Assembly (NCBI GenBank): GCA_001898835.1
Contig: MKVM01000003.1
Location: forward strand, 248,001 to 312,000
Direction: 5' to 3'
DNA length: 64,000 bases
Origin: Micrococcales bacterium 72-143
GTDB lineage: Bacteria > Actinomycetota > Actinomycetes > Actinomycetales > Microbacteriaceae
Positions 1-64,000 of this stretch are shown piece after piece. The number at the start of each line of letters is the position of its first letter. Position 1 is the first letter of the stretch. A model generated the notes under the pieces. It was not told where the DNA came from and made no database searches. It was given only the letters and a program-made list of their open reading frames with translations. A program made the position numbers and the translations under genes.

Positions 1-256
1 TCGTCTCGCCGAGGTCCTCGATGGGGGAGATCTCCTCGAAGATCTCGTCGAGCCCGGTGGTCGTGGGTGCGGCCTTGTCGCCGGCGATCCGGGCCTTCCA
101 CGCCTCGTTGCCGACGAGCCAGTCGAAGCTCTCGGTCTGGAGTGCGAGGAGATCCGGGACGGTCAGCGTGTCCGTGATCTTGGCGAACGAGAGCCGCGAT
201 GCGCCGCGACCGTTCTTAGGGGAGTTCTTACTGGATGCGGAGCGCGCAGCAGCCAA
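1..256 (-). CDS. rpoB: DNA-directed RNA polymerase subunit beta, N-terminal fragment
   Basis: This is the beginning of the RNA polymerase beta subunit; the rest lies beyond the left edge. About 85 codons are present. They contain the typical actinobacterial opening ([16 protein letters not shown], then [18 protein letters not shown]). The start is read as TTG at 256-254, because AGGAGG-like bases (GGAGG) lie 9 nt upstream and the reading frame runs straight into the conserved segment. A consensus-like promoter sits about 165 bp upstream, so the mRNA has a long leader. Family assignment is by recognition of the conserved N-terminus; the TTG start is my inference. Confidence 0.93.
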
Positions 257-421
257 AGGAAAACAACCTCCGTGAGACCCGTCGGTCTCAATTGGTGTCG
301 GTCAGTGAGGAGGCGCTCCGCGATCGTGGACGAGCCCGCCGCAATATTCGGGATCCGTCTTCGGGCACACACCGGCCGACCGCAATATGAGGGCAGGGTG
401 AAAGGGGGAGCGCAAAGAACA

Positions 422-451
422 ACTATAGGCCGGAACGACGCGCCGTGTCCA
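422..451 (-). promoter_or_regulatory. Probable rpoB promoter
   Basis: On the minus strand a TGGACA box (451-446) is followed after 18 bases by TATAGT (427-422). This is the best sigma70-type match in the gap. It would give a leader of roughly 160 nt before the rpoB start. The surrounding gap (257-526) shows no other gene. Confidence 0.7.
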
Positions 452-526
452 CTTATTCCTTGACTTTCTTTTCGCGCGGGTCTATAACCGACCATCCGGC
501 TCCCGGATGAGCGGATGCGGCGGATG

Positions 527-1279
527 TCAGTCCTCCACGATCTCGCCCACGCCCGACACGTCGCGCGTGATGCGGGGCGAGCCCGAGACGTGGATGTCGC
601 CGAGGCCCGAGATCTCGGCGTCCAGGGTGTCGGTCGCGTGCACGTGGATGTCGCCCGCCCCCGAGACCTCGGCCTCGGCACGGCGCAGCACGAGATCGGC
701 GGCCTTGATGCTGCCCGCCCCGTTCACCGTCAGCTCGGCCGAGTCCGCCCTGCCCTCGATATGCACGTCGCCCGCGCCGTTGATCTCGACGTCCACCTCG
801 GTGGCGTCGACCCCGGTCGCCCGCACGTCGCCGGCGCCATCGACCGTGATCTCGATCTCGTCGGCGACGGAGAAGTCGGCGGTCACGTCGCCGGCGCCCT
901 CGAGGTCGAGCTCGTCGAAGGAGCGCACGGTCAGCACGTAGTCGACCCTCCCGGAGGTCCAGCCCGCACCCCGGATGCCGAGCACGAGCGTGCCGCCCTC
1001 CTCCCGCACGGTGAGCCGCTCGCTGACGGACTTCGGCGCGCGCACGACGAGGCCGGGCTCGTCGCCGAGCTCCACCGTCACATCGCCCGCGGTCTCGAGG
1101 CGGAGGCCGTGGACCGCATCCGAGACCTCGTGGTTCGTCTCGACGCGGGGTCCGGTTGCGGGGCCCGACAGCCGCACGCAGCCGGCGAGGGCGAGCCCTG
1201 CGACGGCGACGGCCGCGAGGGCGGCGACGGTGCGGGCGGATGTGCGCCGTGCGGGGGTGCGGGGGGTGGTGGTGATCAT
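527..1279 (-). CDS. GIN-domain (DUF2807) lipoprotein
   Basis: A 250-residue exported lipoprotein. The N-terminus has basic residues, a hydrophobic stretch and a lipobox ending LALAGC, so it is probably lipidated and anchored outside the membrane. The rest is a beta-helix-like array of repeated G-A/L-G-D-I/V-x-V units (for example GAGDVTADF, GAGDVRATG, GAGDIHVHA), as in head-GIN/DUF2807 proteins. Their biochemical role is not settled. The ATG at 1279 is preceded by GAGGAG. An upstream in-frame extension exists but runs through a hairpin repeat, so it is not used. It is separate from rpoB in expression, with its own gap on each side. Confidence 0.85.
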   Translation of the reverse strand: MITTTPRTPARRTSARTVAALAAVAVAGLALAGCVRLSGPATGPRVETNHEVSDAVHGLRLETAGDVTVELGDEPGLVVRAPKSVSERLTVREEGGTLVLGIRGAGWTSGRVDYVLTVRSFDELDLEGAGDVTADFSVADEIEITVDGAGDVRATGVDATEVDVEINGAGDVHIEGRADSAELTVNGAGSIKAADLVLRRAEAEVSGAGDIHVHATDTLDAEISGLGDIHVSGSPRITRDVSGVGEIVED

Positions 1280-1386
1280 GGGGGTCTCCTCTCGTTCCTC
1301 CTCGAGCCTCCTCTCGGGGCGCGGCTGGCGCCAGACGGCAGACCCCCCGCGAGGGTGGGGTTGACCCCCGCATCCGTCTCGGGTTG

Positions 1387-1462
1387 CTCCGTTCGGGAGG
1401 GCGACACGCCGCAGTGACCGGGGCGGGGCCGCCGTGGCGGCGTGTCGTCCCCCCGAACGGAG
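1387..1462. repeat. Long hairpin element H1
   Basis: Inverted repeat with arms 1387-1412 and 1437-1462 (26 nt each, 24 matching) around a 24-nt spacer. It lies between two divergently transcribed genes, so it cannot be a simple terminator. It is one of about eleven long hairpins in the window. Confidence 0.85.
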
Positions 1463-1480
1463 TGGGGCGAGAATGGCGGG

Positions 1481-2338
1481 GTGGAGGAGTTGCCCGCCGT
1501 GCGCCTGTCGAACGGGATGCGCGCCGAGGTGCGCCCCGAACGGCTCACCGACGGCTACGAGCTCGTCGTCGACGGCACGCCGCAGTCGCACGTCGACCTC
1601 AACGACCCCACGCACCTCTTCTTCGAGTACATCGCGCGCATGGGACACGTGATCGACGAGCTGCGCGACCCCGGCGAGCCGATCACCGCACTGCACCTCG
1701 GGGCGGGCGCCCTCACCATCCCGCGCTACATCGCGGTCACGCGGCCCGGCTCACGGCAGCAGGTGATCGAGCTGGAGCCCGCGCTCGTGGAGCTCGTGCG
1801 CGAGCGGCTGCCGCTGCCTCGCGACGCATCCATCCGGGTGCGCTACGGCGACGCGCGCGAGGTGCTCGGACGGATGCCGAAGGGGTTGCTCGGGCAGGTG
1901 GACCTGCTCGTGGTGGACGTGTTCTCGGGCGCGCGCACTCCCGCGCACGTGACGAGCGTGGAGTTCTACGAGGAGTGCGCCGCGTTCCTCGCGCCCGACG
2001 GAGTGCTGCTCGCCAACATCGCGGACGGGCAGGGGGCGGCGTTCGCGCGCGGGCAGGCGGCGACGCTCGGGATGGTGTTCGCGGACGTCGCGGTGCTCGG
2101 CGAGGCGCAGGTGATCAAGGGGCGGCGCTTCGGCAACTTCGTGCTCGCGGCCTCGCCGACCGAGCTGCCGCTCGACTGGATGCCGCGGCTGCTGGCCGGG
2201 GGACCGCATCCGGCGCAGCTCGTGCACGGGGCGGCGCTGCGGGACTGGATCGCGGGTGCCGCCGTGGTGACGGATGCGACGGCGGTGGCCTCTCCTCCAC
2301 CGGGACGCGGGGTGTTCCAGATTCCCCCGAAGCGCTGA
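1481..2338 (+). CDS. Spermidine synthase-like methyltransferase-fold protein
   Basis: A 285-residue protein of the spermidine/spermine synthase-like class. The Rossmann methyltransferase core shows a glycine motif (LHLGAGALTIPRY), an acidic strand end (VIELEPALVEL), and a segment like the catalytic region (LLVVDVFSGARTP). Many actinobacterial members are of unproven substrate, and polyamine synthesis should not be assumed. The GTG at 1481 is chosen because a GAGAAT box ends exactly six bases before it, the leaderless pattern seen elsewhere here. An upstream GTG at 1442 lies inside hairpin H1. The sugar dehydrogenase gene follows after 42 nt. Confidence 0.8.
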   Translation: MEELPAVRLSNGMRAEVRPERLTDGYELVVDGTPQSHVDLNDPTHLFFEYIARMGHVIDELRDPGEPITALHLGAGALTIPRYIAVTRPGSRQQVIELEPALVELVRERLPLPRDASIRVRYGDAREVLGRMPKGLLGQVDLLVVDVFSGARTPAHVTSVEFYEECAAFLAPDGVLLANIADGQGAAFARGQAATLGMVFADVAVLGEAQVIKGRRFGNFVLAASPTELPLDWMPRLLAGGPHPAQLVHGAALRDWIAGAAVVTDATAVASPPPGRGVFQIPPKR

Positions 2339-2380
2339 TCGACGCGGGCGCGCGTCGGCGCGCGGTGCTGAAATGGAGGC

Positions 2381-3523
2381 ATGGTCTCCCGTCTCGCGCT
2401 CCCCGCGGCTGCGCTCGCCGCGACGCTGCTCACGGGGACCCTGCTCGCCGGGTGCGTGGCCTCGGAACCCGTGGGGGATCCGCCGACGGGCGGTGCCCCC
2501 ACGAGCGCGTCGCCGCAGCGGGGGCCCGTGCAGCCCGCGGGCGACCCCGTGGTCGTGGCATCGGGGCTCGTGAGCCCCTGGTCGGTCGTGCTCCTGCCGG
2601 GCGCGCCCGGCGAGGCGCTCGTGAGCGAGCGCGACACGGGCGTCGTGCAGCACCTCTCGGCCGGCGGCGCGCTCGCGCCCGTCGGCACCGTGCCGGGCGT
2701 CGTGCACGAGGGCGAGGGGGGCCTGCTGGGGCTCGCGCTGCTCGGCGAGGCGGGCGACGGCTGGCTCTACGCGTACCTCACCACGGCATCCGACAACCGC
2801 ATCGTGCGCATGCCGCTCGGCGACGATCTCGCCCTCGGCGCACCCGTCGAGGTGCTCACGGGCCTCCCGAAGGCGCGCAACCACGACGGCGGGCGCATCG
2901 CCTTCGGGCCGGACGGGATGCTGTACGCGACGGTCGGCGACGCGGGCTCGCCGGCGCGGGCGCAGGACCGGGCCAGCCTGGGCGGCAAGATCCTGCGGAT
3001 GACGCCCGAGGGAGCGGTGCCCGGCGACAACCCCTTCGCCGGGTCGCTCGTGTACTCGCTCGGGCACCGAAATCCGCAGGGCCTCGCCTGGGATGCGAGC
3101 GGGCAGCTGTACGCGGCGGAGTTCGGCCAGGACACCTGGGACGAGGTGAACCGCATCGTGCCGGGCGGCAACTACGGATGGCCCGAGGTCGAGGGCACCG
3201 GTGGCGCGGCCGACGGGTTCGTCGACCCGCTCGTACAGTGGCCGACCGACGAGGCGAGCCCGAGCGCGCTCGCCTACGTCGACGGCACCTTCTTCCTCGC
3301 GGGGCTCGGGGGGCGGCGGCTGTGGGCCCTCTACCCCACGGCCGACGGCGGGCTCGACCCGGTGGCCTGGTTCGACGGCGAGTACGGCCGCATCCGCGAC
3401 GTGCTGCCCGCGGCCGACGGCACCCTCTGGTTCGTGACCAACAACACCGACGGCCGCGGCTCGCCGGGCCCCGACGACGACCGCATCCTGTCGGTGCGCC
3501 TCGTGCCGCTGCAGGAGGGCTGA
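2381..3523 (+). CDS. PQQ-dependent aldose sugar dehydrogenase family lipoprotein
   Basis: A 380-residue lipoprotein with lipobox TLLAGC near residue 24 and a Pro/Gly/Ser-rich linker, followed by a six-bladed beta-propeller of the glucose/sorbosone dehydrogenase family. Visible family marks are NHDGGRIAFGPDG, the SLGHRNPQGLAWD segment carrying the conserved histidine, and EFGQDTWDEVNRI with GGNYGWP. Members oxidise aldose sugars outside the membrane with PQQ. No PQQ synthesis genes are in the window, so cofactor and activity are inferred. The next gene starts 4 nt after the stop, so the two are probably co-transcribed. Confidence 0.87.
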   Translation: MVSRLALPAAALAATLLTGTLLAGCVASEPVGDPPTGGAPTSASPQRGPVQPAGDPVVVASGLVSPWSVVLLPGAPGEALVSERDTGVVQHLSAGGALAPVGTVPGVVHEGEGGLLGLALLGEAGDGWLYAYLTTASDNRIVRMPLGDDLALGAPVEVLTGLPKARNHDGGRIAFGPDGMLYATVGDAGSPARAQDRASLGGKILRMTPEGAVPGDNPFAGSLVYSLGHRNPQGLAWDASGQLYAAEFGQDTWDEVNRIVPGGNYGWPEVEGTGGAADGFVDPLVQWPTDEASPSALAYVDGTFFLAGLGGRRLWALYPTADGGLDPVAWFDGEYGRIRDVLPAADGTLWFVTNNTDGRGSPGPDDDRILSVRLVPLQEG

Positions 3524-3527
3524 GCGG

Positions 3528-3980
3528 ATGGCGGAGCTCGCGCGCGTGCGCGCCTGGGCCGATGCGCTCATCCGGCTGCACCTCGACCCCGAGTGGACGT
3601 TCGCGTTCGACCACGCGAAGACACGGGCGGGCCTGTGCAACTACACGGCCAAGCGCATCTCGGTGTCACGGCACATCGCGACGCTGTCGGAGGACGACGA
3701 CATCCACCAGGTGCTGCTGCACGAGGTGGCGCACGCCATCGCGGGGCAGCGGGCCGGGCACGGCCCGCGATGGAGGAAGGTCGCGGCGGAGCTCGGCTAC
3801 GCGGGCGGCCGCACGCACGACGGGCCGGTGCCGACCGAGCTCGCGCCGTGGGTGGGCACCTGCCCCAACGGGCACGTGAGCTACCGCTACCGCCGGCCGA
3901 CGCGGCCGACCTCGTGCGGGGTGTGCTCACGACGGTTCGATCCGGCGCTGCGGATCGCCTGGGTGCAACGCGGCCGCTGA
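3528..3980 (+). CDS. SprT-like zinc metalloprotease domain protein
   Basis: A 150-residue protein with a SprT-like domain. The zinc-binding HEVAH motif is at residues 65-69, and a C-terminal zinc-ribbon (CPNGH about residue 115, CGVC about residue 130) follows. The family includes DNA-protein crosslink proteases of the Spartan type and many uncharacterised bacterial members. Its start lies 4 nt after the preceding stop, with GGAGGG overlapping that gene's end, which suggests translational coupling. The link to a sugar dehydrogenase has no obvious functional reason. Confidence 0.85.
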   Translation: MAELARVRAWADALIRLHLDPEWTFAFDHAKTRAGLCNYTAKRISVSRHIATLSEDDDIHQVLLHEVAHAIAGQRAGHGPRWRKVAAELGYAGGRTHDGPVPTELAPWVGTCPNGHVSYRYRRPTRPTSCGVCSRRFDPALRIAWVQRGR

Positions 3981-4042
3981 TCGCGCAGCCCGCGCAGCCG
4001 AGGTGTCCAAACCAGCGGCGCGAGCGTGCTGATTCGGCCGCC

Positions 4043-4063
4043 GTAACCTTCTAAACTAGTTAC
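4043..4063 (+). promoter_or_regulatory. Leaderless promoter with GTAAC/GTTAC palindrome
   Basis: GTAAC at 4043-4047 and GTTAC at 4059-4063 form an inverted repeat ending directly at the ATG. Inside it, TAAACT (4052-4057) sits six bases before the start, so transcription probably begins on the ATG itself. A repressor bound to the palindrome would cover both the -10 box and the start, which fits autoregulation. Confidence 0.55.
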
Positions 4064-4639
4064 ATGAGCACCGGTCAATGGATGACGCCCTCCGAGGGAG
4101 CAGCCTGGTTCTTCGACGCGGGCGCCGAGAGCCTCGACTTCGCCTACACGGGCGCGCTCGCCGACGAGCGCCTCCACTCCCCCGAAGACCTCGCCGGCTG
4201 GCTCGCAGAGCACCTCGCCCACCCGGCGCCCGAGGTGGGCGAACGCGACCTCGCCGACGCCCTCATCCTGCGTGAGGCGCTCGCCCGGCTCCACCTCGCG
4301 GCCGCCGACCACACGCCGTTCGCGCCCGACGACATCGACACGCTCAACCTCTTCGCCGCGACCCCCGACATCCCGCCCGCGCTCGCCGGCGGGCGGCGGC
4401 AGGCCGGCGCGGGCCGCATCCGCGTCGCCCAGGCGCTGTCGACCCTCGCCCGCGAGGCGGTCGCGAGCCTCGCCGTGCGCGACGAGGGCCGCATCCGCCG
4501 CTGCGCCGCCGACGACTGCCGGCTGGTGTTCCGCGACGAGTCGCGCACCAACAGCCGCCGCTGGTGCTCGATGCAACGCTGCGGCAACCGCGCCAAGGTG
4601 CGCGCGCATCGCGAGCGCGAGCGCGCGGCACGCAGCTGA
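4064..4639 (+). CDS. ABATE-domain, CGNR zinc-finger transcription regulator
   Basis: A 191-residue protein of the ABATE/CGNR group. The N-terminal two thirds is the ABATE domain. The C-terminus (about residues 158-190) is the CGNR zinc finger, with C-x4-C, then WCSMQRCGNRAKVRAHR, a stress-linked DNA-binding module in actinobacteria. It appears monocistronic and convergent with the DUF427 gene. The ATG has no Shine-Dalgarno and directly abuts a -10 box, so the mRNA is probably leaderless. It may bind the palindrome over its own start; this is inference. Confidence 0.86.
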   Translation: MSTGQWMTPSEGAAWFFDAGAESLDFAYTGALADERLHSPEDLAGWLAEHLAHPAPEVGERDLADALILREALARLHLAAADHTPFAPDDIDTLNLFAATPDIPPALAGGRRQAGAGRIRVAQALSTLAREAVASLAVRDEGRIRRCAADDCRLVFRDESRTNSRRWCSMQRCGNRAKVRAHRERERAARS

Positions 4640-4650
4640 CGGGGGCGACC

Positions 4651-4671
4651 GCGGCGGGCTCAATCCGCCGC
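4651..4671. terminator. Possible bidirectional terminator hairpin
   Basis: GCGGCGG (4651-4657) pairs with CCGCCGC (4665-4671) across a 7-nt loop, between two convergent genes. There is no T tract, so the call rests on position and structure only. Confidence 0.4.
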
Positions 4672-4708
4672 TCGAGTCGCGCCCCGGCTCTCCTCGGCGC
4701 CTGAGCTG

Positions 4709-5017
4709 TCAGGCCTCGGTGACCTGCACGTCCTTCCAGAAGGCGACGTAGCCGCTGAAGTCGCGGCCCACCTTCTCGATCGCCGTGGGATACGGCTCCG
4801 GGTACGCCCACGCGCGGTCGGTGAGCCACTGCTCACCGGAGCGCACGCTGAAGTACTGGCACTCGCCCTTCCACGGGCAGGTGTACGGCGTGGGGCTGTC
4901 GCGCAGCACCCCCTCCGCGACCGACGACGGCGGGAAGTAGACGTTCCCCTCGATGTGCACGACATCGGCCTCGTCGGCCTGCGCGATGACCTGATCTCCG
5001 AGCTTCGCCTGGTACAT
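4709..5017 (-). CDS. DUF427 family protein
   Basis: A 102-residue protein with the compact DUF427 fold. Recognisable parts are VVHIEGNVYFPPSSV and TPYTCPWKGECQYFSV, the latter with the family's conserved TxCPWKG segment. The molecular role of the family is not known; in fungi and bacteria it occurs as a small stand-alone protein. The ATG at 5017 is supported by TAGCCT ending six bases upstream, a leaderless layout. Confidence 0.88.
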   Translation of the reverse strand: MYQAKLGDQVIAQADEADVVHIEGNVYFPPSSVAEGVLRDSPTPYTCPWKGECQYFSVRSGEQWLTDRAWAYPEPYPTAIEKVGRDFSGYVAFWKDVQVTEA

Positions 5018-5055
5018 GATGCGAGGCTACGCCCGGGCACCGCCGGGATGCTGGA

Positions 5056-5502
5056 TCAGAACCCGACGTCGGCAAGGTGCGGAGCGCCGTGTCGCAGCAC
5101 CTTCACGACCACTCCGCGCGACCGCAGTGCCCCGAGGGTACGGGCCTCCTCATCGGTCGCCCGCCCGAGCGCACGCCGGTTCGCCACCACGAGCACGTCA
5201 CCCCGCTGGAGGTGGCCGAAAGAACGCTCGAGCCGCTGCTCCCACGTCTCGTGGCTCTCGGGAGCCGGATGCCGGAAGTCGTGGATCGCCACCCCGAACC
5301 GCGTCAGGTCGGCACGCTGCTCCACGATCGGCGGAAGGTCGTCGCGGGCCACCACGAGCCCGACGAGTCGCGCGCCCTCGGGACGGGCACGCCACCATTC
5401 GCCGTCCCGTTGCAGCTCCACGAAACACTCCGGACAGCTGGCCAACTGGTGCCCATGGGCGCCGAGCGCCGCCGTCGGCTCGTTGTCACCCGTCACCGGC
5501 AT
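5056..5502 (-). CDS. Short protein with a degenerate serine-recombinase (resolvase-like) domain
   Basis: A 148-residue protein. The first 40 residues carry CPEC and are not recognised. Residues about 50-140 resemble a resolvase N-terminal domain: GLVVARDDLPPIVEQRADL would align with GYxRVSTxDQ...QRxAL, and GDVLVVANRRALGR with GDxLVVxxLDRLGR, followed by LRSRGVVVKVL. The catalytic serine and its neighbouring arginine are not in the expected place, so it should be inactive as a recombinase. It follows the ComB-like gene on the same strand after about 50 nt. The start could be the GTG three codons earlier. There are no flanking repeats to mark it as mobile. Confidence 0.55.
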   Translation of the reverse strand: MPVTGDNEPTAALGAHGHQLASCPECFVELQRDGEWWRARPEGARLVGLVVARDDLPPIVEQRADLTRFGVAIHDFRHPAPESHETWEQRLERSFGHLQRGDVLVVANRRALGRATDEEARTLGALRSRGVVVKVLRHGAPHLADVGF

Positions 5503-5552
5503 CCCGACCACCGTCCCTCGCTCCCGTGCCCAGTCTCGCAGGTCGAGGCGCG

Positions 5553-6047
5553 TCAGCGGATTCGCTCGACCTCGGCCACGGGGTCGAGGTTGAGCTGCAC
5601 CCCGCCCAGCTCGCGCGCCGAGACGGAGGCCGTGACGAGGTGGCGTGTCGCGTTGCGCAGGCCCGCATAGGCGGAGGCGGCGGCCGCCGCCTCCGGGGAG
5701 GTGTGGTCGATGCCGAGGTCGGAGATCGCCGAGATGACGGCGCCGGCGGCGAGCAGGTCCTCGACCGCGAACCGCAGGGTGCCGTCCTCCTGGCGCGCGC
5801 CCGCCGCGACGACAGCGATCACGAAGCGGCCGCCCAGCTCGGCCTGGCGCACGAGCGACCACCGGGCGACGGCATCCGCGCTGCGCAGAGCGCCCGCGAC
5901 CACCTCGACCCCGAGCTCCGGCACCTCCTCGGAGCCCAGCTCGTCGACCCACACCACCGCGTGCACGCCGTCGGCGACCGCGCGGGCGCCCTCGGCACCC
6001 CACTCGAAGCGGACCTGGTAGTAGCTCTGGGCGCGGTGCGAACTCAT
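5553..6047 (-). CDS. 2-phosphosulfolactate phosphatase (ComB)-like protein
   Basis: A 164-residue protein resembling the short actinobacterial ComB-like family. Typical pieces are YYQVRFEWGAEG near the start, FAVEDLLAAGAVISAI and IDHTSPEAAAAASAY. Archaeal ComB removes phosphate in coenzyme M synthesis; actinobacteria do not make coenzyme M in the usual sense, so the true substrate here is unknown. The ATG at 6047 is preceded by GGAGG very closely and by TACCCT seven bases upstream, so the message may be leaderless or have a very short leader. Confidence 0.65.
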   Translation of the reverse strand: MSSHRAQSYYQVRFEWGAEGARAVADGVHAVVWVDELGSEEVPELGVEVVAGALRSADAVARWSLVRQAELGGRFVIAVVAAGARQEDGTLRFAVEDLLAAGAVISAISDLGIDHTSPEAAAAASAYAGLRNATRHLVTASVSARELGGVQLNLDPVAEVERIR

Positions 6048-6273
6048 GCCTCCGAGGGTATCGACGCCTGGGGATCCGCCCCGAAGTCGGATGTCACGGG
6101 CCGACATCCTGTACGGTTGCGGTGGCGCACCTCAGCGCCCGCGTCGTGAACGCATCCCTCGTCGCCCGATCGGCTCCGCGCCCGGCGACTGACATCTCTT
6201 CCCGGCGAACCGACGTGCCGTCCGGCACGCTCGCCCACCGTGCGCCAGCGCGCACACCACCCGAAAGCACCCC

Positions 6274-7794
6274 ATGACCACCGACTTCCGCACGCTCGGC
6301 GTGCCCGCCCCGCTCGTCGCCGCCCTCGCGGCCGACGGCAAGACCGAGGCGTTCCCCATCCAGGCCGACACCCTGCCCGACACCCTCGCCGGACGCGACG
6401 TGCTCGGCCGCGGCCGCACCGGATCCGGCAAGACCATCGCCTTCGCCCTCCCGCTCGTCGCGCGCCTCGGCACGAAGCTGTCCGGCGGACGGCGCCGCGG
6501 CGGCCTGCCGCTCGGCCTCGTGCTCGCGCCGACCCGCGAGCTGGCCACCCAGATCGCCGCGACGCTCACCCCGCTCGCCGACGCCTACGGCCTCACCGTC
6601 ACCACCATCTACGGCGGCGTCTCGCAGAACCGCCAGGTGGCGGCGCTGCGCGACGGCGTCGACATCATCGTCGCCTGCCCCGGCCGCCTCGAGGACCTCA
6701 TGGGGCAGCGACTCGTGCGCCTCGACGCGATCGAGATCACCGTCATCGACGAGGCCGACCACATGGCCGACCTCGGCTTCCTGCCCGGCGTCACGCGCAT
6801 CCTCGCGGCGACCCCCGCGGGCGGACAGCGCCTGCTGTTCTCGGCGACGCTCGACAACGGCGTCGACAAGCTCGTCAAGCGTTTCCTCGAGAACCCCGTC
6901 ATGCACTCGGTCGACGAGATCGACCAGCCGCCGGTGAAGATGACCCACCACGTGTTCGGCACGGCCGACGCGGAGGCGAAGAAGGAGCTCGTGCGCACCC
7001 TCGCCTCGGGGCGCGGACGCCGCATCCTGTTCATGCGCACCAAGCACCACGCGAAGAAGCTCGCCCAGCAGCTCACGGCGTCCGGCATCCCGGCGGTCGA
7101 CCTGCACGGCAACCTGTCGCAGCCGCAGCGCGACCGCAACCTCGCGGCGTTCTCCTCGGGCGAGGTGCGCGTGCTCGTCGCGACGGATGTGGCGGCGCGC
7201 GGCGTGCACGTCGACGACGTCGAGCTCGTCGTGCACGTCGACCCGCCCATGGAGCACAAGGCCTACCTGCACCGCTCGGGCCGCACCGCCCGCGCGGGCT
7301 CGGAGGGCGACGTGGTCACCCTCGTGCTGCCCGCGCAGGAGAGGGACGTGGCGCAGCTCATGCGCAAGGCCGGCATCACCGCGACCGTGCAGAAGGTGGC
7401 GGCGGATGCGGCCCCCGTCAGCGCGCTCGTCGGCGAGGTCGCCGCGTACGTGACCCCCGAGCCGCGCGCCCCGCGGCAGCAGCAGGGCGGCGGCGGACGC
7501 AGCCAGGGCGCCAACGCGCAGCGCAAGCGCGCAGCGCGCGAGGCACGGGATGCCGGGCAGCAGGCGCGGACGGACCGGCCGCGCCGCGACCGCTCGGGGC
7601 GGCCCGCGAAGCAGGGGCAGGGCGCGGGGTCATCCTCCGGCGCGCGCACCGCATCCGGGTCCGGCCGCGGCGGACGCGCGGGCGCCTCGGGCGGAACCCG
7701 CTCGGGCAGCACGCCCGTCTACAGCTCCTCGTCGGCGGCTCCGCAGGGCAACCCGCGCCGCGGCGGACGGCGCGCGGCGCGCCCGGCCGGCTGA
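6274..7794 (+). CDS. DEAD-box ATP-dependent RNA helicase
   Basis: A 506-residue DEAD-box protein. The Q-motif region (TEAFPIQADTLP) is followed by Walker A GRTGSGKT at 47-54, PTRELATQ near 86, the DEAD motif (VIDEADHMADLGF) near 158, SAT near 190, and the C-terminal motif HRSGRTARAG near 332. Residues from about 395 to the end are a low-complexity Arg/Gly/Ser-rich basic tail, typical of actinobacterial RhlE-like helicases and probably RNA-binding. Such proteins remodel rRNA or mRNA structure. A leader of up to 226 nt separates it from the divergent ComB-like gene; no clear cold-shock element was recognised there. Confidence 0.93.
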   Translation: MTTDFRTLGVPAPLVAALAADGKTEAFPIQADTLPDTLAGRDVLGRGRTGSGKTIAFALPLVARLGTKLSGGRRRGGLPLGLVLAPTRELATQIAATLTPLADAYGLTVTTIYGGVSQNRQVAALRDGVDIIVACPGRLEDLMGQRLVRLDAIEITVIDEADHMADLGFLPGVTRILAATPAGGQRLLFSATLDNGVDKLVKRFLENPVMHSVDEIDQPPVKMTHHVFGTADAEAKKELVRTLASGRGRRILFMRTKHHAKKLAQQLTASGIPAVDLHGNLSQPQRDRNLAAFSSGEVRVLVATDVAARGVHVDDVELVVHVDPPMEHKAYLHRSGRTARAGSEGDVVTLVLPAQERDVAQLMRKAGITATVQKVAADAAPVSALVGEVAAYVTPEPRAPRQQQGGGGRSQGANAQRKRAAREARDAGQQARTDRPRRDRSGRPAKQGQGAGSSSGARTASGSGRGGRAGASGGTRSGSTPVYSSSSAAPQGNPRRGGRRAARPAG

Positions 7795-7943
7795 CGTGGT
7801 GGCGCGCCCGCCTGTGCGTGAGGCGTCATAGCCGCGGCGGCGCATCCGGGCCACCGGCGCACCCGCACACCCGCACACTCGCAGGGGCAAGCACCAGCGG
7901 CTCACCGCATCCGTAGCGCGAGAAGCGGACGGCGAAACTGCCA

Positions 7944-7971
7944 CGCGGCGGGAGTAGTTGCTCCCGCCGCG
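7944..7971. repeat. Hairpin element H2
   Basis: A perfect 11-bp stem (7944-7954 with 7961-7971) around a 6-nt loop. It overlaps the first unit of the direct repeat array that follows. It could also end transcription of the helicase gene, which is about 150 nt upstream. Confidence 0.7.
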
Positions 7972-8038
7972 CACAAGTTGCTCCGCCCGCGACGGCGGTT
8001 CCTCCCGCCGACGGGGTCGTTGCTCCCGCCGACGAGCC
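7957..8038 (+). repeat. Degenerate direct repeat, about four units of 20-21 bases
   Basis: Units begin at 7957, 7977, 7998 and 8019. Each opens with GTTGCTCCCGCCG or a one- or two-base variant. There are no unique spacers, so this is not a CRISPR array. Confidence 0.65.
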
Positions 8039-8106
8039 GGCTCCGCAGGGGCGGGCACCGGCGCGGCGGGCACCGGCCACCCGATCGGGGCAGGACGGCC
8101 GGGGAG

Positions 8107-8670
8107 CTACCCCAGCACGCCGACGGAGGCGAGCGCCGCGCGCAGCAGCGTGCCGCGCCCGCCCTCGAGCTCGGCGTGGAACGCGGGGCTCGAGGCCTCG
8201 GCGGGCGTCACCCAGGTGAGCTCGAGCGCATCCTGGCGAGGCTCGAAGGTGCCCGTGACGGGCACCACGAAGGCGAGCGACACGGCGTGCTGACGGTCGT
8301 CGACATACGCCGACAGCCCCGGGATCGGGAAGTACTCGGCGACCTGGAACGGCACGGGGCTCGCGGGCAGCTGCGGGAACGCCATCGGCCCGAGGTCCTT
8401 CTCGAGGTGGCGGAACAGCGCGTCGCGGATCGTCTCGCCGTACATCACCCGGCCCGAGACGAGCGTGCGGGTGATCTCGCCCTGGGCGTTCGCGCGCAGC
8501 AGCACCCCCACCTGCGTGACGACGCCGAGCCCGTCGACCCGCACGGGCACCGCCTCGACGTAGAGCAGCGGGATGCGGCCGCGCACCCACTCGAGCTCGG
8601 CATCCGACAGCCACGCCGAGTTCGGCTCGTCGCGCGGAGGTTCGGGGATGCCGGCGCCCACGGTGCTCAT
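8107..8670 (-). CDS. NUDIX-like DUF4916 family protein
   Basis: A 187-residue protein of the DUF4916 family, which has a NUDIX-type fold. It starts with the family's conserved LSDAELEWVRGRIPLLYVEAVPVR region (partly quoted as WVRGRIPLLYVEAVPVR) and ends with a HAVSLAFVVPVTG and TWVTPAEA pattern. A canonical NUDIX box (GX5EX7REUXEEXGU) is not evident, so hydrolase activity is doubtful. The ATG at 8670 is preceded by CACAAT six bases upstream, the leaderless layout. The divergent esterase gene lies beyond hairpin H3. Confidence 0.72.
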   Translation of the reverse strand: MSTVGAGIPEPPRDEPNSAWLSDAELEWVRGRIPLLYVEAVPVRVDGLGVVTQVGVLLRANAQGEITRTLVSGRVMYGETIRDALFRHLEKDLGPMAFPQLPASPVPFQVAEYFPIPGLSAYVDDRQHAVSLAFVVPVTGTFEPRQDALELTWVTPAEASSPAFHAELEGGRGTLLRAALASVGVLG

Positions 8671-8710
8671 GGCTTCATTGTGTCGCACTCCCCCGCCGCG
8701 CCCCGCCGCC

Positions 8711-8800
8711 GGGTCGAAAATGCAGGAGAAACCGGGCCGCATCCGTCGCCCACCCCGGAAACACGGGAGGCGGTTTCGGAAACTCCTGCATTTTCGACCC
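8711..8800. repeat. Long hairpin element H3
   Basis: Perfect 18-nt arms at 8711-8728 and 8783-8800, with an inner AAACCG/CGGTTT pair and an outer CCCCGC/GCGGGG pair. It lies between two divergent genes. The arm core ATGCAGGAG recurs in element H4 at 18.8 kb, so these two belong to one family. Confidence 0.88.
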
Positions 8801-8831
8801 GGAGCGGGGCGGATGCGGGCACGATGGAGGG

Positions 8832-9470
8832 GTGACGGAGTTGTCGATCGATCCCGAACTCGTCGTCTGGAGCGCGGAGCCGGAGGCCCGCCATCAGCAT
8901 CCGCTCGTGGTCGTGATGCACGGTCGCGGCGCCGACGAGCACGACCTCGCCGGCCTCTTCCCGCTGCTGCCCGCCGGTTTCGTGTACGCCTCGCTGCGGG
9001 CACCGCACCCCGCGGGCCCCGGCTTCGCGTGGTTCGACGACACCGTCGAGGCGCCCGGAGACCCGCGGCTCGCATCCGCCGACGCGATGGCGGATGCGGT
9101 GCTCGCCTGGCTGCGGCGACTGCCGTGGCAGCCGACGACGGTCGGCGCGCTCGGGTTCTCGCAGGGCGGCGCGATGGCCGCCCATCTGCTCCGGCAGGGG
9201 CAGGGCATCGTGTCGTTCGCGGTGAACATGTCCGGCTTCGCGGTGTCCGGTTCCCATCCCGCGGATGCCGCCCTCGCCGCCGCCCCGCCACCCGCCTACT
9301 GGGGTCGCGGCTCCGCCGACCCGCTCTTCTTCCCCGAGCTCGTGCACCGCAGCGAGACCTGGCTCTCCCGCCACACGACCCTCACGAGCGCGGTGTATCC
9401 GGGCCTCGGCCACTCCGTCTCCGACGAGATGCTGCGCGACGTCGTCGACTTCCTCGAGGCGCGCCTCTAG
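8832..9470 (+). CDS. Alpha/beta hydrolase, phospholipase/carboxylesterase family
   Basis: A 212-residue alpha/beta hydrolase of the short carboxylesterase type. It shows the oxyanion segment HGRGADEHDL (near 36), the nucleophile elbow GFSQGG (near 117), an acidic residue in GRGSADPLFF (near 160) and the histidine in PGLGHSVSDE (near 197). The substrate is unknown; relatives hydrolyse short acyl esters. GTG at 8832 follows CACGAT by six bases, suggesting a leaderless mRNA. It converges with the response regulator gene, 9 nt away. Confidence 0.87.
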   Translation: MTELSIDPELVVWSAEPEARHQHPLVVVMHGRGADEHDLAGLFPLLPAGFVYASLRAPHPAGPGFAWFDDTVEAPGDPRLASADAMADAVLAWLRRLPWQPTTVGALGFSQGGAMAAHLLRQGQGIVSFAVNMSGFAVSGSHPADAALAAAPPPAYWGRGSADPLFFPELVHRSETWLSRHTTLTSAVYPGLGHSVSDEMLRDVVDFLEARL

Positions 9471-9479
9471 CGGCCGCGA

Positions 9480-10145
9480 TCAGACGCCCGCGACGCCGGT
9501 CTGATAGGCGAGCACGACCGCCTGCACGCGGTCGCGGAGGCCGAGCTTGCCGAGCACGCGCGCGACGTGCGTCTTGACGGTCGCCTCGGAGAGCACGAAG
9601 CGCTCGGCGATCTCCGCATTGCTGAGGCCCTCCCCGAGCGCCGCGAAGATCTCGCGCTCGCGCGCGGTGAGCGCTGCCAGGGGCGCGTCCGCGGTGGCCG
9701 CGGTGGCCGCATCCGGCAGCCGCTCGGCGAACAGCTCGAGCATGCGGCGCGTGACGCGCGGGGCGACCGCCGCGTCGCCGGCGGCGACCGCGCGGATGGC
9801 GGCGGCGAGCTCGTCGGGGCGCGCGTCCTTTAGCAGGAAGCCGCTCGCGCCCGCTCGCAGGGCCGCGAAGGCGTACTCGTCGAGGTCGAAGGTGGTGAGG
9901 ACGATGACGCGCGAGCCGGGTGCCGTGTCGACCATGCGGCGCGTCGCCTCGATGCCGTCGACGCCGGGCATCCGCACGTCCATGAGCACCACATCCGGCG
10001 CGAGCGCCTTGGCCATCGCGAGCGCCGCGGCGCCGTCGCCCGCCTCGCCGACGACCTCGATGTCGCCCTCCGCGGCGAGCACGAGGCGCAGGCCCATGCG
10101 CAGCATCGACTGATCGTCGACGATGAGCACCCGGATGCCGGTCAT
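9480..10145 (-). CDS. NarL/LuxR-family response regulator
   Basis: A 221-residue two-component regulator. The receiver domain (about 1-120) has acidic pocket D10/D11, phospho-acceptor Asp56 (VVLMDVRMPG) and the conserved Lys in GFLLKDA. The C-terminal LuxR helix-turn-helix (about 155-215) contains LTAREREIFAALGEGLSNAEIA in pieces and ATVKTHVARVLGKL. Its start codon overlaps the kinase stop as ATGA, so it is translated with the kinase. It most likely controls the upstream ABC transporter operon of which it is the last gene. Confidence 0.95.
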   Translation of the reverse strand: MTGIRVLIVDDQSMLRMGLRLVLAAEGDIEVVGEAGDGAAALAMAKALAPDVVLMDVRMPGVDGIEATRRMVDTAPGSRVIVLTTFDLDEYAFAALRAGASGFLLKDARPDELAAAIRAVAAGDAAVAPRVTRRMLELFAERLPDAATAATADAPLAALTAREREIFAALGEGLSNAEIAERFVLSEATVKTHVARVLGKLGLRDRVQAVVLAYQTGVAGV

Positions 10146-11341
10146 CCCGCCCCCTCCACCGTCTCGAGCGGCAACACCGCCCGCACCTGCCAGCCCCTCT
10201 CATGCGGCCCCGCCTCGACGGCGCCGCCGAGTGCCGCGGCACGCTCGCGCATGCCGATGATCCCACGACCGGTGCCCGCGGTCGGCTGTCGCACCGCGCC
10301 GCGCGATGCGCCCCGGTTCGTGACGCGCACCTCGACGCGGTCGCCGTGCGCGTCGCGCGTGCGGCTCACCTCGACGAGCACGAGCGTCGACGTCGGCGCG
10401 TGCCGCAGCACGTTGGTGAGCGACTCCTGCACGATGCGCCAGACCGCGCGGCGCACCGCGAGCGGAAGCTCCTCCTGCGGTGTGGTGCGCACGAGCCGCA
10501 CAGGCAGGCCCGCCGCGCGGAAGCGCTCCACGAGCTCGTCGAGGCTCACGTCGGGCTCCGGTTCGAGCGGCGCGTCGTCGCCCGGCTCGCGCAGCACCCC
10601 GAGCACGCGGCGCATGTCGGCGAGCGCCGAGCGGCCCGTCTCGGTGAGGGCGTCGAGCGCGCGCTCGGCGCCCGCCGGGTCGGACCCGGATGCCGCCCGC
10701 GCCCCGTCCGCGAGCGCCACCATGACCGTGAGGGAGTGCGCGACGACGTCGTGCAGCTCGCGCGCGATGCGGGCGCGTTCCTCGGCCACCGCGAGCGCCG
10801 CCTGCTGCTCCCGATCCCGCGAGAGCGCATTCGCGCGCTGGATGAGGGCGTCGATGTGCTGCCTGCGGCCGCGCACGCTCACCCCGGCGGCGATCGCGAT
10901 GAGCGAGGCGACGACGAGGAACACCACGGTCGCGACGATGAGGCCCGACGGCTCGACCTGGGGGTCGGTCGCCGCGCGCCGCAGGAACAGCAGCGACGCG
11001 CCCGCCATCACGGCCACCATGCCGAGCTCGACGAGCCAGGTGACCCCCGGCGTGCGCGCCGCGGCGACCGCGTACATGGCGAGCGCGAGCGCGAACTCGA
11101 TACCGCCCGATTCCTGAGTGAGTGCGAGGCAGGCGACGCCGAGCACGACGAGCGCCGCGACGGTGAGCACCGGCTCGTGCCGCCGACGCATGAGGACGAG
11201 CCCGCCGACGAGCGCCACGGCGAGGAGGATCGAGCCCGCGACCGGGCGCGCGCCGCCCGCCCCGACGACGAGCGAGGTGATCGCCGCCGGCAGCGCGAAC
11301 CACAGCGCCACCACGAGATCCATCACGCGCGGATGCCGCAC
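10142..11341 (-). CDS. Sensor histidine kinase (HisKA_3 type)
   Basis: A membrane kinase of the NarX/DesK class. Several hydrophobic segments in the N-terminal half are followed by the HisKA_3 dimerisation helix, with EERARIARELHDVVAHSL carrying the phosphorylated His. The C-terminal HATPase includes QESLTNVLRHA and GTGRGIIGMRERAAALGG. It would phosphorylate the next gene's product. The start is uncertain. I use GTG at 11341; ATG at 11323 is possible. The frame stays open with coding-like third positions up to 11515, where only a CTG overlapping the permease stop could serve. ATGA overlap with the regulator. Confidence 0.88.
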   Translation of the reverse strand: MRHPRVMDLVVALWFALPAAITSLVVGAGGARPVAGSILLAVALVGGLVLMRRRHEPVLTVAALVVLGVACLALTQESGGIEFALALAMYAVAAARTPGVTWLVELGMVAVMAGASLLFLRRAATDPQVEPSGLIVATVVFLVVASLIAIAAGVSVRGRRQHIDALIQRANALSRDREQQAALAVAEERARIARELHDVVAHSLTVMVALADGARAASGSDPAGAERALDALTETGRSALADMRRVLGVLREPGDDAPLEPEPDVSLDELVERFRAAGLPVRLVRTTPQEELPLAVRRAVWRIVQESLTNVLRHAPTSTLVLVEVSRTRDAHGDRVEVRVTNRGASRGAVRQPTAGTGRGIIGMRERAAALGGAVEAGPHERGWQVRAVLPLETVEGAG

Positions 11342-11511
11342 GAAGTAGCGCCGCAGCGGGCCGAGCCGGCGGGCATCCAGCTCGGTGAACGGTCCGTCGG
11401 CTGTCGCCTCGGGGCTGGGTCGCAGCCAGCGCTTCAGCCGTGTCAGCGCGCGCGACGGCGACGCCGAACCCGGTTCCGGATGCGGCGTCGCCTGGTGCGT
11501 CGTCTCGTCGA

Positions 11512-12318
11512 TCAGTCGTCCCGTCGCACGAAGGCGATCGTGCCGGCCGCGAGCGCGGCGACCGTGTAGCCGCAGAAGACCGCGAAGCCGACCCACGGCT
11601 CCAGGCTCGACAGCCCGACCGTGTCGCTGGCCGCCACCGCCGAGCCGGCGGGCGCGGGGAGGTAGGAGTAGAGGTCCCGCAGCCACTCGGCCCCCGTCGT
11701 GGCCGCGATCAGCTGCACGATGATCGGCAGGATGAAGAGGATGCCGACGACGGTCGTGATGGCCGCCGCTGTGTTCTTCACGAGCAGGCCGATGCCGTAG
11801 GCGAACCAGGCCGACACCGTGAGGTACAGCACGACGCCGATAAGGGCGCGGATGTCGTCCGCCTCGAAGCGCACGTCGATCCCGCCCGCGCGCAGCACGG
11901 GGATCCCGACCGCCGCGGAGAGCGCGAGCGCCGCTGCCGACACAGCGAAGGCGGAGAGCAGCAGCACGAGCGCCTTGCTCGCGACGACACGCAGGCGCCG
12001 CGGCTCGGCGGCGAGCGTCGAACGGAACGAGCCGGTGGCGTACTCGCCCGTGATCACGAGCACCCCCAGCACCGAGATCGCGAGCTGTGCGATGGGATAG
12101 CCGACCACGAGAACGCCGGCGCTGGTCGGCGCCGAGTCCGGGAACGCGGTGATCGCCCACGCGAAGAGCCCCGCGAACGCGGCCATGATGCCTACCGTGA
12201 GCACGGCCACCCAGACGGTCGAGCGGAGGCTGCGCAGCTTGATCCACTCCGAGCGCACCGCGCGCGCGAAGGTGGGACGGATGTCGACGCCGGAGCGCGT
12301 CGCGGTCGCGGCGGTCAT
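11512..12318 (-). CDS. ABC-2 type transporter permease
   Basis: A 268-residue membrane protein. An N-terminal cytoplasmic piece with the common FARAVRSEWIKLRSLRSTVW motif, typical of actinobacterial ABC-2 permeases, is followed by six predicted membrane segments. Conserved TGEYATGSFRSTL sits between segments 2 and 3. It forms an exporter with the ATPase encoded just upstream (ATGA overlap at 12315-12318). The substrate cannot be told from sequence; such sets, with a kinase and regulator behind them, often export or sense antimicrobials. Confidence 0.9.
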   Translation of the reverse strand: MTAATATRSGVDIRPTFARAVRSEWIKLRSLRSTVWVAVLTVGIMAAFAGLFAWAITAFPDSAPTSAGVLVVGYPIAQLAISVLGVLVITGEYATGSFRSTLAAEPRRLRVVASKALVLLLSAFAVSAAALALSAAVGIPVLRAGGIDVRFEADDIRALIGVVLYLTVSAWFAYGIGLLVKNTAAAITTVVGILFILPIIVQLIAATTGAEWLRDLYSYLPAPAGSAVAASDTVGLSSLEPWVGFAVFCGYTVAALAAGTIAFVRRDD

Positions 12319-13241
12319 CGGGTCGCCTCGGCCGGCACGGCGCTCGTGCGGTACTCGACCGCGTCGTCGGTGAGGGCCATGTACGCGTCCTCCAGTGAGG
12401 TGGTGAGCGGGGTGAGCTCGGAGAGGACGATACCGGCAGCGACCGCGGACGCGGCGATGTCGCCCGCCTCGAGGCCCGCGATCTCGAGCACGCCCGCCTC
12501 GTCGGAGACGATCGTGGCGCCGCTGCGGGCGAGCAGCTCGGCGAGCTCGGCCGCCCGGTCGGTGCGCACCCGCACCGCCTGACGTCCGGCGCCGGCCACG
12601 AGCTCGGCGACGGGGGCGTCGGCGAGGATGCGGCCCTTGCCGATCACGATCACGTGGTCGGCCGTGAGCGCCACCTCGCTCATGAGATGGCTCGAGAGGA
12701 ACACCGTGCGCCCCTCGGACGCGAGGAAGCGCGCGAAGGTGCGCACCCAGCGCACCCCCTCCGGGTCGAGCCCGTTGACGGGCTCGTCGAGGATGAGGAT
12801 CTGCGGGTCGCCCAGCAGCGCCGCGGCGATGCCGAGCCGCTGTCCCATGCCGAGCGAGAAGCCCTTGACCCGCTTGCCGGCGACGGCATCCAGTCCGGTC
12901 TGCTCGATCACCTCGAGCACGCGACGCTTGGGGATGCCGTGGCTCGCCGCCAGCCCCAGCAGGTGCTGGTAGGCGGTGCGGCCGGTGTGCACCGCCTTCG
13001 CGTCGAGCAGCGCGCCCACGGTGGTGAGGGGCGAGCGCAGCTCGGCGTAGCGGTGGCCCGCGACCGTCACGCTGCCCTCGGTGGGGCGCGCGAGGCCGAC
13101 GATCATGCGCATCGTCGTGGACTTGCCGGCGCCGTTCGGGCCGAGGAAGCCGGTGACGGCGCCCGGGCGGACGGTGAAGCTGATGTCGTCGACGGCTGTC
13201 CGGTCGCCGTATCTCTTGGTGAGGCCGCGTGCCTCGATCAT
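12315..13241 (-). CDS. ABC transporter ATP-binding protein
   Basis: A 308-residue ATPase of the daunorubicin-resistance-type exporters. Walker A GPNGAGKST is at 34-42, a modified signature FSLGMGQRLGIAAAL near 128, Walker B ILILDEP near 149, and the switch His in FLSSHLMSEV near 178. The C-terminal 90 residues are the usual extension of this group. It is first in the operon: a GGAGG sits 6 nt before the ATG, and a TAGCGT -10 box at 13274-13269 would give a leader of about 20 nt. It pairs with the next gene's permease. Confidence 0.94.
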   Translation of the reverse strand: MIEARGLTKRYGDRTAVDDISFTVRPGAVTGFLGPNGAGKSTTMRMIVGLARPTEGSVTVAGHRYAELRSPLTTVGALLDAKAVHTGRTAYQHLLGLAASHGIPKRRVLEVIEQTGLDAVAGKRVKGFSLGMGQRLGIAAALLGDPQILILDEPVNGLDPEGVRWVRTFARFLASEGRTVFLSSHLMSEVALTADHVIVIGKGRILADAPVAELVAGAGRQAVRVRTDRAAELAELLARSGATIVSDEAGVLEIAGLEAGDIAASAVAAGIVLSELTPLTTSLEDAYMALTDDAVEYRTSAVPAEATR

Positions 13242-13297
13242 GGTGCCCTCCTTCGTGGGTGTGCTTCGACGCTAGGAAGGGGCACGGGTGCGGCTCG

Positions 13298-13335
13298 GCC
13301 CCCGCGGGAGGTATCTGAGCGGGGGCGTGTACCTC
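13298..13335. promoter_or_regulatory. Interlocked inverted repeats upstream of the ABC operon
   Basis: GCCCCCGC (13298-13305) pairs with GCGGGGGC (13319-13326), and GAGGTA (13308-13313) pairs with TACCTC (13330-13335). The nested dyads lie just upstream of the likely -35 region of the ABC/two-component operon. They may be a binding site for its response regulator, or the end of the DUF2510 transcript. There is no T tract. Confidence 0.4.
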
Positions 13336-13355
13336 GGAAGGATGACGGCCGCGCG

Positions 13356-13889
13356 TCACATGGCGAGATGCGCGATGCCGAGCGAGATGCCGAGCAGCAC
13401 CCCGAGCACCGAGATGACGAGCAACCCGAGGTGGATGAGGAGCGGCGCGCGGTCGGCGCCCTCGACGCGGGCGCGACGCGCGAGGTACGTGATCGGGGTC
13501 GCGAGCGCCCACAGCGGGCTCGGCACGGATGCGGAGCTGCGCGCCCGGAGGGTGCGCGCGTCGTAGGTGGCGACGACCGCGAGCACGAGCAGCATGAGCG
13601 CGAGGAAGCCGAGCTTCACGAGGGGGCGCTCGGCGAGCGGCATCCGCACCAGCCACGGAACGGTCAGCATCGAGACGAACCAATACAGGAATCCCACCCA
13701 CACGGGCGAGCCGACGAGGACCGCGAGCGGGCGCGTGGCGTCGTCGGGGCGGTGGACGAGGGGCGCGCGCTCGACCACCCGGCGCGTCTCGGGGGTCACG
13801 GTGTGCCGGCGGAAGTCCGTCCAGGCGAGGCCGTCCCACCAGCGCTCGACTCCCCCGCGCTCGGGGTCGGGGTACCAGCCCTCCTCCAC
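13356..13889 (-). CDS. DUF2510-domain membrane protein
   Basis: A 177-residue protein. The N-terminus is a DUF2510 module (EEGWYPDPERGGVERWWDGLAWT), a short Trp-rich motif that in actinobacteria precedes membrane or secretion-linked domains. About four hydrophobic segments follow between residues 57 and 175. The function is unknown. The GTG at 13889 is preceded by TAGCAT exactly six bases upstream, so the mRNA is probably leaderless. It is divergent from lhr with a 97-nt gap. Confidence 0.82.
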   Translation of the reverse strand: MEEGWYPDPERGGVERWWDGLAWTDFRRHTVTPETRRVVERAPLVHRPDDATRPLAVLVGSPVWVGFLYWFVSMLTVPWLVRMPLAERPLVKLGFLALMLLVLAVVATYDARTLRARSSASVPSPLWALATPITYLARRARVEGADRAPLLIHLGLLVISVLGVLLGISLGIAHLAM

Positions 13890-13986
13890 GGCGCCATGCT
13901 AGCGACGGGTCGACGCGGCGACACCTCTCGAAACCGGAGCCACCGGATCGGGAGCGCGCGTCGGGGGCGGGCGCGAAGATGGGGGG

Positions 13987-16900
13987 ATGGATCCTGCGCT
14001 CGAGCGCTTCTCCCCGGCGACGCGGGAGTGGTTCGACGGCGCGTTCCCGCAGCCGACCGCCGCGCAGGCGGGCGCGTGGGAGGCGATCTCCTCGGGGCGG
14101 CACGCGCTCGTGGTGGCGCCCACGGGGTCCGGCAAGACCCTCTCGGCATTCCTGTGGTCGCTCGACCGGCTGCTGACGGCGCCGCCCGCCGACCCCGCTC
14201 GCAGAACGCGGGTGCTCTACATCTCGCCGCTCAAGGCGCTCGGCGTCGACGTCGAGCGCAACCTCCGCTCGCCGCTCGTCGGCATCACGCAGACGGCGAA
14301 GCGGCTCGGGATGACACCCCCCGCGATCACGGTCGGCGTGCGCTCGGGCGACACCACCTCCGCCGACCGCCGGCTGCTCGTGCGGGAGCCGCCCGACATC
14401 CTCATCACGACGCCCGAGTCGCTCTACCTCATGCTCACGAGCGCCGCCCGGTCGACGCTCGTGGGGGTCGAGACGGTCATCGTCGACGAGATCCACGCGG
14501 TCGCGGCGACCAAGCGCGGGGCGCACCTCGCGGTAACCCTCGAGCGCCTCGACGCGCTGCTGCCGAAGCCCGCGCAGCGCATCGGGCTCTCGGCGACGGT
14601 GCGGCCGCTCGAGGAGGTCGCGCGGTTCCTCGGCGGGCGCGAGCGGGTCGAGATCGTGTCGCCGCCCATCCAGAAGACCTTCGAGCTGCGGGTCGTGGTG
14701 CCCGTCGAGGACATGACCGAGCTGGGGGCGCGCGCCACGGATGCGGAGCTCGAGGGCGACGAGAAGGCCCTCGCGTCCGGCGGGTCGATCTGGCCGCACG
14801 TCGACCGGGCGATCGTCGAGGAGGTGCTGCGGCACCGCTCGACCATCGTGTTCGCGAACTCGCGGCGGCTCGCGGAGCGGCTGACGGCGTCGATGAACGA
14901 GCTGTGGGAGGAGATGGAGACCGGCGAAGCGCCGCCGAGGTTCCCCGCGCAGCTCGTCGGCGGATCGGGGATCACCCGGGCGAGTGCCCTGAACGGTGCC
15001 ACCGACCCGGAGGCAGGGACGGGCGGCGGCGCACGGGCGCGAGAGCCGGAAACGGTTCCCGTGCTCGCCCGCGCGCACCACGGCTCCGTCAGCAAGGAGC
15101 AGCGCGCCCAGATCGAGGACGACCTCAAGTCGGGCCGGCTGCGCTGCGTCGTCGCGACGAGCTCGCTCGAGCTCGGCATCGACATGGGCGCCGTCGACCT
15201 CGTCATCCAGGTCGAGTCGCCGCCGTCGGTGGCATCCGGCCTGCAGCGGGTGGGCCGCGCCGGGCACCAGGTGGGCGAGATCTCGAAGGGCGTGCTGTTC
15301 CCCAAGCACCGCGCCGACCTGCTGCACACCGCGATCGCCACCGAGCGGATGCGCGAGGGGCTCATCGAGGCGATCGCCGTTCCGCAGAACCCGCTCGACA
15401 TCCTGGCCCAGCAGACAGTGGCGGCGGTGGCGCTCGACAGCCTCGACGTCGAGGAGTGGTTCGAGACGGTGAGGCGGTCGGCACCGTTCACGACGCTGCC
15501 GCGGAGCGCCTACGAGGCGACGCTCGACCTGCTGGCTGGGCGGTATCCGTCCGACGAGTTCGCCGAGCTACGGCCCCGCATCGTGTGGGACCGCGTGGCC
15601 GGCACCATCTCGGGCCGCCCCGGCGCGCAGCGGCTCGCGGTGACGAGCGGCGGCACGATCCCCGACCGCGGCATGTTCGGGGTCTTCATCGTCGGCTCGG
15701 ACGAGGGGGCCCGCCGCGTGGGCGAGCTCGACGAGGAGATGGTCTACGAGTCGCGCGTCGGCGACGTGTTCGCGCTCGGCGCGACGAGCTGGCGCATCGA
15801 GGAGATCACCTCCGACCGCGTGCTCGTCTCCCCCGCGTTCGGGCAGCCGGGCCGTGTGCCGTTCTGGAAGGGTGACGGGCTCGGGAGGCCGGCCGAGCTG
15901 GGGCGGGCGATCGGCGCGTTCGCGGGCGAGCTGGCATCCGGGTCGGTCGATCAGGCCAGGCTCGAGGCGGATGGGCTCGACGAGCGCGCGGCGCGCAACC
16001 TCACGGCCTTCGTCGCCGAGCAGAAGGCCGCGACCGGCGTCGTGCCCACCGACCGCACCCTGCTCGTCGAGCGCTTCCGCGACGAGCTCGGCGACTGGCG
16101 GCTCGTGCTGCACTCCCCCTACGGCACCCCCGTGCACGCGCCGTGGGCGCTCGCGGTGGCGGCGCGCATCCGGGAGCGGCTCGGGGTCGACGGTTCGGCC
16201 ATGGCGGGCGACGACGGCATCGTCGTGCGGCTGCCCGAGACGGATGCCGACCCGCCCGGCGCGGAGCTGTTCGCCTTCGAGCCGGGTGAGCTCGAGGCCC
16301 TCGTGACGGAGGAGGTGGGCGGATCGGCGCTGTTCGCCTCGCGCTTCCGGGAGTCGGCGGCGCGGGCCCTGCTGCTGCCGCGGCGCAACCCCGGCCGCCG
16401 CTCGCCGCTCTGGCAGCAGCGGCAGCGCTCGGCGCAGCTGCTCGAGGTGGCGCGCAAGTATCCGAGCTTCCCGATCATCCTCGAGACGGTGCGGGAGGTG
16501 CTGCAGGACGTCTACGACCTGCCGTCGCTGCGGGAGCTCGCGACCGACATCTCGAACCGCCGTATCCGGCTCGTCGAGGTGGAGACGGATGCGCCCTCGC
16601 CTTTCGCGCGCACCCTGCTGTTCGGCTACGTGGCCGCGTTCCTCTACGAGGGCGACTCCCCGCTCGCCGAGCGGCGGGCGGCGGCCCTCTCGCTCGACCC
16701 CGCGCTGCTCGCCGAGCTGCTCGGCCGCGCGGAGCTGCGCGAGCTGCTCGACCCGGAGGTCATCGCGCAGACCGAGCGCGAGCTGCAGCGGCTCGACCCG
16801 GAGCGGCGCGCGCGCGACGCCGAGGGCATCGTCGACCTGCTGCGGGTGCTGGGGCCGCTGTCGGTGGAGGAGGTGGCTGCCCGTTCCGAGGCGTCACTTC

Positions 16901-18759
16901 GTGTCGCCCCGACACCCATGCACGCGACGCAAAGTGACGCCTCGGGGGTGGGTGCCGCACCCCCGGGCGACGCGACGGCCGCGACGGACGCAGCAGCGAT
17001 GGGTGAGGCGTCAGTTTCGGTCGCGAATGACCGCGCGGAGGCGACGCAAACTGACGCCTCGGGGCTCGGGCACGTACTCGTCGAGCTCGCCCGCGCGAAC
17101 CGCGTGCTGCGCGTGAGCATCGCGGGCGTCGAGCGCTGGGCCGTCGTCGAGGACGCCGCACGCCTGCGCGACGCGCTCGGCGTGCCGCTGCCGATCGGCG
17201 TGCCGACCGCGTTCCTGGAGCCCGTCGCCGACCCCGTCGGCGACCTCGTGAGCCGCTACCTGCGCACCCACACCCCCTTCGCGGCGGCCGAAGCCGCATC
17301 CCGCCTCGGCCTCGGCGTCGCCGTGGTGACGGATGCGCTGCGCCGCCTCGCCGCCGACCGGCGCGCCGTGGAGGGGGAGTTCCGCCCCGGCGCCTCGGGC
17401 ACCGAGTGGGTCGACCCGGAGGTGCTGCGGCGGCTGCGGGCCCGGTCGCTCGCCGCACTGCGCGCCGAGGTGGAGCCCGTGCCGCAGGCGGCGCTCGGGC
17501 GGTTCCTGCCCGACTGGCAGCACGTGGGCGCGGAGCCGAGGCGAGGCGCGCTGCGCGGCGTCGACGGGCTCGTGTCGGCCATCGATCAGCTCGCGGGCCT
17601 GCCGCTGCCCGCGACGAGCTGGGAGAGCCTCGTGCTGCCCGGCCGCGTGCGCGACTACAGCCCCGCGATGCTCGACGAGCTCATGGCGTCCGGCGAGGTC
17701 GTCTGGGCCGGACGCGGCGAGCTGCCCGGGGGCGACGGCTGGGTGAGCCTGCACCTCGCCGACGCGGCGCCGCTCACGCTGCCCGAGCCGCTCGCCCTCG
17801 AACCGGACCCGCTGCGCGATCGGCTGCTCGCGGCGCTCGACGGCGGCGGCGGGTACTTCTTCCGGCAGCTCGCCGGCGCGGTGGCGGAGCCCGGCGCGGA
17901 GCCCCTCACCGACACGGATGTTGCCCGAGCCCTCTGGGAGCTCGTGTGGGCCGGACGCGTGACGGGCGACACCTTCACGGCCCTGCGCGCCCGGCTCGGC
18001 GCGACGACGACGCGAGCCCGGGCGACCCCGCGCGGCCGGGCCCACCGGGCACGCGCGCGGGTGGCCGCCTCGCTCGCGGCATCCGCCCCGCCGACGGTCG
18101 CGGGGCGCTGGAGCCTGCTGCCGCGGCCGGATGCCGCGCCGACCGCGCGTGCGACGGCGCTCGCCGAGCAGCTGCTGGAGCGATACGGGGTCGTGACGCG
18201 CGGGGCGGTTCAGGCGGAGGGCGTCGAGGGCGGGTTCGCGCTCGCCTACCGGGTGCTGTCGAGCCTCGAGGAGACGGGACGCGTGCGCCGCGGCTACTTC
18301 GTGGAGGGGCTCGGCGCGGCGCAGTTCGCCACGCCCGCGACCGTCGACCGGCTGCGCTCCTTCCACAGCGACCGGCACGAGGACGTGCCGCCGGTCGCGG
18401 TGACGCTCGGGGCGACCGACCCGGCGAACCCGTATGGCGCGGCGCTCGGGTGGCCGTCGCGCGACGACGACATCCGCCACCGCCCCGGACGCAAGGCGGG
18501 TGCGCTCGTCGTGCTCGTCGACGGCGCCCTCGGGCTCTACGTCGAGAAGGGCGGCAAGACCGTGCTGAGCTTCCTCGACCCGGATGCCGAGGTGGCTCGC
18601 GAGGCTGCCGCCGCCTCCCTCGCCTCCACGGTGCGCGCCGCCGGCGGGCGGCTGCGCGTCGAGCGCATCGACGGCGAATTCGCCGTCGGCACCCCGCTCG
18701 GCGAGGCCCTGCAGCGGGCGGGCTTCGCTCCCACCCCGCAGGGTCTGCGCCTGCGGTGA
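13987..18759 (+). CDS. lhr: ATP-dependent helicase Lhr
   Basis: A 1590-residue Lhr-type superfamily 2 helicase, full length for the family. Walker A APTGSGKT is at 44-51, the DEIH box near 167, a SAT motif near 198, motif V ATSSLELGIDMG near 391 and motif VI QRVGRAGHQ near 419. Winged-helix, Lhr-core and C-terminal extension follow. Lhr proteins translocate 3' to 5' on single-stranded DNA and act in repair; in mycobacteria the gene is damage-induced. Oddity: residues about 967-1025 are low-complexity Ala/Ser/Thr-rich sequence encoded by two hairpin repeats inserted in frame, in a linker between conserved parts. ATG follows GAAGAT by six bases. Confidence 0.95.
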   Translation: MDPALERFSPATREWFDGAFPQPTAAQAGAWEAISSGRHALVVAPTGSGKTLSAFLWSLDRLLTAPPADPARRTRVLYISPLKALGVDVERNLRSPLVGITQTAKRLGMTPPAITVGVRSGDTTSADRRLLVREPPDILITTPESLYLMLTSAARSTLVGVETVIVDEIHAVAATKRGAHLAVTLERLDALLPKPAQRIGLSATVRPLEEVARFLGGRERVEIVSPPIQKTFELRVVVPVEDMTELGARATDAELEGDEKALASGGSIWPHVDRAIVEEVLRHRSTIVFANSRRLAERLTASMNELWEEMETGEAPPRFPAQLVGGSGITRASALNGATDPEAGTGGGARAREPETVPVLARAHHGSVSKEQRAQIEDDLKSGRLRCVVATSSLELGIDMGAVDLVIQVESPPSVASGLQRVGRAGHQVGEISKGVLFPKHRADLLHTAIATERMREGLIEAIAVPQNPLDILAQQTVAAVALDSLDVEEWFETVRRSAPFTTLPRSAYEATLDLLAGRYPSDEFAELRPRIVWDRVAGTISGRPGAQRLAVTSGGTIPDRGMFGVFIVGSDEGARRVGELDEEMVYESRVGDVFALGATSWRIEEITSDRVLVSPAFGQPGRVPFWKGDGLGRPAELGRAIGAFAGELASGSVDQARLEADGLDERAARNLTAFVAEQKAATGVVPTDRTLLVERFRDELGDWRLVLHSPYGTPVHAPWALAVAARIRERLGVDGSAMAGDDGIVVRLPETDADPPGAELFAFEPGELEALVTEEVGGSALFASRFRESAARALLLPRRNPGRRSPLWQQRQRSAQLLEVARKYPSFPIILETVREVLQDVYDLPSLRELATDISNRRIRLVEVETDAPSPFARTLLFGYVAAFLYEGDSPLAERRAAALSLDPALLAELLGRAELRELLDPEVIAQTERELQRLDPERRARDAEGIVDLLRVLGPLSVEEVAARSEASLRVAPTPMHATQSDASGVGAAPPGDATAATDAAAMGEASVSVANDRAEATQTDASGLGHVLVELARANRVLRVSIAGVERWAVVEDAARLRDALGVPLPIGVPTAFLEPVADPVGDLVSRYLRTHTPFAAAEAASRLGLGVAVVTDALRRLAADRRAVEGEFRPGASGTEWVDPEVLRRLRARSLAALRAEVEPVPQAALGRFLPDWQHVGAEPRRGALRGVDGLVSAIDQLAGLPLPATSWESLVLPGRVRDYSPAMLDELMASGEVVWAGRGELPGGDGWVSLHLADAAPLTLPEPLALEPDPLRDRLLAALDGGGGYFFRQLAGAVAEPGAEPLTDTDVARALWELVWAGRVTGDTFTALRARLGATTTRARATPRGRAHRARARVAASLAASAPPTVAGRWSLLPRPDAAPTARATALAEQLLERYGVVTRGAVQAEGVEGGFALAYRVLSSLEETGRVRRGYFVEGLGAAQFATPATVDRLRSFHSDRHEDVPPVAVTLGATDPANPYGAALGWPSRDDDIRHRPGRKAGALVVLVDGALGLYVEKGGKTVLSFLDPDAEVAREAAAASLASTVRAAGGRLRVERIDGEFAVGTPLGEALQRAGFAPTPQGLRLR
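16886..16945. repeat. Hairpin element H10 inside lhr
   Basis: Perfect 14-nt arms at 16886-16899 and 16932-16945 within the lhr reading frame. The spacer continues partial pairing (GTGTCGC against GCGACGC). The arm GAGGCGTCACTT differs from that of H11 by one transversion within its first twelve bases. Confidence 0.85.
17005..17060. repeat. Hairpin element H11 inside lhr
   Basis: Perfect 13-nt arms at 17005-17017 and 17048-17060, with further pairing of TCGC against GCGA inside. It is the second copy of the H10 family, about 120 bp downstream and also in frame. Confidence 0.85.
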
Positions 18760-18781
18760 CAGCAACCATCCGGCCCGCCTC

Positions 18782-18873
18782 GGCGAATCTCCTGCATTTC
18801 TCGCGTGGGCACCCGTGGCGGCTACCCACAGCGGCACCCCCCTTCCTCTTGCGAGAAATGCAGGAGATTCGCC
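18782..18873. repeat. Long hairpin element H4
   Basis: Perfect 23-nt arms at 18782-18804 and 18851-18873. The core CTCCTGCATTT is shared with H3 at 8.7 kb. The element begins 23 bases after the lhr stop and lies between two genes on the same strand. Confidence 0.9.
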
Positions 18874-18920
18874 TTGCGTCCCCCTTCCGGTGCCGCGACT
18901 CCGGGGTCCTCTCGACCAAG

Positions 18921-18941
18921 CTCCTGCATTTCTCGCGTGGG
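18921..18941 (+). repeat. Half-copy of the H4 arm
   Basis: About 21 bases matching 18790-18810 in direct orientation, starting CTCCTGCATTTCTCGCG. It has no nearby partner, so it looks like a decayed or half element. Confidence 0.8.
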
Positions 18942-18965
18942 GCGGGGCATGGGGATGACGGATGT

Positions 18966-19067
18966 GGCGGACGGGTGGGCGGGCGGCGGACGGCGGACGA
19001 GCGACGGACGGACGGACGGCGGACAGACGGGGGACGGACGGCGGACAGACGGGGGACGGGCGACGGA
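18966..19067 (+). repeat. GGACGG-rich tandem repeat
   Basis: The tract is built from GACG/GGACGG units and includes a perfect 22-bp duplication (19014-19035 and 19036-19057). It is low-complexity and purine-rich on the plus strand, so it is likely to vary in length between strains. Confidence 0.75.
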
Positions 19068-19121
19068 TGCGGTCGCGTCTGCTGTGAGCGGACGCGGGCG
19101 ACAGCGGCGGCCCGCCGCGCC

Positions 19122-19133
19122 TAGGGTGAGCCC
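19122..19133 (+). promoter_or_regulatory. Leaderless -10 box of the popR-like gene
   Basis: TAGGGT (19122-19127) is followed by six bases and then the ATG. There is no Shine-Dalgarno sequence, so the mRNA probably starts at the ATG. Confidence 0.55.
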
Positions 19134-19439
19134 ATGGCGCTCCCCGACCCCGAGCCGCTGTGGCGGCACCTCCTCGGCGACCAGCTGCGCGGCATCCGGC
19201 AGGACCGCGGGCAGACGCTCACCGAGACCGCGAAGCGCGCGGGGGTCTCCCCGCAGTACCTCTCCGAGATGGAACGCGGGCTCAAGGAGCCCTCGAGCGA
19301 GATGATCGCGGCGGTCGCGGGTGCCCTCGACACGAGCCTCGTCGAACTCACCCTCGGGGTCTCCGAGCGGCTGCGGGAGCTCGCCCCCGCCCAACCGGCC
19401 CAGGCGGCTGTGCGCGCGACGCTCGCGCTCGCCGCCTGA
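19134..19439 (+). CDS. popR: PopR/ClgR-like XRE-family activator of clp genes
   Basis: A 101-residue helix-turn-helix protein (HTH about residues 15-70: LRGIRQDRGQTLTETAKRAG in part, VSPQYLSEMERGLKEPSSE). The YLSExERGxKExSSE pattern is typical of the ClgR/PopR regulators that switch on clp protease genes in actinobacteria. It lies convergent to two clpP genes, as popR adjoins clpP3-clpP4 in Streptomyces. The protein ends ...ALAA, like an ssrA degron; known PopR and ClgR are degraded by ClpP through terminal alanines. So the protease probably limits its own activator. A matching dyad is found before the clpP pair. Confidence 0.78.
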   Translation: MALPDPEPLWRHLLGDQLRGIRQDRGQTLTETAKRAGVSPQYLSEMERGLKEPSSEMIAAVAGALDTSLVELTLGVSERLRELAPAQPAQAAVRATLALAA

Positions 19440-19450
19440 GCCCGCTTCCA

Positions 19451-19516
19451 CAACTCAGGATCGTTCGCCGAGGCGGCACCGATCGCCGCATCCGGGCGCG
19501 TTCTTCCTGAGTTGCG
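19451..19516. repeat. Hairpin element H5a
   Basis: CAACTCAGGA at 19451-19460 pairs with TCCTGAGTTG at 19505-19514. It is the first of two tandem hairpins of the same family between the convergent popR-like and clpP genes. Confidence 0.8.
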
Positions 19517-19530
19517 AGGCCTCTGGCGTT

Positions 19531-19599
19531 CGCAACTCAGGAGGAGGGCGGTCTGCGGGCGCCTACCTCGGTTCCGCGTCCCGAAGCTCCTGAGTTGCG
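19531..19599. repeat. Hairpin element H5b, overlapping the end of clpP
   Basis: CGCAACTCAGGAG (19531-19543) pairs with CTCCTGAGTTGCG (19587-19599). The right arm and part of the loop are translated as the last dozen residues of the adjacent clpP, and the stop codon at 19563 lies in the loop. Confidence 0.85.
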
Positions 19600-20198
19600 A
19601 AACCGGCCGAGTCGCGAGCCGCCATCACGGCGTCGACGAGCCCGTAGTCGCGCGCGGCGGATGCCGTGAAGACCCGGTCGTGGTCGGTGTCGGCCCGCAG
19701 CCGCTCGACGCTCTGCCCCGTGTGCCGCGCGAGGATGCCCTCGATGTCGGAGCGCACGCGCACCACCTCGTCCGCCTGCAGGATCAGGTCGGGGATCGCA
19801 CCGCGCCCCTGCGACACGGGCTGATGCAGCACGACGCGGGCGTGCGGCAGGGCCGCGCGCTTGCCGGCGGCGCCCGCCGCGAGCAGCACCGCCCCCACCG
19901 CGACGGCCTGGCCGACGACCGTCGTCGCCACCTGGGGCCGGATGTAACGCATCGTGTCGTACACGGCGAGCATCGCGCTCGGGTCGCCGCCCTCGCAGTT
20001 GATGTAGAGCTGGATGTCGCGGTCGGGGCCCTCGGCCTCGAGATGCAGCAGCTGCGCCACGAGCACGTTCGCGACGCCCGCGTCGATCGGGGTGCCGAGG
20101 TAGACGACGCGTTCGGTGAGCAGCTGCGAGTAGACGTCCATGATCCGCTCGCCGCGCGGGTGCTGGGCGATGACGTTCGGGATGGTGTAGCTCGTCAT
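19563..20198 (-). CDS. clpP: ClpP-family subunit lacking the catalytic serine (ClpR-like)
   Basis: A 211-residue ClpP homologue. The fold and oligomer motifs are present (VVYLGTPID, VLHQPVSQGRG, ADEVVRVRSDI), and His125 sits 25 residues after the nucleophile site as in active ClpPs. But the nucleophile motif reads GQAVAVGA instead of GQAASMGA, giving Ala100 (codon GCG) where Ser is expected. The glycine loop is also altered (CEGGD for SPGGS). It is thus expected to be a non-catalytic partner, like cyanobacterial ClpR. Its ATG overlaps the stop of the active ClpP (ATGA). The C-terminus ATQELRDAEPR comes from hairpin H5b. Confidence 0.92.
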   Translation of the reverse strand: MTSYTIPNVIAQHPRGERIMDVYSQLLTERVVYLGTPIDAGVANVLVAQLLHLEAEGPDRDIQLYINCEGGDPSAMLAVYDTMRYIRPQVATTVVGQAVAVGAVLLAAGAAGKRAALPHARVVLHQPVSQGRGAIPDLILQADEVVRVRSDIEGILARHTGQSVERLRADTDHDRVFTASAARDYGLVDAVMAARDSAGFATQELRDAEPR

Positions 20199-20818
20199 GC
20201 CGCGCTCCCCACCGTGAAGCCGGTGCCGCGCGTGCGGCGCGGGGGCGCGATCCGCGCGAAGTCGTCGACGATCTCGTCGATGAAGCCGTAGGCGAGCGCC
20301 TCCTCGGCCGAGTACCAGCGGTCGTGGAGGGAGTCCTCGAAGACGCGCTCCACGCTCTGGCCGGTGTCGGCGGCGACGAGGCCGAGCACGACGTCGCGCG
20401 TGTAGCGGAGGTCGGCGGCCTGCAGTTCGACGTCGACCGCGGTGCCCCCGATGCCGGCCGAGCCCTGGTGCATGAGGATGCGCGCGTGCGACAGCGCGCG
20501 CCGCTTGCCGGGCGCCCCCGACGAGAGCAGGAACTGGCCCGCGCTGCAGGCGAGGCCGATCGCGAGGGTCGACACGTCGCACGGCACGAGCCGCATGAGG
20601 TCGCGGATGGCGAGCATCGACGGCACCGAGCCGCCCGGGGAGTGGATCCACAGCGCGATGTCGGATGCCGCATCCGCCGCCGCGAGCGCGACCAGCTGGG
20701 TGGCGAGCAGGGTGCCGTTGTCGTCGTCGAGCACGCCGTCGAGCACGATCACGCGCTGCTCGTACAGCTCGCGGCGCGCGGTGTCGGTGAAGCGGATGGG
20801 GCGGGGTTCGTCGCTCAT
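20195..20818 (-). CDS. clpP: ATP-dependent Clp protease proteolytic subunit, active form
   Basis: A 207-residue ClpP. The substrate-groove motif HSPGGSV is at 59-65, catalytic Ser92 is in GLACSAGQF, and catalytic His117 is in ARILMHQGSAG, 25 residues later as expected; the Asp region (DSLHDRWYSAEEAL) is intact. It is the first gene of a two-gene operon with the serine-less paralogue. The ring assembled from both would degrade proteins delivered by Clp ATPases. A 17-bp dyad 40 bp upstream resembles the Streptomyces PopR operator. The housekeeping clpP1-clpP2 pair is presumably elsewhere in the genome. Confidence 0.93.
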   Translation of the reverse strand: MSDEPRPIRFTDTARRELYEQRVIVLDGVLDDDNGTLLATQLVALAAADAASDIALWIHSPGGSVPSMLAIRDLMRLVPCDVSTLAIGLACSAGQFLLSSGAPGKRRALSHARILMHQGSAGIGGTAVDVELQAADLRYTRDVVLGLVAADTGQSVERVFEDSLHDRWYSAEEALAYGFIDEIVDDFARIAPPRRTRGTGFTVGSAA

Positions 20819-20857
20819 GGCCCCAGCCTGCGCGCGGGCCGCGCGCCGCGGGCCGGT

Positions 20858-20874
20858 ATCCGCCTCCGGCGGAT
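20858..20874. promoter_or_regulatory. Candidate PopR operator upstream of the clpP pair
   Basis: ATCCGCC-TCC-GGCGGAT is a perfect dyad with a 3-nt centre. With one more base on each side it resembles the reported Streptomyces PopR site TGTCTGCC-N3-GGCAGACA in most positions and has the same spacing. It lies between the divergent clpP pair and nei2. Confidence 0.55.
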
Positions 20875-20917
20875 CCGCCCTCAGCGGCGGGGGACGTCCG
20901 TGGGGTACGTTTCGAGG

Positions 20918-21697
20918 GTGCCCGAGGGTGACACCGTCTACCGGACGGCGCGGCAGCAGCACGACGCGCTCGCGGGACGCGTGCTCACCGCGTCGGACTT
21001 CCGGGTGCCCGCCTTCGCGACCGTCGATCTCACGGGCGAGACGGTGCGCGAGGTCGTCTCGCGCGGCAAGCACCTGCTGCACCGGATCGGCGAGCTGACC
21101 GTGCACTCGCACCTCAAGATGGAGGGCGCCTGGCGGCTGTTCCACCGCGGCGAGCGCTGGACGCGTCCCACGCATCAGGTGCGCGCGGTGCTGACGGCGG
21201 GCGACACGCAGTCGGTGGGCTTCGAGCTGGGCGTGCTCGAGGTGCTGCCGACCGCCGAGGAGGAGCGTGTCGTCGGCCACCTCGGCCCCGACCTGCTGGG
21301 CGAGGACTGGGATGCGGCCGAGGCCGCGCGACGGCTCGAGGCCGATCCGTCCGTGCCCGTGTTCGCGGCGCTGCTCGATCAGCGCAACCTCGCCGGTGTC
21401 GGCAACGTGTACGCCAACGAGCTGTGCTTCGTGCGCGGGATGCTGCCGACGCGGCCCGTCGGGGACGTCGACGACGTGCCCGCCCTCGTCGGGCTGGCGC
21501 GCCGGATGCTGATGGCCAATCGCGGCCGGTGGACGCGCACGACCACGGGCGACCTGCGCGCGGGTCGGCGCAGCTGGGTCTACGGGCGCAGCGGCCAGCC
21601 GTGCCTGCGCTGCGGCACGACCCTGGAGGGCGGCGAGCTGGGCCGCGTCGAGGGCCAGGAACGGGTCGTCAGCTGGTGCCCGAACTGCCAGCGCTGA
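20918..21697 (+). CDS. nei2: DNA glycosylase/AP lyase, endonuclease VIII-like (Nei2)
   Basis: A 259-residue Fpg/Nei-family base-excision glycosylase. After initiator removal it begins PEGDTVYRTAR: the catalytic N-terminal Pro2 and Glu3 are followed by the DTVYRTA pattern of actinobacterial Nei2. The helix-two-turn-helix carries NLAGVGNVYANELCF, and a C-terminal zinc finger has CLRCGTTL and CPNCQR. It excises oxidised bases such as damaged pyrimidines. GTG at 20918 is fixed both by the required Pro at position 2 and by TACGTT six bases upstream, a leaderless layout. Confidence 0.92.
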   Translation: MPEGDTVYRTARQQHDALAGRVLTASDFRVPAFATVDLTGETVREVVSRGKHLLHRIGELTVHSHLKMEGAWRLFHRGERWTRPTHQVRAVLTAGDTQSVGFELGVLEVLPTAEEERVVGHLGPDLLGEDWDAAEAARRLEADPSVPVFAALLDQRNLAGVGNVYANELCFVRGMLPTRPVGDVDDVPALVGLARRMLMANRGRWTRTTTGDLRAGRRSWVYGRSGQPCLRCGTTLEGGELGRVEGQERVVSWCPNCQR

Positions 21698-21759
21698 CCC
21701 CAGCAATGGGGGACACCGCCCCATTCACCTCGACTTACCCTCACCTCTAGTCTCGACGG

Positions 21760-22428
21760 GTGAGCCACGAATCCACCACACCGAACCTCATCCCGCCGAC
21801 CGAGCCGCGAGAGGACGTGCTGCGCGGGGCGCTCGTCGCCCTCGTCGTCGTCCCGCTCGGGGTCGCCGCCTGGCTGCTCGTCTGGAGCCTGGGCTTCATC
21901 GCCTCGATCGTCGCCTTCGGGGTGGCGATCGCCGCGCTCTGGCTCTACCGCCTCGGTGCTCGGGGCCCCATCAGCCGGGCGGGCGCCTTCGTGGTCACCG
22001 GCATCACCGCCCTGACCCTCGTGCTCGCCTTCTTCGCCGGTATCGTGCTCGACGCCGTGCGGGTGGTGGCCGACGAGACCGGCCTCGGCTGGGGGGAGAT
22101 CCTCACCCGCTCCGAGTTCTGGAGCTGGTTCGGCGAGGTGCTCCCGCCCGCACTGGGCGACTACACGGGCGACATCCTCCTGGCCCTGCTCTTCGGTGCC
22201 CTCGGATGCTTCACCGTGCTGCGCTCGGCGTTCCGCCAGGCCAAGCCGGTGCCGCCCGCCGACGCGCCGGCGTTCGTCTCGCCGTCGACCGAGTCCGGCG
22301 TCCCGGCGGTGCCTGCCGCGGATGCGACGGCGGGGGCCGCCCCGGAGGCCGCGGCGCCCTCCACGCAGCCGCCGGCAGCATCCGGTGGCGACGAGCCGCG
22401 GGCCGGGGAGACGCCCGGAACGGCCTGA
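21760..22428 (+). CDS. Hypothetical four-segment membrane protein
   Basis: A 222-residue membrane protein, not recognised beyond small actinobacterial conservation. Four hydrophobic segments lie at about 24-45, 47-66, 75-100 and 133-155. The last 60 residues are an Ala/Pro-rich, probably disordered cytoplasmic tail. GTG at 21760 is preceded by TAGTCT exactly six bases upstream, so the mRNA is likely leaderless. It is convergent with the surface-protein gene. No function is offered. Confidence 0.75.
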   Translation: MSHESTTPNLIPPTEPREDVLRGALVALVVVPLGVAAWLLVWSLGFIASIVAFGVAIAALWLYRLGARGPISRAGAFVVTGITALTLVLAFFAGIVLDAVRVVADETGLGWGEILTRSEFWSWFGEVLPPALGDYTGDILLALLFGALGCFTVLRSAFRQAKPVPPADAPAFVSPSTESGVPAVPAADATAGAAPEAAAPSTQPPAASGGDEPRAGETPGTA

Positions 22429-22437
22429 GCCTCCCGC

Positions 22438-24867
22438 TCAGGATTCGAGGTCGTCGCTGAGCTCGACGACGGCCGACCACCCCGTGTCGGGATCGTTCAC
22501 CGTGATGCGCGCGCCCGCCAGGTACTGCTCGTAGCTGATCCAGCCGTACATCCGCACGCGCTCCGTCGGACGGGAACGGTCGACATCGCAGGTGCTCGCC
22601 GGGTAGACGGGCGTCGTGAGGCCGGGCGGCGCCTCGGCGGGGCGGATGCGGGCATCGACGATCACGCTGATCGCCTCCCCGAGCCGCAGCCCGGTGATGC
22701 CCGACGAGATGCCGTGGATGTCGCCGACCCAGCAGCGTTGGCTCGCCGCCGGCAGGTTCACCCGCGCATCCCCGTATCCGACCCGGACCTCGAGGCTCTG
22801 CAGGTTGACGGCGGAGGCGGGGTCGGGGTTGACGAGGCTGAGCCGGTCGATCACGACGGTGCTCAGCAGCGCACCCGTGTCGAGTCGCCCGGACGGCCAG
22901 AAGCGGGTGCCGAAACGGTCGAGCGAGTAGACCGAGGTGCCGCCCTCGGCATCCGTCAACGTCACCGTGAGGTAGTAGACGGCACCGAGGCAGAGGTTTT
23001 CGAGCCGCACGGAGTGGCTGGCGGCCGGGGTCGCGCTCGTCCACATGAGGGTTCCGCCGGGGCGCGGGCAGATGCCCTCGATGCGGGTCTCCGCCGGCTC
23101 GGCCTCGACGGTCGCGGTGACGGGCCGATCGACGCGCAGCGCGAAGACGGCATCCTGCGAACGACTGTCGGCATCGATCGCGTCGAGGTGCACCGTGCCG
23201 GTCGTGTCCATGCGCGGCAGCGGGTCGCGCTCGACGCGCGTCGCGCCCTCGTACCAGTCGCCGAACGCCCAGCCTTCGCCGCTCGCCGCGACCTCCGGCC
23301 AGGTGGCGCGGATGCGCACCATGCCGACCGTCTCGCCGCGGTTGACGGTGCAGTCGTCGCTGCAGATGCGGCTCGGGCGGATCTGGGTCGACAGCGGCAC
23401 GTCGAACACCCGCGTCGCCCGCGCGCACCCCTCGGTGCAGTCGCGCAGCGAGATGTCGAGCAGGGCGTGGTTCACCGCCGCGCCCTCCGCAACGTCGACC
23501 TCGGTGGTGAGCAGGAACGCGCCGCTCACGGCGTCCCGGCCGAGGAGCGCACCGAGGTCGCACAGCTCACCGCCGAGCGCACCGGACCGCAGCCGCAGGC
23601 TGCCGCAGCGGACGCCGTCCTCCGTCGCCCCGCGCAGGCGCAGCGCGCCATCGGCGAGGTGCTCGGTGAGCTCGAGCTCGTCGACCGTCACGACGGGTGC
23701 CGAGAGCGACGGCGTCAGGATCGGCAGCTCGCTCACCCGGATGGGGCGGTCGGTGTCCCAGCTCTCCCCGCCGCGCGCCGGGAACCAGCCGACGCACGCG
23801 ATGACGCTCGCGCCGCTCGGCACCGCGAAGGTCGCGGTCGTGCGCCGCGTGTACTCGGGCTCCCAGCCGTTCGCCGCGAGCTCCTCCGCCGACACCTCGA
23901 GCGTGCGCGGCTCGCGGGTGGCGGGCAGCATCCGCCCGTCGGCGGCGGGGCCGTAGCGGCATCCCTCGCCCGCCGTGTCGTCGAGCACGAGCAGCTGCAC
24001 GCGCTCCCCGGGGGTGTGCGGGGCGGCGACGAACACCGTCGTGTTCCCGACGGAGTGGATGCGCGTGGGCGGCTCGGCGAGGCCGTCGTCCTGCGTGACG
24101 TGCACGACCCGGCGCGCGATGTCGGAGCTTCCGATGCGCGTCGCCATGATGTGCACGTTGAGGGCGTACTCGGCGTCGAAGCCGTCGAGCGCAATACAGC
24201 TCTCGATCCACGCCTCGCCCGCGGTGACGAACTCAGCAAGCCAGGCCTCCTCCTGCTCGGGCGTGACCCGGAAGTTGGTGACGTCGCGGTGGGTGCCGTC
24301 GCTCGCGTAGGCGCTGTAGATGACGGGCGCGTTGGCGCGCACCCAGAAGCGGATGGCACCCGGCTCGTCCGCCCTGTCGTCACCGGCGGCGGGGCACTGC
24401 TCGCCGCGCTCGCCGGTCGCGTGCAGCTGCAGCGGGGGGATCTCGCCGCCGATCGGCAGCACCGTCCCGCCGATGCCGGGCGGGCATCCCTCGCCCCCGT
24501 CCGCGCAGGGGTCGCCCGCCGCGCCAGCCGCCGGGGGCGGCACCTCGGCCGGATCGGCGGCCGCCTCGAGCGCGTCGAGATAGCTTTCGCGTCCACGGGA
24601 GACGGCGTCCTCGGAGATGCTTCCGGGCTCGGGCACGGTGCGTGTGCCGACCGTCGGGCTGACGAGCAGCTCGCCGCCCGCCTCCGCCATCGCCTCCGCG
24701 AGGGTGCCCGCCGACTCGTCGACGGGCGCGAGCACGGACACCTCGACGGTGGGCGCCTCGGCGAGCTCGACGCGCGGCTCCGCGAAGCGGGCGCCGGCGA
24801 TCGCGCCCGTGACACCGACCGCGAGCGCGGCGGTGGCGGCGAGGGGGATCAGGATTCGGGATCTCAT
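22438..24867 (-). CDS. Large secreted or membrane-anchored protein of unknown function
   Basis: An 809-residue protein with an N-terminal hydrophobic segment (residues about 5-27) and no cytoplasmic domain, so almost all of it should lie outside the cell. It has many cysteines, often in short pairs (DCTEGC, CSDDC), and beta-rich, repeat-like stretches, but I recognise no catalytic motif. A Pro/Gly-rich segment spans about 100-150. Its start is 7 nt downstream of the anti-sigma-like gene's stop, in the same operon as an ECF sigma factor. That suggests a surface protein made in response to an envelope signal. Confidence 0.75.
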   Translation of the reverse strand: MRSRILIPLAATAALAVGVTGAIAGARFAEPRVELAEAPTVEVSVLAPVDESAGTLAEAMAEAGGELLVSPTVGTRTVPEPGSISEDAVSRGRESYLDALEAAADPAEVPPPAAGAAGDPCADGGEGCPPGIGGTVLPIGGEIPPLQLHATGERGEQCPAAGDDRADEPGAIRFWVRANAPVIYSAYASDGTHRDVTNFRVTPEQEEAWLAEFVTAGEAWIESCIALDGFDAEYALNVHIMATRIGSSDIARRVVHVTQDDGLAEPPTRIHSVGNTTVFVAAPHTPGERVQLLVLDDTAGEGCRYGPAADGRMLPATREPRTLEVSAEELAANGWEPEYTRRTTATFAVPSGASVIACVGWFPARGGESWDTDRPIRVSELPILTPSLSAPVVTVDELELTEHLADGALRLRGATEDGVRCGSLRLRSGALGGELCDLGALLGRDAVSGAFLLTTEVDVAEGAAVNHALLDISLRDCTEGCARATRVFDVPLSTQIRPSRICSDDCTVNRGETVGMVRIRATWPEVAASGEGWAFGDWYEGATRVERDPLPRMDTTGTVHLDAIDADSRSQDAVFALRVDRPVTATVEAEPAETRIEGICPRPGGTLMWTSATPAASHSVRLENLCLGAVYYLTVTLTDAEGGTSVYSLDRFGTRFWPSGRLDTGALLSTVVIDRLSLVNPDPASAVNLQSLEVRVGYGDARVNLPAASQRCWVGDIHGISSGITGLRLGEAISVIVDARIRPAEAPPGLTTPVYPASTCDVDRSRPTERVRMYGWISYEQYLAGARITVNDPDTGWSAVVELSDDLES

Positions 24868-24874
24868 GGTGTGC

Positions 24875-25810
24875 TCAACCCAGGACGCTGAGGGTGACGG
24901 TCTGCGTGCGGGGCGCGCCGAGGTTGCCGGCGGCATCCCGCGCGCGCATCGTGAACGTGACGCTGCCGGAGGTCGCGGGGGTGTTGGTGAGGCTGAAGCG
25001 CCACTCCGAACCCACCTTGGTCATCTCGCCGGAGCCGGATTTCGCGCCCGTCCAGCTGATCGCGACACCGGTCACGCCGACGTTGTCGCTCGCGAGCGCG
25101 AAGACGGTCGCCGTCTGGTCGTCGTAGATGAGCGTCGGGGTGGCCCACCACTGGTCGATCGCGGGCGGGGTCGTGTCGCCCGGCTGCGGGCTGGGGTTCG
25201 GGCCGGGGCCGGGGCCGGGGTTCGGGCCGGGTTCCGGCTCGTCCGTCGGCGCCGGGTCCGGCTCCACGGGGTCGACGGGCTCGACGTAGACGTCGGGGCA
25301 GGCGCCGCCGAGCGGCAGCGCGTCCCACGCGCCCCCGGCATCCCCGGCGACGACGGATGCCGGCAGCCACAGGGTGCCGAGCAGCGTCGCGGGGTCGCGC
25401 ACGCCGAGCCAGCCGGCGTCGTCGCTGCGGGCGATCGCGAGCACGCGCGTGCCCGCCGGGATGCTGCCGACCACCTCGCCGCCCGCGCAGGCGTGCGCGT
25501 CCGCCGAGGCGACGAGCGCGGCATCCGTGCCGACGGCCTGCTCGAGCACGGGCCGGCCGAACGCGCCCGAGGCGCCGAGCGCAGCGCCCAGCACCCCGAC
25601 CGCGGCGACGACACCGATCGCGCCGATCCACCCCGCGGTGCCGACACCGCCCCATCCGGGCGCCACACGACCCATGGCCGGGGCGCCGGTGTCGCCGGAT
25701 GCCACCCGCGCACGGATGGCGTCGGCGACCCCGGCGGAGTCGCGCGCCGGCGCATCCGTCTCGGCGATGCGCGCGAACGAATCGCGCAGCAGCTCGTCCA
25801 GCTCAGCCAT
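24875..25810 (-). CDS. Probable anti-sigma factor with extracellular SH3-like and Ig-like domains
   Basis: A 311-residue single-pass membrane protein. The first 55 residues are cytoplasmic (LDELLRDSFARIAETD), a membrane segment follows at about 58-85, then a bacterial SH3-like stretch (VGSIPAGTRVLAIARS, WLGVRDPATLLGTLWLP), a Pro/Gly/Asn linker (GPNPGPGPGPNPSP), and an Ig-like domain ending TMRARDAAGNLG. The gene overlaps the end of the ECF sigma gene by 8 nt. Position and topology suggest the anti-sigma partner, but no ZAS zinc motif (HxxxCxxC) is present, so binding to the sigma factor is an inference. Confidence 0.7.
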   Translation of the reverse strand: MAELDELLRDSFARIAETDAPARDSAGVADAIRARVASGDTGAPAMGRVAPGWGGVGTAGWIGAIGVVAAVGVLGAALGASGAFGRPVLEQAVGTDAALVASADAHACAGGEVVGSIPAGTRVLAIARSDDAGWLGVRDPATLLGTLWLPASVVAGDAGGAWDALPLGGACPDVYVEPVDPVEPDPAPTDEPEPGPNPGPGPGPNPSPQPGDTTPPAIDQWWATPTLIYDDQTATVFALASDNVGVTGVAISWTGAKSGSGEMTKVGSEWRFSLTNTPATSGSVTFTMRARDAAGNLGAPRTQTVTLSVLG

Positions 25811-26324
25811 CGTGCTCCTCCTCTCCCCGCTCAGGTGCCAGGCGTGCCGCGAGCGCCTTGCGCGCCCGATGCAGCTGGGTCTTGACGGTGCCCGTGCTCA
25901 CGCCGAGGCCCTCCGCGACCTGCTCGACCGAGTGGTCGAGCAGGTAGTGCAGCACGCACACCTGCCGCTGCTGCTCGGGCAGCCCCCGCAGCGCGGCCGC
26001 CACATCGACGTCGAGTCCCGCGAGCTCGGCGTCGACCGTCTCGTCGCGCACGCCCACCTTCTCGAGTGCGCGCGCCTCCGCGGCGCGCGAGCGGTAGAGG
26101 TCGCGGGCCCGGTTGGATGCGACGACCGTGATCCAGGCGGCCAGGTTCGAGATCGGGCGGCCGGGGGGTTTCGCGAGGTACCCGACCAGGGCGTCCTGCA
26201 CGGCGTCCGCCGCATCCTGCCGGTTGCCGGTGATGAGGCCTACCGCCGCGACCACCTTCGGGTACTCGGTCGCGACGAAGACATCCAGGTCCACCTGGGT
26301 GCTCTGCGCCACGGCCATGCTCAC
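25803..26324 (-). CDS. ECF-type RNA polymerase sigma factor
   Basis: A 173-residue extracytoplasmic-function sigma factor. Region 2 lies at about 14-80 (NRQDAADAVQDALVGYL, NLAAWITVVASNRARDLYR) and region 4 at about 110-165 (LPEQQRQVCVLHYLLDHS, VSTGTVKTQLHRARKAL). It has no extra C-terminal domain. The first gene of a three-gene operon with the membrane protein and the large surface protein, it is likely freed by an envelope signal to transcribe this operon and others. The GTG at 26324 has GGAAAG upstream; ATG two codons later is an alternative. Confidence 0.9.
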   Translation of the reverse strand: MSMAVAQSTQVDLDVFVATEYPKVVAAVGLITGNRQDAADAVQDALVGYLAKPPGRPISNLAAWITVVASNRARDLYRSRAAEARALEKVGVRDETVDAELAGLDVDVAAALRGLPEQQRQVCVLHYLLDHSVEQVAEGLGVSTGTVKTQLHRARKALAARLAPERGEEEHDG

Positions 26325-26463
26325 GTCTTTCCGACGGCCGGCGCCCCTGATCGGGTTGACAGCGGGAGGAACGGGTTACGGAACTGACTCAGATGATGGC
26401 GGATCGGCTCACCCGACGGAATAGGGGATTGCGCCTATGGCGTGCTCGCCGCGGGCGCCCCGC

Positions 26464-27033
26464 TCACTCGTGATCGTCGGGGGCGGGGCGCCGCGACCAG
26501 TAGACGCCGCAGAACAGCAGCACCGCGGTGAGCGTCAGAACGCCGATGCCGATGAAGATCGGGCCGCCCCACATCGACCACTGCAGGAACACGTAGTCGC
26601 CCTGCGAGGTGAAGCCCTGCTCCTCCCCCGCGAGCCGGAAGACCTCCTGCGTCAGCCACACGCCGAAGGCGAGGGCGCCGACGCCGACGAGCACGACGGC
26701 GATCGCGAAGGGGTTGGTCCACGGCGGCCGCATCGCGGGCGCCTCGACCCGCACGACGGCGTGGTCGGCCGAGGCCGCCGCGGGCACCACGGATGCGGGA
26801 ACCTCCACCTCCGGCGGCAGGCCGATGCGCTCGGGCACCTCGGCGCGAGCGGTCGCGGGGCGCGCGCCCGCGAGGGGGCGGCTCAGGGCGCTCGTCACGT
26901 GCGGCGCGGCACCCGCGTGGGCCGACGCGGTGCGGCCGGCCGCATCCGTCCTGCCGCCCGCAACGACGGCTCCGTCGTAGCCGCGCTGGAAGGCGGGGTC
27001 GTAGCGGGGGTCGATCGACGGCTGCTCTGGCAT
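26464..27033 (-). CDS. Hypothetical two-segment membrane protein
   Basis: A 189-residue protein. Residues 1-105 are hydrophilic and low in order (Ala/Pro/Arg-rich, starting with PSIDPRYDPAFQRGYDG). Two membrane segments follow at about 108-130 and 150-175, with a short charged tail. The opening resembles small actinobacterial division- or envelope-associated proteins, but I do not recognise a named family. The ATG at 27033 lies six bases after TATGCT, so it is probably leaderless. It lies between the ECF operon and cinA on the same strand. Confidence 0.72.
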   Translation of the reverse strand: MPEQPSIDPRYDPAFQRGYDGAVVAGGRTDAAGRTASAHAGAAPHVTSALSRPLAGARPATARAEVPERIGLPPEVEVPASVVPAAASADHAVVRVEAPAMRPPWTNPFAIAVVLVGVGALAFGVWLTQEVFRLAGEEQGFTSQGDYVFLQWSMWGGPIFIGIGVLTLTAVLLFCGVYWSRRPAPDDHE

Positions 27034-27076
27034 GCGTCGAGCATACGCAGGGGCTCGCGCGAGAAGCGGGAGCGGG

Positions 27077-27526
27077 TCAGCCCAGGTCGACCCGCAGCGC
27101 GTGCAGCGCGGCGTCGACCGTCTGGGCGACGACGGAGGCCGGATCGCCCGAGAAGGCGAACTCGGTGATGCGGGCGGAGTCGGCGGTGACGATCGCGAGG
27201 AACACGGTGCCGGGAGGCCGCCCCTCCTCCTCGCCGGGCCCGCCGACGCCCGTCACGGCGAGCGCGACATCCGCATCCGTCAACTCGCGGACGCCCTCCG
27301 CCATGCGCCGGGCCGTGGGCGCGTCGACGACGGGCCCCTCGGGGACCCCGAGCACCCGGGCCTTCGTGTCGACGCGGTAGGCGACGACGCCCCCCGCGAA
27401 CCACGTGCTCGCGTCCGGGGCGGCCGCGAGGGCCTGGCTGAGGGCGCCGCCGGTGAGCGACTCGGCCACGGCGATGCTGAGGCCGCGGGCGGATGCGGTG
27501 CGGGCGATGTCGTCGGCGTCGGACAT
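27077..27526 (-). CDS. cinA: CinA C-terminal domain protein (nicotinamide-nucleotide amidase family)
   Basis: A 149-residue stand-alone CinA C-terminal domain. The family marks are AVAESLTGGALSQAL (residues about 18-32), the FAGGVVAYRVDTK region, and ALAVTGVGGPGEEEGRPPG near 100. Such single-domain forms (PncC) hydrolyse nicotinamide mononucleotide to nicotinate mononucleotide and ammonia in NAD salvage; the fused form is linked to competence. The ATG at 27526 follows CAGGAT by six bases. It is divergent from the EamA exporter. Confidence 0.92.
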   Translation of the reverse strand: MSDADDIARTASARGLSIAVAESLTGGALSQALAAAPDASTWFAGGVVAYRVDTKARVLGVPEGPVVDAPTARRMAEGVRELTDADVALAVTGVGGPGEEEGRPPGTVFLAIVTADSARITEFAFSGDPASVVAQTVDAALHALRVDLG

Positions 27527-27614
27527 GCGTCCATCCTGCCGGGTCGCGGGGCGCACCGGCTCGTGCCGCGCGCCCGCGTGAGCGGCGACCGTGCCGACGC
27601 CCCAGAATGGGGAC

Positions 27615-28514
27615 GTGGGTTCCGGGACGGATGCGACGCGTCGCCGCACCGTCGTCGGCGCCGCGACGCAGGTGGGCACCGAGGTGTCGATCAACCTCGG
27701 CTCCGCGCTCGCCGGCGTCGCCATCCCCTCGGTCGGCTCCCCCATCGTCGTCGCGGCGCGGCAGCTCGTCATGCTCGTCGTGCTGCTGCCGTTCTACCGT
27801 CCGCGTCGCGCGCTGCTGACCTGGCGGCGGCTGTGGCCCGCCGTCGCGCTCGGCGTGACGCTCGCGGTCATGAACCTCGCGTTCTACGAGTCGGTGCACC
27901 TGCTCGGCCTCGGCATCGCCGCGACGATCGAGTTCCTGGGACCGCTACTGCTCGCGCTCGCCACCTCGCGCCGCCTGCTCGACGTCGCGTGCGTCGTCGT
28001 GGCGGGCGCCGGCGTCGTGCTGCTGACCGGGCTCGAGGGGCAGGTGGATGCGTGGGGCGTCGCGCTCGCGCTCGTCGCGGCGGCCGCGTGGGCGGCGTAC
28101 ATCCTGCTCACCCGGCGCGTGGCGCTCGGACTGCCCGGCCTCGAGGGGCTCACGGTGGCGAGCATCGTGAGCCTCGCGCTGATCCTGCCGATCGCGGCGA
28201 TCACCCTCCCGGGCGCGGAGTTCTCGTGGCCCGTCGCCGGGCTGCTCCTCGGCATCGGCATCCTGTCGTCGGCGCTGCCCTACGCGCTCGACACCTTCAT
28301 CCTGCGGCGCATCACGCCGCGCCTCTACGCGATCATCACCTCCTTCGGGCCCGTCGTGGCCGCCGTCTTCGGCTGGATCGTGCTGGGGGAGCGGCTCGGC
28401 TGGGTGCAGCTGCTCGCCATCCTGCTCGTGTGCGCGGCCGCCGGCACCGCGATCGCCACCCAGCGGCCGGCACCGGCGTCCGAGCTCGAACAGACGGCGG
28501 AGGGGCTCACGTAG
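27615..28514 (+). CDS. EamA/DMT superfamily transporter (RhtA-like)
   Basis: A 299-residue inner-membrane protein with ten predicted helices in two EamA repeats. Recognisable pieces are AFYESVHLLGLGIAATIEFLGPL in the first half and LPYALDTFILRRITPRLYAI plus FGPVVAAVFGWIVLGERL in the second, which match RhtA-like exporters of amino acids and metabolites. The substrate is not determined. GTG at 27615 is six bases after CAGAAT, giving a leaderless start. The next gene converges. Confidence 0.9.
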   Translation: MGSGTDATRRRTVVGAATQVGTEVSINLGSALAGVAIPSVGSPIVVAARQLVMLVVLLPFYRPRRALLTWRRLWPAVALGVTLAVMNLAFYESVHLLGLGIAATIEFLGPLLLALATSRRLLDVACVVVAGAGVVLLTGLEGQVDAWGVALALVAAAAWAAYILLTRRVALGLPGLEGLTVASIVSLALILPIAAITLPGAEFSWPVAGLLLGIGILSSALPYALDTFILRRITPRLYAIITSFGPVVAAVFGWIVLGERLGWVQLLAILLVCAAAGTAIATQRPAPASELEQTAEGLT

Positions 28515-28535
28515 CCGCGGGCCCGGTGGCGCCCG

Positions 28536-28601
28536 ACGCTCTTCGGCAAGGTCGCGATCGCCGCGATCGCCGGCAACGAGGGCGGCGCCCACTCCGCGCT
28601 C
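28536..28601 (+). pseudogene. Possible remnant of a flavodoxin/NADPH-dependent FMN reductase gene
   Basis: In the short gap between convergent genes, one plus frame reads LFGKVAIAAIAGNEGGAHSAL. This resembles the GKxAAVAVxGNEDGAHH segment of flavodoxin-fold FMN reductases. About 22 codons survive, with neither start nor remaining domains. It may be the scar of a deleted gene, or a chance match. Confidence 0.35.
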
Positions 28602-29472
28602 AGCGCAGGAGCGCGGCGACCTCCGCGCAGTTCGCGAGGAAGCCCGACAGCTCGGTCTCGTCGTCGAGGGGCTGGAGCAGCAGCGACGAGGCGCCCGCAT
28701 CGACCCAGGCCCGCAGCTGCTCGGCGACCTCGGCGACCGAGCCGGTGGCGCCGGCGGCCCGCTCGCCCTGGTAGCCCCACACCTCGAGCTCCGCCGCGAG
28801 GCGCGCATCCGCCCCCGCACCGAACGCCGTCATCACGAAGGCGGCAAGCGGCTGGATGCCGCCGCGACCCGCGGCCTCCCGCCCCTGCGCGACGAGCGCG
28901 GCGGCGGCGGACACCGCCTCGGGCGGGGTGCCCGAGGTGAGGATCGTGCCGTCGGCCACCTCGCCCGTGAGCACGAGCGTCTTGGGGCCCTCGCCCGCCG
29001 CCCACACCGGCACCGCCGTCGCCGGCGGCCAGTCGAGCCGCACGCCGTCGAGGGTGACGTAGCGGCCGGCGACGTCGAGCCGCTCGCCCGCGAGCAGGGC
29101 ACGCAACGCGGGCACGTACTCGCGCATGAGGGTGAGGGGCGACGCCGGACGCGCGCCGACCTGCCCCATCCAGTCCTGCACGCCGTGCCCCACGCCGAGA
29201 CGCAGCCGGCCGGGGAACAGCCGCTCGATGGTCGCCGCCTCCATCGCGAGCAGCGCGACGTTGCGGAACGGCATGGGCAGCACGCCGATGCCGACGCGGA
29301 TGCGCTCGGTCGCGGCGAGCGCCGCCACGGCCGCGGCGATGCCCGACTCGCGGAAGCAGTCCTCGAAGAGCAGCACCTCGTCCAGCCCGAGCCGCTCGGC
29401 CTCGACCACGAAGTCGCGCAGCGCCTCCGGGGGACGAGAGGGGGTGAAGATGACGCCGACGCTCGTGCTCAT
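28600..29472 (-). CDS. LLM-class flavin-dependent oxidoreductase
   Basis: A 290-residue protein of the luciferase-like monooxygenase family, with a TIM barrel using reduced F420 or FMN. Visible are the N-terminal SVGVIFTP strand, IRVGIGVLPMPFRNVALLAMEAATIERL, the GRLRLGVGHGVQDWM segment, and TLMREYVPALRALL. The pattern GRLRLGVGxG and length fit the actinobacterial F420-type members. The substrate is unknown. Start at ATG 29472 with CACGAT seven bases before; ATG at 29481 is an alternative. Hairpin H6 lies just upstream. Confidence 0.88.
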   Translation of the reverse strand: MSTSVGVIFTPSRPPEALRDFVVEAERLGLDEVLLFEDCFRESGIAAAVAALAATERIRVGIGVLPMPFRNVALLAMEAATIERLFPGRLRLGVGHGVQDWMGQVGARPASPLTLMREYVPALRALLAGERLDVAGRYVTLDGVRLDWPPATAVPVWAAGEGPKTLVLTGEVADGTILTSGTPPEAVSAAAALVAQGREAAGRGGIQPLAAFVMTAFGAGADARLAAELEVWGYQGERAAGATGSVAEVAEQLRAWVDAGASSLLLQPLDDETELSGFLANCAEVAALLR

Positions 29473-29489
29473 GCCCCCCATCGTGGCAG

Positions 29490-29557
29490 CCATAGTTCCC
29501 GTTCCGCGTGTTCGCACCCGTTCCTTCGGGAACAAACACGCGGAACGGGAACTATGG
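29490..29557. repeat. Long hairpin element H6
   Basis: Perfect 23-nt arms at 29490-29512 and 29535-29557. The loop contains its own small stem (GTTCC/GGAAC), so the whole could form a cruciform. It sits between two minus-strand genes, 18 bases before one start and 3 bases after the other's stop. Confidence 0.9.
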
Positions 29558-29559
29558 GC

Positions 29560-30330
29560 TCAGTCGAGCGCGCGGATCTGGTCGCGCAGCCGCGCCATCT
29601 TCGCGTCGAGGGCGCGCGCCGCATCCGCCGCCTCGGTGAGCTCGGCGACGAGCGCACCCGGCACCTCGCGGTCGTACTTGTAGTAGATCTTGTGCTCGAG
29701 GCTCGCCCAGAAGTCCATCGCGATCGTACGCAGCTGGATCTCGACGGGAACGAGCTCGGTGCGGTCGCTGAGGAACACCGGCACCGTCACGATGAGGTGC
29801 AGGCTCTGGTAGCCGTTGGGCTTCGGGTGGGAGATGTAGTCCCTGATCTCGAGCACCTCGAGGTCGGACTGCGCCATGAGCATGTCGGCCACCCAGTACG
29901 CGTCGGCGACGAAGGCGCACGTGATGCGCACCCCCGCGATGTCCCGGATGCGGGCGCGCACGCTGTCGACGTCGGGCGCGGTGCCGGTGCGCTGCACCTT
30001 CTCGATGATCGAGTCCATCGACTTCAGCCGCGTACGCACGTGCTCGATGGGGCTGTAGTCGTGCGTGTGCTCGAACTCCTCCTGCAGGATCTCGATCTTC
30101 GTCGTGAGCTCGTCGATCGCGAACTTGTAGGAGAGGTGGAACGCGGCGACCCGCTTCTGCAGGTTCTTGATGACCTGAAGCGGCACCTGGCCGTCCTCGG
30201 CGGCGGCGCTCGCGTCGTAGCCGGTCATCGACTGGAAGAGGCCGCGGTACACCTCGAGGTCGGCGGACGACGGGGTCGTCGCGGATGCGGCGGTCGCGGT
30301 GGCGGTCGGGACGGCGGCGGTGTCGGTCAC
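29560..30330 (-). CDS. Small alarmone synthetase (RelA/SpoT domain protein)
   Basis: A 256-residue single-domain GTP pyrophosphokinase. After an Ala/Thr-rich start, the RelA_SpoT domain (about 65-215) shows RDIAGVRITCAFVADAYWVA, DYISHPKPNGYQSLHLIV and VEIQLRTIAMDFWASLEHK, the synthetase signatures. The hydrolase (HD) domain and the TGS/ACT regulatory parts of full Rel are absent, so it can make (p)ppGpp but is regulated differently, probably by its own synthesis. A predicted coiled coil lies at the C-terminus. Start GTG at 30330, with TAGCGT seven bases upstream. Confidence 0.92.
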   Translation of the reverse strand: MTDTAAVPTATATAASATTPSSADLEVYRGLFQSMTGYDASAAAEDGQVPLQVIKNLQKRVAAFHLSYKFAIDELTTKIEILQEEFEHTHDYSPIEHVRTRLKSMDSIIEKVQRTGTAPDVDSVRARIRDIAGVRITCAFVADAYWVADMLMAQSDLEVLEIRDYISHPKPNGYQSLHLIVTVPVFLSDRTELVPVEIQLRTIAMDFWASLEHKIYYKYDREVPGALVAELTEAADAARALDAKMARLRDQIRALD

Positions 30331-30392
30331 CCGCCCGACGCTACGCGTCGCACCTGTCGCGCGCTGTGCGTGGGCTGTGCGGCGGCTCGGAG

Positions 30393-30770
30393 TCAGGGCG
30401 CCGCCGGCAGCATCCGGTCGGCGTTGCGGGCGATCCACTCGACGAGGGGCAGCATCCGGTCGACGAGCTCGCGGCCGGATGCGGTGAGCGAGTACTCGAC
30501 GTGCGGCGGGATCGTGGGGTGGGCGTCGCGCAGCACGAGGGAGTCGCCCTCGAGGGTGCGCAGCGTCTGGGCGAGCATCTTCTCGCTGATGCCGTCGACG
30601 GCGCGGCGCAGCTCGCCCCAGCGGTGGGTGCCGTCGCTCAGGGCGAGCAGCACGAGTACGCCCCACTTGCTCGTGACGTGGTCGAGCACGACACGCGTGG
30701 GGCAGCCCTCGGTGAGCAGGGTGTCGTCGAAGCCGGGCAGCGCCCGCAGCTCCCGGAGACTTACCGTCAT
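30393..30770 (-). CDS. HxlR-family winged-helix regulator
   Basis: A 125-residue HxlR-type regulator. The DNA-binding core includes CPTRVVLDHVTSKWGVLVLLAL, the recognition helix in RRAVDGISEKMLAQTLRTLE, and the wing PHVEYSLTASGREL. Cys23 at the start of the domain is the position that senses oxidants or electrophiles in HypR/QorR-like members. It is divergent from an NmrA-family reductase gene, and a dyad in the 93-nt gap could serve both. This is the classical layout of a repressor controlling a quinone-oxidoreductase-like neighbour. Confidence 0.93.
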   Translation of the reverse strand: MTVSLRELRALPGFDDTLLTEGCPTRVVLDHVTSKWGVLVLLALSDGTHRWGELRRAVDGISEKMLAQTLRTLEGDSLVLRDAHPTIPPHVEYSLTASGRELVDRMLPLVEWIARNADRMLPAAP

Positions 30771-30773
30771 GCA

Positions 30774-30798
30774 AGTACCTTACCGAAAAGTGGGTACT
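30774..30798. promoter_or_regulatory. Candidate HxlR operator
   Basis: AGTACC (30774-30779) and GGTACT (30793-30798) form a dyad with a 13-nt centre, directly beside the HxlR start codon and 66 bp before the divergent reductase. Spacing of about two helix turns between half-sites fits a winged-helix dimer. Confidence 0.6.
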
Positions 30799-30863
30799 CT
30801 CTATTGGGAAGTAGCCTGACGGCGGCGTGGTTGCATCCCGCGAACCGTCAGAAAGGACGACCC

Positions 30864-31718
30864 ATGACCATCCTCGTCACCGGAGCCTCCGGGCACCTCG
30901 GCCGCCTCGCCGTCGAGGCGCTGCTCGCACGCGGCGTCGACGCATCCGCCATCCGCGCGGGAGCGCGCGACACCGCCAAGATCGCCGACCTCGCCGCGAG
31001 GGGCGTGCAGGCCGTGCAGCTCGACTACACGGATGCCGCATCCGTCGCGGGTGCCGTGGCCGGCGCCGACAAGGTGCTGCTCGTCTCCGGGTCGGAGGTG
31101 GGGCAGCGCGTCGCCCAGCACCGCGCCGTGATCGACGCGGCGGCCGCCGCGGGCGTCGCCCAGCTCGTCTACACGAGCGCGCCGCGCGCCGACACCTCCG
31201 CGCTCATCCTCGCGCCGGAGCACAAGGCCACCGAGGAGGCGATCGCGGCATCCGGGGTGCCCGCGACGATCCTGCGCAACAACTGGTACTCGGAGAACTA
31301 CCTCGGCACGCTCGCGCAGGCCGCCGCGACCGGTGTCGTCGCGTCGAGCACGGGCGAGGGGCGCGTCGCGAGCGCCTCACGGGCCGACTTCGCGGAGGCC
31401 GCGGCCTTCGTGCTGACGGGCGACGGGCACCTGGGGAGGGTGTACGAGCTGGGCGGCGACGTCGCGTGGGACTTCGCCGAGCTCGCGAGCGCCATCGGCG
31501 AGGTGCTCGGGCGGGAGATCGCCTACGTGGCGCAGACCCCCGAGGAGCAGGCCGCGGCGCTCTCCGCGGCCGGGCTCGACGAGGGAACCGTGGGGTTCGT
31601 CGTGGGGCTCGACGCGAACATCGCGGCCGGCGACCTCGCCGAGGTGACGCACGAGCTGTCCGGCCTCATCGGCCGCCCGACCACGCCCCTCGTCGACACG
31701 CTGCGCGCGGGGGCCTGA
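30864..31718 (+). CDS. NmrA-family NAD(P)-binding protein (quinone oxidoreductase QOR2-like)
   Basis: A 284-residue short-chain-type Rossmann protein. The NADP-binding motif VTGASGHLGRLAVEALL is at 5-21, KVLLVSGSEVGQR near 68 and QLVYTSAPRADTS near 100. The active-site region APEHKATEEAIAASG follows, then the ILRNNWYSENY segment characteristic of the QOR2/NmrA group. It probably reduces quinones or similar electrophiles with NADPH. GAAAGGA lies 7 nt before the ATG. The divergent HxlR gene is its likely repressor. Confidence 0.92.
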   Translation: MTILVTGASGHLGRLAVEALLARGVDASAIRAGARDTAKIADLAARGVQAVQLDYTDAASVAGAVAGADKVLLVSGSEVGQRVAQHRAVIDAAAAAGVAQLVYTSAPRADTSALILAPEHKATEEAIAASGVPATILRNNWYSENYLGTLAQAAATGVVASSTGEGRVASASRADFAEAAAFVLTGDGHLGRVYELGGDVAWDFAELASAIGEVLGREIAYVAQTPEEQAAALSAAGLDEGTVGFVVGLDANIAAGDLAEVTHELSGLIGRPTTPLVDTLRAGA

Positions 31719-31724
31719 GTCGGT

Positions 31725-31758
31725 GCGCTGGCCGTCGACTCGGGTCGTCGGCCAGCGC
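31725..31758. terminator. Hairpin directly after the NmrA-family gene
   Basis: A 10-bp perfect stem (31725-31734 with 31749-31758), plus four more pairs past one mismatch, begins 7 bases after the stop codon. It has no T run. The rest of the 211-base gap up to 31929 holds a TAGGCT box near 31773 and no gene. Confidence 0.5.
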
Positions 31759-31929
31759 CCGCCCGGGGAACGGCTTAGGCTCGCATCCGTGCAGTCCGTC
31801 TCGCAGCCCGCAGGGCGTCAGGGGGTCGTCGGCGTCTCGTTCGCCGACCCGAGGTAGTCGCGCGCCCGCGCACGACACCCACCCACCTACCCCTCGCATC
31901 CGCGAGACGATCCCGAGGAGGGATCCTTC

Positions 31930-32418
31930 ATGCACGCCTTCGACGAGTCCGCCATCCGCGGCTCCTTCATCAACGCCTCGCTCCGGGAGCGGCAGAACCT
32001 GCAGCTGCCCGCACCCGCCGACCAGCTCCCCTGGGAGCGGCTCGACTACCTGGGATGGCGCGACCGCAGGTCGCCCGGCATCGGCTACGTGGTCGCCGAG
32101 CTCGACGGGCGTCCCGTCGGCCTGCTCATGCGGCAGGCCGAGGCGCGACCCCGCGCGCGGGCCCAGTGCTCGTGGTGCGAGGACGTGCAGCTGCCGAACG
32201 ACGTGGTGCTGTTCAGCACGAAGCGCGCCGGGGCCGCCGGTCGCAAGGGCGACACCGTCGGCACGCTCGTGTGCGCCGAGTTCGAGTGCTCCGCGAACGT
32301 GCGGAAGCGCCCGACGCTCGCGTACGTGGGCTTCGACCTCGAGGCGGAGCGGGAGCGGCGGATCGCGGCGCTCGCCGAGCACGTCGAGAACTTCGTGCGG
32401 AACGTGATCGCGGGCTGA
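31930..32418 (+). CDS. FBP-domain protein with treble-clef zinc finger
   Basis: A 162-residue protein of the FBP family (C-terminal treble-clef fold that binds elongation factor G in fusidic-acid-resistance FusB-like proteins). The N-terminus SAIRGSFINASLRERQNLQLP and the zinc ligands CSWCEDV (near 79) and CAEFECSANVRKRP (near 115) identify it. It may therefore bind EF-G and free it from the ribosome; resistance to fusidic acid is an inference from the family only. The ATG is preceded by GAGGAGGG at the right spacing. Confidence 0.82.
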   Translation: MHAFDESAIRGSFINASLRERQNLQLPAPADQLPWERLDYLGWRDRRSPGIGYVVAELDGRPVGLLMRQAEARPRARAQCSWCEDVQLPNDVVLFSTKRAGAAGRKGDTVGTLVCAEFECSANVRKRPTLAYVGFDLEAERERRIAALAEHVENFVRNVIAG

Positions 32419-32428
32419 CGCCGCAAGC

Positions 32429-32504
32429 GTGCCAGAAGCAGGGCGAATCGGCGCCTTCGGCCGTCGAACGCGCCGCCGGCTGCGGTTCGCCCTGCTTCTG
32501 GCAC
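32429..32504. repeat. Long hairpin element H7
   Basis: Perfect 19-nt arms at 32429-32447 and 32486-32504, starting GTGCCAGAAGCAGGG. It lies between two plus-strand genes, 11 bases after a stop and 18 bases before a start, and may affect the downstream promoter whose -10 box begins at 32510. Confidence 0.88.
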
Positions 32505-32521
32505 ACGGCTAGCGTCGAGGG

Positions 32522-33691
32522 GTGACCGGACTCGACGCGCTGCTCGACGCGCTCTCGCGCGAACCGGACGTCGGCGGCGGCGAGCTGCGGGCGTGGGACG
32601 CCGCCGACCGGTACCTGCTCGACTACGCGGCCGCCGAGTTCCCGGATGCCGTGGCCGGCGAGGTCGCGGTGATCGACGACACGCACGGGGCGCTCGCGCT
32701 CGGCGCGGAGCTGCTCGGGGCGCGGGCCGTGCGCGTGCACCAGGACTCGATCGTGGGGCGGCGGGCGCTCGCGGAGAACGCCGAGCGGACCGGGCTCGCG
32801 GGGCCGGCGCAGCATCCGCTCGCCACCGTCGCGACACCCGCGACCTCGCTCGTGCTCGTGCGGATGCCGCGCTCGCTCGACCGGCTCGACGCGGTCGCCC
32901 GCGAGGTGGCGCGCGCCGCCGGCCCGGATGTCGTGGTGCTGGCGGGCGGGCGCGTCAAGCACATGACGCCCACGCAGAACGAGGTGCTCGCCGCATCCTT
33001 CGCCCGTGTCGACGTGGCCCACGCCCGCGCGAAGTCGCGCATCGTCGTCGCGCGCTCCCCCCGCCCCGATCTGGCCGCCGCCCCGCCGACCGTGGCGCGG
33101 CTGGATCCGGTGTCCGCCGGCGGGGGATACGACTCCCGCCGCGCGGCCGCTTCCCCCTCCGCCGAGGAGCTCGCGGTCGTCGCGATGCCGGGCGTCTTCG
33201 CGGGCGCGAGCCTCGACATCGGCACCCGGGCGCTGCTCGGCACCTTCGACACCCTGCCGCCGTACGCCCGCGCGGTCGACCTCGCGTGCGGCACCGGCAT
33301 CGTCGCCGTCGAGCTCGCCCGGCGGAGCCCGGATGCGCGCATCCTCGCGACCGACGTCTCCGCGATCGCGGTCGAATCCGCGCGGCTCACCGCGGAGGCG
33401 AACGGCGTGCGGGTCGAGACGCGACACGACGACGGCCTCTCAGCCGAGCCCGACGCATCCGCCGACCTCGTCGTGCTCAACCCGCCGTTCCATGCTGGGG
33501 CCGCCGTGACGACCGAGATCGCCCGTCGGCTTTTCGCGGATGCCGCCCGCGTGCTGCGCCCCGGCGGCGAGCTGCGGGTCGTGTGGAACTCGCATCTCGG
33601 CTACCGGCCGGTGCTCGAGCGGCTCGTCGGCCCGACCCGCCAGCTCGCCCGCACCCCGAAGTTCACGGTGACCGCGTCCCGCCGAGCCTGA
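32522..33691 (+). CDS. RlmG/RsmC-type class I methyltransferase
   Basis: A 389-residue protein with two tandem methyltransferase-like halves, as in 23S/16S rRNA guanine-N2 methyltransferases. The N-terminal half lacks a clear SAM motif. The C-terminal half has DLACGTGIVAVELARR (near 256) and the catalytic VLNPPFHAG (near 319) typical of N2-guanine enzymes, and a late GELRVVWNSHLGYRPVLE segment. It probably methylates rRNA; the exact base is unknown. GTG 32522 is six bases after TAGCGT, which decides the start. Confidence 0.88.
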   Translation: MTGLDALLDALSREPDVGGGELRAWDAADRYLLDYAAAEFPDAVAGEVAVIDDTHGALALGAELLGARAVRVHQDSIVGRRALAENAERTGLAGPAQHPLATVATPATSLVLVRMPRSLDRLDAVAREVARAAGPDVVVLAGGRVKHMTPTQNEVLAASFARVDVAHARAKSRIVVARSPRPDLAAAPPTVARLDPVSAGGGYDSRRAAASPSAEELAVVAMPGVFAGASLDIGTRALLGTFDTLPPYARAVDLACGTGIVAVELARRSPDARILATDVSAIAVESARLTAEANGVRVETRHDDGLSAEPDASADLVVLNPPFHAGAAVTTEIARRLFADAARVLRPGGELRVVWNSHLGYRPVLERLVGPTRQLARTPKFTVTASRRA

Positions 33692-33720
33692 GGTCGCACC
33701 CTGCGACCGCGTCGGCGGTC

Positions 33721-33748
33721 TCGACCACCGCGCCGCGTCCGTTAGACT
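33721..33748 (+). promoter_or_regulatory. Probable tRNA-Ser promoter
   Basis: TCGACC (33721-33726) and TAGACT (33743-33748) are separated by 16 bases, with the tRNA beginning 8 bases after the -10 box. Confidence 0.5.
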
Positions 33749-33755
33749 CGTCGGC

Positions 33756-33845
33756 GGTACCGTGTCCGAGCGGCCGAAGGAGCATGTCTCGAAAACATGT
33801 GATGGTTCACGCCATCCGTGGGTTCAAATCCCACCGGTACCGCCA
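33756..33845 (+). tRNA. tRNA-Ser (anticodon CGA), CCA encoded
   Basis: A class II tRNA. The acceptor stem GGTACCG (33756-33762) pairs with CGGTACC (33835-33841), followed by discriminator G and encoded CCA. The anticodon stem CATGT/ACATG encloses CTCGAAA, with anticodon CGA at 33790-33792, reading UCG. A variable arm (GATGG/CCATC) and T-arm GTGGGTTCAAATCCCAC are present. The UCG codon is frequent in this GC-rich genome. Confidence 0.97.
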
Positions 33846-33847
33846 GC

Positions 33848-33876
33848 AAGAAGCCCCGCCCCGTGCGGGGCTTCTT
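33848..33876. terminator. Strong bidirectional terminator after tRNA-Ser
   Basis: A perfect 12-bp stem (AAGAAGCCCCGC with GCGGGGCTTCTT) and 5-nt loop, placed between the tRNA and a convergent minus-strand gene. Confidence 0.88.
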
Positions 33877-33879
33877 CGT

Positions 33880-34176
33880 TCACCCCGCGGCGGTGCGGAT
33901 GCGCACTTCGCGCTCCATGCGCTTCTCGTGCCGCGCCCGGCCCTTCACGGCCTCGGCCTCCCGACTCTTGGGGGGCGCGCTCGTGACGAGCTGGTCGAGC
34001 ATGCGCCGGGTCGCCTCGGCGATCTCGTCGATCGCCTGCTCGAAGGCGGGCGTGTTCGCGCGCGAGGGGCGCGTCGACCCGCTCACCTTGCGCACGAACT
34101 GGAGGGCGGCCTCCCGCACCTCGTCGTCGGTCGTCGGCGGGTCGAAGTTGTGGAGGCAGCGGATGTTGCGGCACAT
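33880..34176 (-). CDS. DUF2277 family protein
   Basis: A 98-residue protein whose start MCRNIRCLHNFDPPTTDDEV and following REAALQFVRKVSGSTRPS are the DUF2277 signature. The family is small, soluble and widespread in actinobacteria and has no assigned function; the conserved Cys2 and His9 suggest metal or redox involvement but that is a guess. Start at ATG 34176, confirmed by the family N-terminus, with TATCGT seven bases upstream. It converges with the tRNA. Confidence 0.9.
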   Translation of the reverse strand: MCRNIRCLHNFDPPTTDDEVREAALQFVRKVSGSTRPSRANTPAFEQAIDEIAEATRRMLDQLVTSAPPKSREAEAVKGRARHEKRMEREVRIRTAAG

Positions 34177-34218
34177 GCCGGCGACGATACGCCGCGGCGC
34201 GGAGCTGGTCACCCCGCG

Positions 34219-34569
34219 TCAGCGATCGGTGCAGGCGACGCACACCGTGCGGGCGGGCCGCAGCTCGAGCTGACCGGCAGGGATCGGCTGCCCGCAGACC
34301 GTGCAGATGCCGTAGCCGCCGGATGCGACGCGCGCCTCGGCTGCATCCAGCTCGGCGAGCTCGGCGCGGTGCTCGGCGCGGAGGCCCTCCGCCTGCTGCC
34401 ACTCGAAGGTGAGGGCGAAGCCCTCGGGGTCGTGCTCCTCGTCGATCCAGTCGCCGCGGGCCGAGCGCACGGCGGCGAGCCGCCGCTCGACACCCGCGAG
34501 GCGCTCCTCCACGACGGCGCGGCGCGCGGCGATCCAGCTGCGGGCGGTCGTGGCATCCGGAGTCGTCAT
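34219..34569 (-). CDS. TraR/DksA-family zinc-finger protein
   Basis: A 116-residue DksA/TraR-like protein. An N-terminal helical hairpin (ARRAVVEERLAGVERRLAAV) is followed by the C4 zinc finger CTVCGQPIPAGQLELRPARTVCVAC. In proteobacteria such proteins enter the RNA polymerase secondary channel; the D-x-x-D-A tip motif of DksA is not evident here, so the role may differ. ATG 34569 is used, six bases after GATGAT; a further ATG at 34587 is in frame. It is divergent from the VOC gene. Confidence 0.85.
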   Translation of the reverse strand: MTTPDATTARSWIAARRAVVEERLAGVERRLAAVRSARGDWIDEEHDPEGFALTFEWQQAEGLRAEHRAELAELDAAEARVASGGYGICTVCGQPIPAGQLELRPARTVCVACTDR

Positions 34570-34600
34570 GCCTCCATCATCGTCCATCCCTTGACACCGC

Positions 34601-34633
34601 CACTTGTTTTTTGCAAGTGTGGACACTGTCCAC
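34601..34633. promoter_or_regulatory. Two adjacent palindromes between dksA-like and VOC genes
   Basis: CACTTG (34601-34606) pairs with CAAGTG (34614-34619) around a T-rich centre. GTGGACA-C-TGTCCAC (34619-34633) is a perfect 15-bp palindrome. A TTGACA (34591-34596) lies just before. They probably bind the HxlR-type regulator encoded at 35113 and control the VOC-regulator pair. Confidence 0.6.
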
Positions 34634-34672
34634 ATTGACCGCACACCCAAGAGCTCACCGAAGGAGCCCACC

Positions 34673-35110
34673 ATGACCTCGATGTTCGTCAACCTGCCGG
34701 TGACCGACCTGGACCGCGCGAAGGCGTTCTACACGGCGCTCGGATTCAGCATCAACCCCATGTTCACCGACCACAACGCCGCCTGCGTCGTCGTCGAGGA
34801 CGGCCACAGCTACTTCATGATCCTGGTGCGCGACTTCTTCCAGACCTTCACCGACCGCCCCATCGGCAACCCCGCCGAGGCCGTCTCCGTGTCGACCGCG
34901 ATCTTCGTCGACAGCCGCGAGGCGGTCGACAAGGCGATCGTCGACGGGATCGCCGCGGGCGGCGTCGAGGAGCGCCCCGCCGCCGACTACGGCTTCATGT
35001 ACCAGCGCCAGCTGACCGACCCCGACGGCAACATGCTCGAGTTCGGCTGGATGAACCCGGCCGCGGCCGAGCAGGGGCCCGAGGCGTTCATGGCCGAGCA
35101 GCAGGCCTGA
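34673..35110 (+). CDS. VOC-family (glyoxalase-like) protein
   Basis: A 145-residue vicinal-oxygen-chelate protein with two beta-alpha-beta-beta-beta units: FVNLPVTDLDRAKAFYTALG at 4-23 and a C-terminal YQRQLTDPDGNMLEFGWM. The end is typical of the PhnB-like or YdeJ-like groups found beside regulators. It may bind a drug or metabolite; the substrate is unknown. AAGGAG is 6 nt before the ATG. The HxlR-type regulator starts 2 nt after its stop, so the two are one operon. Confidence 0.9.
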   Translation: MTSMFVNLPVTDLDRAKAFYTALGFSINPMFTDHNAACVVVEDGHSYFMILVRDFFQTFTDRPIGNPAEAVSVSTAIFVDSREAVDKAIVDGIAAGGVEERPAADYGFMYQRQLTDPDGNMLEFGWMNPAAAEQGPEAFMAEQQA

Positions 35111-35112
35111 GC

Positions 35113-35754
35113 TTGGCCGCGCGCGAGTACGGGCAGTACTGCGGCGTCACGCGAGCCCTCGAGCTCGTCGGCGAGCGTTGGGCGATGCTCATCGTGCGCG
35201 ACCTGCTCGTCGGACCGCGTCGCTACGGCGAGCTCGCGGCGGGGCTCCCCCGCATCCCGAGCAACATCCTCGCGGCGCGGCTCAAGGAGCTGCAGGAGGC
35301 CGGCATCATCCGCCGGGCGCCGCGCTCCCGCATCATCGTCTACGAGCTCACCCCGTACGGACGCGAGCTGGAGCCGGTCGTGCTCGCGCTCGGCGCCTGG
35401 GGGTTCAAGGCGATGGGCGACCCCCGCGACGACCAGGTCATCACCCCGGACTCGATGACGATGGCGCTGCGCACGGCATTCCGGGCGGATGTCGCGGCGG
35501 CCCTCCCCGCGACCGCCTACGCCGCGCACCTCGGCCCCGCCGAGCTGCTCATCCGCGTCGACGGCACCCGGCTCCAGGTGAGCCGCGGGGCCGGCCCGGC
35601 CGACCTGGACTTCGCGGCCGGCCCCGGCATCCGGCGGCTCATCTCGGGCGAGCTCGCGCCCGAGCGCGCCATCGCGTCCGGGGTGGTCGAGGTGCTCCGC
35701 GGGCCGGGCGAGCTGCTCGACCGCTTCGCGACCACCTTCCACCTGGCGGCGTAG
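35113..35754 (+). CDS. HxlR-type winged-helix regulator with C-terminal SCP2-like domain
   Basis: A 213-residue regulator starting at TTG. Residues about 5-100 are an HxlR winged helix (CGVTRALELVGERWAMLIVRD, IPSNILAARLKELQEAGIIRR). The extension of about 110 residues, with GPAELLIRVDGTRLQVSRG, resembles an SCP2-like sterol/lipid-binding domain used by such regulators to sense hydrophobic ligands. It is translated with the VOC gene and probably represses that operon through the two palindromes upstream. Confidence 0.85.
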   Translation: MAAREYGQYCGVTRALELVGERWAMLIVRDLLVGPRRYGELAAGLPRIPSNILAARLKELQEAGIIRRAPRSRIIVYELTPYGRELEPVVLALGAWGFKAMGDPRDDQVITPDSMTMALRTAFRADVAAALPATAYAAHLGPAELLIRVDGTRLQVSRGAGPADLDFAAGPGIRRLISGELAPERAIASGVVEVLRGPGELLDRFATTFHLAA

Positions 35755-35765
35755 GCCGCGGCGGC

Positions 35766-35954
35766 TCAGCTCTGCGGGATGCCGCGCGACGCCTCGCCGA
35801 GGTCGTCGCCCTCCTCGAGGCCGTTCATCGAGTCGTCGAGCTGGCCCTTCATCCCCTGGGGGTCGTCGTCGCGCTCCTCGTCGGGCGCCTCGGTGGCGAG
35901 GTCGGGGTCGACCGATCCGTCGGCCACACCGTCGTCGTTCCTGTCTCGTGTCAT
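35766..35954 (-). CDS. Small acidic hypothetical protein
   Basis: A 62-residue, strongly acidic, glycine-poor protein (DRNDDGVADGSVDPDLATEAP in part; later ERDDDPQGMKGQLDDSMNGL). It has no cysteine and no hydrophobic core, so it is probably disordered. Similar short acidic proteins are annotated as hypothetical in many actinobacteria. The reading frame is GC3-rich, and GGGGG precedes the ATG at 35954. Evidence that it is expressed is limited to these signs. Confidence 0.55.
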   Translation of the reverse strand: MTRDRNDDGVADGSVDPDLATEAPDEERDDDPQGMKGQLDDSMNGLEEGDDLGEASRGIPQS

Positions 35955-36012
35955 GCCCCCAGACTCACCCCGCAGCACCGGCCGGGCCAGGGGGTTGACA
36001 CCGCGGAGGCGG

Positions 36013-37392
36013 CTAGCGCCCCAGCTCGAACGGATGCGTCAGCCGCCACCACTCGTCGGGCGGCCGGATCGTCTGGTCGAGCACGACGGCGACCGTGCGC
36101 GAGCGGGAGCCGGCGGTCCAGGTGACCTCGCCGACCTTCTCGCCCTTCTCGCCCGTGGTGAGCCGCAGCTCCGTCATCGTCGCGGCGATCGGGGTGTCCG
36201 ACCAGGTGAGCAGCGCCACACTGTCGGCCAGCACCATCCGGGCGCTCGCGCCCCACGGGGTCGTGTAGGTGCCGATCGTCGCGCCGCGCTCGTTCACGGT
36301 CACCTCGTGGAACCCCGCACGGATGCTGTCGAGCCACGCCCGCACCTCGCCGTCAATGCTGTCCCGCGAGTAGGCCCCGAGCACGACCCCGGTGAGCTGG
36401 AGCGGCTCGCCGACGCCGACATCCAGCTGCGAGGAGAACAGCAGGTTCGCCGTCTCGAGGGTGCCCGTCTTGACCCCGCGGATGCCGTCGACGCCGAGAA
36501 GGGTGTTGGTGTTGCCCTGCCCCTCGAATCCGGGCACGTCGAGCGCCGACATGGCCACGATCGAGGCGATCACCGGGTTCGCCATCGCCAGCTTCCCGAG
36601 GGCGATGAGCTCGCTCGGCGTGCTGACGCTGCGGGGGTCCAGGCCGGTCGGCTCGACGACGGTCGTGCGGGCGAAACCGTTCGCGGCGAGCCAGTCCTTC
36701 GCCGCGCGGAGGAACGCCGAACGCGAGCCGAACGCCCACGTCGACACGGCGTCCGCGTAGTTGGTGGCCGAGATGACGAGCATCATCTCGAGGGCGTCGT
36801 GCAGCGACATCGTGCTGCCGGTGGGCATCGCGGCGATCGTCGCGCCGCGCACGTAGTAGGCGTCGTAGAGGTCGTGATCGGCCTTGCTGAAGGTGATCGT
36901 GGGGCCCGGGTCGTCGGGGCCGGCGAGCGGCTTCGCGTCGAGGATGACGAGGGCCGTGATGACCTTGGTGATGCTCGCCATCGGCTGCGGGTCGTCGGCG
37001 CTCACGGTGGAGAGGGCGCCGCCGTCGGGGCCGAGGAACTCCTCCCCGCCCGCGACGCTCAGGGCGTAGGCGCCGTCGACCGGCAGCACGATCTTCGCGG
37101 CGGGCCCGGGCTGGGCGGTCGGAGGCGTCGCATCCCCTGTCGCGGCGGGCAGCGGCGCCGTGAGCGCGTAGCCGACGTAGCCGCCGACGAGGCCGAGCAG
37201 CACGGCGGCGACGATCCCGGTCACGATCCAGCCGCGACGGCGACGACGGCGACGCGTGACGGGATCCACCGGGTCGGGGGAGTGGGGCTCCTCCGCCTCG
37301 ACGCCTCGCATCAGCTCACTCAGCCGTCCCACCCCGTCGGACGGATCGCCGCGATACGACACCCGAACCCCCGATCGTGAGCGAGACTCCAT
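36013..37392 (-). CDS. D-alanyl-D-alanine carboxypeptidase (penicillin-binding protein, S11 type)
   Basis: A 459-residue membrane-anchored serine carboxypeptidase. A cytoplasmic Arg-rich stretch (TRRRRRRRGWIVTG) leads into a membrane helix at about 78-100 and an extracellular domain with the active-site SITK (near 164), the SATN triad element (near 223), and VKTGT (near 308). It trims D-Ala from peptidoglycan stem peptides. The start is uncertain: ATG 37392 or GTG 37362. It is divergent from the DUF917 operon. Confidence 0.9.
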   Translation of the reverse strand: MESRSRSGVRVSYRGDPSDGVGRLSELMRGVEAEEPHSPDPVDPVTRRRRRRRGWIVTGIVAAVLLGLVGGYVGYALTAPLPAATGDATPPTAQPGPAAKIVLPVDGAYALSVAGGEEFLGPDGGALSTVSADDPQPMASITKVITALVILDAKPLAGPDDPGPTITFSKADHDLYDAYYVRGATIAAMPTGSTMSLHDALEMMLVISATNYADAVSTWAFGSRSAFLRAAKDWLAANGFARTTVVEPTGLDPRSVSTPSELIALGKLAMANPVIASIVAMSALDVPGFEGQGNTNTLLGVDGIRGVKTGTLETANLLFSSQLDVGVGEPLQLTGVVLGAYSRDSIDGEVRAWLDSIRAGFHEVTVNERGATIGTYTTPWGASARMVLADSVALLTWSDTPIAATMTELRLTTGEKGEKVGEVTWTAGSRSRTVAVVLDQTIRPPDEWWRLTHPFELGR

Positions 37393-37505
37393 CCTGCCAT
37401 CCGCGGCCGCCGAGGCGCGCGTCCTGTGGCATGGGCACAGTATCCGCCTGCGCTCTGTCACATCATCACCTATCCGGTCCGAGCGAGCCGCCCTACCGTG
37501 GACGC

Positions 37506-38597
37506 ATGCCGCACGCCGCCCCACCTCGCCTCGCCGAGGTCACCGCCGACGACATCGAGGCGCTCGCCGCCGGAACCGCGATCTTCGGCACGGGCGGAGG
37601 CGGATCCGTCTACACCTCGCGCATCGTCGTCGAGCAGGCGCTGCGCGAGCGCGGGCCCGTGCGGCTCGTGACGGTCGACGAGCTCACCGACGACGACGCC
37701 GTCATCCTCATGTCCGGCATCGGCGCACCCACGGTCGGCATCGAGATGCTGACCGCCGCCGAGCAGGTCGACACCCTCCTGCGGAAGTCGGAGGAGGCCG
37801 CCGGACGCCGCATCACGACCCTCATGGCGGCCGAGATCGGCGGCAGCAACGGCGTCGGCCCGATCGGCTGGGCCTCCCAGCTCGGCCTGCAGGTGCTCGA
37901 CGCCGACGGCATGGGCCGCGCCTACCCCGACGCCGCCATGATCTCGATGAACGTCGCCGGCCTCCCCTGCGACTGGGCCGTGCTCACGGACGTCGTGGGC
38001 AACGTGTCGGTGCTGGAAACGGTCGACCTGCACTGGCTCGAGCGTCTCGCCCGCGCCCTCACCATCGCGAGCGGCTCGATCTGCCTCGGCACCCACTACC
38101 TCATGACGCGCGAGACCGCCCGCGGCGCCGTCATCGAGGGCACCGTGAGCGCCGCGATCCGCGTGGGCCGGGCGCTGCTCGCCTCGACGGAGCCCGTGCG
38201 GGCGATCGCGGATGCGATGGGCGGCGAGATTCTGCTGACCGGCAAGATCACCGACCTCGACCGGCGCACCGAGACCGGCTTCACGCGCGGCTCGGTCACC
38301 ATCTCGGGCCTCGGCGCCGACCGCGGGCGACTGCAGCGGCTCGAGCTGCAGAACGAGAACCTCGTGGTGCTCGAGGACGGCGAGGTGATCGTGAGCGTGC
38401 CCGACAACGTCACCATCATCGACGCGCAGACCGGTCACGCCATCACGACCGAGATGCTGCGCTTCGGGCAGCGGGTCGCCGTGCTCGCCTGGCCCGCCGA
38501 TCCGCTGTGGCGCAGCCCACGGGGGCTCGAGCTCGCGGGCCCGCGCGCGTTCGGGCTCGACCTCGACTACACGCCGTTCGAGGTGAGCGCCCGATGA
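37506..38597 (+). CDS. DUF917 (S-Me-THD-like) family protein
   Basis: A 363-residue DUF917 protein. The N-terminal domain has the conserved FGTGGGGSVYTSRIVVEQAL (near 26-45) and SGIGAPTVGIEML; the mid region has ADGMGRAYPDAAMISMN, and the C-terminal domain follows. The family accompanies hydantoinase/oxoprolinase proteins and has been tied to thiohydantoin metabolism, but the substrate here is not known. First gene of a three-gene operon. ATG 37506 lies six bases after TACCGT, so the transcript is probably leaderless. Its stop overlaps the next start (ATGA). Confidence 0.88.
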   Translation: MPHAAPPRLAEVTADDIEALAAGTAIFGTGGGGSVYTSRIVVEQALRERGPVRLVTVDELTDDDAVILMSGIGAPTVGIEMLTAAEQVDTLLRKSEEAAGRRITTLMAAEIGGSNGVGPIGWASQLGLQVLDADGMGRAYPDAAMISMNVAGLPCDWAVLTDVVGNVSVLETVDLHWLERLARALTIASGSICLGTHYLMTRETARGAVIEGTVSAAIRVGRALLASTEPVRAIADAMGGEILLTGKITDLDRRTETGFTRGSVTISGLGADRGRLQRLELQNENLVVLEDGEVIVSVPDNVTIIDAQTGHAITTEMLRFGQRVAVLAWPADPLWRSPRGLELAGPRAFGLDLDYTPFEVSAR

Positions 38598-40162
38598 GCG
38601 CGGCACGCGACCTCTCCGTCGGCGTCGACGTCGGCGGCACCAACACGGATGCCGTGGTGATCGACGCGGCCGGCACCGTGCTGGCGCGCACCAAGCAGGC
38701 GACCACCGACGACGTGACCGGCGGCATCCGGGCGGGCATCTCGCACGTGCTCGCCAAGCTCGGCGACGACCGGACGCGGGTCTCGCGCGTCATGCTCGGC
38801 ACGACCCACGCGACGAACGCCATCGTGCAGCGCCGCGGGCTCGACCGCGTCGCCGCCATCCGTCTCGGCGCGCCCGCGACCACCGCCTACCCGCCGCTGC
38901 TCGGCTGGCCGGACGACCTCGCACGGCTCGTGCTCGCGGGCTCGGCGATGATCCGCGGCGGCCACATGGTCGACGGCACGCCCATCGCCCCGCTCGACCG
39001 GGACGGCATCCGCCGCTTCCTGGACGCGGCCGGCGCCGTCGACGCGATCGCGGTCACGGGGGTCTTCAGCCCGTCGACGCCCGACCAGGAGCTGGAGGTG
39101 GGCGAGCTCGTCCGCGACCACCTCGGCCCCCACGCGCGCGTCTTCCTCAGCCACGACATCGGGCCGACGGGGCTGCTCGAACGCGAGAACGCGACCGTGC
39201 TCAACGCCGCGCTCTACTCGGTGGCGCGCTCGGTCACCGACGCGCTCGTGACCGTCGTCGCGGAGGAGGGCCTCGACGCGCAGACCTTCTTCGCGCAGAA
39301 CGACGGCACGCTCATGGCGCTCGACTACGCCTCCCAGTTCCCGGTGCTCACGATCGGATCGGGGCCCGCGAACTCGATCCGCGGGGCCGCCTACCTCTCC
39401 GGGGTCGAGAACGGCATCGTGATCGACGTCGGCGGCACCACCTCCGACCTGGGCGTCGTCGTCGACGGCTTCCCGCGGGAGTCGACCACGCCGCGCGACA
39501 TCGGCGGCGTGCGCACCAACTTCCGGATGCCCGACATCCTGAGCCTCGGCATCGGCGGCGGCACCGTCGTCGACCCCGCGACGGGTTCCGTGGGACCCGG
39601 CTCGGTGGGGCACCGCATCGCGAGCGAGGGCCTGCTGTTCGGGGGCTCGACACCGACGCTGACGGATGCCGCCGCCCTCGCGGGCGCCGCGATCGCCGGC
39701 CGACGGCTTGGCCAGCAGCCGGATGCGGTGGCCCAGGCGCTGCGGGCGGGTCTCGCCGTCGCGCACGACCGGCTCGAGGAGGCCGTCGAGGCGCTCTCCT
39801 TCGGGCGCGCCGACCTGCCCCTCATCGTCGTCGGCGGGGGCGGGTTCCTCGTGCCGGACGCGCTCGCCGGGGTCGCGGACGTCATCCGTCCGGACGACGG
39901 CGAGGTCGCCAACGCCGTGGGCGCCGCGATCTCGCTCGCGGGCGGCCGCGCCGACCACCTGAGCGTGCTCGACGACCGCGCCACCGCGATCGAGACGGCA
40001 TCGAAGGCGGCCATCGCGAAGGCCATCCAGGCGGGGGCCGATCCGCTCGCCGTCGAGGTGGTCGAGGTCGTCGAGACCCACGTCGCCTACGCCGACCGAC
40101 CCACCGTACGGGTGTCGGTCAAGGCGGCAGGCCCCCTGGCGACGCTGGGAGCGGAGCGATGA
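38594..40162 (+). CDS. Hydantoinase/oxoprolinase family protein (HyuA-like)
   Basis: A 522-residue ATP-dependent hydantoinase/oxoprolinase A-type protein. The phosphate-binding VGVDVGGTNTDAVVID is at 9-24, VMLGTTHATNAIVQR near 72, LTIGSGPANSIRGA near 253, and IVIDVGGTTSDLGVV near 275. It would open a hydantoin-like or 5-oxoproline-like ring using ATP. The usual HyuB partner is absent; instead DUF917 precedes and an M20 amidohydrolase follows, both with ATGA overlaps, so the three are translated together. Confidence 0.92.
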   Translation: MSAARDLSVGVDVGGTNTDAVVIDAAGTVLARTKQATTDDVTGGIRAGISHVLAKLGDDRTRVSRVMLGTTHATNAIVQRRGLDRVAAIRLGAPATTAYPPLLGWPDDLARLVLAGSAMIRGGHMVDGTPIAPLDRDGIRRFLDAAGAVDAIAVTGVFSPSTPDQELEVGELVRDHLGPHARVFLSHDIGPTGLLERENATVLNAALYSVARSVTDALVTVVAEEGLDAQTFFAQNDGTLMALDYASQFPVLTIGSGPANSIRGAAYLSGVENGIVIDVGGTTSDLGVVVDGFPRESTTPRDIGGVRTNFRMPDILSLGIGGGTVVDPATGSVGPGSVGHRIASEGLLFGGSTPTLTDAAALAGAAIAGRRLGQQPDAVAQALRAGLAVAHDRLEEAVEALSFGRADLPLIVVGGGGFLVPDALAGVADVIRPDDGEVANAVGAAISLAGGRADHLSVLDDRATAIETASKAAIAKAIQAGADPLAVEVVEVVETHVAYADRPTVRVSVKAAGPLATLGAER

Positions 40163-41343
40163 GCGGGGTGTTCGAAGCGGATACCGCGCTCGGCGAGGAG
40201 CTCGTGGCGCTGCGGCGCCGACTGCACGCGCACCCCGAGGTGGGTCTCCAGACCCCGCGCACGCAGGCCGTGATCCTGGAGGCGCTCGACGGCCTCGGGC
40301 TCGAGATCACCACGGGTCGCTCGATCAGCTCGGTGACCGCGGTGCTGCGCGGCGGTCGCCCCGGGCCCGTCGTGCTGCTGCGGGCCGACATGGACGGCCT
40401 GCCGGTGACCGAGGCGACCGGGCTCGACTTCGCATCCGCCGACGGCACGATGCACGCCTGCGGCCACGACCTGCACATGGCCGGGCTCGTGGGCGCCGCC
40501 CGCATGCTGGCCGCGAGGCGCGAGGAGCTGCCCGGCACCGTCGTGCTCATGTTCGAGCCCGGCGAGGAGGGCTACGCGGGCGCGCGCACCATGCTCGAGG
40601 AGGGCGTGCTGGATGCGGCGGGCGAGCGGCCCGTCGCGGCGTACGCGATCCACGTCGACTGCGTCACCCCCTTCGGCAGCGCCGTGACCCGCTCGGGCAC
40701 GATCATGGCGAGCGCGAGCGCGATGCGGATCCGGGTGGGCGGCACGGGCGGGCACGCCGCCTACCCGCACCACGCGGTCGACCCGGTGCCCGTCGCCGCG
40801 GAGATCGTGCTCGCGGTGCAGGCGTTCGCGGCCCGCCGCATTCCCTCGGTCGACCCGGCGGTGATCTCGATCACCCGGCTCAGCTCCGACTCGCTGGCGG
40901 GCAACGTGCTCGCGGCATCCGTCGACCTGGAGGCCAACATCCGCACGCTGTCGCGGGAGGCGCTGGCGACGATCCGCACCGAGCTGCCGAAGCTCGTGAC
41001 GGCGATCGGGGAGGCGCACGGCTGCACGATGACCGTCGAGTTCATCGACTCGTACCCGGTGACGGTCAACGATCCGGCGGAGACGGCGCGCGTGCTCGAG
41101 GTGCTCGGGGAGCGCTACGGCGATCGGCTCGTGCTGCTGGCCGAGCCGGGGATGGCGTCCGAGGACTTCGCCTTCGTGCTCGAGGAGGTGCCTGGCAGCC
41201 TCGTGTTCCTCGGCGTGCAGCCCGAGGGTGCCACCGCCCCGATGCACTCCGAGCGGGCGATCTTCGACGACTCCGACCTCGCCGAGCACGCGGCGACCTT
41301 CGCCGAGCTCGCCTGGCGGCGCCTCGCCTCACCCGCCGAGTAG
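40159..41343 (+). CDS. M20-family metallo-amidohydrolase
   Basis: A 394-residue M20D amidohydrolase. Zinc-binding and catalytic motifs are visible: LRADMDGLPVTE (near 75), HACGHDLHMAG (near 97), FEPGEEGYAGA (near 132) and a late AMxSEDF-like GMASEDFAFVLEEVPG. The dimerisation domain includes GGTGGHAAYPHHAVDPV. Relatives remove acyl or carbamoyl groups from amino acids. As the third gene of the DUF917-HyuA operon, it likely hydrolyses the ring-opened product. The stop codon TAG is part of hairpin H8. Confidence 0.92.
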   Translation: MSGVFEADTALGEELVALRRRLHAHPEVGLQTPRTQAVILEALDGLGLEITTGRSISSVTAVLRGGRPGPVVLLRADMDGLPVTEATGLDFASADGTMHACGHDLHMAGLVGAARMLAARREELPGTVVLMFEPGEEGYAGARTMLEEGVLDAAGERPVAAYAIHVDCVTPFGSAVTRSGTIMASASAMRIRVGGTGGHAAYPHHAVDPVPVAAEIVLAVQAFAARRIPSVDPAVISITRLSSDSLAGNVLAASVDLEANIRTLSREALATIRTELPKLVTAIGEAHGCTMTVEFIDSYPVTVNDPAETARVLEVLGERYGDRLVLLAEPGMASEDFAFVLEEVPGSLVFLGVQPEGATAPMHSERAIFDDSDLAEHAATFAELAWRRLASPAE

Positions 41344-41394
41344 TCGTATCTCGGCCTCGAATCGTCCGTTTTGCGGCCGAAATACGACTACTCG
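41337..41394. repeat. Long hairpin element H8
   Basis: Arms 41337-41356 and 41375-41394 match at 19 of 20 positions around an 18-nt loop. It lies between convergent genes, and each arm contains the TAG that ends the flanking gene. Element H9 near 49.8 kb has almost the same arm (GAGTAGTCGTATCTCGG). Confidence 0.92.
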
Positions 41395-42500
41395 CGGAGG
41401 GTGGCCAGGCGGGTGGCGGCGGCGGTGATGCGGTCGTCGGGGGCCGTGAGGGAGAAGCGGATGTGGCGGAGGAAGTGCGTGCCGTAGAAGTGGCCCGGCA
41501 CCGCGAGGATGCCGGCCCGCGCGAGGCGGTCGACGCTCTCCCAGGCGTCGCGGTCCTCGGTGGCCCAGAGGAAGAGGCCCGCCTCGCTCCCCTCGATGCG
41601 GAAGCCCGCCGCCCGCACCGCCTCGGCGAGCCGGACACGCCGCGCCCGGTACAGCTCCTTCTGCGCCGCGACGTGCGCGTCGTCCCCGAGCGCCGCGATC
41701 ATGGCCGCCTGCACGGGCGACGGGGGCCAGAGCCCGATGTGCAGCCGCGGCTCGCGGATGCGCGCGACGATCGCCGCGTCCCCCGCCAGGAACGCCGCGC
41801 GGTACCCCGCCAGGTTCGACTGCTTGCTGAGCGAGTAGACCGAGAGCAGCCCCGTCACGTCGCCGTCGCACACGGCCGGGTCGAGCACGCTCGGGATGCG
41901 CCCGGTCGCCCACTCGCCCTCCCAACCCAGCTCGGCGTAGCACTCGTCGAGCGCGAGGACGGCGCCGAGCGACCTCGCCCGCGCGACCGCCGTCCGCAGG
42001 GCGGCCACCCCGAGCACGCGGCCATCCGGGTTGCCGGGCGAGTTCATCCACGCGAGCCGCGTGCGCTCCGGCCATTCGGCCGGATCGTCGCTCGCGAGCG
42101 GCGTCGCGCCTGCGAGCCGGGCTCCCACCGCATACGTCGGGTAGGCCGCCCTCGGGTACACGACGACGTCGCCCGGACCGACGCCGATCAGCAGCGGCAG
42201 CAGCGCGATGAGCTCCTTCGAGCCGATCGTCGGCAGCACGTTCGCGGAGCTCAGCCCCGGCACCCCTCGCCGGCGCGCGTACCAGGCGACGATCGCGTCC
42301 CGCAGCGCCGGCGTCCCGTCGAGCTGCGGGTAGGAGTGCGCGTCGGCCCCGGCCGCGATCGCCTCTCGCACGACCGCGGGCACGGGGTCGACCGGGTTAC
42401 CGATCGACAGGTCGACGATGCCCTCCGGGTGCTCACGTGCGAGTTCGGCGTACGGCACGAGGGTGTCCCAGGAGTACTCGTCGAGGTCGACGGCTGCCAC
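41388..42500 (-). CDS. dapC: Succinyldiaminopimelate aminotransferase
   Basis: A 370-residue class I/II PLP aminotransferase of the actinobacterial DapC type. It starts with the DapC-like YSWDTLVPYAELAREHPEGI and VDLSIGNPVDPVP, and includes PTIGSKELIALLP, AWMNSPGNPDGRV, ALDECYAELGW, and the PLP lysine in VYSLSKQSNLAGYR. It makes N-succinyl-LL-diaminopimelate for lysine and cell wall synthesis. Start GTG 42500 is tentative; TTG at 42512 is in frame. Its stop lies in hairpin H8. Confidence 0.9.
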   Translation of the reverse strand: MAAVDLDEYSWDTLVPYAELAREHPEGIVDLSIGNPVDPVPAVVREAIAAGADAHSYPQLDGTPALRDAIVAWYARRRGVPGLSSANVLPTIGSKELIALLPLLIGVGPGDVVVYPRAAYPTYAVGARLAGATPLASDDPAEWPERTRLAWMNSPGNPDGRVLGVAALRTAVARARSLGAVLALDECYAELGWEGEWATGRIPSVLDPAVCDGDVTGLLSVYSLSKQSNLAGYRAAFLAGDAAIVARIREPRLHIGLWPPSPVQAAMIAALGDDAHVAAQKELYRARRVRLAEAVRAAGFRIEGSEAGLFLWATEDRDAWESVDRLARAGILAVPGHFYGTHFLRHIRFSLTAPDDRITAAATRLATLRE

Positions 42501-42607
42501 CCTCGAAGCCAAGCGGATGCGGCACCCGCGCGCAGTGGCGGATGCACACACCGCTGCGGCGGCGCATGCGGTGAACCCTCCAGCGGCACCCGGAGCACAA
42601 TGGGCGC

Positions 42608-43558
42608 ATGGCCGTCGTGATCGCCTTCATCGCCAACATCGCCGTCGCGATCGCCAAGACGGCGGCGGCGCTCGTCACGGGCTCCGCCTCGCTCGTCGCG
42701 GAGGCGCTGCACAGCTGGGCGGATGCGGGCAACGAGGTGTTCCTGCTGTTCGCGGAGCGCTCCGGGCGGCGGCGGCGCGACCGCGCGCATCCGCTCGGCT
42801 ACGGGCGCGACGTGTACGTGTGGTCGCTGTTCGCGGCGTTCGGGCTGTTCACGATCGGGGCGGTGCTGTCGATCGCGACGGGGGTGCAGGAGCTGCTCGA
42901 GCCGGAGGCGGTGACCGACTACGGCGTCGGCTACGCCGTGCTGGCCGTCGCCGCCGTGCTCGAGGGCGTGTCGCTCGCGCAGTCGATCCGGCAGGTGCGG
43001 CGGGAGACCTCGCGGCTCGACCGTGAGCCGCTCGACTACGTGCTCAACGGCTCGAACGCGACGCTGCGCGCCGTCGTCTTCGAGGACGTGGCCGCGCTCG
43101 TCGGCCTCGCCCTCGCCGCGGGCGCGCTCGCGCTGCACCAGGTGACGGGTGCGGCCGAGTGGGACAGCATCGGCTCGATCCTCATCGGCGTGCTGCTCGG
43201 GGTCGTCGCCGTGCTGCTCATCCAGCGCAACCGCCGCTTCCTGGTGGGCGCGCCGCCGCTCGAGTCGGTGCGGCGCGAGGTGCTGCGGCGGGTGCTGCTG
43301 CACGCCGCGATCTCGCGTGTCACCTTCCTGCACCTCGAGTTCGTGGGACCCGGGCAGCTGCTGCTCGTCGCGGCCGTCGACCTCGTCGACGACGACGCGG
43401 AGTCGGTCGTCGCGGTTCGGCTGCGTCAGGTCTCGGACGACCTGGAGCGGCACGACAACATCGCGATCGCGGCGCTCACCCTGGCCCTCCCGGACGAGCC
43501 ATCCCTCGACCCGGACGAGCCGTTCGACCAGCTCGACGCGAAGGCCGAGCGGGGCTGA
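42608..43558 (+). CDS. Cation diffusion facilitator family transporter
   Basis: A 316-residue CDF-type metal exporter. Six membrane segments are predicted. Segment 2 carries the HSWADAGNE motif (near 35) in place of the usual HxxxD zinc site. Segment 5 has FEDVAALVGLAL, also with an acidic residue. A cytoplasmic C-terminal domain of about 100 residues follows. Likely substrates are Zn(II), Mn(II) or similar. The ATG at 42608 lies six bases after CACAAT, a leaderless layout. Confidence 0.9.
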   Translation: MAVVIAFIANIAVAIAKTAAALVTGSASLVAEALHSWADAGNEVFLLFAERSGRRRRDRAHPLGYGRDVYVWSLFAAFGLFTIGAVLSIATGVQELLEPEAVTDYGVGYAVLAVAAVLEGVSLAQSIRQVRRETSRLDREPLDYVLNGSNATLRAVVFEDVAALVGLALAAGALALHQVTGAAEWDSIGSILIGVLLGVVAVLLIQRNRRFLVGAPPLESVRREVLRRVLLHAAISRVTFLHLEFVGPGQLLLVAAVDLVDDDAESVVAVRLRQVSDDLERHDNIAIAALTLALPDEPSLDPDEPFDQLDAKAERG

Positions 43559-43568
43559 CCCCGGGGTC

Positions 43569-43601
43569 GTGGTGCGGGGCGGGCATCACGCCCCGCACCA
43601 C
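43569..43601. terminator. Bidirectional terminator hairpin
   Basis: A perfect 13-bp stem (43569-43581 with 43589-43601) and 7-nt loop between the convergent CDF and alpha-galactosidase genes. Confidence 0.82.
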
Positions 43602-43603
43602 AC

Positions 43604-45124
43604 CTAGCCGGCCATCGTGCTGACCGGGGCCTCGTAGTCGATGAATGCCGACAGGTCGACGAGACGCCCGTCGACGCGGAAGCGGTAGCGGCCCTCCTGG
43701 ACGACGCGCTCGGACCGCCGCAGCCAGGCCCGCAGCTCGTCGACCTCACCCGGGAGCAGCCACGCCACGGGGTCGGAGGTCGACTTGAAGCCGAGCACGG
43801 TCGCGACGTCCTCGATCAGCTGGCGCTGCGGCTCGTCGAGCAGGCTCCTGCGGCGCCGGAAGTAGACGACGTCCGGGTCGGTCTCGATCGCCGACCTCAG
43901 CCAGGCCCGGTGGATCGAGGCGAGGAAGGCGTTGCGCGCCCCCACCCCGGTGGGGTCACCCGGCCGCTCGGCGTTGTCCCAGAAGGCGGCGACATCCGGC
44001 CCCACCCGGATGCCGTCGAAGACGCCGAGCGACGGCACGATCGGCACGCCGCAGCCGAGGAGGTAGACGTCGTCGCCCACCGTCTCCCGGATGAGCGCGA
44101 CGGCATCGCGGTACGCCCGCTCCCGATGCACGGGGACGCTGCGCACCCCCTCCAGCGCGCCCGCGTACATGAAGTCGAGCTTGAGGTAGCTGAAGCCCCA
44201 GCCGACGACACGGGCGAACAGCTCGCGCAGGTGCGCGATCACCTCCGGATGCGTCGTGTCGAGCGCGTAGTACGGCCCGCCCCAGTTGTAGCCCGCCACG
44301 AGCGGAGCGCCGTCGTCGCCGTGGACGAGGAGCTCGGTGCGCTCCCGCGCGAATACGGAGTCGGGGAGCGCGATGAGCGGGGCGAGCCAGAGGCCGGCGC
44401 GGAATCCGGCATCCGTGATGGTGCGCGCGGTCGCCTCCATCCCCGACGGGAAGCGGTCGTTCGCCGTCCAGTCGCCGACCACCGGCTCCCATCCGTCGTC
44501 GAGCTGCACGACGTCGAACGGCATGCCCGCGAGGTCGGCCACCGTGGCGCGCACGCGGCCCTCGCTGAGCTCCTCGTAGAAGGAGTACCAGCTGCACCAG
44601 ACCCGGCCCGCGCGGGCGCCGCGGGAGCCGAGCCGTTCGGCGAGCAGCTGGGCGTAGCGCGCGAACACCTCGACCTCGGGGCCGCGGGCGAGGAACCACT
44701 CGGCGCCGTCCTCCTCGAGGGTGCCCCACAGGGTCGATGCGGTGGCACCCACCCTCGGGGCGCCCAGACCGAGCGCCCCGAGGAGGAGGATCTCGCCGTC
44801 CGGCAACGCGAGGGCACCGACCGCGGCCCCCGAGTGGGCGTGCGGGGTGTCGTTCTTCGCGTCGTCGGCCGTCAGCAGCCGTTCCGGGCTGTCGTAGACG
44901 CGCAGCGGGGCGTCGTCCTGGCGCCTCCATCCGGACGGGCTCCACGAGTTCCAGCCGTGGCGGTAGAACTCCGCATCCGCGAAGGGATGCAGCAGGGTCA
45001 CCGCCCCGGTCGGGATGAGGAGCTCCCGCTCGTCGATGGCGTGCGGCTCGCCGCTCGCGATGACGGGCAGGCTGACGTCCCCGAGGTGGACGACGCCGGA
45101 GAAGGTGGCGAGATCGGTGTGCAT
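43604..45124 (-). CDS. Alpha-galactosidase (GH36 family)
   Basis: A 506-residue GH36-type glycosidase without a signal peptide, so intracellular. The (beta/alpha)8 barrel contains WCSWYSFYEELSEGRV, FDVVQLDDGWEPVVGDW, the nucleophile Asp about 317 in YLKLDFMYAG and the acid/base Asp about 377 in RVGPDVAAFW. It releases alpha-linked galactose from imported oligosaccharides. It is the last gene of a transporter operon, 12 nt after the binding protein, with GGAAAG before the ATG. The context suggests alpha-galactosides, such as raffinose-type sugars or galactosaminogalactan fragments. Confidence 0.92.
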   Translation of the reverse strand: MHTDLATFSGVVHLGDVSLPVIASGEPHAIDERELLIPTGAVTLLHPFADAEFYRHGWNSWSPSGWRRQDDAPLRVYDSPERLLTADDAKNDTPHAHSGAAVGALALPDGEILLLGALGLGAPRVGATASTLWGTLEEDGAEWFLARGPEVEVFARYAQLLAERLGSRGARAGRVWCSWYSFYEELSEGRVRATVADLAGMPFDVVQLDDGWEPVVGDWTANDRFPSGMEATARTITDAGFRAGLWLAPLIALPDSVFARERTELLVHGDDGAPLVAGYNWGGPYYALDTTHPEVIAHLRELFARVVGWGFSYLKLDFMYAGALEGVRSVPVHRERAYRDAVALIRETVGDDVYLLGCGVPIVPSLGVFDGIRVGPDVAAFWDNAERPGDPTGVGARNAFLASIHRAWLRSAIETDPDVVYFRRRRSLLDEPQRQLIEDVATVLGFKSTSDPVAWLLPGEVDELRAWLRRSERVVQEGRYRFRVDGRLVDLSAFIDYEAPVSTMAG

Positions 45125-45136
45125 TCGTGCTTTCCG

Positions 45137-46486
45137 TTATTCGAAGAGGCCGTTGACCTTGGCGTTGGCGTCCGTGAGGGCGCTCTGGGCGTCATTCGTC
45201 CCGAGGGCGACGCTCTGGATGGCGTCCTGCACGATCTGCGACATCTCGGCACCGTGGTAGGTGATCGGGATGAGGAACGTGCCGTCCGGCTCCGCGGAGT
45301 AGGACAGGAACACGGATGCGTCGAGCCCGAGCTTCGCGCGGGCGGCGACCGACGCCTCCGAGGCCTCCTTGTTGGCCGGGAAGATGACGCCGGTGTCACC
45401 GACGACCTTCTGGCAGTCGGCGGAGGCGAGGTACTTGATCCACTCCCACGCCTGGTCCTTGTGCTTGCCGCCCGCGTACATCGCGTCGCTCAGGCCGTTG
45501 ATGGCCGACTTGCGGCCCTCGGGTCCGGCGGGGAGCGGCGCGAAGACGAAGTCGCTCGCCTTGTCCTTGAACATGAGCTGGTTGAAGGAGCCCATGCTCG
45601 TCATCGCTCCCGCCCCCGACTGCAGCACGTCGAGGCGGGAGAGGGTCGACTGGGTGTCGAAGCGGGGCGCGTAGCCCTTCTCGGCGAGCGAGGCGATCCA
45701 GTCGATCGTCTCCACGAGCTTCGGCGAGTCGTAGTTGAACTTCGTGCCGAACGGGTTCACGTCGGAGTAGGTGAAGCCGTTGGACTGGGCGAGGTTGCCC
45801 CACAGGTTCTGACCCTGCGAGCCGTCCGCCCACTCCGGCAGGAAGCCGTAGACCGCGACGTTGTTCTTGTCGAAGCCGGCCTCGTCGCCGTGCTTGCCGG
45901 CCTTGTCGACCGTCAGCTTCGCGATCACCTGCTCGAAGGTGCCCCCGTCGTCCGGGTTCCAGGTGAGGTCCTGCAGGGTGGCCTCGTCGATGCCGGCGTC
46001 CGCCGCATCCTGCTTGTTGATGACGAGGCCGATCGTGTCCCAGTCCTTCGGGAGGCCGTAGCGCGCGTCGCCGACCTGGTAGATCTCGGCGATGCCCGGC
46101 ACGTAGGAGTCGAAGTCGACGGCCTTCGGGTCCTTGTCGATGTAGGGCTGCAGGTCCTCGATCTGCTTGTCCTCGACGAACTGCGGGTAGTACGAGCCCT
46201 GGTTGACCCACACGTCGGGCGCGCTGCTCGCGGCGATCTGGGTCGCGAGGTTGGTCCAGTACTCACCCCAGCCGTACTGGCTGATCTTGATGCTGATGTC
46301 GGGGTTCGCCTTCGTGAAGTCGTCGGCGCACTGCTGGTAGGCGGGCAGCTGGGCGTCGTCCCAGAGCCAGTAGTTCAGTGTGACGGCGCCGTCGTCCCCG
46401 CCTGTCGCGGAGCATCCGGCCGTCGTCGCGAGGACGATCCCTGCGGCCGCGATCCCCGCGATCCGCATGGCTGTGTTCTTTCTCAT
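45137..46486 (-). CDS. ABC sugar transporter substrate-binding lipoprotein
   Basis: A 449-residue extracellular solute-binding protein of family 1. The lipobox is ATTAGCS near residue 25. The mature part begins with VTLNYWLWDDAQLPAYQQCA and has the usual YGLPKDWDTIGLVINKQ and EWIKYLASADCQK segments. It collects oligosaccharides for the two permeases upstream. AAAGGAG precedes the ATG at 46486; a GTG four codons earlier would sit on that site. It is unusual in lying after the permeases, next to the glycosidase. Confidence 0.93.
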   Translation of the reverse strand: MRKNTAMRIAGIAAAGIVLATTAGCSATGGDDGAVTLNYWLWDDAQLPAYQQCADDFTKANPDISIKISQYGWGEYWTNLATQIAASSAPDVWVNQGSYYPQFVEDKQIEDLQPYIDKDPKAVDFDSYVPGIAEIYQVGDARYGLPKDWDTIGLVINKQDAADAGIDEATLQDLTWNPDDGGTFEQVIAKLTVDKAGKHGDEAGFDKNNVAVYGFLPEWADGSQGQNLWGNLAQSNGFTYSDVNPFGTKFNYDSPKLVETIDWIASLAEKGYAPRFDTQSTLSRLDVLQSGAGAMTSMGSFNQLMFKDKASDFVFAPLPAGPEGRKSAINGLSDAMYAGGKHKDQAWEWIKYLASADCQKVVGDTGVIFPANKEASEASVAARAKLGLDASVFLSYSAEPDGTFLIPITYHGAEMSQIVQDAIQSVALGTNDAQSALTDANAKVNGLFE

Positions 46487-46522
46487 GGGTGCACGCACTC
46501 CTTTGTCGTGGTTGTGATGCCT

Positions 46523-47479
46523 TCACTTGATGCCCGTGAAGTTGAGCGACTCGACGATGCGTCGGCCGAGGAAAATGAGCAGCAGCGCCACCGGGATGAC
46601 CGACAGGGTGGAGGCGGCCATGAGGCCGGTCCAGTCGGGCTGGGTGTTGGGCGACTGCTGCAGGTAGACGCCGAGGGCGACGGTCACGGTGCGCACGGAC
46701 TCGTCTCGGCCGATGAGCAGGGGCCAGAGGTAGTCCTTCCACGCCCACACGACGGTGATGAGCGCGATGGTGATGAGCGGCCCCTGCGCCATCGGCAGCA
46801 CGACCCGCCAGAAGATGCGGATCTTGCCGGCGCCGTCGATCATCGCCGCCTCCTCGACGTCCTTCGGGATGTTGAGGAAGAACTGCCGCAGGAAGAACAG
46901 CGCGAAGGGCGTCATCAGCAGACTCGGCGCGACCATGCCCCACACGGTGTTGAGCAGCCCGAGGTCGCGCACGAGCACGAAGTTGGGCAGCAGGGTGAAG
47001 ATGCCCGGCACCATGAGGGCGGCGATGAGCACGCCGAACAGCCCCTCCCGGCCCCAGAACCGCAGCCGGGCGAAGGCGTAGCCGCCCATCGCGCAGAACA
47101 GCGTCTGGAAGAAGCCGATGAGGCTGCAGTAGACGATCGAGTTCCACACGTAGAGGGCGAAGTTGATGGATGCGCCGCTGCCGCCGGCGGCGCGCGTCTC
47201 CTCCGGCGAGAGCAGGCCGAGGACGCGCGCGAAGTTGATGACGGTCGGGTTGCTGGGCCACAGCCTGCCGGCGTCGCCGACGATGTCGGCGGCGGGCGTG
47301 AGCGCGGACTTCACCATCCAGTAGAAGGGGAAGATCGTGCCGACGAGCGCGATCACGAGGATCGTCCAGCCGATGACTCGGCCGGGGGTGATGCGCCGGC
47401 CGGCGCGTCGGCGGGCTCGTGCGGTGCGGGGCTCCCCGACGGTGACGGGGGGAACGGCGGTGGTCGTCATGGTCGTCAT
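46523..47479 (-). CDS. ABC sugar transporter permease (MalG/AraQ-type)
   Basis: A 318-residue inner-membrane permease with six helices. The cytoplasmic N-terminus is basic, and the conserved EAA loop is EEAAMIDGAGKIRIFWRVVLP (partly quoted: EEAAMIDGAGKIRIF), which contacts the ATPase. It ends in the typical ...GRRIVESLNFTGIK. Its partner is the next permease upstream. No ATPase gene is present in the operon, so a shared MsiK-like ATPase must serve. TAGGAG lies upstream of the ATG at 47479. Confidence 0.93.
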   Translation of the reverse strand: MTTMTTTAVPPVTVGEPRTARARRRAGRRITPGRVIGWTILVIALVGTIFPFYWMVKSALTPAADIVGDAGRLWPSNPTVINFARVLGLLSPEETRAAGGSGASINFALYVWNSIVYCSLIGFFQTLFCAMGGYAFARLRFWGREGLFGVLIAALMVPGIFTLLPNFVLVRDLGLLNTVWGMVAPSLLMTPFALFFLRQFFLNIPKDVEEAAMIDGAGKIRIFWRVVLPMAQGPLITIALITVVWAWKDYLWPLLIGRDESVRTVTVALGVYLQQSPNTQPDWTGLMAASTLSVIPVALLLIFLGRRIVESLNFTGIK

Positions 47480-47487
47480 GTCGTCTC

Positions 47488-48417
47488 CTAGGCGAGCTGC
47501 GACTCGGATGCCCGCAGCAGGCGGAGCTGGATGAAGGTGAGCACGCCCAGGATGAGGACGAGCAGGATGGCCATGGTGGCCGCGTAGCCCATGTGGAAGT
47601 ACGTGAACGCCTGTTGGTAGATGTAGTAATAGATGACCCGCGAGGCGTTGACGGGCCCGCCCTTGGTCGTGACGGCGACGGTGTCGAAGATCTGGAACGA
47701 GCCGATGAGCGACACGACGAGCACGAGGGCGAGGATCGGCTTCAGCAGCGGGAGCGTGATCCGGAAGAAGGTGCGGAGCTCGCCGGCGCCGTCGATCGCG
47801 GCCGCCTCGTAGGTGTCCTGCGGGATCTGGAGCATCCCCGCGTAGAACAGCAGAGCCGTGTACCCGACGAAGGCCCAGGTGTTGATGCCCGAGATGGTCG
47901 GGATGGCGAAGGCCGGGTTCGTGAAGAAGCCCACCTTGTCGAGCCCCATGGCGTCGAGCGTGCGGTTGACGAAGCCGAGGTTGGTGTCGAGCAGCCACAG
48001 CCACACGAGGCCGACGGTGACGTTGGGCACGAGCCAGGGCAGCAGGAGTGTGGTGCGCAGCACCACGGAGCGGGTGAGGCGGTGCATGAGCGTGGCGAGC
48101 ACGAGCGCGAGCACGGTCTGCGAGCCGACGTTGAGCACGACGTAGCAGAGCGTGACCCACATCGAGTTCCAGAACTCGGAGTCGGTGAGCACGGCGACGT
48201 AGTTCTCGAGCCCCACGAACTCGGGCTCCGCGAGCAGGCTGTAGTCGGTGAACGACCACCAGAGTCCGCGGATGGTGGGGTAGAGGTAGAAGACGGCGAA
48301 GCCGAGCAGCACGGGCGCGATGAAGAGGAGCGCGACCCGCCCGTCTCCCCGCGGGCGCGGCATCCGGGGGGCTGCGAGGCGGGACGGCGCCGTCCGCTGC
48401 AGTCCGAGCTGTGTCAT
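47488..48417 (-). CDS. ABC sugar transporter permease (MalF/UgpA-type)
   Basis: A 309-residue permease, first gene of the alpha-galactoside operon. Six helices are predicted; the EAA loop reads YEAAAIDGAGELRTFFRITLP (partly quoted: YEAAAIDGAGELRTFF), and IFDTVAVTTKGGPVNAS follows. The downstream permease starts 8 nt after its stop. The 164-nt gap before it is shared with the divergent ROK repressor gene, which probably controls both. Confidence 0.93.
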   Translation of the reverse strand: MTQLGLQRTAPSRLAAPRMPRPRGDGRVALLFIAPVLLGFAVFYLYPTIRGLWWSFTDYSLLAEPEFVGLENYVAVLTDSEFWNSMWVTLCYVVLNVGSQTVLALVLATLMHRLTRSVVLRTTLLLPWLVPNVTVGLVWLWLLDTNLGFVNRTLDAMGLDKVGFFTNPAFAIPTISGINTWAFVGYTALLFYAGMLQIPQDTYEAAAIDGAGELRTFFRITLPLLKPILALVLVVSLIGSFQIFDTVAVTTKGGPVNASRVIYYYIYQQAFTYFHMGYAATMAILLVLILGVLTFIQLRLLRASESQLA

Positions 48418-48534
48418 CGGGTGGCCTCTCCGCGCCTGACGGAGGGGACCGCGTCGGCGCGATGTTTCGGTTTCGGGGTCCACCGCCGACATGCCGTGGC
48501 GCGTCGTCGGTGAACCGCTAGAGTGGGTGAAGCG

Positions 48535-48563
48535 GGTTAATAATCCAACATGGCGATATAAAA
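48535..48563 (+). promoter_or_regulatory. AT-rich promoter/operator region of the ROK gene
   Basis: GGTTAATAATCC (48535-48546) is an imperfect dyad in otherwise GC-rich DNA, followed by TATAAA (48557-48562), a good -10 box for the ROK gene. A repressor on the AT-rich site would block both this promoter and the divergent transporter promoter. No second clear site was found. Confidence 0.4.
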
Positions 48564-48581
48564 CGCAAGAGGGGAGCGCGG

Positions 48582-49790
48582 ATGCCACGGGAAGCCATGG
48601 TCGACGCCGCGGGAGCCGCATCCATGGGCAGTCGATCGCTGCTGCGCCGGATGAACTCCCTCGGCGTCTTGCGCGCCATCATCAGCCGTCCGCAGACGCT
48701 CCGCGAGCTGACCACCTCATCCGGCCTCTCCCGCACCGCGATCGACGCCGTCGTCACCGACCTCACCGGCATGGGGTGGCTCGCCGCGTCCGAGAACGCC
48801 GCCGCGCGCGGTGTGGGGCGGCCCGCGATGACCTACCGGATCCCGCGCGGGCTCGGCTGCCTGCTGTCTGTCGACATCGGCGCGGGGCACGCCTTCGCGA
48901 TCGTCACCGACCTCACGGGCGAGGTGCTCGCCCAGCGCACGGGGCCCCTCGCGGAGGAGGACGACGCCGAGGCGCGCGTCGCCGCATCCCTTGAGGTATG
49001 CGACGCGGCCCTCGCCGACGCCGGCCTCGATCGCCGAGCACCGTGGGTCGTCACGGTCGGCTCCCCCGGCGCGATCAGCGACGGCCGCGTGCTGTTCTTC
49101 GGAGGCACGGGCATGCCCGGCTGGGTCGGCCTCGACCTGCGCACCCGCTTCGGCGCCGAGTTCGACGGGGCCGTTCTCGTGGAGGGCGATGTGCCGCTCG
49201 GCGCGCACGCCGAGCTCGCCTACGGTGCCGCCCGCGGCCACACGGACGTCGTGTACGTGCTGTGCGGTCGCCGCACCAGCGGCGCGGCGATCGTCGGCGG
49301 CCGGGTGCACCGCGGCATCAACGGGGCGGCCGGCATCGTGGGAGAGATGCCCGAGCTCAAGTGGGCCGAGCTCAACGAGTTGTACGGCCAGGACGTGCTC
49401 GCGACCCCGCGACCGAGCCGCGAGCAGATCTTCGAGCTCGCCCGCGTCGGCGATCCCGCCGCACGCGCCGCCGTCGACGAGTTCGCCGACGACCTCGCGG
49501 TGGGCTCCGCGGCGATGGTGCTCACCCTCGATCCGCAGCTGCTCGTGATCGGGGGCGGCAGCTCACCGAGCGCGGACGTGTTCCTGCCTCGCTTCGAGCA
49601 CACCCTCGCGCAGATCTGCCCCCTTCCGCCCGCCGTCGCGGCATCCCCTCTCGGCTCGGAGGCCGTGGCGATGGGCGGCATCAGCCTCGCCGCCCAGCAC
49701 CTCGACGCCGTGCTCGAGGACGCCGTGCGCGACCACCCCTCCTTCCCCGACCCCGCCGCCGCCCGCACCCTCCTGCGCACCGCCGCCTGA
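48582..49790 (+). CDS. ROK-family transcriptional repressor
   Basis: A 402-residue ROK regulator. A winged helix spans residues about 20-80 (SLLRRMNSLGVLRAIIS, LRELTTSSGLSRTAIDAVV). The ROK sugar-binding domain follows (LLSVDIGAGHAFAIVTDL, VTVGSPGAISDGRV, RGINGAAGIVGEM, and LVIGGGSSPSADVF). The zinc site, normally C-x-C-G-x2-GC-x-E, is not seen, so it may sense sugar without zinc. It is divergent from the alpha-galactoside transporter operon and is the likely local repressor. AGGGGAG is 5 nt before the ATG. Confidence 0.9.
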   Translation: MPREAMVDAAGAASMGSRSLLRRMNSLGVLRAIISRPQTLRELTTSSGLSRTAIDAVVTDLTGMGWLAASENAAARGVGRPAMTYRIPRGLGCLLSVDIGAGHAFAIVTDLTGEVLAQRTGPLAEEDDAEARVAASLEVCDAALADAGLDRRAPWVVTVGSPGAISDGRVLFFGGTGMPGWVGLDLRTRFGAEFDGAVLVEGDVPLGAHAELAYGAARGHTDVVYVLCGRRTSGAAIVGGRVHRGINGAAGIVGEMPELKWAELNELYGQDVLATPRPSREQIFELARVGDPAARAAVDEFADDLAVGSAAMVLTLDPQLLVIGGGSSPSADVFLPRFEHTLAQICPLPPAVAASPLGSEAVAMGGISLAAQHLDAVLEDAVRDHPSFPDPAAARTLLRTAA

Positions 49791-49798
49791 GCCTTCAC

Positions 49799-49862
49799 CC
49801 GCGAGTAGTCGTATCTCGGCCCCAAACGAGCCGGATAGGACGGGAAATACGACTACTCGCGG
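49799..49862. repeat. Long hairpin element H9
   Basis: Arms 49799-49821 and 49841-49862 pair over about 19 of 22 positions. They share GCGAGTAGTCGTATCTCGG with H8. It lies between the convergent ROK and hydrolase genes. Confidence 0.9.
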
Positions 49863-49880
49863 GGGGTGGGGTGAGGGTGC

Positions 49881-51611
49881 TCAGCCCGTCACCCGGACGA
49901 GACGGGCGAAGCGGACGACCAGGTCATCGGCGCCCGAGGCGAGGGAGATGCGGAGGCGGGCGGAAGCGCCGGCGGATGCGGCGAGGGCGCCGTCGGGGAG
50001 CGCGATCGTCGCCGTGCGCCAGGCGCCCGATCCCGTGCGCTCGACCGCGGCCGAGGAGCCCGCACCTGTGTCGATCGCGAACGCACCCGAGCCTGCGTCG
50101 AGGAACGTCACCTTGAGCACGACCCGCCCGGATGCGGCGGCCGCGAACCGCGGGTCCACGTCGAGCGCGAACCCCGTGTCGCCCGCCGCGACATCCGTCG
50201 AGAGTCCCTCGTGGGCGACGCCGTTGTCCTCCTCGAACACGTGCTCGTGGACGTCGGCATCCGTGCGGTGGGCGACCGAGCCGGGCTCGTCCACCTGCAC
50301 GAGCCAACGCTCGAGGTTGCGCACCCACGGTCGGTCGGGCCACGAGGCGGGGTCGTCGAACGGACCGGACTCGGGGTCGGCCCAGTAGCTGTCCTCCGCG
50401 TCGCGGAACGCGGCCCAGGCGTCCGCCGAGGTGTCGGCCCTCTGCCCGAGCGAGAGCCGCAGCCAGTCCCACTGCTCCGGATACTCCGCCATGTAGGACG
50501 GCCCGGGCACGACGTACATCCAGTTGACGCGCAGCTGCAGCGCCTTGAGGTTCGCCTGCCGCACCGCGTAGTACACGTCGTCGGTCTGATATCCGCAGTC
50601 GGTGAAGCACTCGTTCTCGGTCGCCACGACGTAGCGCCCCGAGTGGATCGGCAGCGACTCGTCGACCGTCATGTGCCCGTCGGGCTGCACGTGCGAGCCG
50701 TAGGCGGGCGCCTCGCTCAGGTGGAAGTTCGACAGCTCGGTGATGCCCGTGCGGATGCCCATGCCGGCGTCGACCGCCTGGCGCGCGAGCAGGTCGTCGG
50801 CGGCGCCGAACGGCCCCCACGGATAGTCCTCGCCGGTGAAGACGAGCTTGTCGGCGTGCTCGCCGAAGATCGCCACGAGGTCGCTCCACGCGTGCCCGTA
50901 CCAGGCGAGGTAGCTCTTCTCGTCGAGCTCGCCCGCGTCGGCCGCCGCGGTCACCATCTCGTAGTCGTACTCGGCCCAGGTGAAGGCGCCGGGCACGTAC
51001 ACGAACCTCAGCCGCGGGTCGGAGGCCAGCCCCAGGTCGACGAACAGCATCCGGTAGGTGTCCATGAGGTGGCCCCACACGCACTCGTTCCAGATCGGCA
51101 GGTGCCGCTGGCCGTCGTAGTCGGGTCCGTAGCTCGAGACGCCGCACTCCTCGGCCACCCAGGCTGGCGCCCAGTCCTCGCCGCTCGCGAAGATGCGCAT
51201 CCAGAAGTCGCCCGGCTGCCGCAGCTGCGCGTCGAGGGCGTCGAAGCTCATGCCCTGCGCGTCGCCCGCGGAGGTGCGGTCGATGCGCTTCTCGGCGGTG
51301 GGCCGCAGCTGCCGCCAGCTGAGGTCGACCGAGCGCACGGCGACGAGCTCGGATGCGTCGGCCTCCTCGGAGAAGTACCCCGAGTTCGGCGCGGGCCGCA
51401 CCCAGCCAGGCAGCGACCAGTCGTCGCCGTCGGCGACGGTCACGCCGGACGGGCCGGCGTCGACGAAGGACGTGCGGGGCCCGACGTCGAGGTCGATCCC
51501 GTCGCCTCCCGCGGTGGGCAGCGGCTCGGGGGCGCTCACCGTGCACCCCGCGAGCGCGAGCACGGCCGCCGCCGCGGCCACGATCCGGAGTCGGCGGACA
51601 CGCTCATGCAT
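49881..51611 (-). CDS. Lipoprotein with TIM-barrel glycoside-hydrolase-like domain
   Basis: A 576-residue lipoprotein (lipobox LALAGC near 22). The first 420 residues look like a (beta/alpha)8 glycosidase: GWVRPAPNSGYFSEEAD, DLSWRQLRPTAEKRI, FWMRIFASGEDWAPAWVAEE, LRFVYVPGAFTWAEYDY, and VVATENECFTDCGYQTDD with a candidate catalytic Glu. The last 130 residues are a beta-rich, binding-type domain (GRVVLKVTFLDAGSGAF). I cannot name a GH family. As the last gene of the transporter-kinase operon, overlapping the previous gene by 8 nt, it probably trims surface oligosaccharides before uptake. Confidence 0.75.
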   Translation of the reverse strand: MHERVRRLRIVAAAAAVLALAGCTVSAPEPLPTAGGDGIDLDVGPRTSFVDAGPSGVTVADGDDWSLPGWVRPAPNSGYFSEEADASELVAVRSVDLSWRQLRPTAEKRIDRTSAGDAQGMSFDALDAQLRQPGDFWMRIFASGEDWAPAWVAEECGVSSYGPDYDGQRHLPIWNECVWGHLMDTYRMLFVDLGLASDPRLRFVYVPGAFTWAEYDYEMVTAAADAGELDEKSYLAWYGHAWSDLVAIFGEHADKLVFTGEDYPWGPFGAADDLLARQAVDAGMGIRTGITELSNFHLSEAPAYGSHVQPDGHMTVDESLPIHSGRYVVATENECFTDCGYQTDDVYYAVRQANLKALQLRVNWMYVVPGPSYMAEYPEQWDWLRLSLGQRADTSADAWAAFRDAEDSYWADPESGPFDDPASWPDRPWVRNLERWLVQVDEPGSVAHRTDADVHEHVFEEDNGVAHEGLSTDVAAGDTGFALDVDPRFAAAASGRVVLKVTFLDAGSGAFAIDTGAGSSAAVERTGSGAWRTATIALPDGALAASAGASARLRISLASGADDLVVRFARLVRVTG

Positions 51612-52533
51612 CCGGGGCCTCCGCGCCCGCCAGGTAGCGCACTTCGATGCGGGGGGCGAGCAGCTCGGCGTCCGCGGGGTCGAAGACGGCGGCGCCGGGC
51701 CGCAGGGTGTTGGCGGCGGCGACGGCGGATGCCGAGCGCAGCGCCTCCGGCAGCGCGACGCCGCCGTCGAGGGCGAGCAGCAGCCCCGCGAGGAACGAGT
51801 CGCCCGCGCCAACCGTGTAGCGGCCGACGGGCGGCGAGGTGACGCGCCAGGCACCCTCGGCGTCCATCCCGAGCGAGCCGGACGCGCCGTCGGTCACGAT
51901 CGCGACGCTCGCGCCGCGCTCGCGCAGCCGACGGGCGAGCACGTCGAGCTCCCCCGGGCCGACGGCCTCCTCCGCCTCCGCCCGGTTGACCTTCACGAGC
52001 CCGGGCCGCGTGCGCGCGAGCACCGCGTCGAGCGCGTCGCCGCGCAGGTCGACGGCGAGGCGCACCCCGCGGTCGGCGGCCTCGGCGAGGGCTCCGGCGA
52101 GCTCGTCGGCGCGCTCGGCGGGAACGGAACCGGAGACAGCGAGCCAGCCGGTGTGCACGCGCGCGAGGGCGCCGGTCACCGCGGCCCACGCCGCCTCGTC
52201 GAGGTCGGGTACGCGCTCGTAGAACTCCGTGATCCGCCCGTCGGCGGCGTCCACGACGCTCACGCACATCCGGGTCGGCTCGCTCGCGGGCACCGGCTCG
52301 ACGAGCACGCCGTCGGCGTCGAGGGCCGCGCGGATGCCGTCGCCGACGGCACCGCCGAGCGGCGCGATGGCCCGCACCCGACCGCCGAGCGCGTGCAGGG
52401 CGCGGGCGACGTTGAGCGACTTCCCGCCCGGCAGCGCGAGCTTCCAGTCGGGCCGGTGGATGCCGCCCACCTCGAGGGCGGCGACGCCGTAGGTCACGTC
52501 GAGCGCGGGCGAGAGCCCGAGACAGGTGATCAC
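51604..52533 (-). CDS. Hexose kinase, 1-phosphofructokinase/tagatose-6-phosphate kinase family (LacC/FruK-like)
   Basis: A 309-residue PfkB-superfamily kinase of the LacC/FruK branch. The start ITCLGLSPALDVTYGVAAL matches the TLNPALDxTY pattern, GGKSLNVARALHALGG carries the sugar-binding Asn, and GRYTVGAGDSFLAGLL is the anion-hole and catalytic Asp motif. In the LacC role it would phosphorylate tagatose-6-phosphate to the 1,6-bisphosphate, which fits the SIS protein in the same operon. FruK-type specificity is the main alternative. GTG start overlaps the previous stop (GTGA). Confidence 0.87.
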   Translation of the reverse strand: MITCLGLSPALDVTYGVAALEVGGIHRPDWKLALPGGKSLNVARALHALGGRVRAIAPLGGAVGDGIRAALDADGVLVEPVPASEPTRMCVSVVDAADGRITEFYERVPDLDEAAWAAVTGALARVHTGWLAVSGSVPAERADELAGALAEAADRGVRLAVDLRGDALDAVLARTRPGLVKVNRAEAEEAVGPGELDVLARRLRERGASVAIVTDGASGSLGMDAEGAWRVTSPPVGRYTVGAGDSFLAGLLLALDGGVALPEALRSASAVAAANTLRPGAAVFDPADAELLAPRIEVRYLAGAEAPDA

Positions 52534-53459
52534 GCCGTCAGCTCCGCCTCGACCTCGGCGCGCGTCGCCTGCCCGCCCGTGCCGCCGGCACCCCGCGTCG
52601 AGAGCGAGCCCGCGACGGCGGCCCAGCGCACCGCCTCCGCGAGGGGACGGCCGTCGAGCCAGGCCGCGAGGAATCCGGCGTCGAAGCTGTCTCCGGCGCC
52701 CGTCGTGTCGACGACGTCGAGGGTGAGGCCCGGGGCGCGCACGATGCCCCCGTCGGGGGTCACCGCGAAGCCGCCTGCGGCGCCGTCCTTGACCGCGACG
52801 ACCGGTCCGCGCGCGGCGAGCAGAGCGGCCGCCTCGACGGCATCGGCGGGTTCGTCGCCGAGTGCGCGAGCGAGCGCGACGGCTTCCTGGGCGTTCGGCA
52901 GCAGCAGGTCGAGGTGCGGCAGGCACTCCGCAACCCCCGCCCAGCTCTCGGCCGGATCCCAGTTGGTGTCGAGGCTCGTCGTCAGGCCTCGCTCGCGCAC
53001 TCGGGTCAGCACGCCGGGCAGCTCGCGCGCGAGGCCCGGCACGAGGAACAGGGATGCGAGGTGGAGGTGGGTCGCGTGCGCCGCGGCCGCGAGCACCTCG
53101 TCCGCCGTCAACCCCGCGAGCGCCCCCGTGAGGGTGAGGATCGCGCGGTCGTCGGGCGCGGAGAGGATCACGGAGACGCCCGTCGGTTCCTCGACCACCG
53201 CGAGCGCCGAGGTGTCGACCCCCTCCGCATCCAGCAGCTCGCGGGTGCGCGTCCCGAAGACGTCTCCGCCGACGCGGGCGACGATCGCGGTCTCGACGCC
53301 CAGGCGCGCGAGCCCCGCCGCGCAGATCCCCGCGCTCGAGCCGAGCACGAGGTCGGCACCGTCGAGCAGCTGCTCCGCCTGGCCGAAGCGCGGCACGACG
53401 TCGCCGCGCAGCACGAGGTCGAGGTTGGCGTCCCCTGCCACCAGCACGCGTGCCGTCAT
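52530..53459 (-). CDS. PfkB-family (ribokinase-like) sugar kinase
   Basis: A 309-residue ribokinase-like kinase. Visible are VAGDANLDLVLRGDVV near the start, LGSSAGICAAGLARLGVETAIV, TSLDTNWDPAESW, LLLPNAQEAVALA and the catalytic DTTGAGDSFDAGFLAAWL near 250. It belongs to a different branch from its neighbour, so the pair may act on two successive sugars or positions. In this operon it could phosphorylate the imported amino sugar. It overlaps the permease stop (ATGA). Confidence 0.88.
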   Translation of the reverse strand: MTARVLVAGDANLDLVLRGDVVPRFGQAEQLLDGADLVLGSSAGICAAGLARLGVETAIVARVGGDVFGTRTRELLDAEGVDTSALAVVEEPTGVSVILSAPDDRAILTLTGALAGLTADEVLAAAAHATHLHLASLFLVPGLARELPGVLTRVRERGLTTSLDTNWDPAESWAGVAECLPHLDLLLPNAQEAVALARALGDEPADAVEAAALLAARGPVVAVKDGAAGGFAVTPDGGIVRAPGLTLDVVDTTGAGDSFDAGFLAAWLDGRPLAEAVRWAAVAGSLSTRGAGGTGGQATRAEVEAELTA

Positions 53460-54325
53460 CCCTTGAGCCCCGACATCGTCATCGTCTGCACGAACTGCTT
53501 CTGCGCGAACAGGAAGAACAGCACGAGCGGTGCCGTCGCGATGACGTTACCCGCCATGAGCAGGTCCCACTGGGTGCGGCGGGTGCCCTGGAAGTTCGCG
53601 ATGCCGAGCTGCACCGTGAACGCGTTCTCGTCGTTGATCGCGATGAGCGGCCAGACGAGGTCGTTCCAGGAGCTCAGCAGAGTGAAGATCGCGAGCGTCG
53701 TCATGGCAGGGCGCGCGAGCGGCAGCACGACCCGCAGGAAGATCTCCAGCCGGTTCGCTCCGTCGATCGCCGCGGCCTCCTCGATCTCGATCGGGATCGA
53801 GAGGAAGAACTGGCGCATGAGGAAGATGCCGAACGCGGAGGCGAGCCACGGCACGAACGCGGCCGCGAGCGTGTTCACGATCCCGAGCTTCGAGAACATG
53901 ATGTAGGTGGGGATCATGAGCAGCTGGGTCGGGATCATGATCGTCGCGAGGATCAGGAAGAAGCCCGCCGTGCGGCCGCGGAACTGCAGCCGTGCGAAGC
54001 CATAGCCGGCGAGCGAGCACAGCACCACGTGGGAGACGATCGAGATGACCGCCACGATCGTCGAGTTGGCGAGCCAGCGCAGGATGTCGGTATCGGTGAG
54101 CAGGCCCACGAAGCCGTCGAGGGTGATCCGCGAGGGGAAGAACGGCGGCGGGAACTTCACGAGATCCGACCGCGGCGAGAGCGACGCCAGCAGCATCTGC
54201 GCGAACGGGATGAAGAACAGCAGCGCGATCGGCGCGAGCACGAGATGCCACAGGCTGAACCTGCGCTTCGGGTGCCGGGCGGGCGCGTCCGTGCGCGGCG
54301 CGCGGGTGAGCGAGGTGAGCGCCAT
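53456..54325 (-). CDS. ABC sugar transporter permease (MalG-type)
   Basis: A 289-residue permease with six predicted helices and a basic cytoplasmic start. The EAA loop is IEEAAAIDGANRLEIFLRVV, and the protein ends FVQTMTMSGLKG. It works with the permease encoded immediately before it (1-nt overlap) and the binding protein at the head of the operon. No ATPase is encoded nearby. Confidence 0.94.
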   Translation of the reverse strand: MALTSLTRAPRTDAPARHPKRRFSLWHLVLAPIALLFFIPFAQMLLASLSPRSDLVKFPPPFFPSRITLDGFVGLLTDTDILRWLANSTIVAVISIVSHVVLCSLAGYGFARLQFRGRTAGFFLILATIMIPTQLLMIPTYIMFSKLGIVNTLAAAFVPWLASAFGIFLMRQFFLSIPIEIEEAAAIDGANRLEIFLRVVLPLARPAMTTLAIFTLLSSWNDLVWPLIAINDENAFTVQLGIANFQGTRRTQWDLLMAGNVIATAPLVLFFLFAQKQFVQTMTMSGLKG

Positions 54326-55290
54326 CAGAACGCCTCCATGTTCCGGCGACGGGCGTAGAGCACCATGCCGACCGTGATGAGCAGGGTCACCGCGAACAGG
54401 ATGTACGCGGCCGCGGAGCCGGTGCCGAAGTCGAGGGCCTTGAAGGCCTTCTCCCACAGGTAGTAGACGATCGTCTTGGTGGCATCCAGCGGGCCGCCCC
54501 GCGTCGTCGTGTAGACGAGGTCGAACAGCTGCAGCGCGCCGATCACCTGCCAGATGGTGACGAAGACGGTGACCGGCCCGAGCTCGGGCCACACCACCCG
54601 CCAGAAGGTCTGCCAGCGGTTCGCACCATCGATGCGCGCGGCCTCCAGCAGCTCGTTCGGGATGTCCTGCAACGCGGCGAGGTAGATGACCGTCGTGAAG
54701 GCGGCCTGCCCCCAGAGCGACATGATCGCGATCACGAGCATCGCCTGGCTGGGGTCCTCGAGCCACCCCTGGGCCGGCAGCCCGATCGAGCGGAGCACGT
54801 TGTTCGCGAGGCCGTACTGCGGGCTGAACAGGTACGTCGAGAGGATGCCGGTGGCGGCAGCGGACGCCACGAACGGCACGAAGATGGCCGTGCGGTAGAG
54901 GCCGATGAGCGGGATGTCGCGGTTGAGGGCGACCGCGAGGAACAGGCCGAGCAGAACCGACGCCGGCACGAACAGCACGACGTAGAGGCCCGTGTGGCTG
55001 ACGGCCGCCCAGAACTCCTCGTCGCTCATGAGGCGCGTGTAGTTGGCGCCGCCCACGAACTTCGGCGGCGCGAAGCCGTTCCACTTCTGGAGCGAGAGCA
55101 GGAACGCCCACGCCGCCGGGAAGATCGAGAGACCCAGGATGATGACCATCGCGGGGGCGACGAACGCCCACCCGGTCAGGGTGCTGAGCCCGCGACGGCG
55201 GCGGGCACCGGCCCGGGTCTCGGGCGCGGAGGGGCGGGAGGCGCGCGGCGCGCCCGCGTGCGTGGGTTTCTTCTCGGTCACAGTCGTCAT
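54325..55290 (-). CDS. ABC sugar transporter permease (MalF-type)
   Basis: A 321-residue permease. A Lys/Arg/Pro-rich cytoplasmic head of 38 residues precedes six helices; the EAA loop is LLEAARIDGANRWQTFWRVV, followed by LFDLVYTTTRGGPLDATKT. GGAG is 8 nt before the ATG. It lies 25 nt after the SIS gene in the same operon. Confidence 0.94.
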   Translation of the reverse strand: MTTVTEKKPTHAGAPRASRPSAPETRAGARRRRGLSTLTGWAFVAPAMVIILGLSIFPAAWAFLLSLQKWNGFAPPKFVGGANYTRLMSDEEFWAAVSHTGLYVVLFVPASVLLGLFLAVALNRDIPLIGLYRTAIFVPFVASAAATGILSTYLFSPQYGLANNVLRSIGLPAQGWLEDPSQAMLVIAIMSLWGQAAFTTVIYLAALQDIPNELLEAARIDGANRWQTFWRVVWPELGPVTVFVTIWQVIGALQLFDLVYTTTRGGPLDATKTIVYYLWEKAFKALDFGTGSAAAYILFAVTLLITVGMVLYARRRNMEAF

Positions 55291-55315
55291 CGTCGGCTCC
55301 TCGACCACTCTCGAT

Positions 55316-56194
55316 TCAGGGAAGCACGATGGAGCGGGTCAGATGGCGGGGGTTGTCAGGGTCGAGCCCGCGCCCGACGGCGGTGCGCACCGCGAGCAGC
55401 TGGGCGAGCGCGAGCTGCACGAGCGGGTCGGCCTCCGACTGCACGACGACCGCACCCGTCGCCTCGACATCGCGCGCCAGGTCGTCGTCGACCGCACCGA
55501 GGAACCACACGAGTGAGCCCGGATGCGCGACGGCGAGCGGGCCGTGACGGTAGTCGAGCAGCGGATACGACTCCGCCCACGCCTGCGCCGCCTCGCGGAT
55601 CTTGAGCGCCGCCTCCTGTGCGAGACCGTAGGTCCAGCCGCGCCCCAGGTAGACGACGTGGTCGAAGCCCTCGGGCGCCTCGGGCGCGCCCGCCGCGAGG
55701 GCCGCCTCCGCCTCGGCCGGCAGCGCCGAGACGTCCTCGCCGAGCGCCGCCCGGGCGAGGAAGAGGAACGTCGTCGGGAAGCGGGTCTGCACCACCGAGC
55801 GCTCGTCGGCGAAGTCGAGCAGCAGCACCTCGTCGGCGAGCTCCGCGCACGGCGAGTCGGCCACCCCGGTGACGACGACCTTGCGCACGCCCTCCGGCAC
55901 GCCGCGCAGGGCTTCGATGACCTCGGTCGTCGTGCCGGAGCGGGTGATCCCGATGATGGCGTCGTACGGACGCCACGGCCGCGGCTCCGAGGCGTAGGCG
56001 GCATCCGTCTCCCCGAAGCCCGCCTGCTCGCGCAGCAGGGCGAACGACTCGGCGACGAACGCGGAGGTGCCGCATCCGATCACGAGCACGCGCTCGCCCG
56101 GACGGGTCAGCATCCGCACGGCGTCGGGGAGGAGGTCGAGCGAGCGGCGCCAGATGTCCGGCTGGCTCTCGATCTCGAGGGAGGTGATGTTCAT
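55316..56194 (-). CDS. SIS-domain sugar isomerase/deaminase (AgaS/GlmS-like)
   Basis: A 292-residue protein with two SIS domains. The first has LVIGCGTSAFVAESFALL and GITRSGTTTEVIEAL, the phosphosugar-binding loops; the second has VYLGRGWTYGLAQEAALKIRE, and then a late Glu/His segment (YPLLDYRHGPLAV) like the active site of GlmS and AgaS. AgaS converts galactosamine-6-phosphate to tagatose-6-phosphate and ammonia. That role would fit the LacC-like kinase downstream, but frlB-type or glucosamine-type activity cannot be excluded. A hairpin separates it from the binding-protein gene. Confidence 0.85.
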   Translation of the reverse strand: MNITSLEIESQPDIWRRSLDLLPDAVRMLTRPGERVLVIGCGTSAFVAESFALLREQAGFGETDAAYASEPRPWRPYDAIIGITRSGTTTEVIEALRGVPEGVRKVVVTGVADSPCAELADEVLLLDFADERSVVQTRFPTTFLFLARAALGEDVSALPAEAEAALAAGAPEAPEGFDHVVYLGRGWTYGLAQEAALKIREAAQAWAESYPLLDYRHGPLAVAHPGSLVWFLGAVDDDLARDVEATGAVVVQSEADPLVQLALAQLLAVRTAVGRGLDPDNPRHLTRSIVLP

Positions 56195-56223
56195 GGGATG
56201 CTGCGCTCCTGCTGCAGGGTGGG

Positions 56224-56252
56224 GGATGGGACGGCCGGCGGCCGTCCCATCC
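56224..56252. terminator. Intercistronic attenuator hairpin
   Basis: A perfect 13-bp stem (56224-56236 with 56240-56252) with a 3-nt loop, between the binding-protein gene and the rest of its operon. Such hairpins raise the level of binding protein relative to permeases by stopping or protecting part of the transcript. Confidence 0.75.
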
Positions 56253-56260
56253 GGGTGGAT

Positions 56261-57565
56261 CTAGTTGCCGGCGAGGGCGTCGTCGGCCTTCTTGGCGGCG
56301 TCCTCGAGGGCCTCCCGGGGGTCGCCCTGGCCCTGGAGCACCTTCGAGATCGCCGAGCCGATCGCCTCCGAGAGGCCGACATAGCCGCTGACCGTGGGGC
56401 GCGAGTTGATCGCGTTGGCGCTGTTCGCCGCCATGATGTCGAGCCCGGGGAGGGCCTTGACCTGAGCCTGGAACTCGGGGGTGTCGATCTCGCTCTCCCG
56501 CAGGGGCAGGTTGCCGAACTCGACGTTCCAGCGCAGGTCCTGTTCGGGAGCCGTGAGCCATTTCATGAGCTCGAACGACCAGTAGTTCTCGTTGACGTCT
56601 CCGGTGTCGAACATCGCCCAGATGTCGGGGCCCGACACGGTCTGGTGGTCGCCGTCCGTTCCCGGCAGGACCGTCACGCCGTACTGCGTCTTCGCGGTGT
56701 TGAGGTCGTAGAGCTGCCAGGGGCCCGAGGTCATCATGCCGATGCGGTCGGCGGCGAACAGCTGCGCGAACTTCGTGTCCGTCTGGTCGAGGTAGATGCT
56801 CTTGTCCTCGACGGCCATCTGCCGCAGGAACTCGAGCGCGTCGACGCCGGCGTCGCTCGCGAAGGCCGCACTCTTCTTGTCGTCCGTGAGGATCTCGCCG
56901 CCGTTCTGCCACAGGTGCGGCCAGAACTGCCAGGTGGTCTCCTCGGAGCCCGAGACGGAGTACGCGTAGCCGTAGGTCTCGGTAGAGGGGTCGGTGAGCT
57001 TCTTCGCCGCGGCCCGGAAGTCGTCCCACGTCCAGTCCTCGGTGGGGTAGGCGACACCGGCCGCATCGAACACGGTCTTGTTGTAGATGAGGGACAGGTT
57101 GTCGACGAGGGCCGGGAAGCCGATGATCTTGTCTCCCGTGGGCTGCACGGTCGCGCGCGCCGCGGCGGGGAACTCGTCCCAGCGGAGGTCGGGGTCGTCG
57201 ACCTTGTCGCGCAGGTCGACGGTGCGGCCCGAGGTCTCGAGCTCGCTCGCCCAGGAGCCGAACGAGTAGGAGATGTTGGGGTAGGTGTCGCTCGCGAAGC
57301 CGGCGGAGAGCTTCTGGAGCAGCTCCTCGGTGGAGGAGGCACCCGAGGAGATGTCGATGGTGACGTTCGGGTGGTCCTTCTCGAACTCGTCGGCGAGCCC
57401 TTCGAGGATCTTCTCGGCCTCGTCGGACTGCCCGGTCCACCAGGTGAGGGTGACGTCGGCCTTCGGGTCGAGCTCGGTGGCCTTGTCCGCGCCCGTGCAG
57501 CCGGCGAGGGCGAGGGCGGTCGTGGTGGCCACGGCGAGGCCGAGCCAGGTGATGCGGCGTTGCAT
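56261..57565 (-). CDS. ABC sugar transporter substrate-binding lipoprotein
   Basis: A 434-residue family 1 binding protein and first gene of the seven-gene operon. The lipobox is ALALAGC near 23. VTLTWWTGQSDEAEKILEGL starts the mature fold, with IIGFPALVDNLSLIYNKTVF and GMMTSGPWQLYDLN further on. AGAGGA precedes the ATG at 57565. The ligand is unknown; the context suggests amino-sugar or galactose oligosaccharides. Direct and inverted AATGA motifs in its upstream region may bind a regulator. Confidence 0.93.
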   Translation of the reverse strand: MQRRITWLGLAVATTTALALAGCTGADKATELDPKADVTLTWWTGQSDEAEKILEGLADEFEKDHPNVTIDISSGASSTEELLQKLSAGFASDTYPNISYSFGSWASELETSGRTVDLRDKVDDPDLRWDEFPAAARATVQPTGDKIIGFPALVDNLSLIYNKTVFDAAGVAYPTEDWTWDDFRAAAKKLTDPSTETYGYAYSVSGSEETTWQFWPHLWQNGGEILTDDKKSAAFASDAGVDALEFLRQMAVEDKSIYLDQTDTKFAQLFAADRIGMMTSGPWQLYDLNTAKTQYGVTVLPGTDGDHQTVSGPDIWAMFDTGDVNENYWSFELMKWLTAPEQDLRWNVEFGNLPLRESEIDTPEFQAQVKALPGLDIMAANSANAINSRPTVSGYVGLSEAIGSAISKVLQGQGDPREALEDAAKKADDALAGN

Positions 57566-57627
57566 GTGCTGTCCTCTCGGTCGGGTGGTTCCCATGGTGA
57601 CCTGAGAATGAGCGTTTTCCAACACAG

Positions 57628-57645
57628 AATGACGATTCGATCATT
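57628..57645. promoter_or_regulatory. AATGA/TCATT dyad upstream of the binding-protein gene
   Basis: AATGA (57628-57632) and TCATT (57641-57645) are separated by 8 bases; a further GAATGA lies at 57606-57611. The region is AT-richer than its surroundings and lies between two divergent genes. Confidence 0.4.
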
Positions 57646-57661
57646 TTGAGTGCACAGTTGG

Positions 57662-57691
57662 TTCAACCCGGATGTGGTTCGGCCCTACCCT
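57662..57691 (+). promoter_or_regulatory. Probable promoter of the spherulin-4 gene
   Basis: TTCAAC (57662-57667) and TACCCT (57686-57691) with an 18-base spacer place the transcription start near 57698, about 67 nt before the ATG. Confidence 0.45.
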
Positions 57692-57700
57692 GGCGCCGTC

Positions 57701-57716
57701 ACCCTCGAACGAGGGT
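57701..57716. promoter_or_regulatory. Perfect palindrome in the spherulin-4 leader
   Basis: ACCCTCG-AA-CGAGGGT is a 16-bp perfect dyad directly after the predicted transcription start, the usual place for a repressor site. Confidence 0.55.
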
Positions 57717-57764
57717 CGACAGATCCGTCGCCGAACCGCTCGGCGCCCCTCGAAAGGAACCACC

Positions 57765-59588
57765 ATGACCAGATCGAGAATCGCGGGGGCGGTGATCGCG
57801 ACGACGGCTGTCGCGCTCGTGTCGGCCGCGCTCACGGCGACGCCGGCCGTCGCCACCACGCCGGACCTCGGGCAGAAGGTCGCCGTCCCCGCCTACATCC
57901 CGCCGTCCGACACCACCTCGTGGGCGAGCCTGACCTCCGCCCACGCGCAGCTCGACTTCATCGTCGTCAACGTCGCCAACGGCCCCGACTCGGCCGTCAA
58001 CGCCACCTGGAAGACGATCATCGACACCGCGCACGCGGCCGGCACGAAGGTGCTCGGCTACATCGACAGCGGCTACTTCGGTGCATCCGTGCCCGCCCGC
58101 ACGACGGTCCTCGGCGACACCGACGCGACCTCGTGGCTCGTGCAGGCCCAGCAGGACGCGGACCGCTGGTATCAGTTCTACGGCAGCTCGATCGACGGCA
58201 TCTTCGTCGACGACGGCCTCAACACCTGCGGTCCGACGACGGGCAGCAACGCCTACGTCGACCTCTACGAGCAGCTCGACGACTACATCCACGGCAACCA
58301 CCCGGGCTCGCTGACCGTCGTCAACCCGGGGATCACCGTGCCCGAGTGCTACGAGGACACGGCGGACATCATCGTGAGCTTCGAGGGCAGCTACGCCGAC
58401 TACGTCAACCCCTCGCCCGAGCGGGCGACCGCGCAGTGGCAGCTCGACGGCGATCCGAACAAGTTCTGGCACATCGTCTACGACGTGCCGGAGGCGCAGA
58501 TCGCCGCCGTCACGGCCGCCAGCAAGTCCAACAACGCCGGGTACCTGTACCTGACCCCGGACGTGCTCGCCAACCCGTACGACACGGCGCCCACCGGGAG
58601 CTACTGGACGAGCGAGCTCGCCGCGACCGCCGCGACGAGCACCACCGTGCCGTCGACCCCCGCGCGACCGAGCGCGACCGACGTGTACAGCACGGGCCTC
58701 GACCTGTCGTGGACCTCGTCCTCGTCATCGAACATCGTCGGCTACGAGGTCTACCGCGACGGCCTGCACATCGGGTCGGTCGGCAACTACTACCCCGCCT
58801 CCAGCGAGTTCACCGACGTCGGCCTCACCCCGGCGACGAGCTACAGCTACACGATCGCCGCGCGGCACCTGAACGGCAAGCTCTCGGCGCAGAGCACCGC
58901 GCGGAGCGTCACAACGGATGTCGTGTGGGGCAACGCCCCCGGGGCGCCCGGCTCGCTCGCCGGAAGCGACCTCACCGCCAACGGCATCCGGCTCGGCTGG
59001 ACCGCGTCGTCGGTCACGAACGACCCGGTCGCGTACTACGACGTCTACGCGAACGGCGTTCGCCGTGCGACGGTCGGCGCGAGCGTCACGAGCGTGCACC
59101 TCGGATTCCTCGACCCGGGCACGGCGTACAGCTTCACCGTGCGCGCCCGCAGCACCTCGAACGCGCAGTCCGCGGCCGCGACCACCGTGTCCGTGACGAC
59201 ACCGAACCCGGCGCCGATCGAGAACGCGAGCGTCGTGTTCGGAGCCACGACGACGACCTTCCAGGCGCAGTACAACCTCACGTTCAACTTCCAGAACGTG
59301 TTCATCGACGCCGACGGCAACGCGGCGACGGGCTACCCGGTCGGCGGCATCGGGGCCGACTTCCTCATCCAGAACGGCGGCTTCTTCCAGCACGCGACGG
59401 GTGCGGCCACGTGGGACTGGAGCCCCGTGACGCTGGGGTCGGGGCCGCTCGTGTCGAACGTCGGCGGGCTCGTGACGTGGGAGGTGCCGTCGAGCACCTT
59501 CGGTGCCGCCACGAGCCTGAGCGTCGTGTTCAACGGCTCGGGCAGCTCGCCGGACGAGACGCTCGCGCCGATCGTCGCGACGCGCTGA
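57765..59588 (+). CDS. Secreted spherulin-4 family protein (GH135-like) with two FN3 domains
   Basis: A 607-residue exported protein. A signal peptide (about 1-31, ending TPAVATT) is followed by a spherulin-4 barrel (about 35-290): AVPAYIPPSDTTSW, LDFIVVNVANGPDS, GTKVLGYIDSGYFGAS, IDGIFVDDGLNTCG with the acidic pair, and LTVVNPGITVPECYED. Two fibronectin type III domains (about 298-382 and 388-478) and a C-terminal beta-rich domain (FIDADGNAATGYPVGG) follow. Fungal Sph3 of this family cleaves galactosaminogalactan. GAAAGGA lies before the ATG. It is divergent from the amino-sugar-type transporter operon, which suggests it supplies that importer. Confidence 0.86.
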   Translation: MTRSRIAGAVIATTAVALVSAALTATPAVATTPDLGQKVAVPAYIPPSDTTSWASLTSAHAQLDFIVVNVANGPDSAVNATWKTIIDTAHAAGTKVLGYIDSGYFGASVPARTTVLGDTDATSWLVQAQQDADRWYQFYGSSIDGIFVDDGLNTCGPTTGSNAYVDLYEQLDDYIHGNHPGSLTVVNPGITVPECYEDTADIIVSFEGSYADYVNPSPERATAQWQLDGDPNKFWHIVYDVPEAQIAAVTAASKSNNAGYLYLTPDVLANPYDTAPTGSYWTSELAATAATSTTVPSTPARPSATDVYSTGLDLSWTSSSSSNIVGYEVYRDGLHIGSVGNYYPASSEFTDVGLTPATSYSYTIAARHLNGKLSAQSTARSVTTDVVWGNAPGAPGSLAGSDLTANGIRLGWTASSVTNDPVAYYDVYANGVRRATVGASVTSVHLGFLDPGTAYSFTVRARSTSNAQSAAATTVSVTTPNPAPIENASVVFGATTTTFQAQYNLTFNFQNVFIDADGNAATGYPVGGIGADFLIQNGGFFQHATGAATWDWSPVTLGSGPLVSNVGGLVTWEVPSSTFGAATSLSVVFNGSGSSPDETLAPIVATR

Positions 59589-59603
59589 CGCGCTGAACGA
59601 ACG

Positions 59604-59636
59604 GGGCCCGGGAGGCATGCGCCTTCCGGGCCCTTC
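59604..59636 (+). terminator. Terminator of the spherulin-4 gene
   Basis: A stem of about 13 pairs (GGGCCCGG with CCGGGCCC, extended past a G-T pair) with an ATGC loop, ending in TTCGT. It starts 16 bases after the stop codon, between convergent genes. Confidence 0.85.
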
Positions 59637-59661
59637 GTCGTCCGTGCGGTGAGGCGGGAGC

Positions 59662-60039
59662 TCAGTCAGGGCTCGGCTCGCCCCACGCACGCCGCATGAG
59701 CACCGTCACGTCACGATCGAGGTGCTCGAGCTTGGCCGCGATCGTCTCGAAGCGAGCGTCGACCTTGGAGTCCATCGCCTCGAAGCGGGCATCCATCGCC
59801 TGGAACCGATACTCCACGGCCTCGAAGCGCGCCTCGAACTTCGCATCCATCGCCTCGAAGCGTGCGGCAGACGCGATGTCGGTCTTCTCGAAGCGAACGA
59901 TCATCTCGCCCCGAAGACCCTCGATCGCGACCGTGGTCGAACGCATGATGACCGTCGTCATGAGCGACATGGCGCCGAGCATGACGGCCGCGAACACGCC
60001 GATGAGCGTCCACACCTGCAGCTCGGTCATCGGCTCCAT
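59662..60039 (-). CDS. Membrane-anchored coiled-coil hypothetical protein
   Basis: A 125-residue protein with one N-terminal membrane helix (about 8-33, LIGVFAAVMLGAMSLMTTVI) and a long helical tail of repeated seven-residue units built from RFEAMDAK/RFEAVEYR/RFQAMDAR/RFEAMDSK. The DNA carries matching short repeats, so copy number could vary. Such proteins are common in actinobacteria and without known function. ATG 60039 is used; an upstream ATG at 60099 is less likely. It lies between two sugar transport loci without clear ties to them. Confidence 0.7.
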   Translation of the reverse strand: MEPMTELQVWTLIGVFAAVMLGAMSLMTTVIMRSTTVAIEGLRGEMIVRFEKTDIASAARFEAMDAKFEARFEAVEYRFQAMDARFEAMDSKVDARFETIAAKLEHLDRDVTVLMRRAWGEPSPD

Positions 60040-60154
60040 CCCCACATTGTCGGCGGTCGGGGCGAGCTTGTCACGCGCGCACAACGGGTCCGGCGGCATC
60101 GTCCCCGGATCCGTGGAGAACCGCGGTATCCGGGCTTGTGGAGGAGAGGAAGCG

Positions 60155-61006
60155 CTACTTCATGCCCGAGAACGCCAGCCCGTCGATCACCCGCCGCTGC
60201 AGCACGATGAACAGCAGCAGGATGGGTGCGAGGGCCATGACGCTCGCCGCCATGATCACCGGATAGCTCGTGTTGTTCTTGTCGCCCACGAGCGTCGCGA
60301 GCCCCGCCGAGAGCGGCATGTTCTCCTGGTACGTCGTCACGACGAGCGGCCACAGCAGCTCATTCCACGACCACAGCGCCGTGAGGATCGCGAGCACGTT
60401 GATGCTCGGCCGCACGAGCGGAAGCATCACGTTCCAGAAGACCCGCAGCGGCGAGGCGCCGTCGAGGCGCGCCGCCTCCTCGAGCTCGTCCGGCAGGTTC
60501 TGGAAGGCGGTGTACATGAGGAAGGTGCCGAAGGCGCTGAACAGGCCGGGCGCCACGATCCCGATGAGGGTGTTGAGCCATCCGAGGCCCTGCACGATCT
60601 GGTACTGCGAGATGAGGTACACCTGCGACGGCACCATGAGGATCGACAGCACGACCGCGAGGATGTACCCACGGCCGAAGAACCGCATCCGCGCGAAGGC
60701 GTAGCCCGCGAGCGTGCACAGCAGGATCTGCGCGAGCGTGCGGATCACCGTGATGAGCACCGAGGTGCGCAGCTGCGAGAGGAACGGCAGGCGCTCGAAC
60801 ACGACCGCATAGTTCTCCCAGTGCAGCTCGCTCGGCCAGAAGTGCGGTGTGACCGACTGCACCTCGGAGTTCGTCGAGAGCGACATCAGGATCTGCCACA
60901 CGAACGGGAAGGCCATGAGCAGGCCGCCGATCGCGAGCACGACGTGGGCGAGGGCATGCGAGCCGCGGCGCGCGCTGCGGCGGCGGCGGACGGCGAGATC
61001 AGTCAC
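60155..61006 (-). CDS. ABC sugar transporter permease (MalG-type)
   Basis: A 283-residue permease, third gene of the rightmost importer operon. The EAA loop is LEEAARLDGASPLRVFWNVM, and it ends VIDGLAFSGMK. GTG at 61006 overlaps the end of the previous permease by 8 nt (GTGACTGA). Six helices are predicted. Confidence 0.93.
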   Translation of the reverse strand: MTDLAVRRRRSARRGSHALAHVVLAIGGLLMAFPFVWQILMSLSTNSEVQSVTPHFWPSELHWENYAVVFERLPFLSQLRTSVLITVIRTLAQILLCTLAGYAFARMRFFGRGYILAVVLSILMVPSQVYLISQYQIVQGLGWLNTLIGIVAPGLFSAFGTFLMYTAFQNLPDELEEAARLDGASPLRVFWNVMLPLVRPSINVLAILTALWSWNELLWPLVVTTYQENMPLSAGLATLVGDKNNTSYPVIMAASVMALAPILLLFIVLQRRVIDGLAFSGMK

Positions 61007-61940
61007 TGACGACCCACCTCCTCTGCAGACGGAACTGGATGAAGGTCGCGATGCCGATGATCGCGAGGATGACCATCGCGATCGCGGCCGCGTAGCCCTT
61101 GTCGTTCAGCACGAACCCCTCGCGGTAGAAGAAGTAGACGAGCGACATGCTCTTGGGCACGATCGGGTTCGAGCTGCCGAGGATCGCGTAGAGCAGGTCG
61201 AACAGCTGGAAGCTGGCGATCGTCGTGACCACGGTCACGAAGAAGATGCTCGGCGTCAGCAGGGGCACCGTGATCGAGGTGAAGCGTCGCCACGCGGACG
61301 CCCCGTCGAGCTCGGCGGCCTCGTAGTACTCCGGCGGGATCGACTTGAGGCCCGCGCCCAGCACGATGATCGCGAAGCCGAGCGACGACCACAGCCCGAC
61401 GATCGCGACCGCGACGAGCGCGTAGCCGGGCGTGCTCGTCCAGTACGGGCCGTCGATCCCGACGAGACCGAGCGCCCAGTTCAGGATGCCGAAGTCGCCG
61501 TTGAAGATGATGCGCCAGACCATCGCGACCGCCGTCGGCATCGCGATGTAGGGCAGGAAGAACAGCACCCGGTATACGGCGGCGAAGCGCAGGCCGGGGA
61601 GGTTCAGCAGGGTCGCGATGACGATCGCGATCGGGATGCCGAGCAGCACGATCACCGTGTAGAGGAGCGTGTTGCCGATCGACTGGTACAGCTTCGGGTC
61701 CATCACCAGGCGGACGTAGTTGTCGAAGCCGGTCCAGGTGGAGCCGCCGAAGACCCCCCACTCGGTGAACGAGAAGTAGAAGGTCTGCAGGATCGGCCAC
61801 AGGTAGAAGGTGACGATGCCGATGAGCAGCGGGAGCACGAACAACCACGGCCAGGCGCCGTCCCGCCGACGGGCCTGGGCCTCCGCCCCGCCGCGCCGGG
61901 TGGCGCGAGCGGGGCGGAGGCGTGCGAGGGGGGAGCTCAT
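60999..61940 (-). CDS. ABC sugar transporter permease (MalF-type)
   Basis: A 313-residue permease with an Arg/Ala-rich cytoplasmic head. The EAA loop is YYEAAELDGASAWRRFTSIT, followed by LFDLLYAILGSSNPIVPKS. The start overlaps the binding-protein stop by one base (TGATG). It pairs with the next permease. Confidence 0.93.
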   Translation of the reverse strand: MSSPLARLRPARATRRGGAEAQARRRDGAWPWLFVLPLLIGIVTFYLWPILQTFYFSFTEWGVFGGSTWTGFDNYVRLVMDPKLYQSIGNTLLYTVIVLLGIPIAIVIATLLNLPGLRFAAVYRVLFFLPYIAMPTAVAMVWRIIFNGDFGILNWALGLVGIDGPYWTSTPGYALVAVAIVGLWSSLGFAIIVLGAGLKSIPPEYYEAAELDGASAWRRFTSITVPLLTPSIFFVTVVTTIASFQLFDLLYAILGSSNPIVPKSMSLVYFFYREGFVLNDKGYAAAIAMVILAIIGIATFIQFRLQRRWVVSD

Positions 61941-63244
61941 CACTCCTTGGCCAGTGCGTCGTTCATCTGCTTCGCGAGCTCGGCCGTCACGTCCGCGACG
62001 GGCCGGGCGCCCGAGAAGGCGTCGGGCAGCAGCTCGGCCTCGAAGGCGTTCCACGCCGCGGAGTTCTTCGAGACGGGCAGCGGGACCGCGTAGTCGACGG
62101 CGTCGAGGAAGACCTGCAGGTTCACGCCCGGCAGCGAGTCGACGAACGAGGACTGTGTGCCCGTGAAGGCCGGGATGATCGAGCCGACCTCGCCTTGCTG
62201 CTGCTGGGCCTCCTTGCTCGCGAGGAACACCTGGAGGGCGCGCGCCGCCTGCTTGTTCTTGCTGTTCGCGGCGACGACGTTCGAGACACCGTGGATGACG
62301 GTGGCCTGCTTCTCGCCCTTGGGGAGCGGGGCGACCTGCACGTCGGCCGCGACATCCGAGCCGCCGATCGCACCGCGGAACCAGCTGCCGCCGTAGTACA
62401 TGGCGAGCTTGCCCGAGGTGAACCACTGGTCGGCCGGGGTGTCGGTGAGCTGCTGCATCGACGGCGACGCACCGCTCGCGATGAGGTCGGTCCAGAGCTG
62501 GATGCCGGCCTGGGTCGCCGGCTCGTCGTAGCCGGAGGTGCCGTCGGCCGTGATGACCTCGCCGCCGGCCTGGAAGATCGTGTTGTAGTACGTGGTCTGG
62601 CCGTCCATGCCACCCGCGACGCCGTAGATCCCCTGGTCCTTGAGCTTCGTGGAGATCTCGTCGCCGGCCTTCTTCAGGTCGTCCCAGGTCCAGTCGGCGC
62701 TCGGCTCGGCGACGCCGGCCTCCGCGAAGATGGCCTTGTTGTACCAGAGGCCGATCGTGTCGAAGTCCTTCGGCACCCCGTACTGCACGCCGTCGAGCTT
62801 GTAGAGGTCGACGAGCGCGCTCGGGTAGTTCGCGGGGTCGATGTAGCCGCCGTCGACGAGCGGGGTGAGGGGCGCGACCTTGCCGTTCGACGCGTAGAGC
62901 TGGAAGTTCGGGCCGTTGAGCCAGAACAGGTCGGGGAGGGTGTCGCTCGACGCCTGGGTCTGGATCTTGGTCCAGTAGTCGCCCCAGGGGGTCACGTCGA
63001 GGTTGACCTTGATGTTCGGGTACTCCTTGTTGAAGTCCTTGAGGTTCGCCTCGATCGCGGGCTGCTGGCTCGCGTCCCAGAAGGCGTAGGTGAGCTCGGC
63101 CTTGAGGTCGGAGGCAGGGGGCGTGTAGTCGGCGTCGCCGCCCGTGTCGCCGGAGGGGCCGGAGCAGGCCGCCAGGAGGGCGGCGGCGCTCACCGTCGCG
63201 GTGAGGGCGAGCGCTGCGCGACCGCGGGTTGTCATGCGTTGCAT
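61940..63244 (-). CDS. ABC sugar transporter substrate-binding lipoprotein
   Basis: A 434-residue family 1 binding protein, first gene of its operon. The lipobox is ALLAACS near 27. The mature part starts AELTYAFWDASQQPAIEANL and includes YGVPKDFDTIGLWYNKAIF and MYYGGSWFRGAIGG. AAAGGA precedes the ATG at 63244. Its ligand is unknown; the divergent amidohydrolase hints at a lactone or acid-sugar, but that is weak. No attenuator hairpin follows it, in contrast to the operon to the left. Confidence 0.93.
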   Translation of the reverse strand: MQRMTTRGRAALALTATVSAAALLAACSGPSGDTGGDADYTPPASDLKAELTYAFWDASQQPAIEANLKDFNKEYPNIKVNLDVTPWGDYWTKIQTQASSDTLPDLFWLNGPNFQLYASNGKVAPLTPLVDGGYIDPANYPSALVDLYKLDGVQYGVPKDFDTIGLWYNKAIFAEAGVAEPSADWTWDDLKKAGDEISTKLKDQGIYGVAGGMDGQTTYYNTIFQAGGEVITADGTSGYDEPATQAGIQLWTDLIASGASPSMQQLTDTPADQWFTSGKLAMYYGGSWFRGAIGGSDVAADVQVAPLPKGEKQATVIHGVSNVVAANSKNKQAARALQVFLASKEAQQQQGEVGSIIPAFTGTQSSFVDSLPGVNLQVFLDAVDYAVPLPVSKNSAAWNAFEAELLPDAFSGARPVADVTAELAKQMNDALAKE

Positions 63245-63322
63245 CAGGTGGTCCTTTCGAAGCCGGACCGGACGCGAGGACCGGATCCAGGGAATGGGGG
63301 GTGGTGCCTTGCACGCGATGTG

Positions 63323-63431
63323 AACTTCTGCCTCGTCGCGTGAAGTTGCTCGATATTCCCGTGAGCCGCGCGTTTGGGCAACATTCACTCATGAATCTGC
63401 GCGAAATGATCACTACAGATGCACATTAGTG
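63323..63431. promoter_or_regulatory. Divergent promoter region with three short dyads
   Basis: AACTTC/GAAGTT (63323-63328, 63342-63347), ATTCA-CTCA-TGAAT (63383-63396) and CACTA/TAGTG (63411-63415, 63427-63431) lie in a notably AT-rich gap between the binding-protein and amidohydrolase genes. Any of them could be a local regulator's operator; the regulator is not in the window. Confidence 0.4.
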
Positions 63432-63495
63432 TTCGCTGTCTCTCATCCGGTCATAACCTGGGCCCACCCCGCCGGATCAGCACAGGAGCCGCCCC

Positions 63496-64000
63496 GTGAC
63501 CGACAACGCCGCCACCCCCCTCTCCTGGGAGGAGCTGCGCCGCCTCCCCGTTCCCGAATGGCATCCCGTATCGCAGTTGCGGCTGCCGGCCACCGAGGTC
63601 GAGCGGGCCGCATTCCCGGCCATCGACGTGCACAACCATCTCGGCCGCTGGCTGAGCGACGGCGAGTGGATGATCGAGGATCCCGACGCGCTCGTGCACG
63701 TCATGGACGAGTGCGACGTGGAGACGGTCGTCAACCTCGACGGTATGTGGGCCGAGGAGGTGACCGCGAACGTCGAGCGCTACGACCGCGCGTACCCGGG
63801 TCGCTTCCTGACCTTCTGCCAGCTGGACTGGAGCGAGCTCGCGGCGCCCGACGGCGCCGCGAGGCTCCGCGCCTCCCTCGAGGACAGCGCCCGCCGCGGG
63901 GCTCGCGGCGTCAAGATCTGGAAGAACCTCGGCCTCACGATCCGCGACGCCGACGGCGCCCTCATCCTGCCCGACGACGCGCGTGTGATCGCCGTCGTCG
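63496..64000 (+). CDS. Amidohydrolase family protein (partial, TIM-barrel metal hydrolase)
   Basis: The first 168 codons of an amidohydrolase-2 type protein, cut by the right edge. The metal-binding HxH lies in FPAIDVHNHLGRWLSDGEW near residue 40, then VETVVNLDGMWAEEV, PGRFLTFCQLDW and ARGVKIWKNLGLTIRDADG, where the lysine region is typical. Relatives include lactonases and decarboxylases of sugar acids or aromatic acids. AGGAG lies 7 nt before the GTG. Divergent from the binding-protein gene, it probably belongs to the same catabolic locus. Confidence 0.85.
   Translation, partial: MTDNAATPLSWEELRRLPVPEWHPVSQLRLPATEVERAAFPAIDVHNHLGRWLSDGEWMIEDPDALVHVMDECDVETVVNLDGMWAEEVTANVERYDRAYPGRFLTFCQLDWSELAAPDGAARLRASLEDSARRGARGVKIWKNLGLTIRDADGALILPDDARVIAVV

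Follow-up and report, generated by a model that had tools for sequence, protein, structure and literature searches.

The locus described here appears, on balance, to be an Aga-type amino-sugar regulon that is adapted to a foreign, α-1,4-linked polymer of N-acetylgalactosamine (GalNAc) and galactosamine (GalN), i.e., fungal galactosaminogalactan, bacterial Pel, or both. It lies in a stretch of 64,000 nucleotides from Micrococcales bacterium 72-143 (the window). This reading draws on the observed gene content, conservation and linkage, and on the catalytic residues found in a secreted spherulin-4 protein; beyond these, we infer which reactions take place, whether kinase or deacetylase acts first, and what the substrate is. 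The spherulin-4 protein would cut the polymer extracellularly, perhaps assisted by a surface lipoprotein (LIPO), and importers 3 and 1 would bring in the oligosaccharides. In the cytoplasm, a GH4 enzyme would free monomers, together with a GH36 enzyme where galactose occurs, and a PfkB kinase would phosphorylate C6. Acetyl groups may be removed by a PF04909 amidohydrolase or a NagA encoded elsewhere in the genome, and a SIS protein would convert galactosamine-6-phosphate into tagatose-6-phosphate and ammonia. A LacC-like kinase would then produce tagatose-1,6-bisphosphate, which a class II aldolase would split. The gene set is presumably governed by an AgaR-like DeoR repressor.

All genes named in the original prediction were located where it had placed them by an ORF map combined with Pfam and NCBIfam scans (Table 1). 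The spherulin-4 gene (57765–59588, plus strand) is indeed divergent from a minus-strand operon (49881–57565) with an importer, the SIS protein, two PfkB kinases and a lipoprotein, and an importer with an α-galactosidase and a ROK regulator adjoins it (43604–49790). The simple ORF caller used at times picked antisense frames, and start codons, signal peptide and lipobox were assigned by eye. Window coordinates equal those of the map of locus L034 plus 56999. The window had been said to lack an aldolase and a deacetylase. The former holds for the window itself but not for the locus, which extends past the window end, so that the "missing" aldolase exists: the gene for a class II ketose-bisphosphate aldolase lies just beyond, as do those for a GH4 α-galactosidase-type enzyme and an AgaR-like DeoR regulator. 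As to the latter, a candidate gene begins inside the window at 63496, that of the PF04909 amidohydrolase, for which GalNAc deacetylation is only predicted.

Table 1. Features of the locus in window coordinates.
Feature	Position	Strand	Basis
GH36 α-galactosidase	43604..45124	-	391.3 bits to 6lcj
Solute-binding protein (SBP) of GH36 unit	45137..46498	-	Pfam scan
Permease of GH36 unit	46523..47395	-	Pfam scan
Permease of GH36 unit	47488..48621	-	Pfam scan
ROK-family regulator of GH36 unit	48582..49790	+	PF00480, 83 bits
LIPO lipoprotein, candidate surface hydrolase	49881..51611	-	Lipobox LAGC by eye
LacC/FruK-like kinase, predicted tagatose-6-phosphate kinase	51604..52533	-	TIGR03168, 200.6 bits
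PfkB sugar kinase, predicted GalN/GalNAc 6-kinase	52530..53459	-	PF00294, 154.1 bits
Importer 1 permease perm2	53456..54325	-	ORF; homologs adjoin perm1 in relatives
Importer 1 permease perm1	54325..55308	-	NCBIfam UgpA/GlcT-like
SIS protein, predicted galactosamine-6-phosphate deaminase/isomerase	55316..56194	-	PF01380; GlmD best NCBIfam model
Importer 1 solute-binding lipoprotein	56261..57565	-	Weak NCBIfam sugar-binding-protein matches; kept in type A loci
ATGAKCG half-site pair, operator-like	57608..57644	.	Between SBP and spherulin-4
Secreted spherulin-4 (GH135-type) predicted hydrolase, FN3 domains + C-terminal domain	57765..59588	+	PF12138; signal peptide by eye
Importer 3 permease perm3b; spherulin-4/DUF4832 slot adjoins	60155..61006	-	In 34/249 genomes at E 1e-95
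Importer 3 permease perm3a	60999..61943	-	L034 gene map
Importer 3 solute-binding protein SBP3	61940..63244	-	L034 gene map; homolog in 13/44 SIS loci
PF04909 amidohydrolase start, candidate deacetylase	63496..64000 (to 64578 outside window)	+	PF04909, 75.1 bits

The spherulin-4 protein passes the tests for a GH135-type enzyme, as had been proposed, and is a predicted hydrolase. It scores 126.7 bits against PF12138 (cut-off 30.2), and a profile of six spherulin-4 sequences matches the structures 5c5g (6e-8) and 5d6t (6.9e-8) of Aspergillus Sph3. Asp149 and Glu207 are invariant in all six and align with the FFDE and VVFEA segments of Sph3, in which we take Asp166 to be the catalytic position. 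In a published account, the catalytic residues of Sph3 are printed as Asp196 and Glu222 (PMC12054363). Whereas Sph3 is encoded beside biosynthetic genes, the window protein, which is bacterial and secreted and carries FN3 and C-terminal domains, is encoded beside catabolic ones. According to another report, SIR_1591 of Streptococcus intermedius, a TIM-barrel and DUF4832 hydrolase, disperses aggregates of GalNAc-rich Pel, and so do Sph3 and PelA (PMC12345266). Since Sph3 and a DUF4832 hydrolase thus also act on a bacterial polymer, the fungal specificity of the predicted feeding system is not established, even though cleavage, import and the galactosamine-6-phosphate route have gained comparative support.

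Among 249 sampled genomes of the family, full-length spherulin-4 is found in three, all of which have it no more than 5 kb from perm3b and 25 kb from the SIS gene. In two genomes of a different family, G310 and G350, SIS and spherulin-4 occupy separate contigs, the spherulin-4 gene of G310 being near a contig end. A DUF4832/DUF4874 protein fills the spherulin-4 slot in other genomes: strong DUF4832 matches occur in 18 of the 249 (matches weaker than E 1e-40, found in 8 of 26 genomes, were excluded), and 12 of these 18 have the gene within 5 kb of perm3b. SIR_1591 is encoded beside pel biosynthesis genes (PMC12345266), whereas the DUF4832 genes of the family adjoin an importer and, in most cases, genes for GalNAc catabolism. 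The window genome yielded no match to PelG (the control matched in 1 of 14 genomes), so the polymer would probably be foreign.

The locus could also represent a general GalNAc/GalN pathway that is fed by many glycans, such as cell-wall or capsular polysaccharides and glycoproteins, with spherulin-4 and DUF4832 as optional additions and a main substrate that is not of the Pel/galactosaminogalactan type. The SIS gene is indeed found in 76 of the 249 genomes (at E 1e-40) as against six with a PF12138 match, and by hand count 59 of these 76 have neither PF12138 nor a strong DUF4832 match, which implies that the catabolic core is not restricted to this polymer. Likewise, the loci of G205, G025 and G076 consist of the core without a recognized endo-enzyme in the stretch displayed. 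However, half of the genomes with perm3b (17/34) have DUF4832, spherulin-4 or LIPO within 5 kb of it, an indication of a branch dedicated to the polymer, and we consider the general pathway unlikely. Linkage to GH114 was rejected as general support: SIS and GH114 occur together in 26 genomes (co-occurrence p 0.77), in none of them within 25 kb. The endo-galactosaminidases of GH114, GH166 and GH191 act on the same polymer class (PMC12054363); GH114, however, is unlinked to SIS across the 249 genomes. The window genome encodes one unlinked GH114 protein, and the sole adjoining case is locus L047 of M. oleivorans, where no SIS, PfkB or LacC matches were found.

Sister loci (L101/L113, L144, L146, L148, L162 and L163) combine SIS, importer 3, DeoR and aldolase genes with those for a ROK kinase and a NagA-type deacetylase, and thus carry, together with a LacC-like kinase, the full predicted GalNAc route. 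No NagA-type gene was found in the loci of G225 and G224 at the threshold used for the table of 44 SIS loci. This table leaves out L060, repeat genomes and those LIPO loci that lack SIS (in G148, G149, G085, G244, G199 and G002); the locus maps cover L141 and L142 in part, and L110–L112 are outside the comparison. The window genome has candidates for deacetylase, deaminase, C6 kinase and aldolase, an in-operon NagA-type deacetylase being present in some sister loci only. The search for an AgaA-type deacetylase and a GatY/LacD aldolase that the original prediction called for returned an unlinked NagA homolog above the cut-off (G000:C3:48514-49578) and the class II aldolase next door. Of the 44 SIS loci, 23 contain the PF04909 amidohydrolase, which is absent from all five genomes with an L113-type NagA; the comparison with any NagA, however, did not reach significance when GlcNAc clusters nearby were counted (p 0.20). 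A GH109 identity was considered for the Gfo/Idh protein of type B loci and found no support, as the name was absent from the model matches and from the best 60 of 75 PDB matches. As to the sugar kinase, 23 of the 44 loci have PfkB only, nine a ROK kinase only, one both and 11 neither. The second kinase, predicted to be LacC-like, does match LacC (TIGR01231, 77.4 bits, cut-off 409.55), but the 1-phosphofructokinase group scores higher (TIGR03168, cut-off 216.4), both scores being below their cut-offs. The aldolase belongs to PF01116 (250.3 bits), and its scores against the tagatose-type (TIGR01858, 195.2 bits, cut-off 443.55) and fructose-type (TIGR01859, 195.1) models leave the two unseparated. 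The best model for the DeoR regulator is AgaR (NF040755, 194.6 bits, below the cut-off of 260), followed by haloarchaeal GlpR (191.6).

The enzymes might instead process non-amino α-galactosides, with GH4 and GH36 releasing galactose, PfkB forming galactose-6-phosphate and the SIS protein acting as a simple aldose-ketose isomerase that yields tagatose-6-phosphate. Both glycosidases do score as α-galactosidases, GH4 reaching 526.1 bits against the PRK15076 subfamily (cut-off 486), and the SIS protein has a C-terminal Arg in place of the Lys of GlmD. Nevertheless, the best models and structures for the SIS protein are amino-sugar-6-phosphate deaminases and GlmS. It scores 93.9 bits against GlmD (NF041128, cut-off 580) and 44.3 against the AgaS family (TIGR02815, cut-off 529.2), matches the PH0510 structure 2dec (1.6e-26), and all 25 SIS sequences contain a (D/E)(Y/F)RHGP motif. 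It had been described as AgaS/GlmS-like; its scores are below both cut-offs. Moreover, SIS orthologs share operons with NagA-type deacetylases, and Sph3 and SIR_1591 act on a GalNAc-rich polymer (PMC12345266), all of which renders the galactose route improbable. The GH36/ROK/importer block appears to form a distinct unit under a regulator of its own; matches to its SBP are limited, among 46 genomes, to the window genome and G228 (Protaetiibacter mangrovi), and GH36 homologs lie within the SIS loci L141 (62%) and L143 (56%).

That spherulin-4 is an accidental neighbor with another role, e.g., in biofilm dispersal or antifungal defense, would fit its absence from all four other sampled genus-mates and from 18 of the 21 named loci displayed. 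This is very improbable, however, as the spherulin-4/importer 3 junction recurs in G052 (65% identity) and G225 (47% identity), and DUF4832 fills the same slot. Least probable is a route for Amadori products with an FrlD-like kinase and an FrlB-like deglycase, since, although FrlD of E. coli is matched by both kinases (at 58.9 and 53.5 bits) and single-sequence blastp leaves FrlB (43.5 bits) and AgaS (41.6) unseparated for the SIS protein, its 25-sequence profile favors AgaS (44.3 bits) over FrlB (22.2), no FrlB structure is among 28 PDB matches by molecule name, and glycosidases, deacetylases and aldolase would have no evident role.

The regulon favored here resembles known systems in part. 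With the E. coli aga/gam regulon (AgaR, AgaA, AgaS, KbaY) it has in common the DeoR regulator (35% identical to AgaR), the class II aldolase (37% to KbaY), a SIS protein (23% to AgaS) and the predicted intermediates, but it has ABC import and a cytoplasmic kinase instead of a PTS, and glycosidases and a secreted endo-enzyme are added. In the Shewanella-type GalNAc pathway, kinase, deacetylase and AgaS are combined with non-PTS uptake. Non-PTS uptake and a separate kinase are also features of the sister type B loci, whereas the ABC importer, a Gfo/Idh/MocA protein and the endo-enzyme slot are found on the actinobacterial side. We read the coupling of the known Aga-type regulon to exchangeable endo-galactosaminidases as new; no bacterial utilization locus for galactosaminogalactan or Pel was among the matches listed in the open-licence literature for the terms used. 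More tentatively, and with failure likelier than success, the locus could belong to a widespread actinobacterial class for galactosaminoglycan utilization with a fixed core for import and catabolism and an exchangeable endo-enzyme slot (GH135, DUF4832, possibly GH114). LIPO would then found a new glycoside hydrolase family directed at this polymer, and a novel type of GalNAc(-6-phosphate) deacetylase would be represented by the PF04909 amidohydrolase. A feeding locus could be the reason that bacteria maintain several enzymes directed at the galactosamine-rich polymer with which fungi and some bacteria build biofilms. It would show which organisms, and which of their enzymes, break down the polymer shielding Aspergillus and Pel-making biofilms, constitute a sink for galactosamine from soil microbial biofilms (PMC11014887), and lead to function predictions for DUF4832/DUF4874, for a PF04909 clade and for one unannotated protein family.

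The unannotated protein, LIPO, had been called glycosidase-like, which was not borne out by family matches in Pfam, NCBIfam, PHROGs or PDB sequences. AlphaFold gave a weak model of it (pLDDT 65.7, pTM 0.63), for which the top Foldseek matches, to GH5-CBM6, have TM scores of 0.17–0.27, so the claim is limited to a possible TIM-barrel-like fold plus β-sandwich. PDB profile matches at E 0.05–0.4 were taken as chance, and profile comparison, at low effective depth, revealed no kinship with DUF4832 or spherulin-4. LIPO is present in 16 of the 249 genomes, and SIS is present in all 16.

Regions upstream of spherulin-4 in L101/L102 had no significant motif in common with SIS promoters; the 8-mer counts included duplicate loci, and the window itself twice. 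The operator-like half-site pair between SBP and spherulin-4 has a counterpart of the same pattern between the GH4 and DeoR genes (G000:C3:315042-315069). Of 14 such sites genome-wide, two, for which position was checked, lie in the locus, a modest enrichment (binomial p 0.003).

The gene order put forward in the original prediction is borne out by the gene map and family scans. An operon encoding an importer (importer 1), kinases and a predicted galactosamine-6-phosphate deaminase/isomerase (SIS) runs leftward, divergent from the gene of the secreted spherulin-4; next to this operon is a unit of GH36, ROK and importer genes. A further importer (importer 3, including the permease perm3b) is located on the opposite flank of spherulin-4. 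The locus exceeds the window, and the genome itself (3.33 Mb in 6 contigs) carries further genes beyond position 64000, listed below. These include a class II aldolase gene within 8.3 kb of spherulin-4, past the window end, the aldolase that the original prediction did not see in the window; its scores with tagatose- and fructose-bisphosphate aldolase models are not separated. A NagA homolog above cut-off is encoded ~198 kb before the window start. A small protein of 145 amino acids is encoded between spherulin-4 and importer 3.

Features of the locus, its extension and related loci (window position = position in the fetched stretch L034 + 56999; L-prefixed positions refer to other fetched loci)
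Feature	Position	Strand	Remark
Small protein	59662-60099	-	No family match above cut-off
Importer 3	60155-63244
PF04909 amidohydrolase	63496-64578		Starts in window, ends outside
Class II ketose-bisphosphate aldolase	64835-65686
GH4 enzyme	65683-67059		Above alpha-galactosidase subfamily cut-off
DeoR regulator	67088-67897		Best model AgaR
Secreted GH114 protein, own genome	G000:C1:1429600-1430298 (L106:9544-11205)	-	GH114_assoc and FN3 domains
GH92, Schumannella	L031:10644-14495	-
GH38, Schumannella	L042:11866-14934	+
GPNVxxFD protein	L037:14898-17705	-
GPNVxxFD protein	L055:2159-3889	+
GPNVxxFD protein	L057:120-1856	+

Importer 3 is found in 34 of the 249 sampled genomes of the family (perm3b, E 1e-95), and in 26 of these perm3b and SIS are at most 25 kb apart. 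A DUF4832 protein, a full-length spherulin-4 or LIPO, the lipoprotein without family match, is encoded within 5 kb of perm3b in 17 of the 34. This position is occupied by DUF4832 in 12 of the 18 genomes with a strong match (E < 1e-40; 26 genomes at E 0.001), by full-length spherulin-4 in 3/3 and by LIPO in 2/16. The purified Streptococcus intermedius protein SIR_1591 (TIM barrel plus DUF4832) dispersed GalNAc-rich Pel aggregates, as did Sph3 and PelA, while Ega3 did not (PMC12345266). DUF4832 genes of streptococci and clostridia are contiguous with pel operons (PMC7112168). A single position next to an importer, in most cases also next to a catabolic operon of GalNAc type, is thus taken by two families of enzymes that are linked to this polymer. 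Since GH135-type and DUF4832 proteins share this slot, the substrate is best read as an alpha-1,4 galactosamine-type polymer; this argument is the strongest, albeit indirect. The original prediction is read as right in its core and is better supported than from the window alone; a fungal polymer and a part for the GH36 unit are tentative.

The presence of GH4 and GH36 suggests galactose in the substrate, as in galactosaminogalactan. Secreted proteins with F5/8 type C and GH64 or GH3 domains, encoded near LIPO in two Actinomadura loci (L056, L057), would fit a fungal-wall target. A counterweight to the fungal reading is that the characterised DUF4832 substrate is Pel (PMC12345266). A PelG match was not found in the own genome and, judging from this, the polymer would probably not be the organism's own Pel. 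For GH114, a comparable association is absent: none of the 26 genomes having both GH114 and SIS shows them within 25 kb. In Microbacterium oleivorans (L047), a GH114 protein adjoins LIPO in a locus without SIS, PfkB or LacC matches. The unlinked GH114 protein of the own genome is a candidate second galactosaminidase.

Spherulin-4 of the window passes the Pfam cut-off. Up to E 1, a profile of six spherulin-4 sequences retrieves just the two sequences of Sph3, and the catalytic Asp and Glu align with those of Sph3. The GC3 of the gene (0.965) is like that of its neighbours. PF12138 occurs in 6 of the 249 family genomes, as full-length relatives in three (own, G052, G225) and, elsewhere in the genome, as short proteins of ~280-300 amino acids in the other three. 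A wider sample (396 genomes of the order) adds G310 and G350, where SIS and a full type B locus (see below) lie on a different contig from spherulin-4; in the latter genome, a DeoR-type gene is oriented divergently to spherulin-4.

The models closest to SIS are GlmD (93.9) and GlmS (86.4), and the score with the AgaS family is 44.3 (NCBIfam); all three cut-offs are missed. A profile of 25 SIS sequences scores Escherichia coli AgaS (44.3 bits) above FrlB (22.2 bits), whereas by blastp with the window protein alone FrlB (43.5) is about as close as AgaS (41.6). The motif (D/E)(Y/F)RHGP is present in 25/25 sequences, and where GlmD has its C-terminal Lys, all 23 that extend so far have Arg. Deamination is predicted from the operon partners, not from residues.

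Among 46 tabulated genomes, 44 have SIS at the threshold used; as these genomes are related, the following counts are not independent. GH4 defines type A (30) and a Gfo/Idh/MocA protein type B (7); the two never co-occur, and 7 genomes lack both. Of the two kinases, only PfkB, the predicted GalN/GalNAc 6-kinase, is present in 23 and only a ROK kinase in 9, while 1 genome has both and 11 have none. Judging by this mutual replacement, PfkB seems to take the place of the ROK kinase. A NagA-type deacetylase adjoins SIS in the type B loci of G052, G031, G023 and G134 and, in the wider sample, of G310 and G350; none was found at the threshold used in G225 and G224. In the sister locus L113, the deacetylase, truncated at its start, scores 208.3 bits against a cut-off of 225.65 (TIGR00221). 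The amidohydrolase may replace NagA, less securely than PfkB the ROK kinase: it occurs in 0/5 genomes carrying the L113-type deacetylase, but its relation to any NagA, nearby GlcNAc-cluster genes included, is not significant (p 0.20). In the hybrid G167, type A genes are accompanied by GH36, a ROK kinase and a gene of NagA type. As named by eye, a GlcNAc-type cluster (NagA-like, NagB-like, ROK, GH3-like, importer) adjoins the locus in L038, L039 and L042, and glyA-, folD- or purU-like genes flank it in many genomes (L021, L022, L031, L042, L136, L147, L149, L150, L151), which could mark an insertion hotspot or reflect a link to one-carbon metabolism. Next to the Schumannella locus are GH92 and GH38 genes.

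ATGAKCG-type half-sites precede GH4 in most rows compared, some of which represent the same genome. Of the 14 paired half-sites in the own genome, 2 are in this locus: one separates the importer 1 binding-protein gene from spherulin-4, the other GH4 from DeoR. This evidence on regulation is modest, and it is negative for spherulin-4 in the sister loci.

LIPO matches occur in 16 of the 249 family genomes and, in the genome collection, in 21 named loci of Protaetiibacter mangrovi, Microbacterium, Homoserinibacter, Schumannella, Okibacterium, Actinomadura, Nanopelagicales, Kineosporiaceae and a Microbacteriaceae MAG. Of the 18 from which gene content was taken, 13 include GH4 in the fetched stretch, with importer 1 and mostly also with SIS, aldolase, amidohydrolase and kinases; in L060, LIPO stands alone. 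SIS is present in 16/16 LIPO genomes versus 76/249 overall (p 1.7e-9, ignoring kinship), and just 9/16 have the two within 25 kb. In G021, G148, G149, G085, G244, G002 and G199, SIS lies elsewhere in the genome, more than 25 kb from LIPO; in G149, importer 3 and DUF4832 are ~10 kb away from LIPO. Close to the loci of P. mangrovi and Actinomadura are genes for proteins that have no Pfam match and carry a GPNVxxFD motif not far from the N-terminus.
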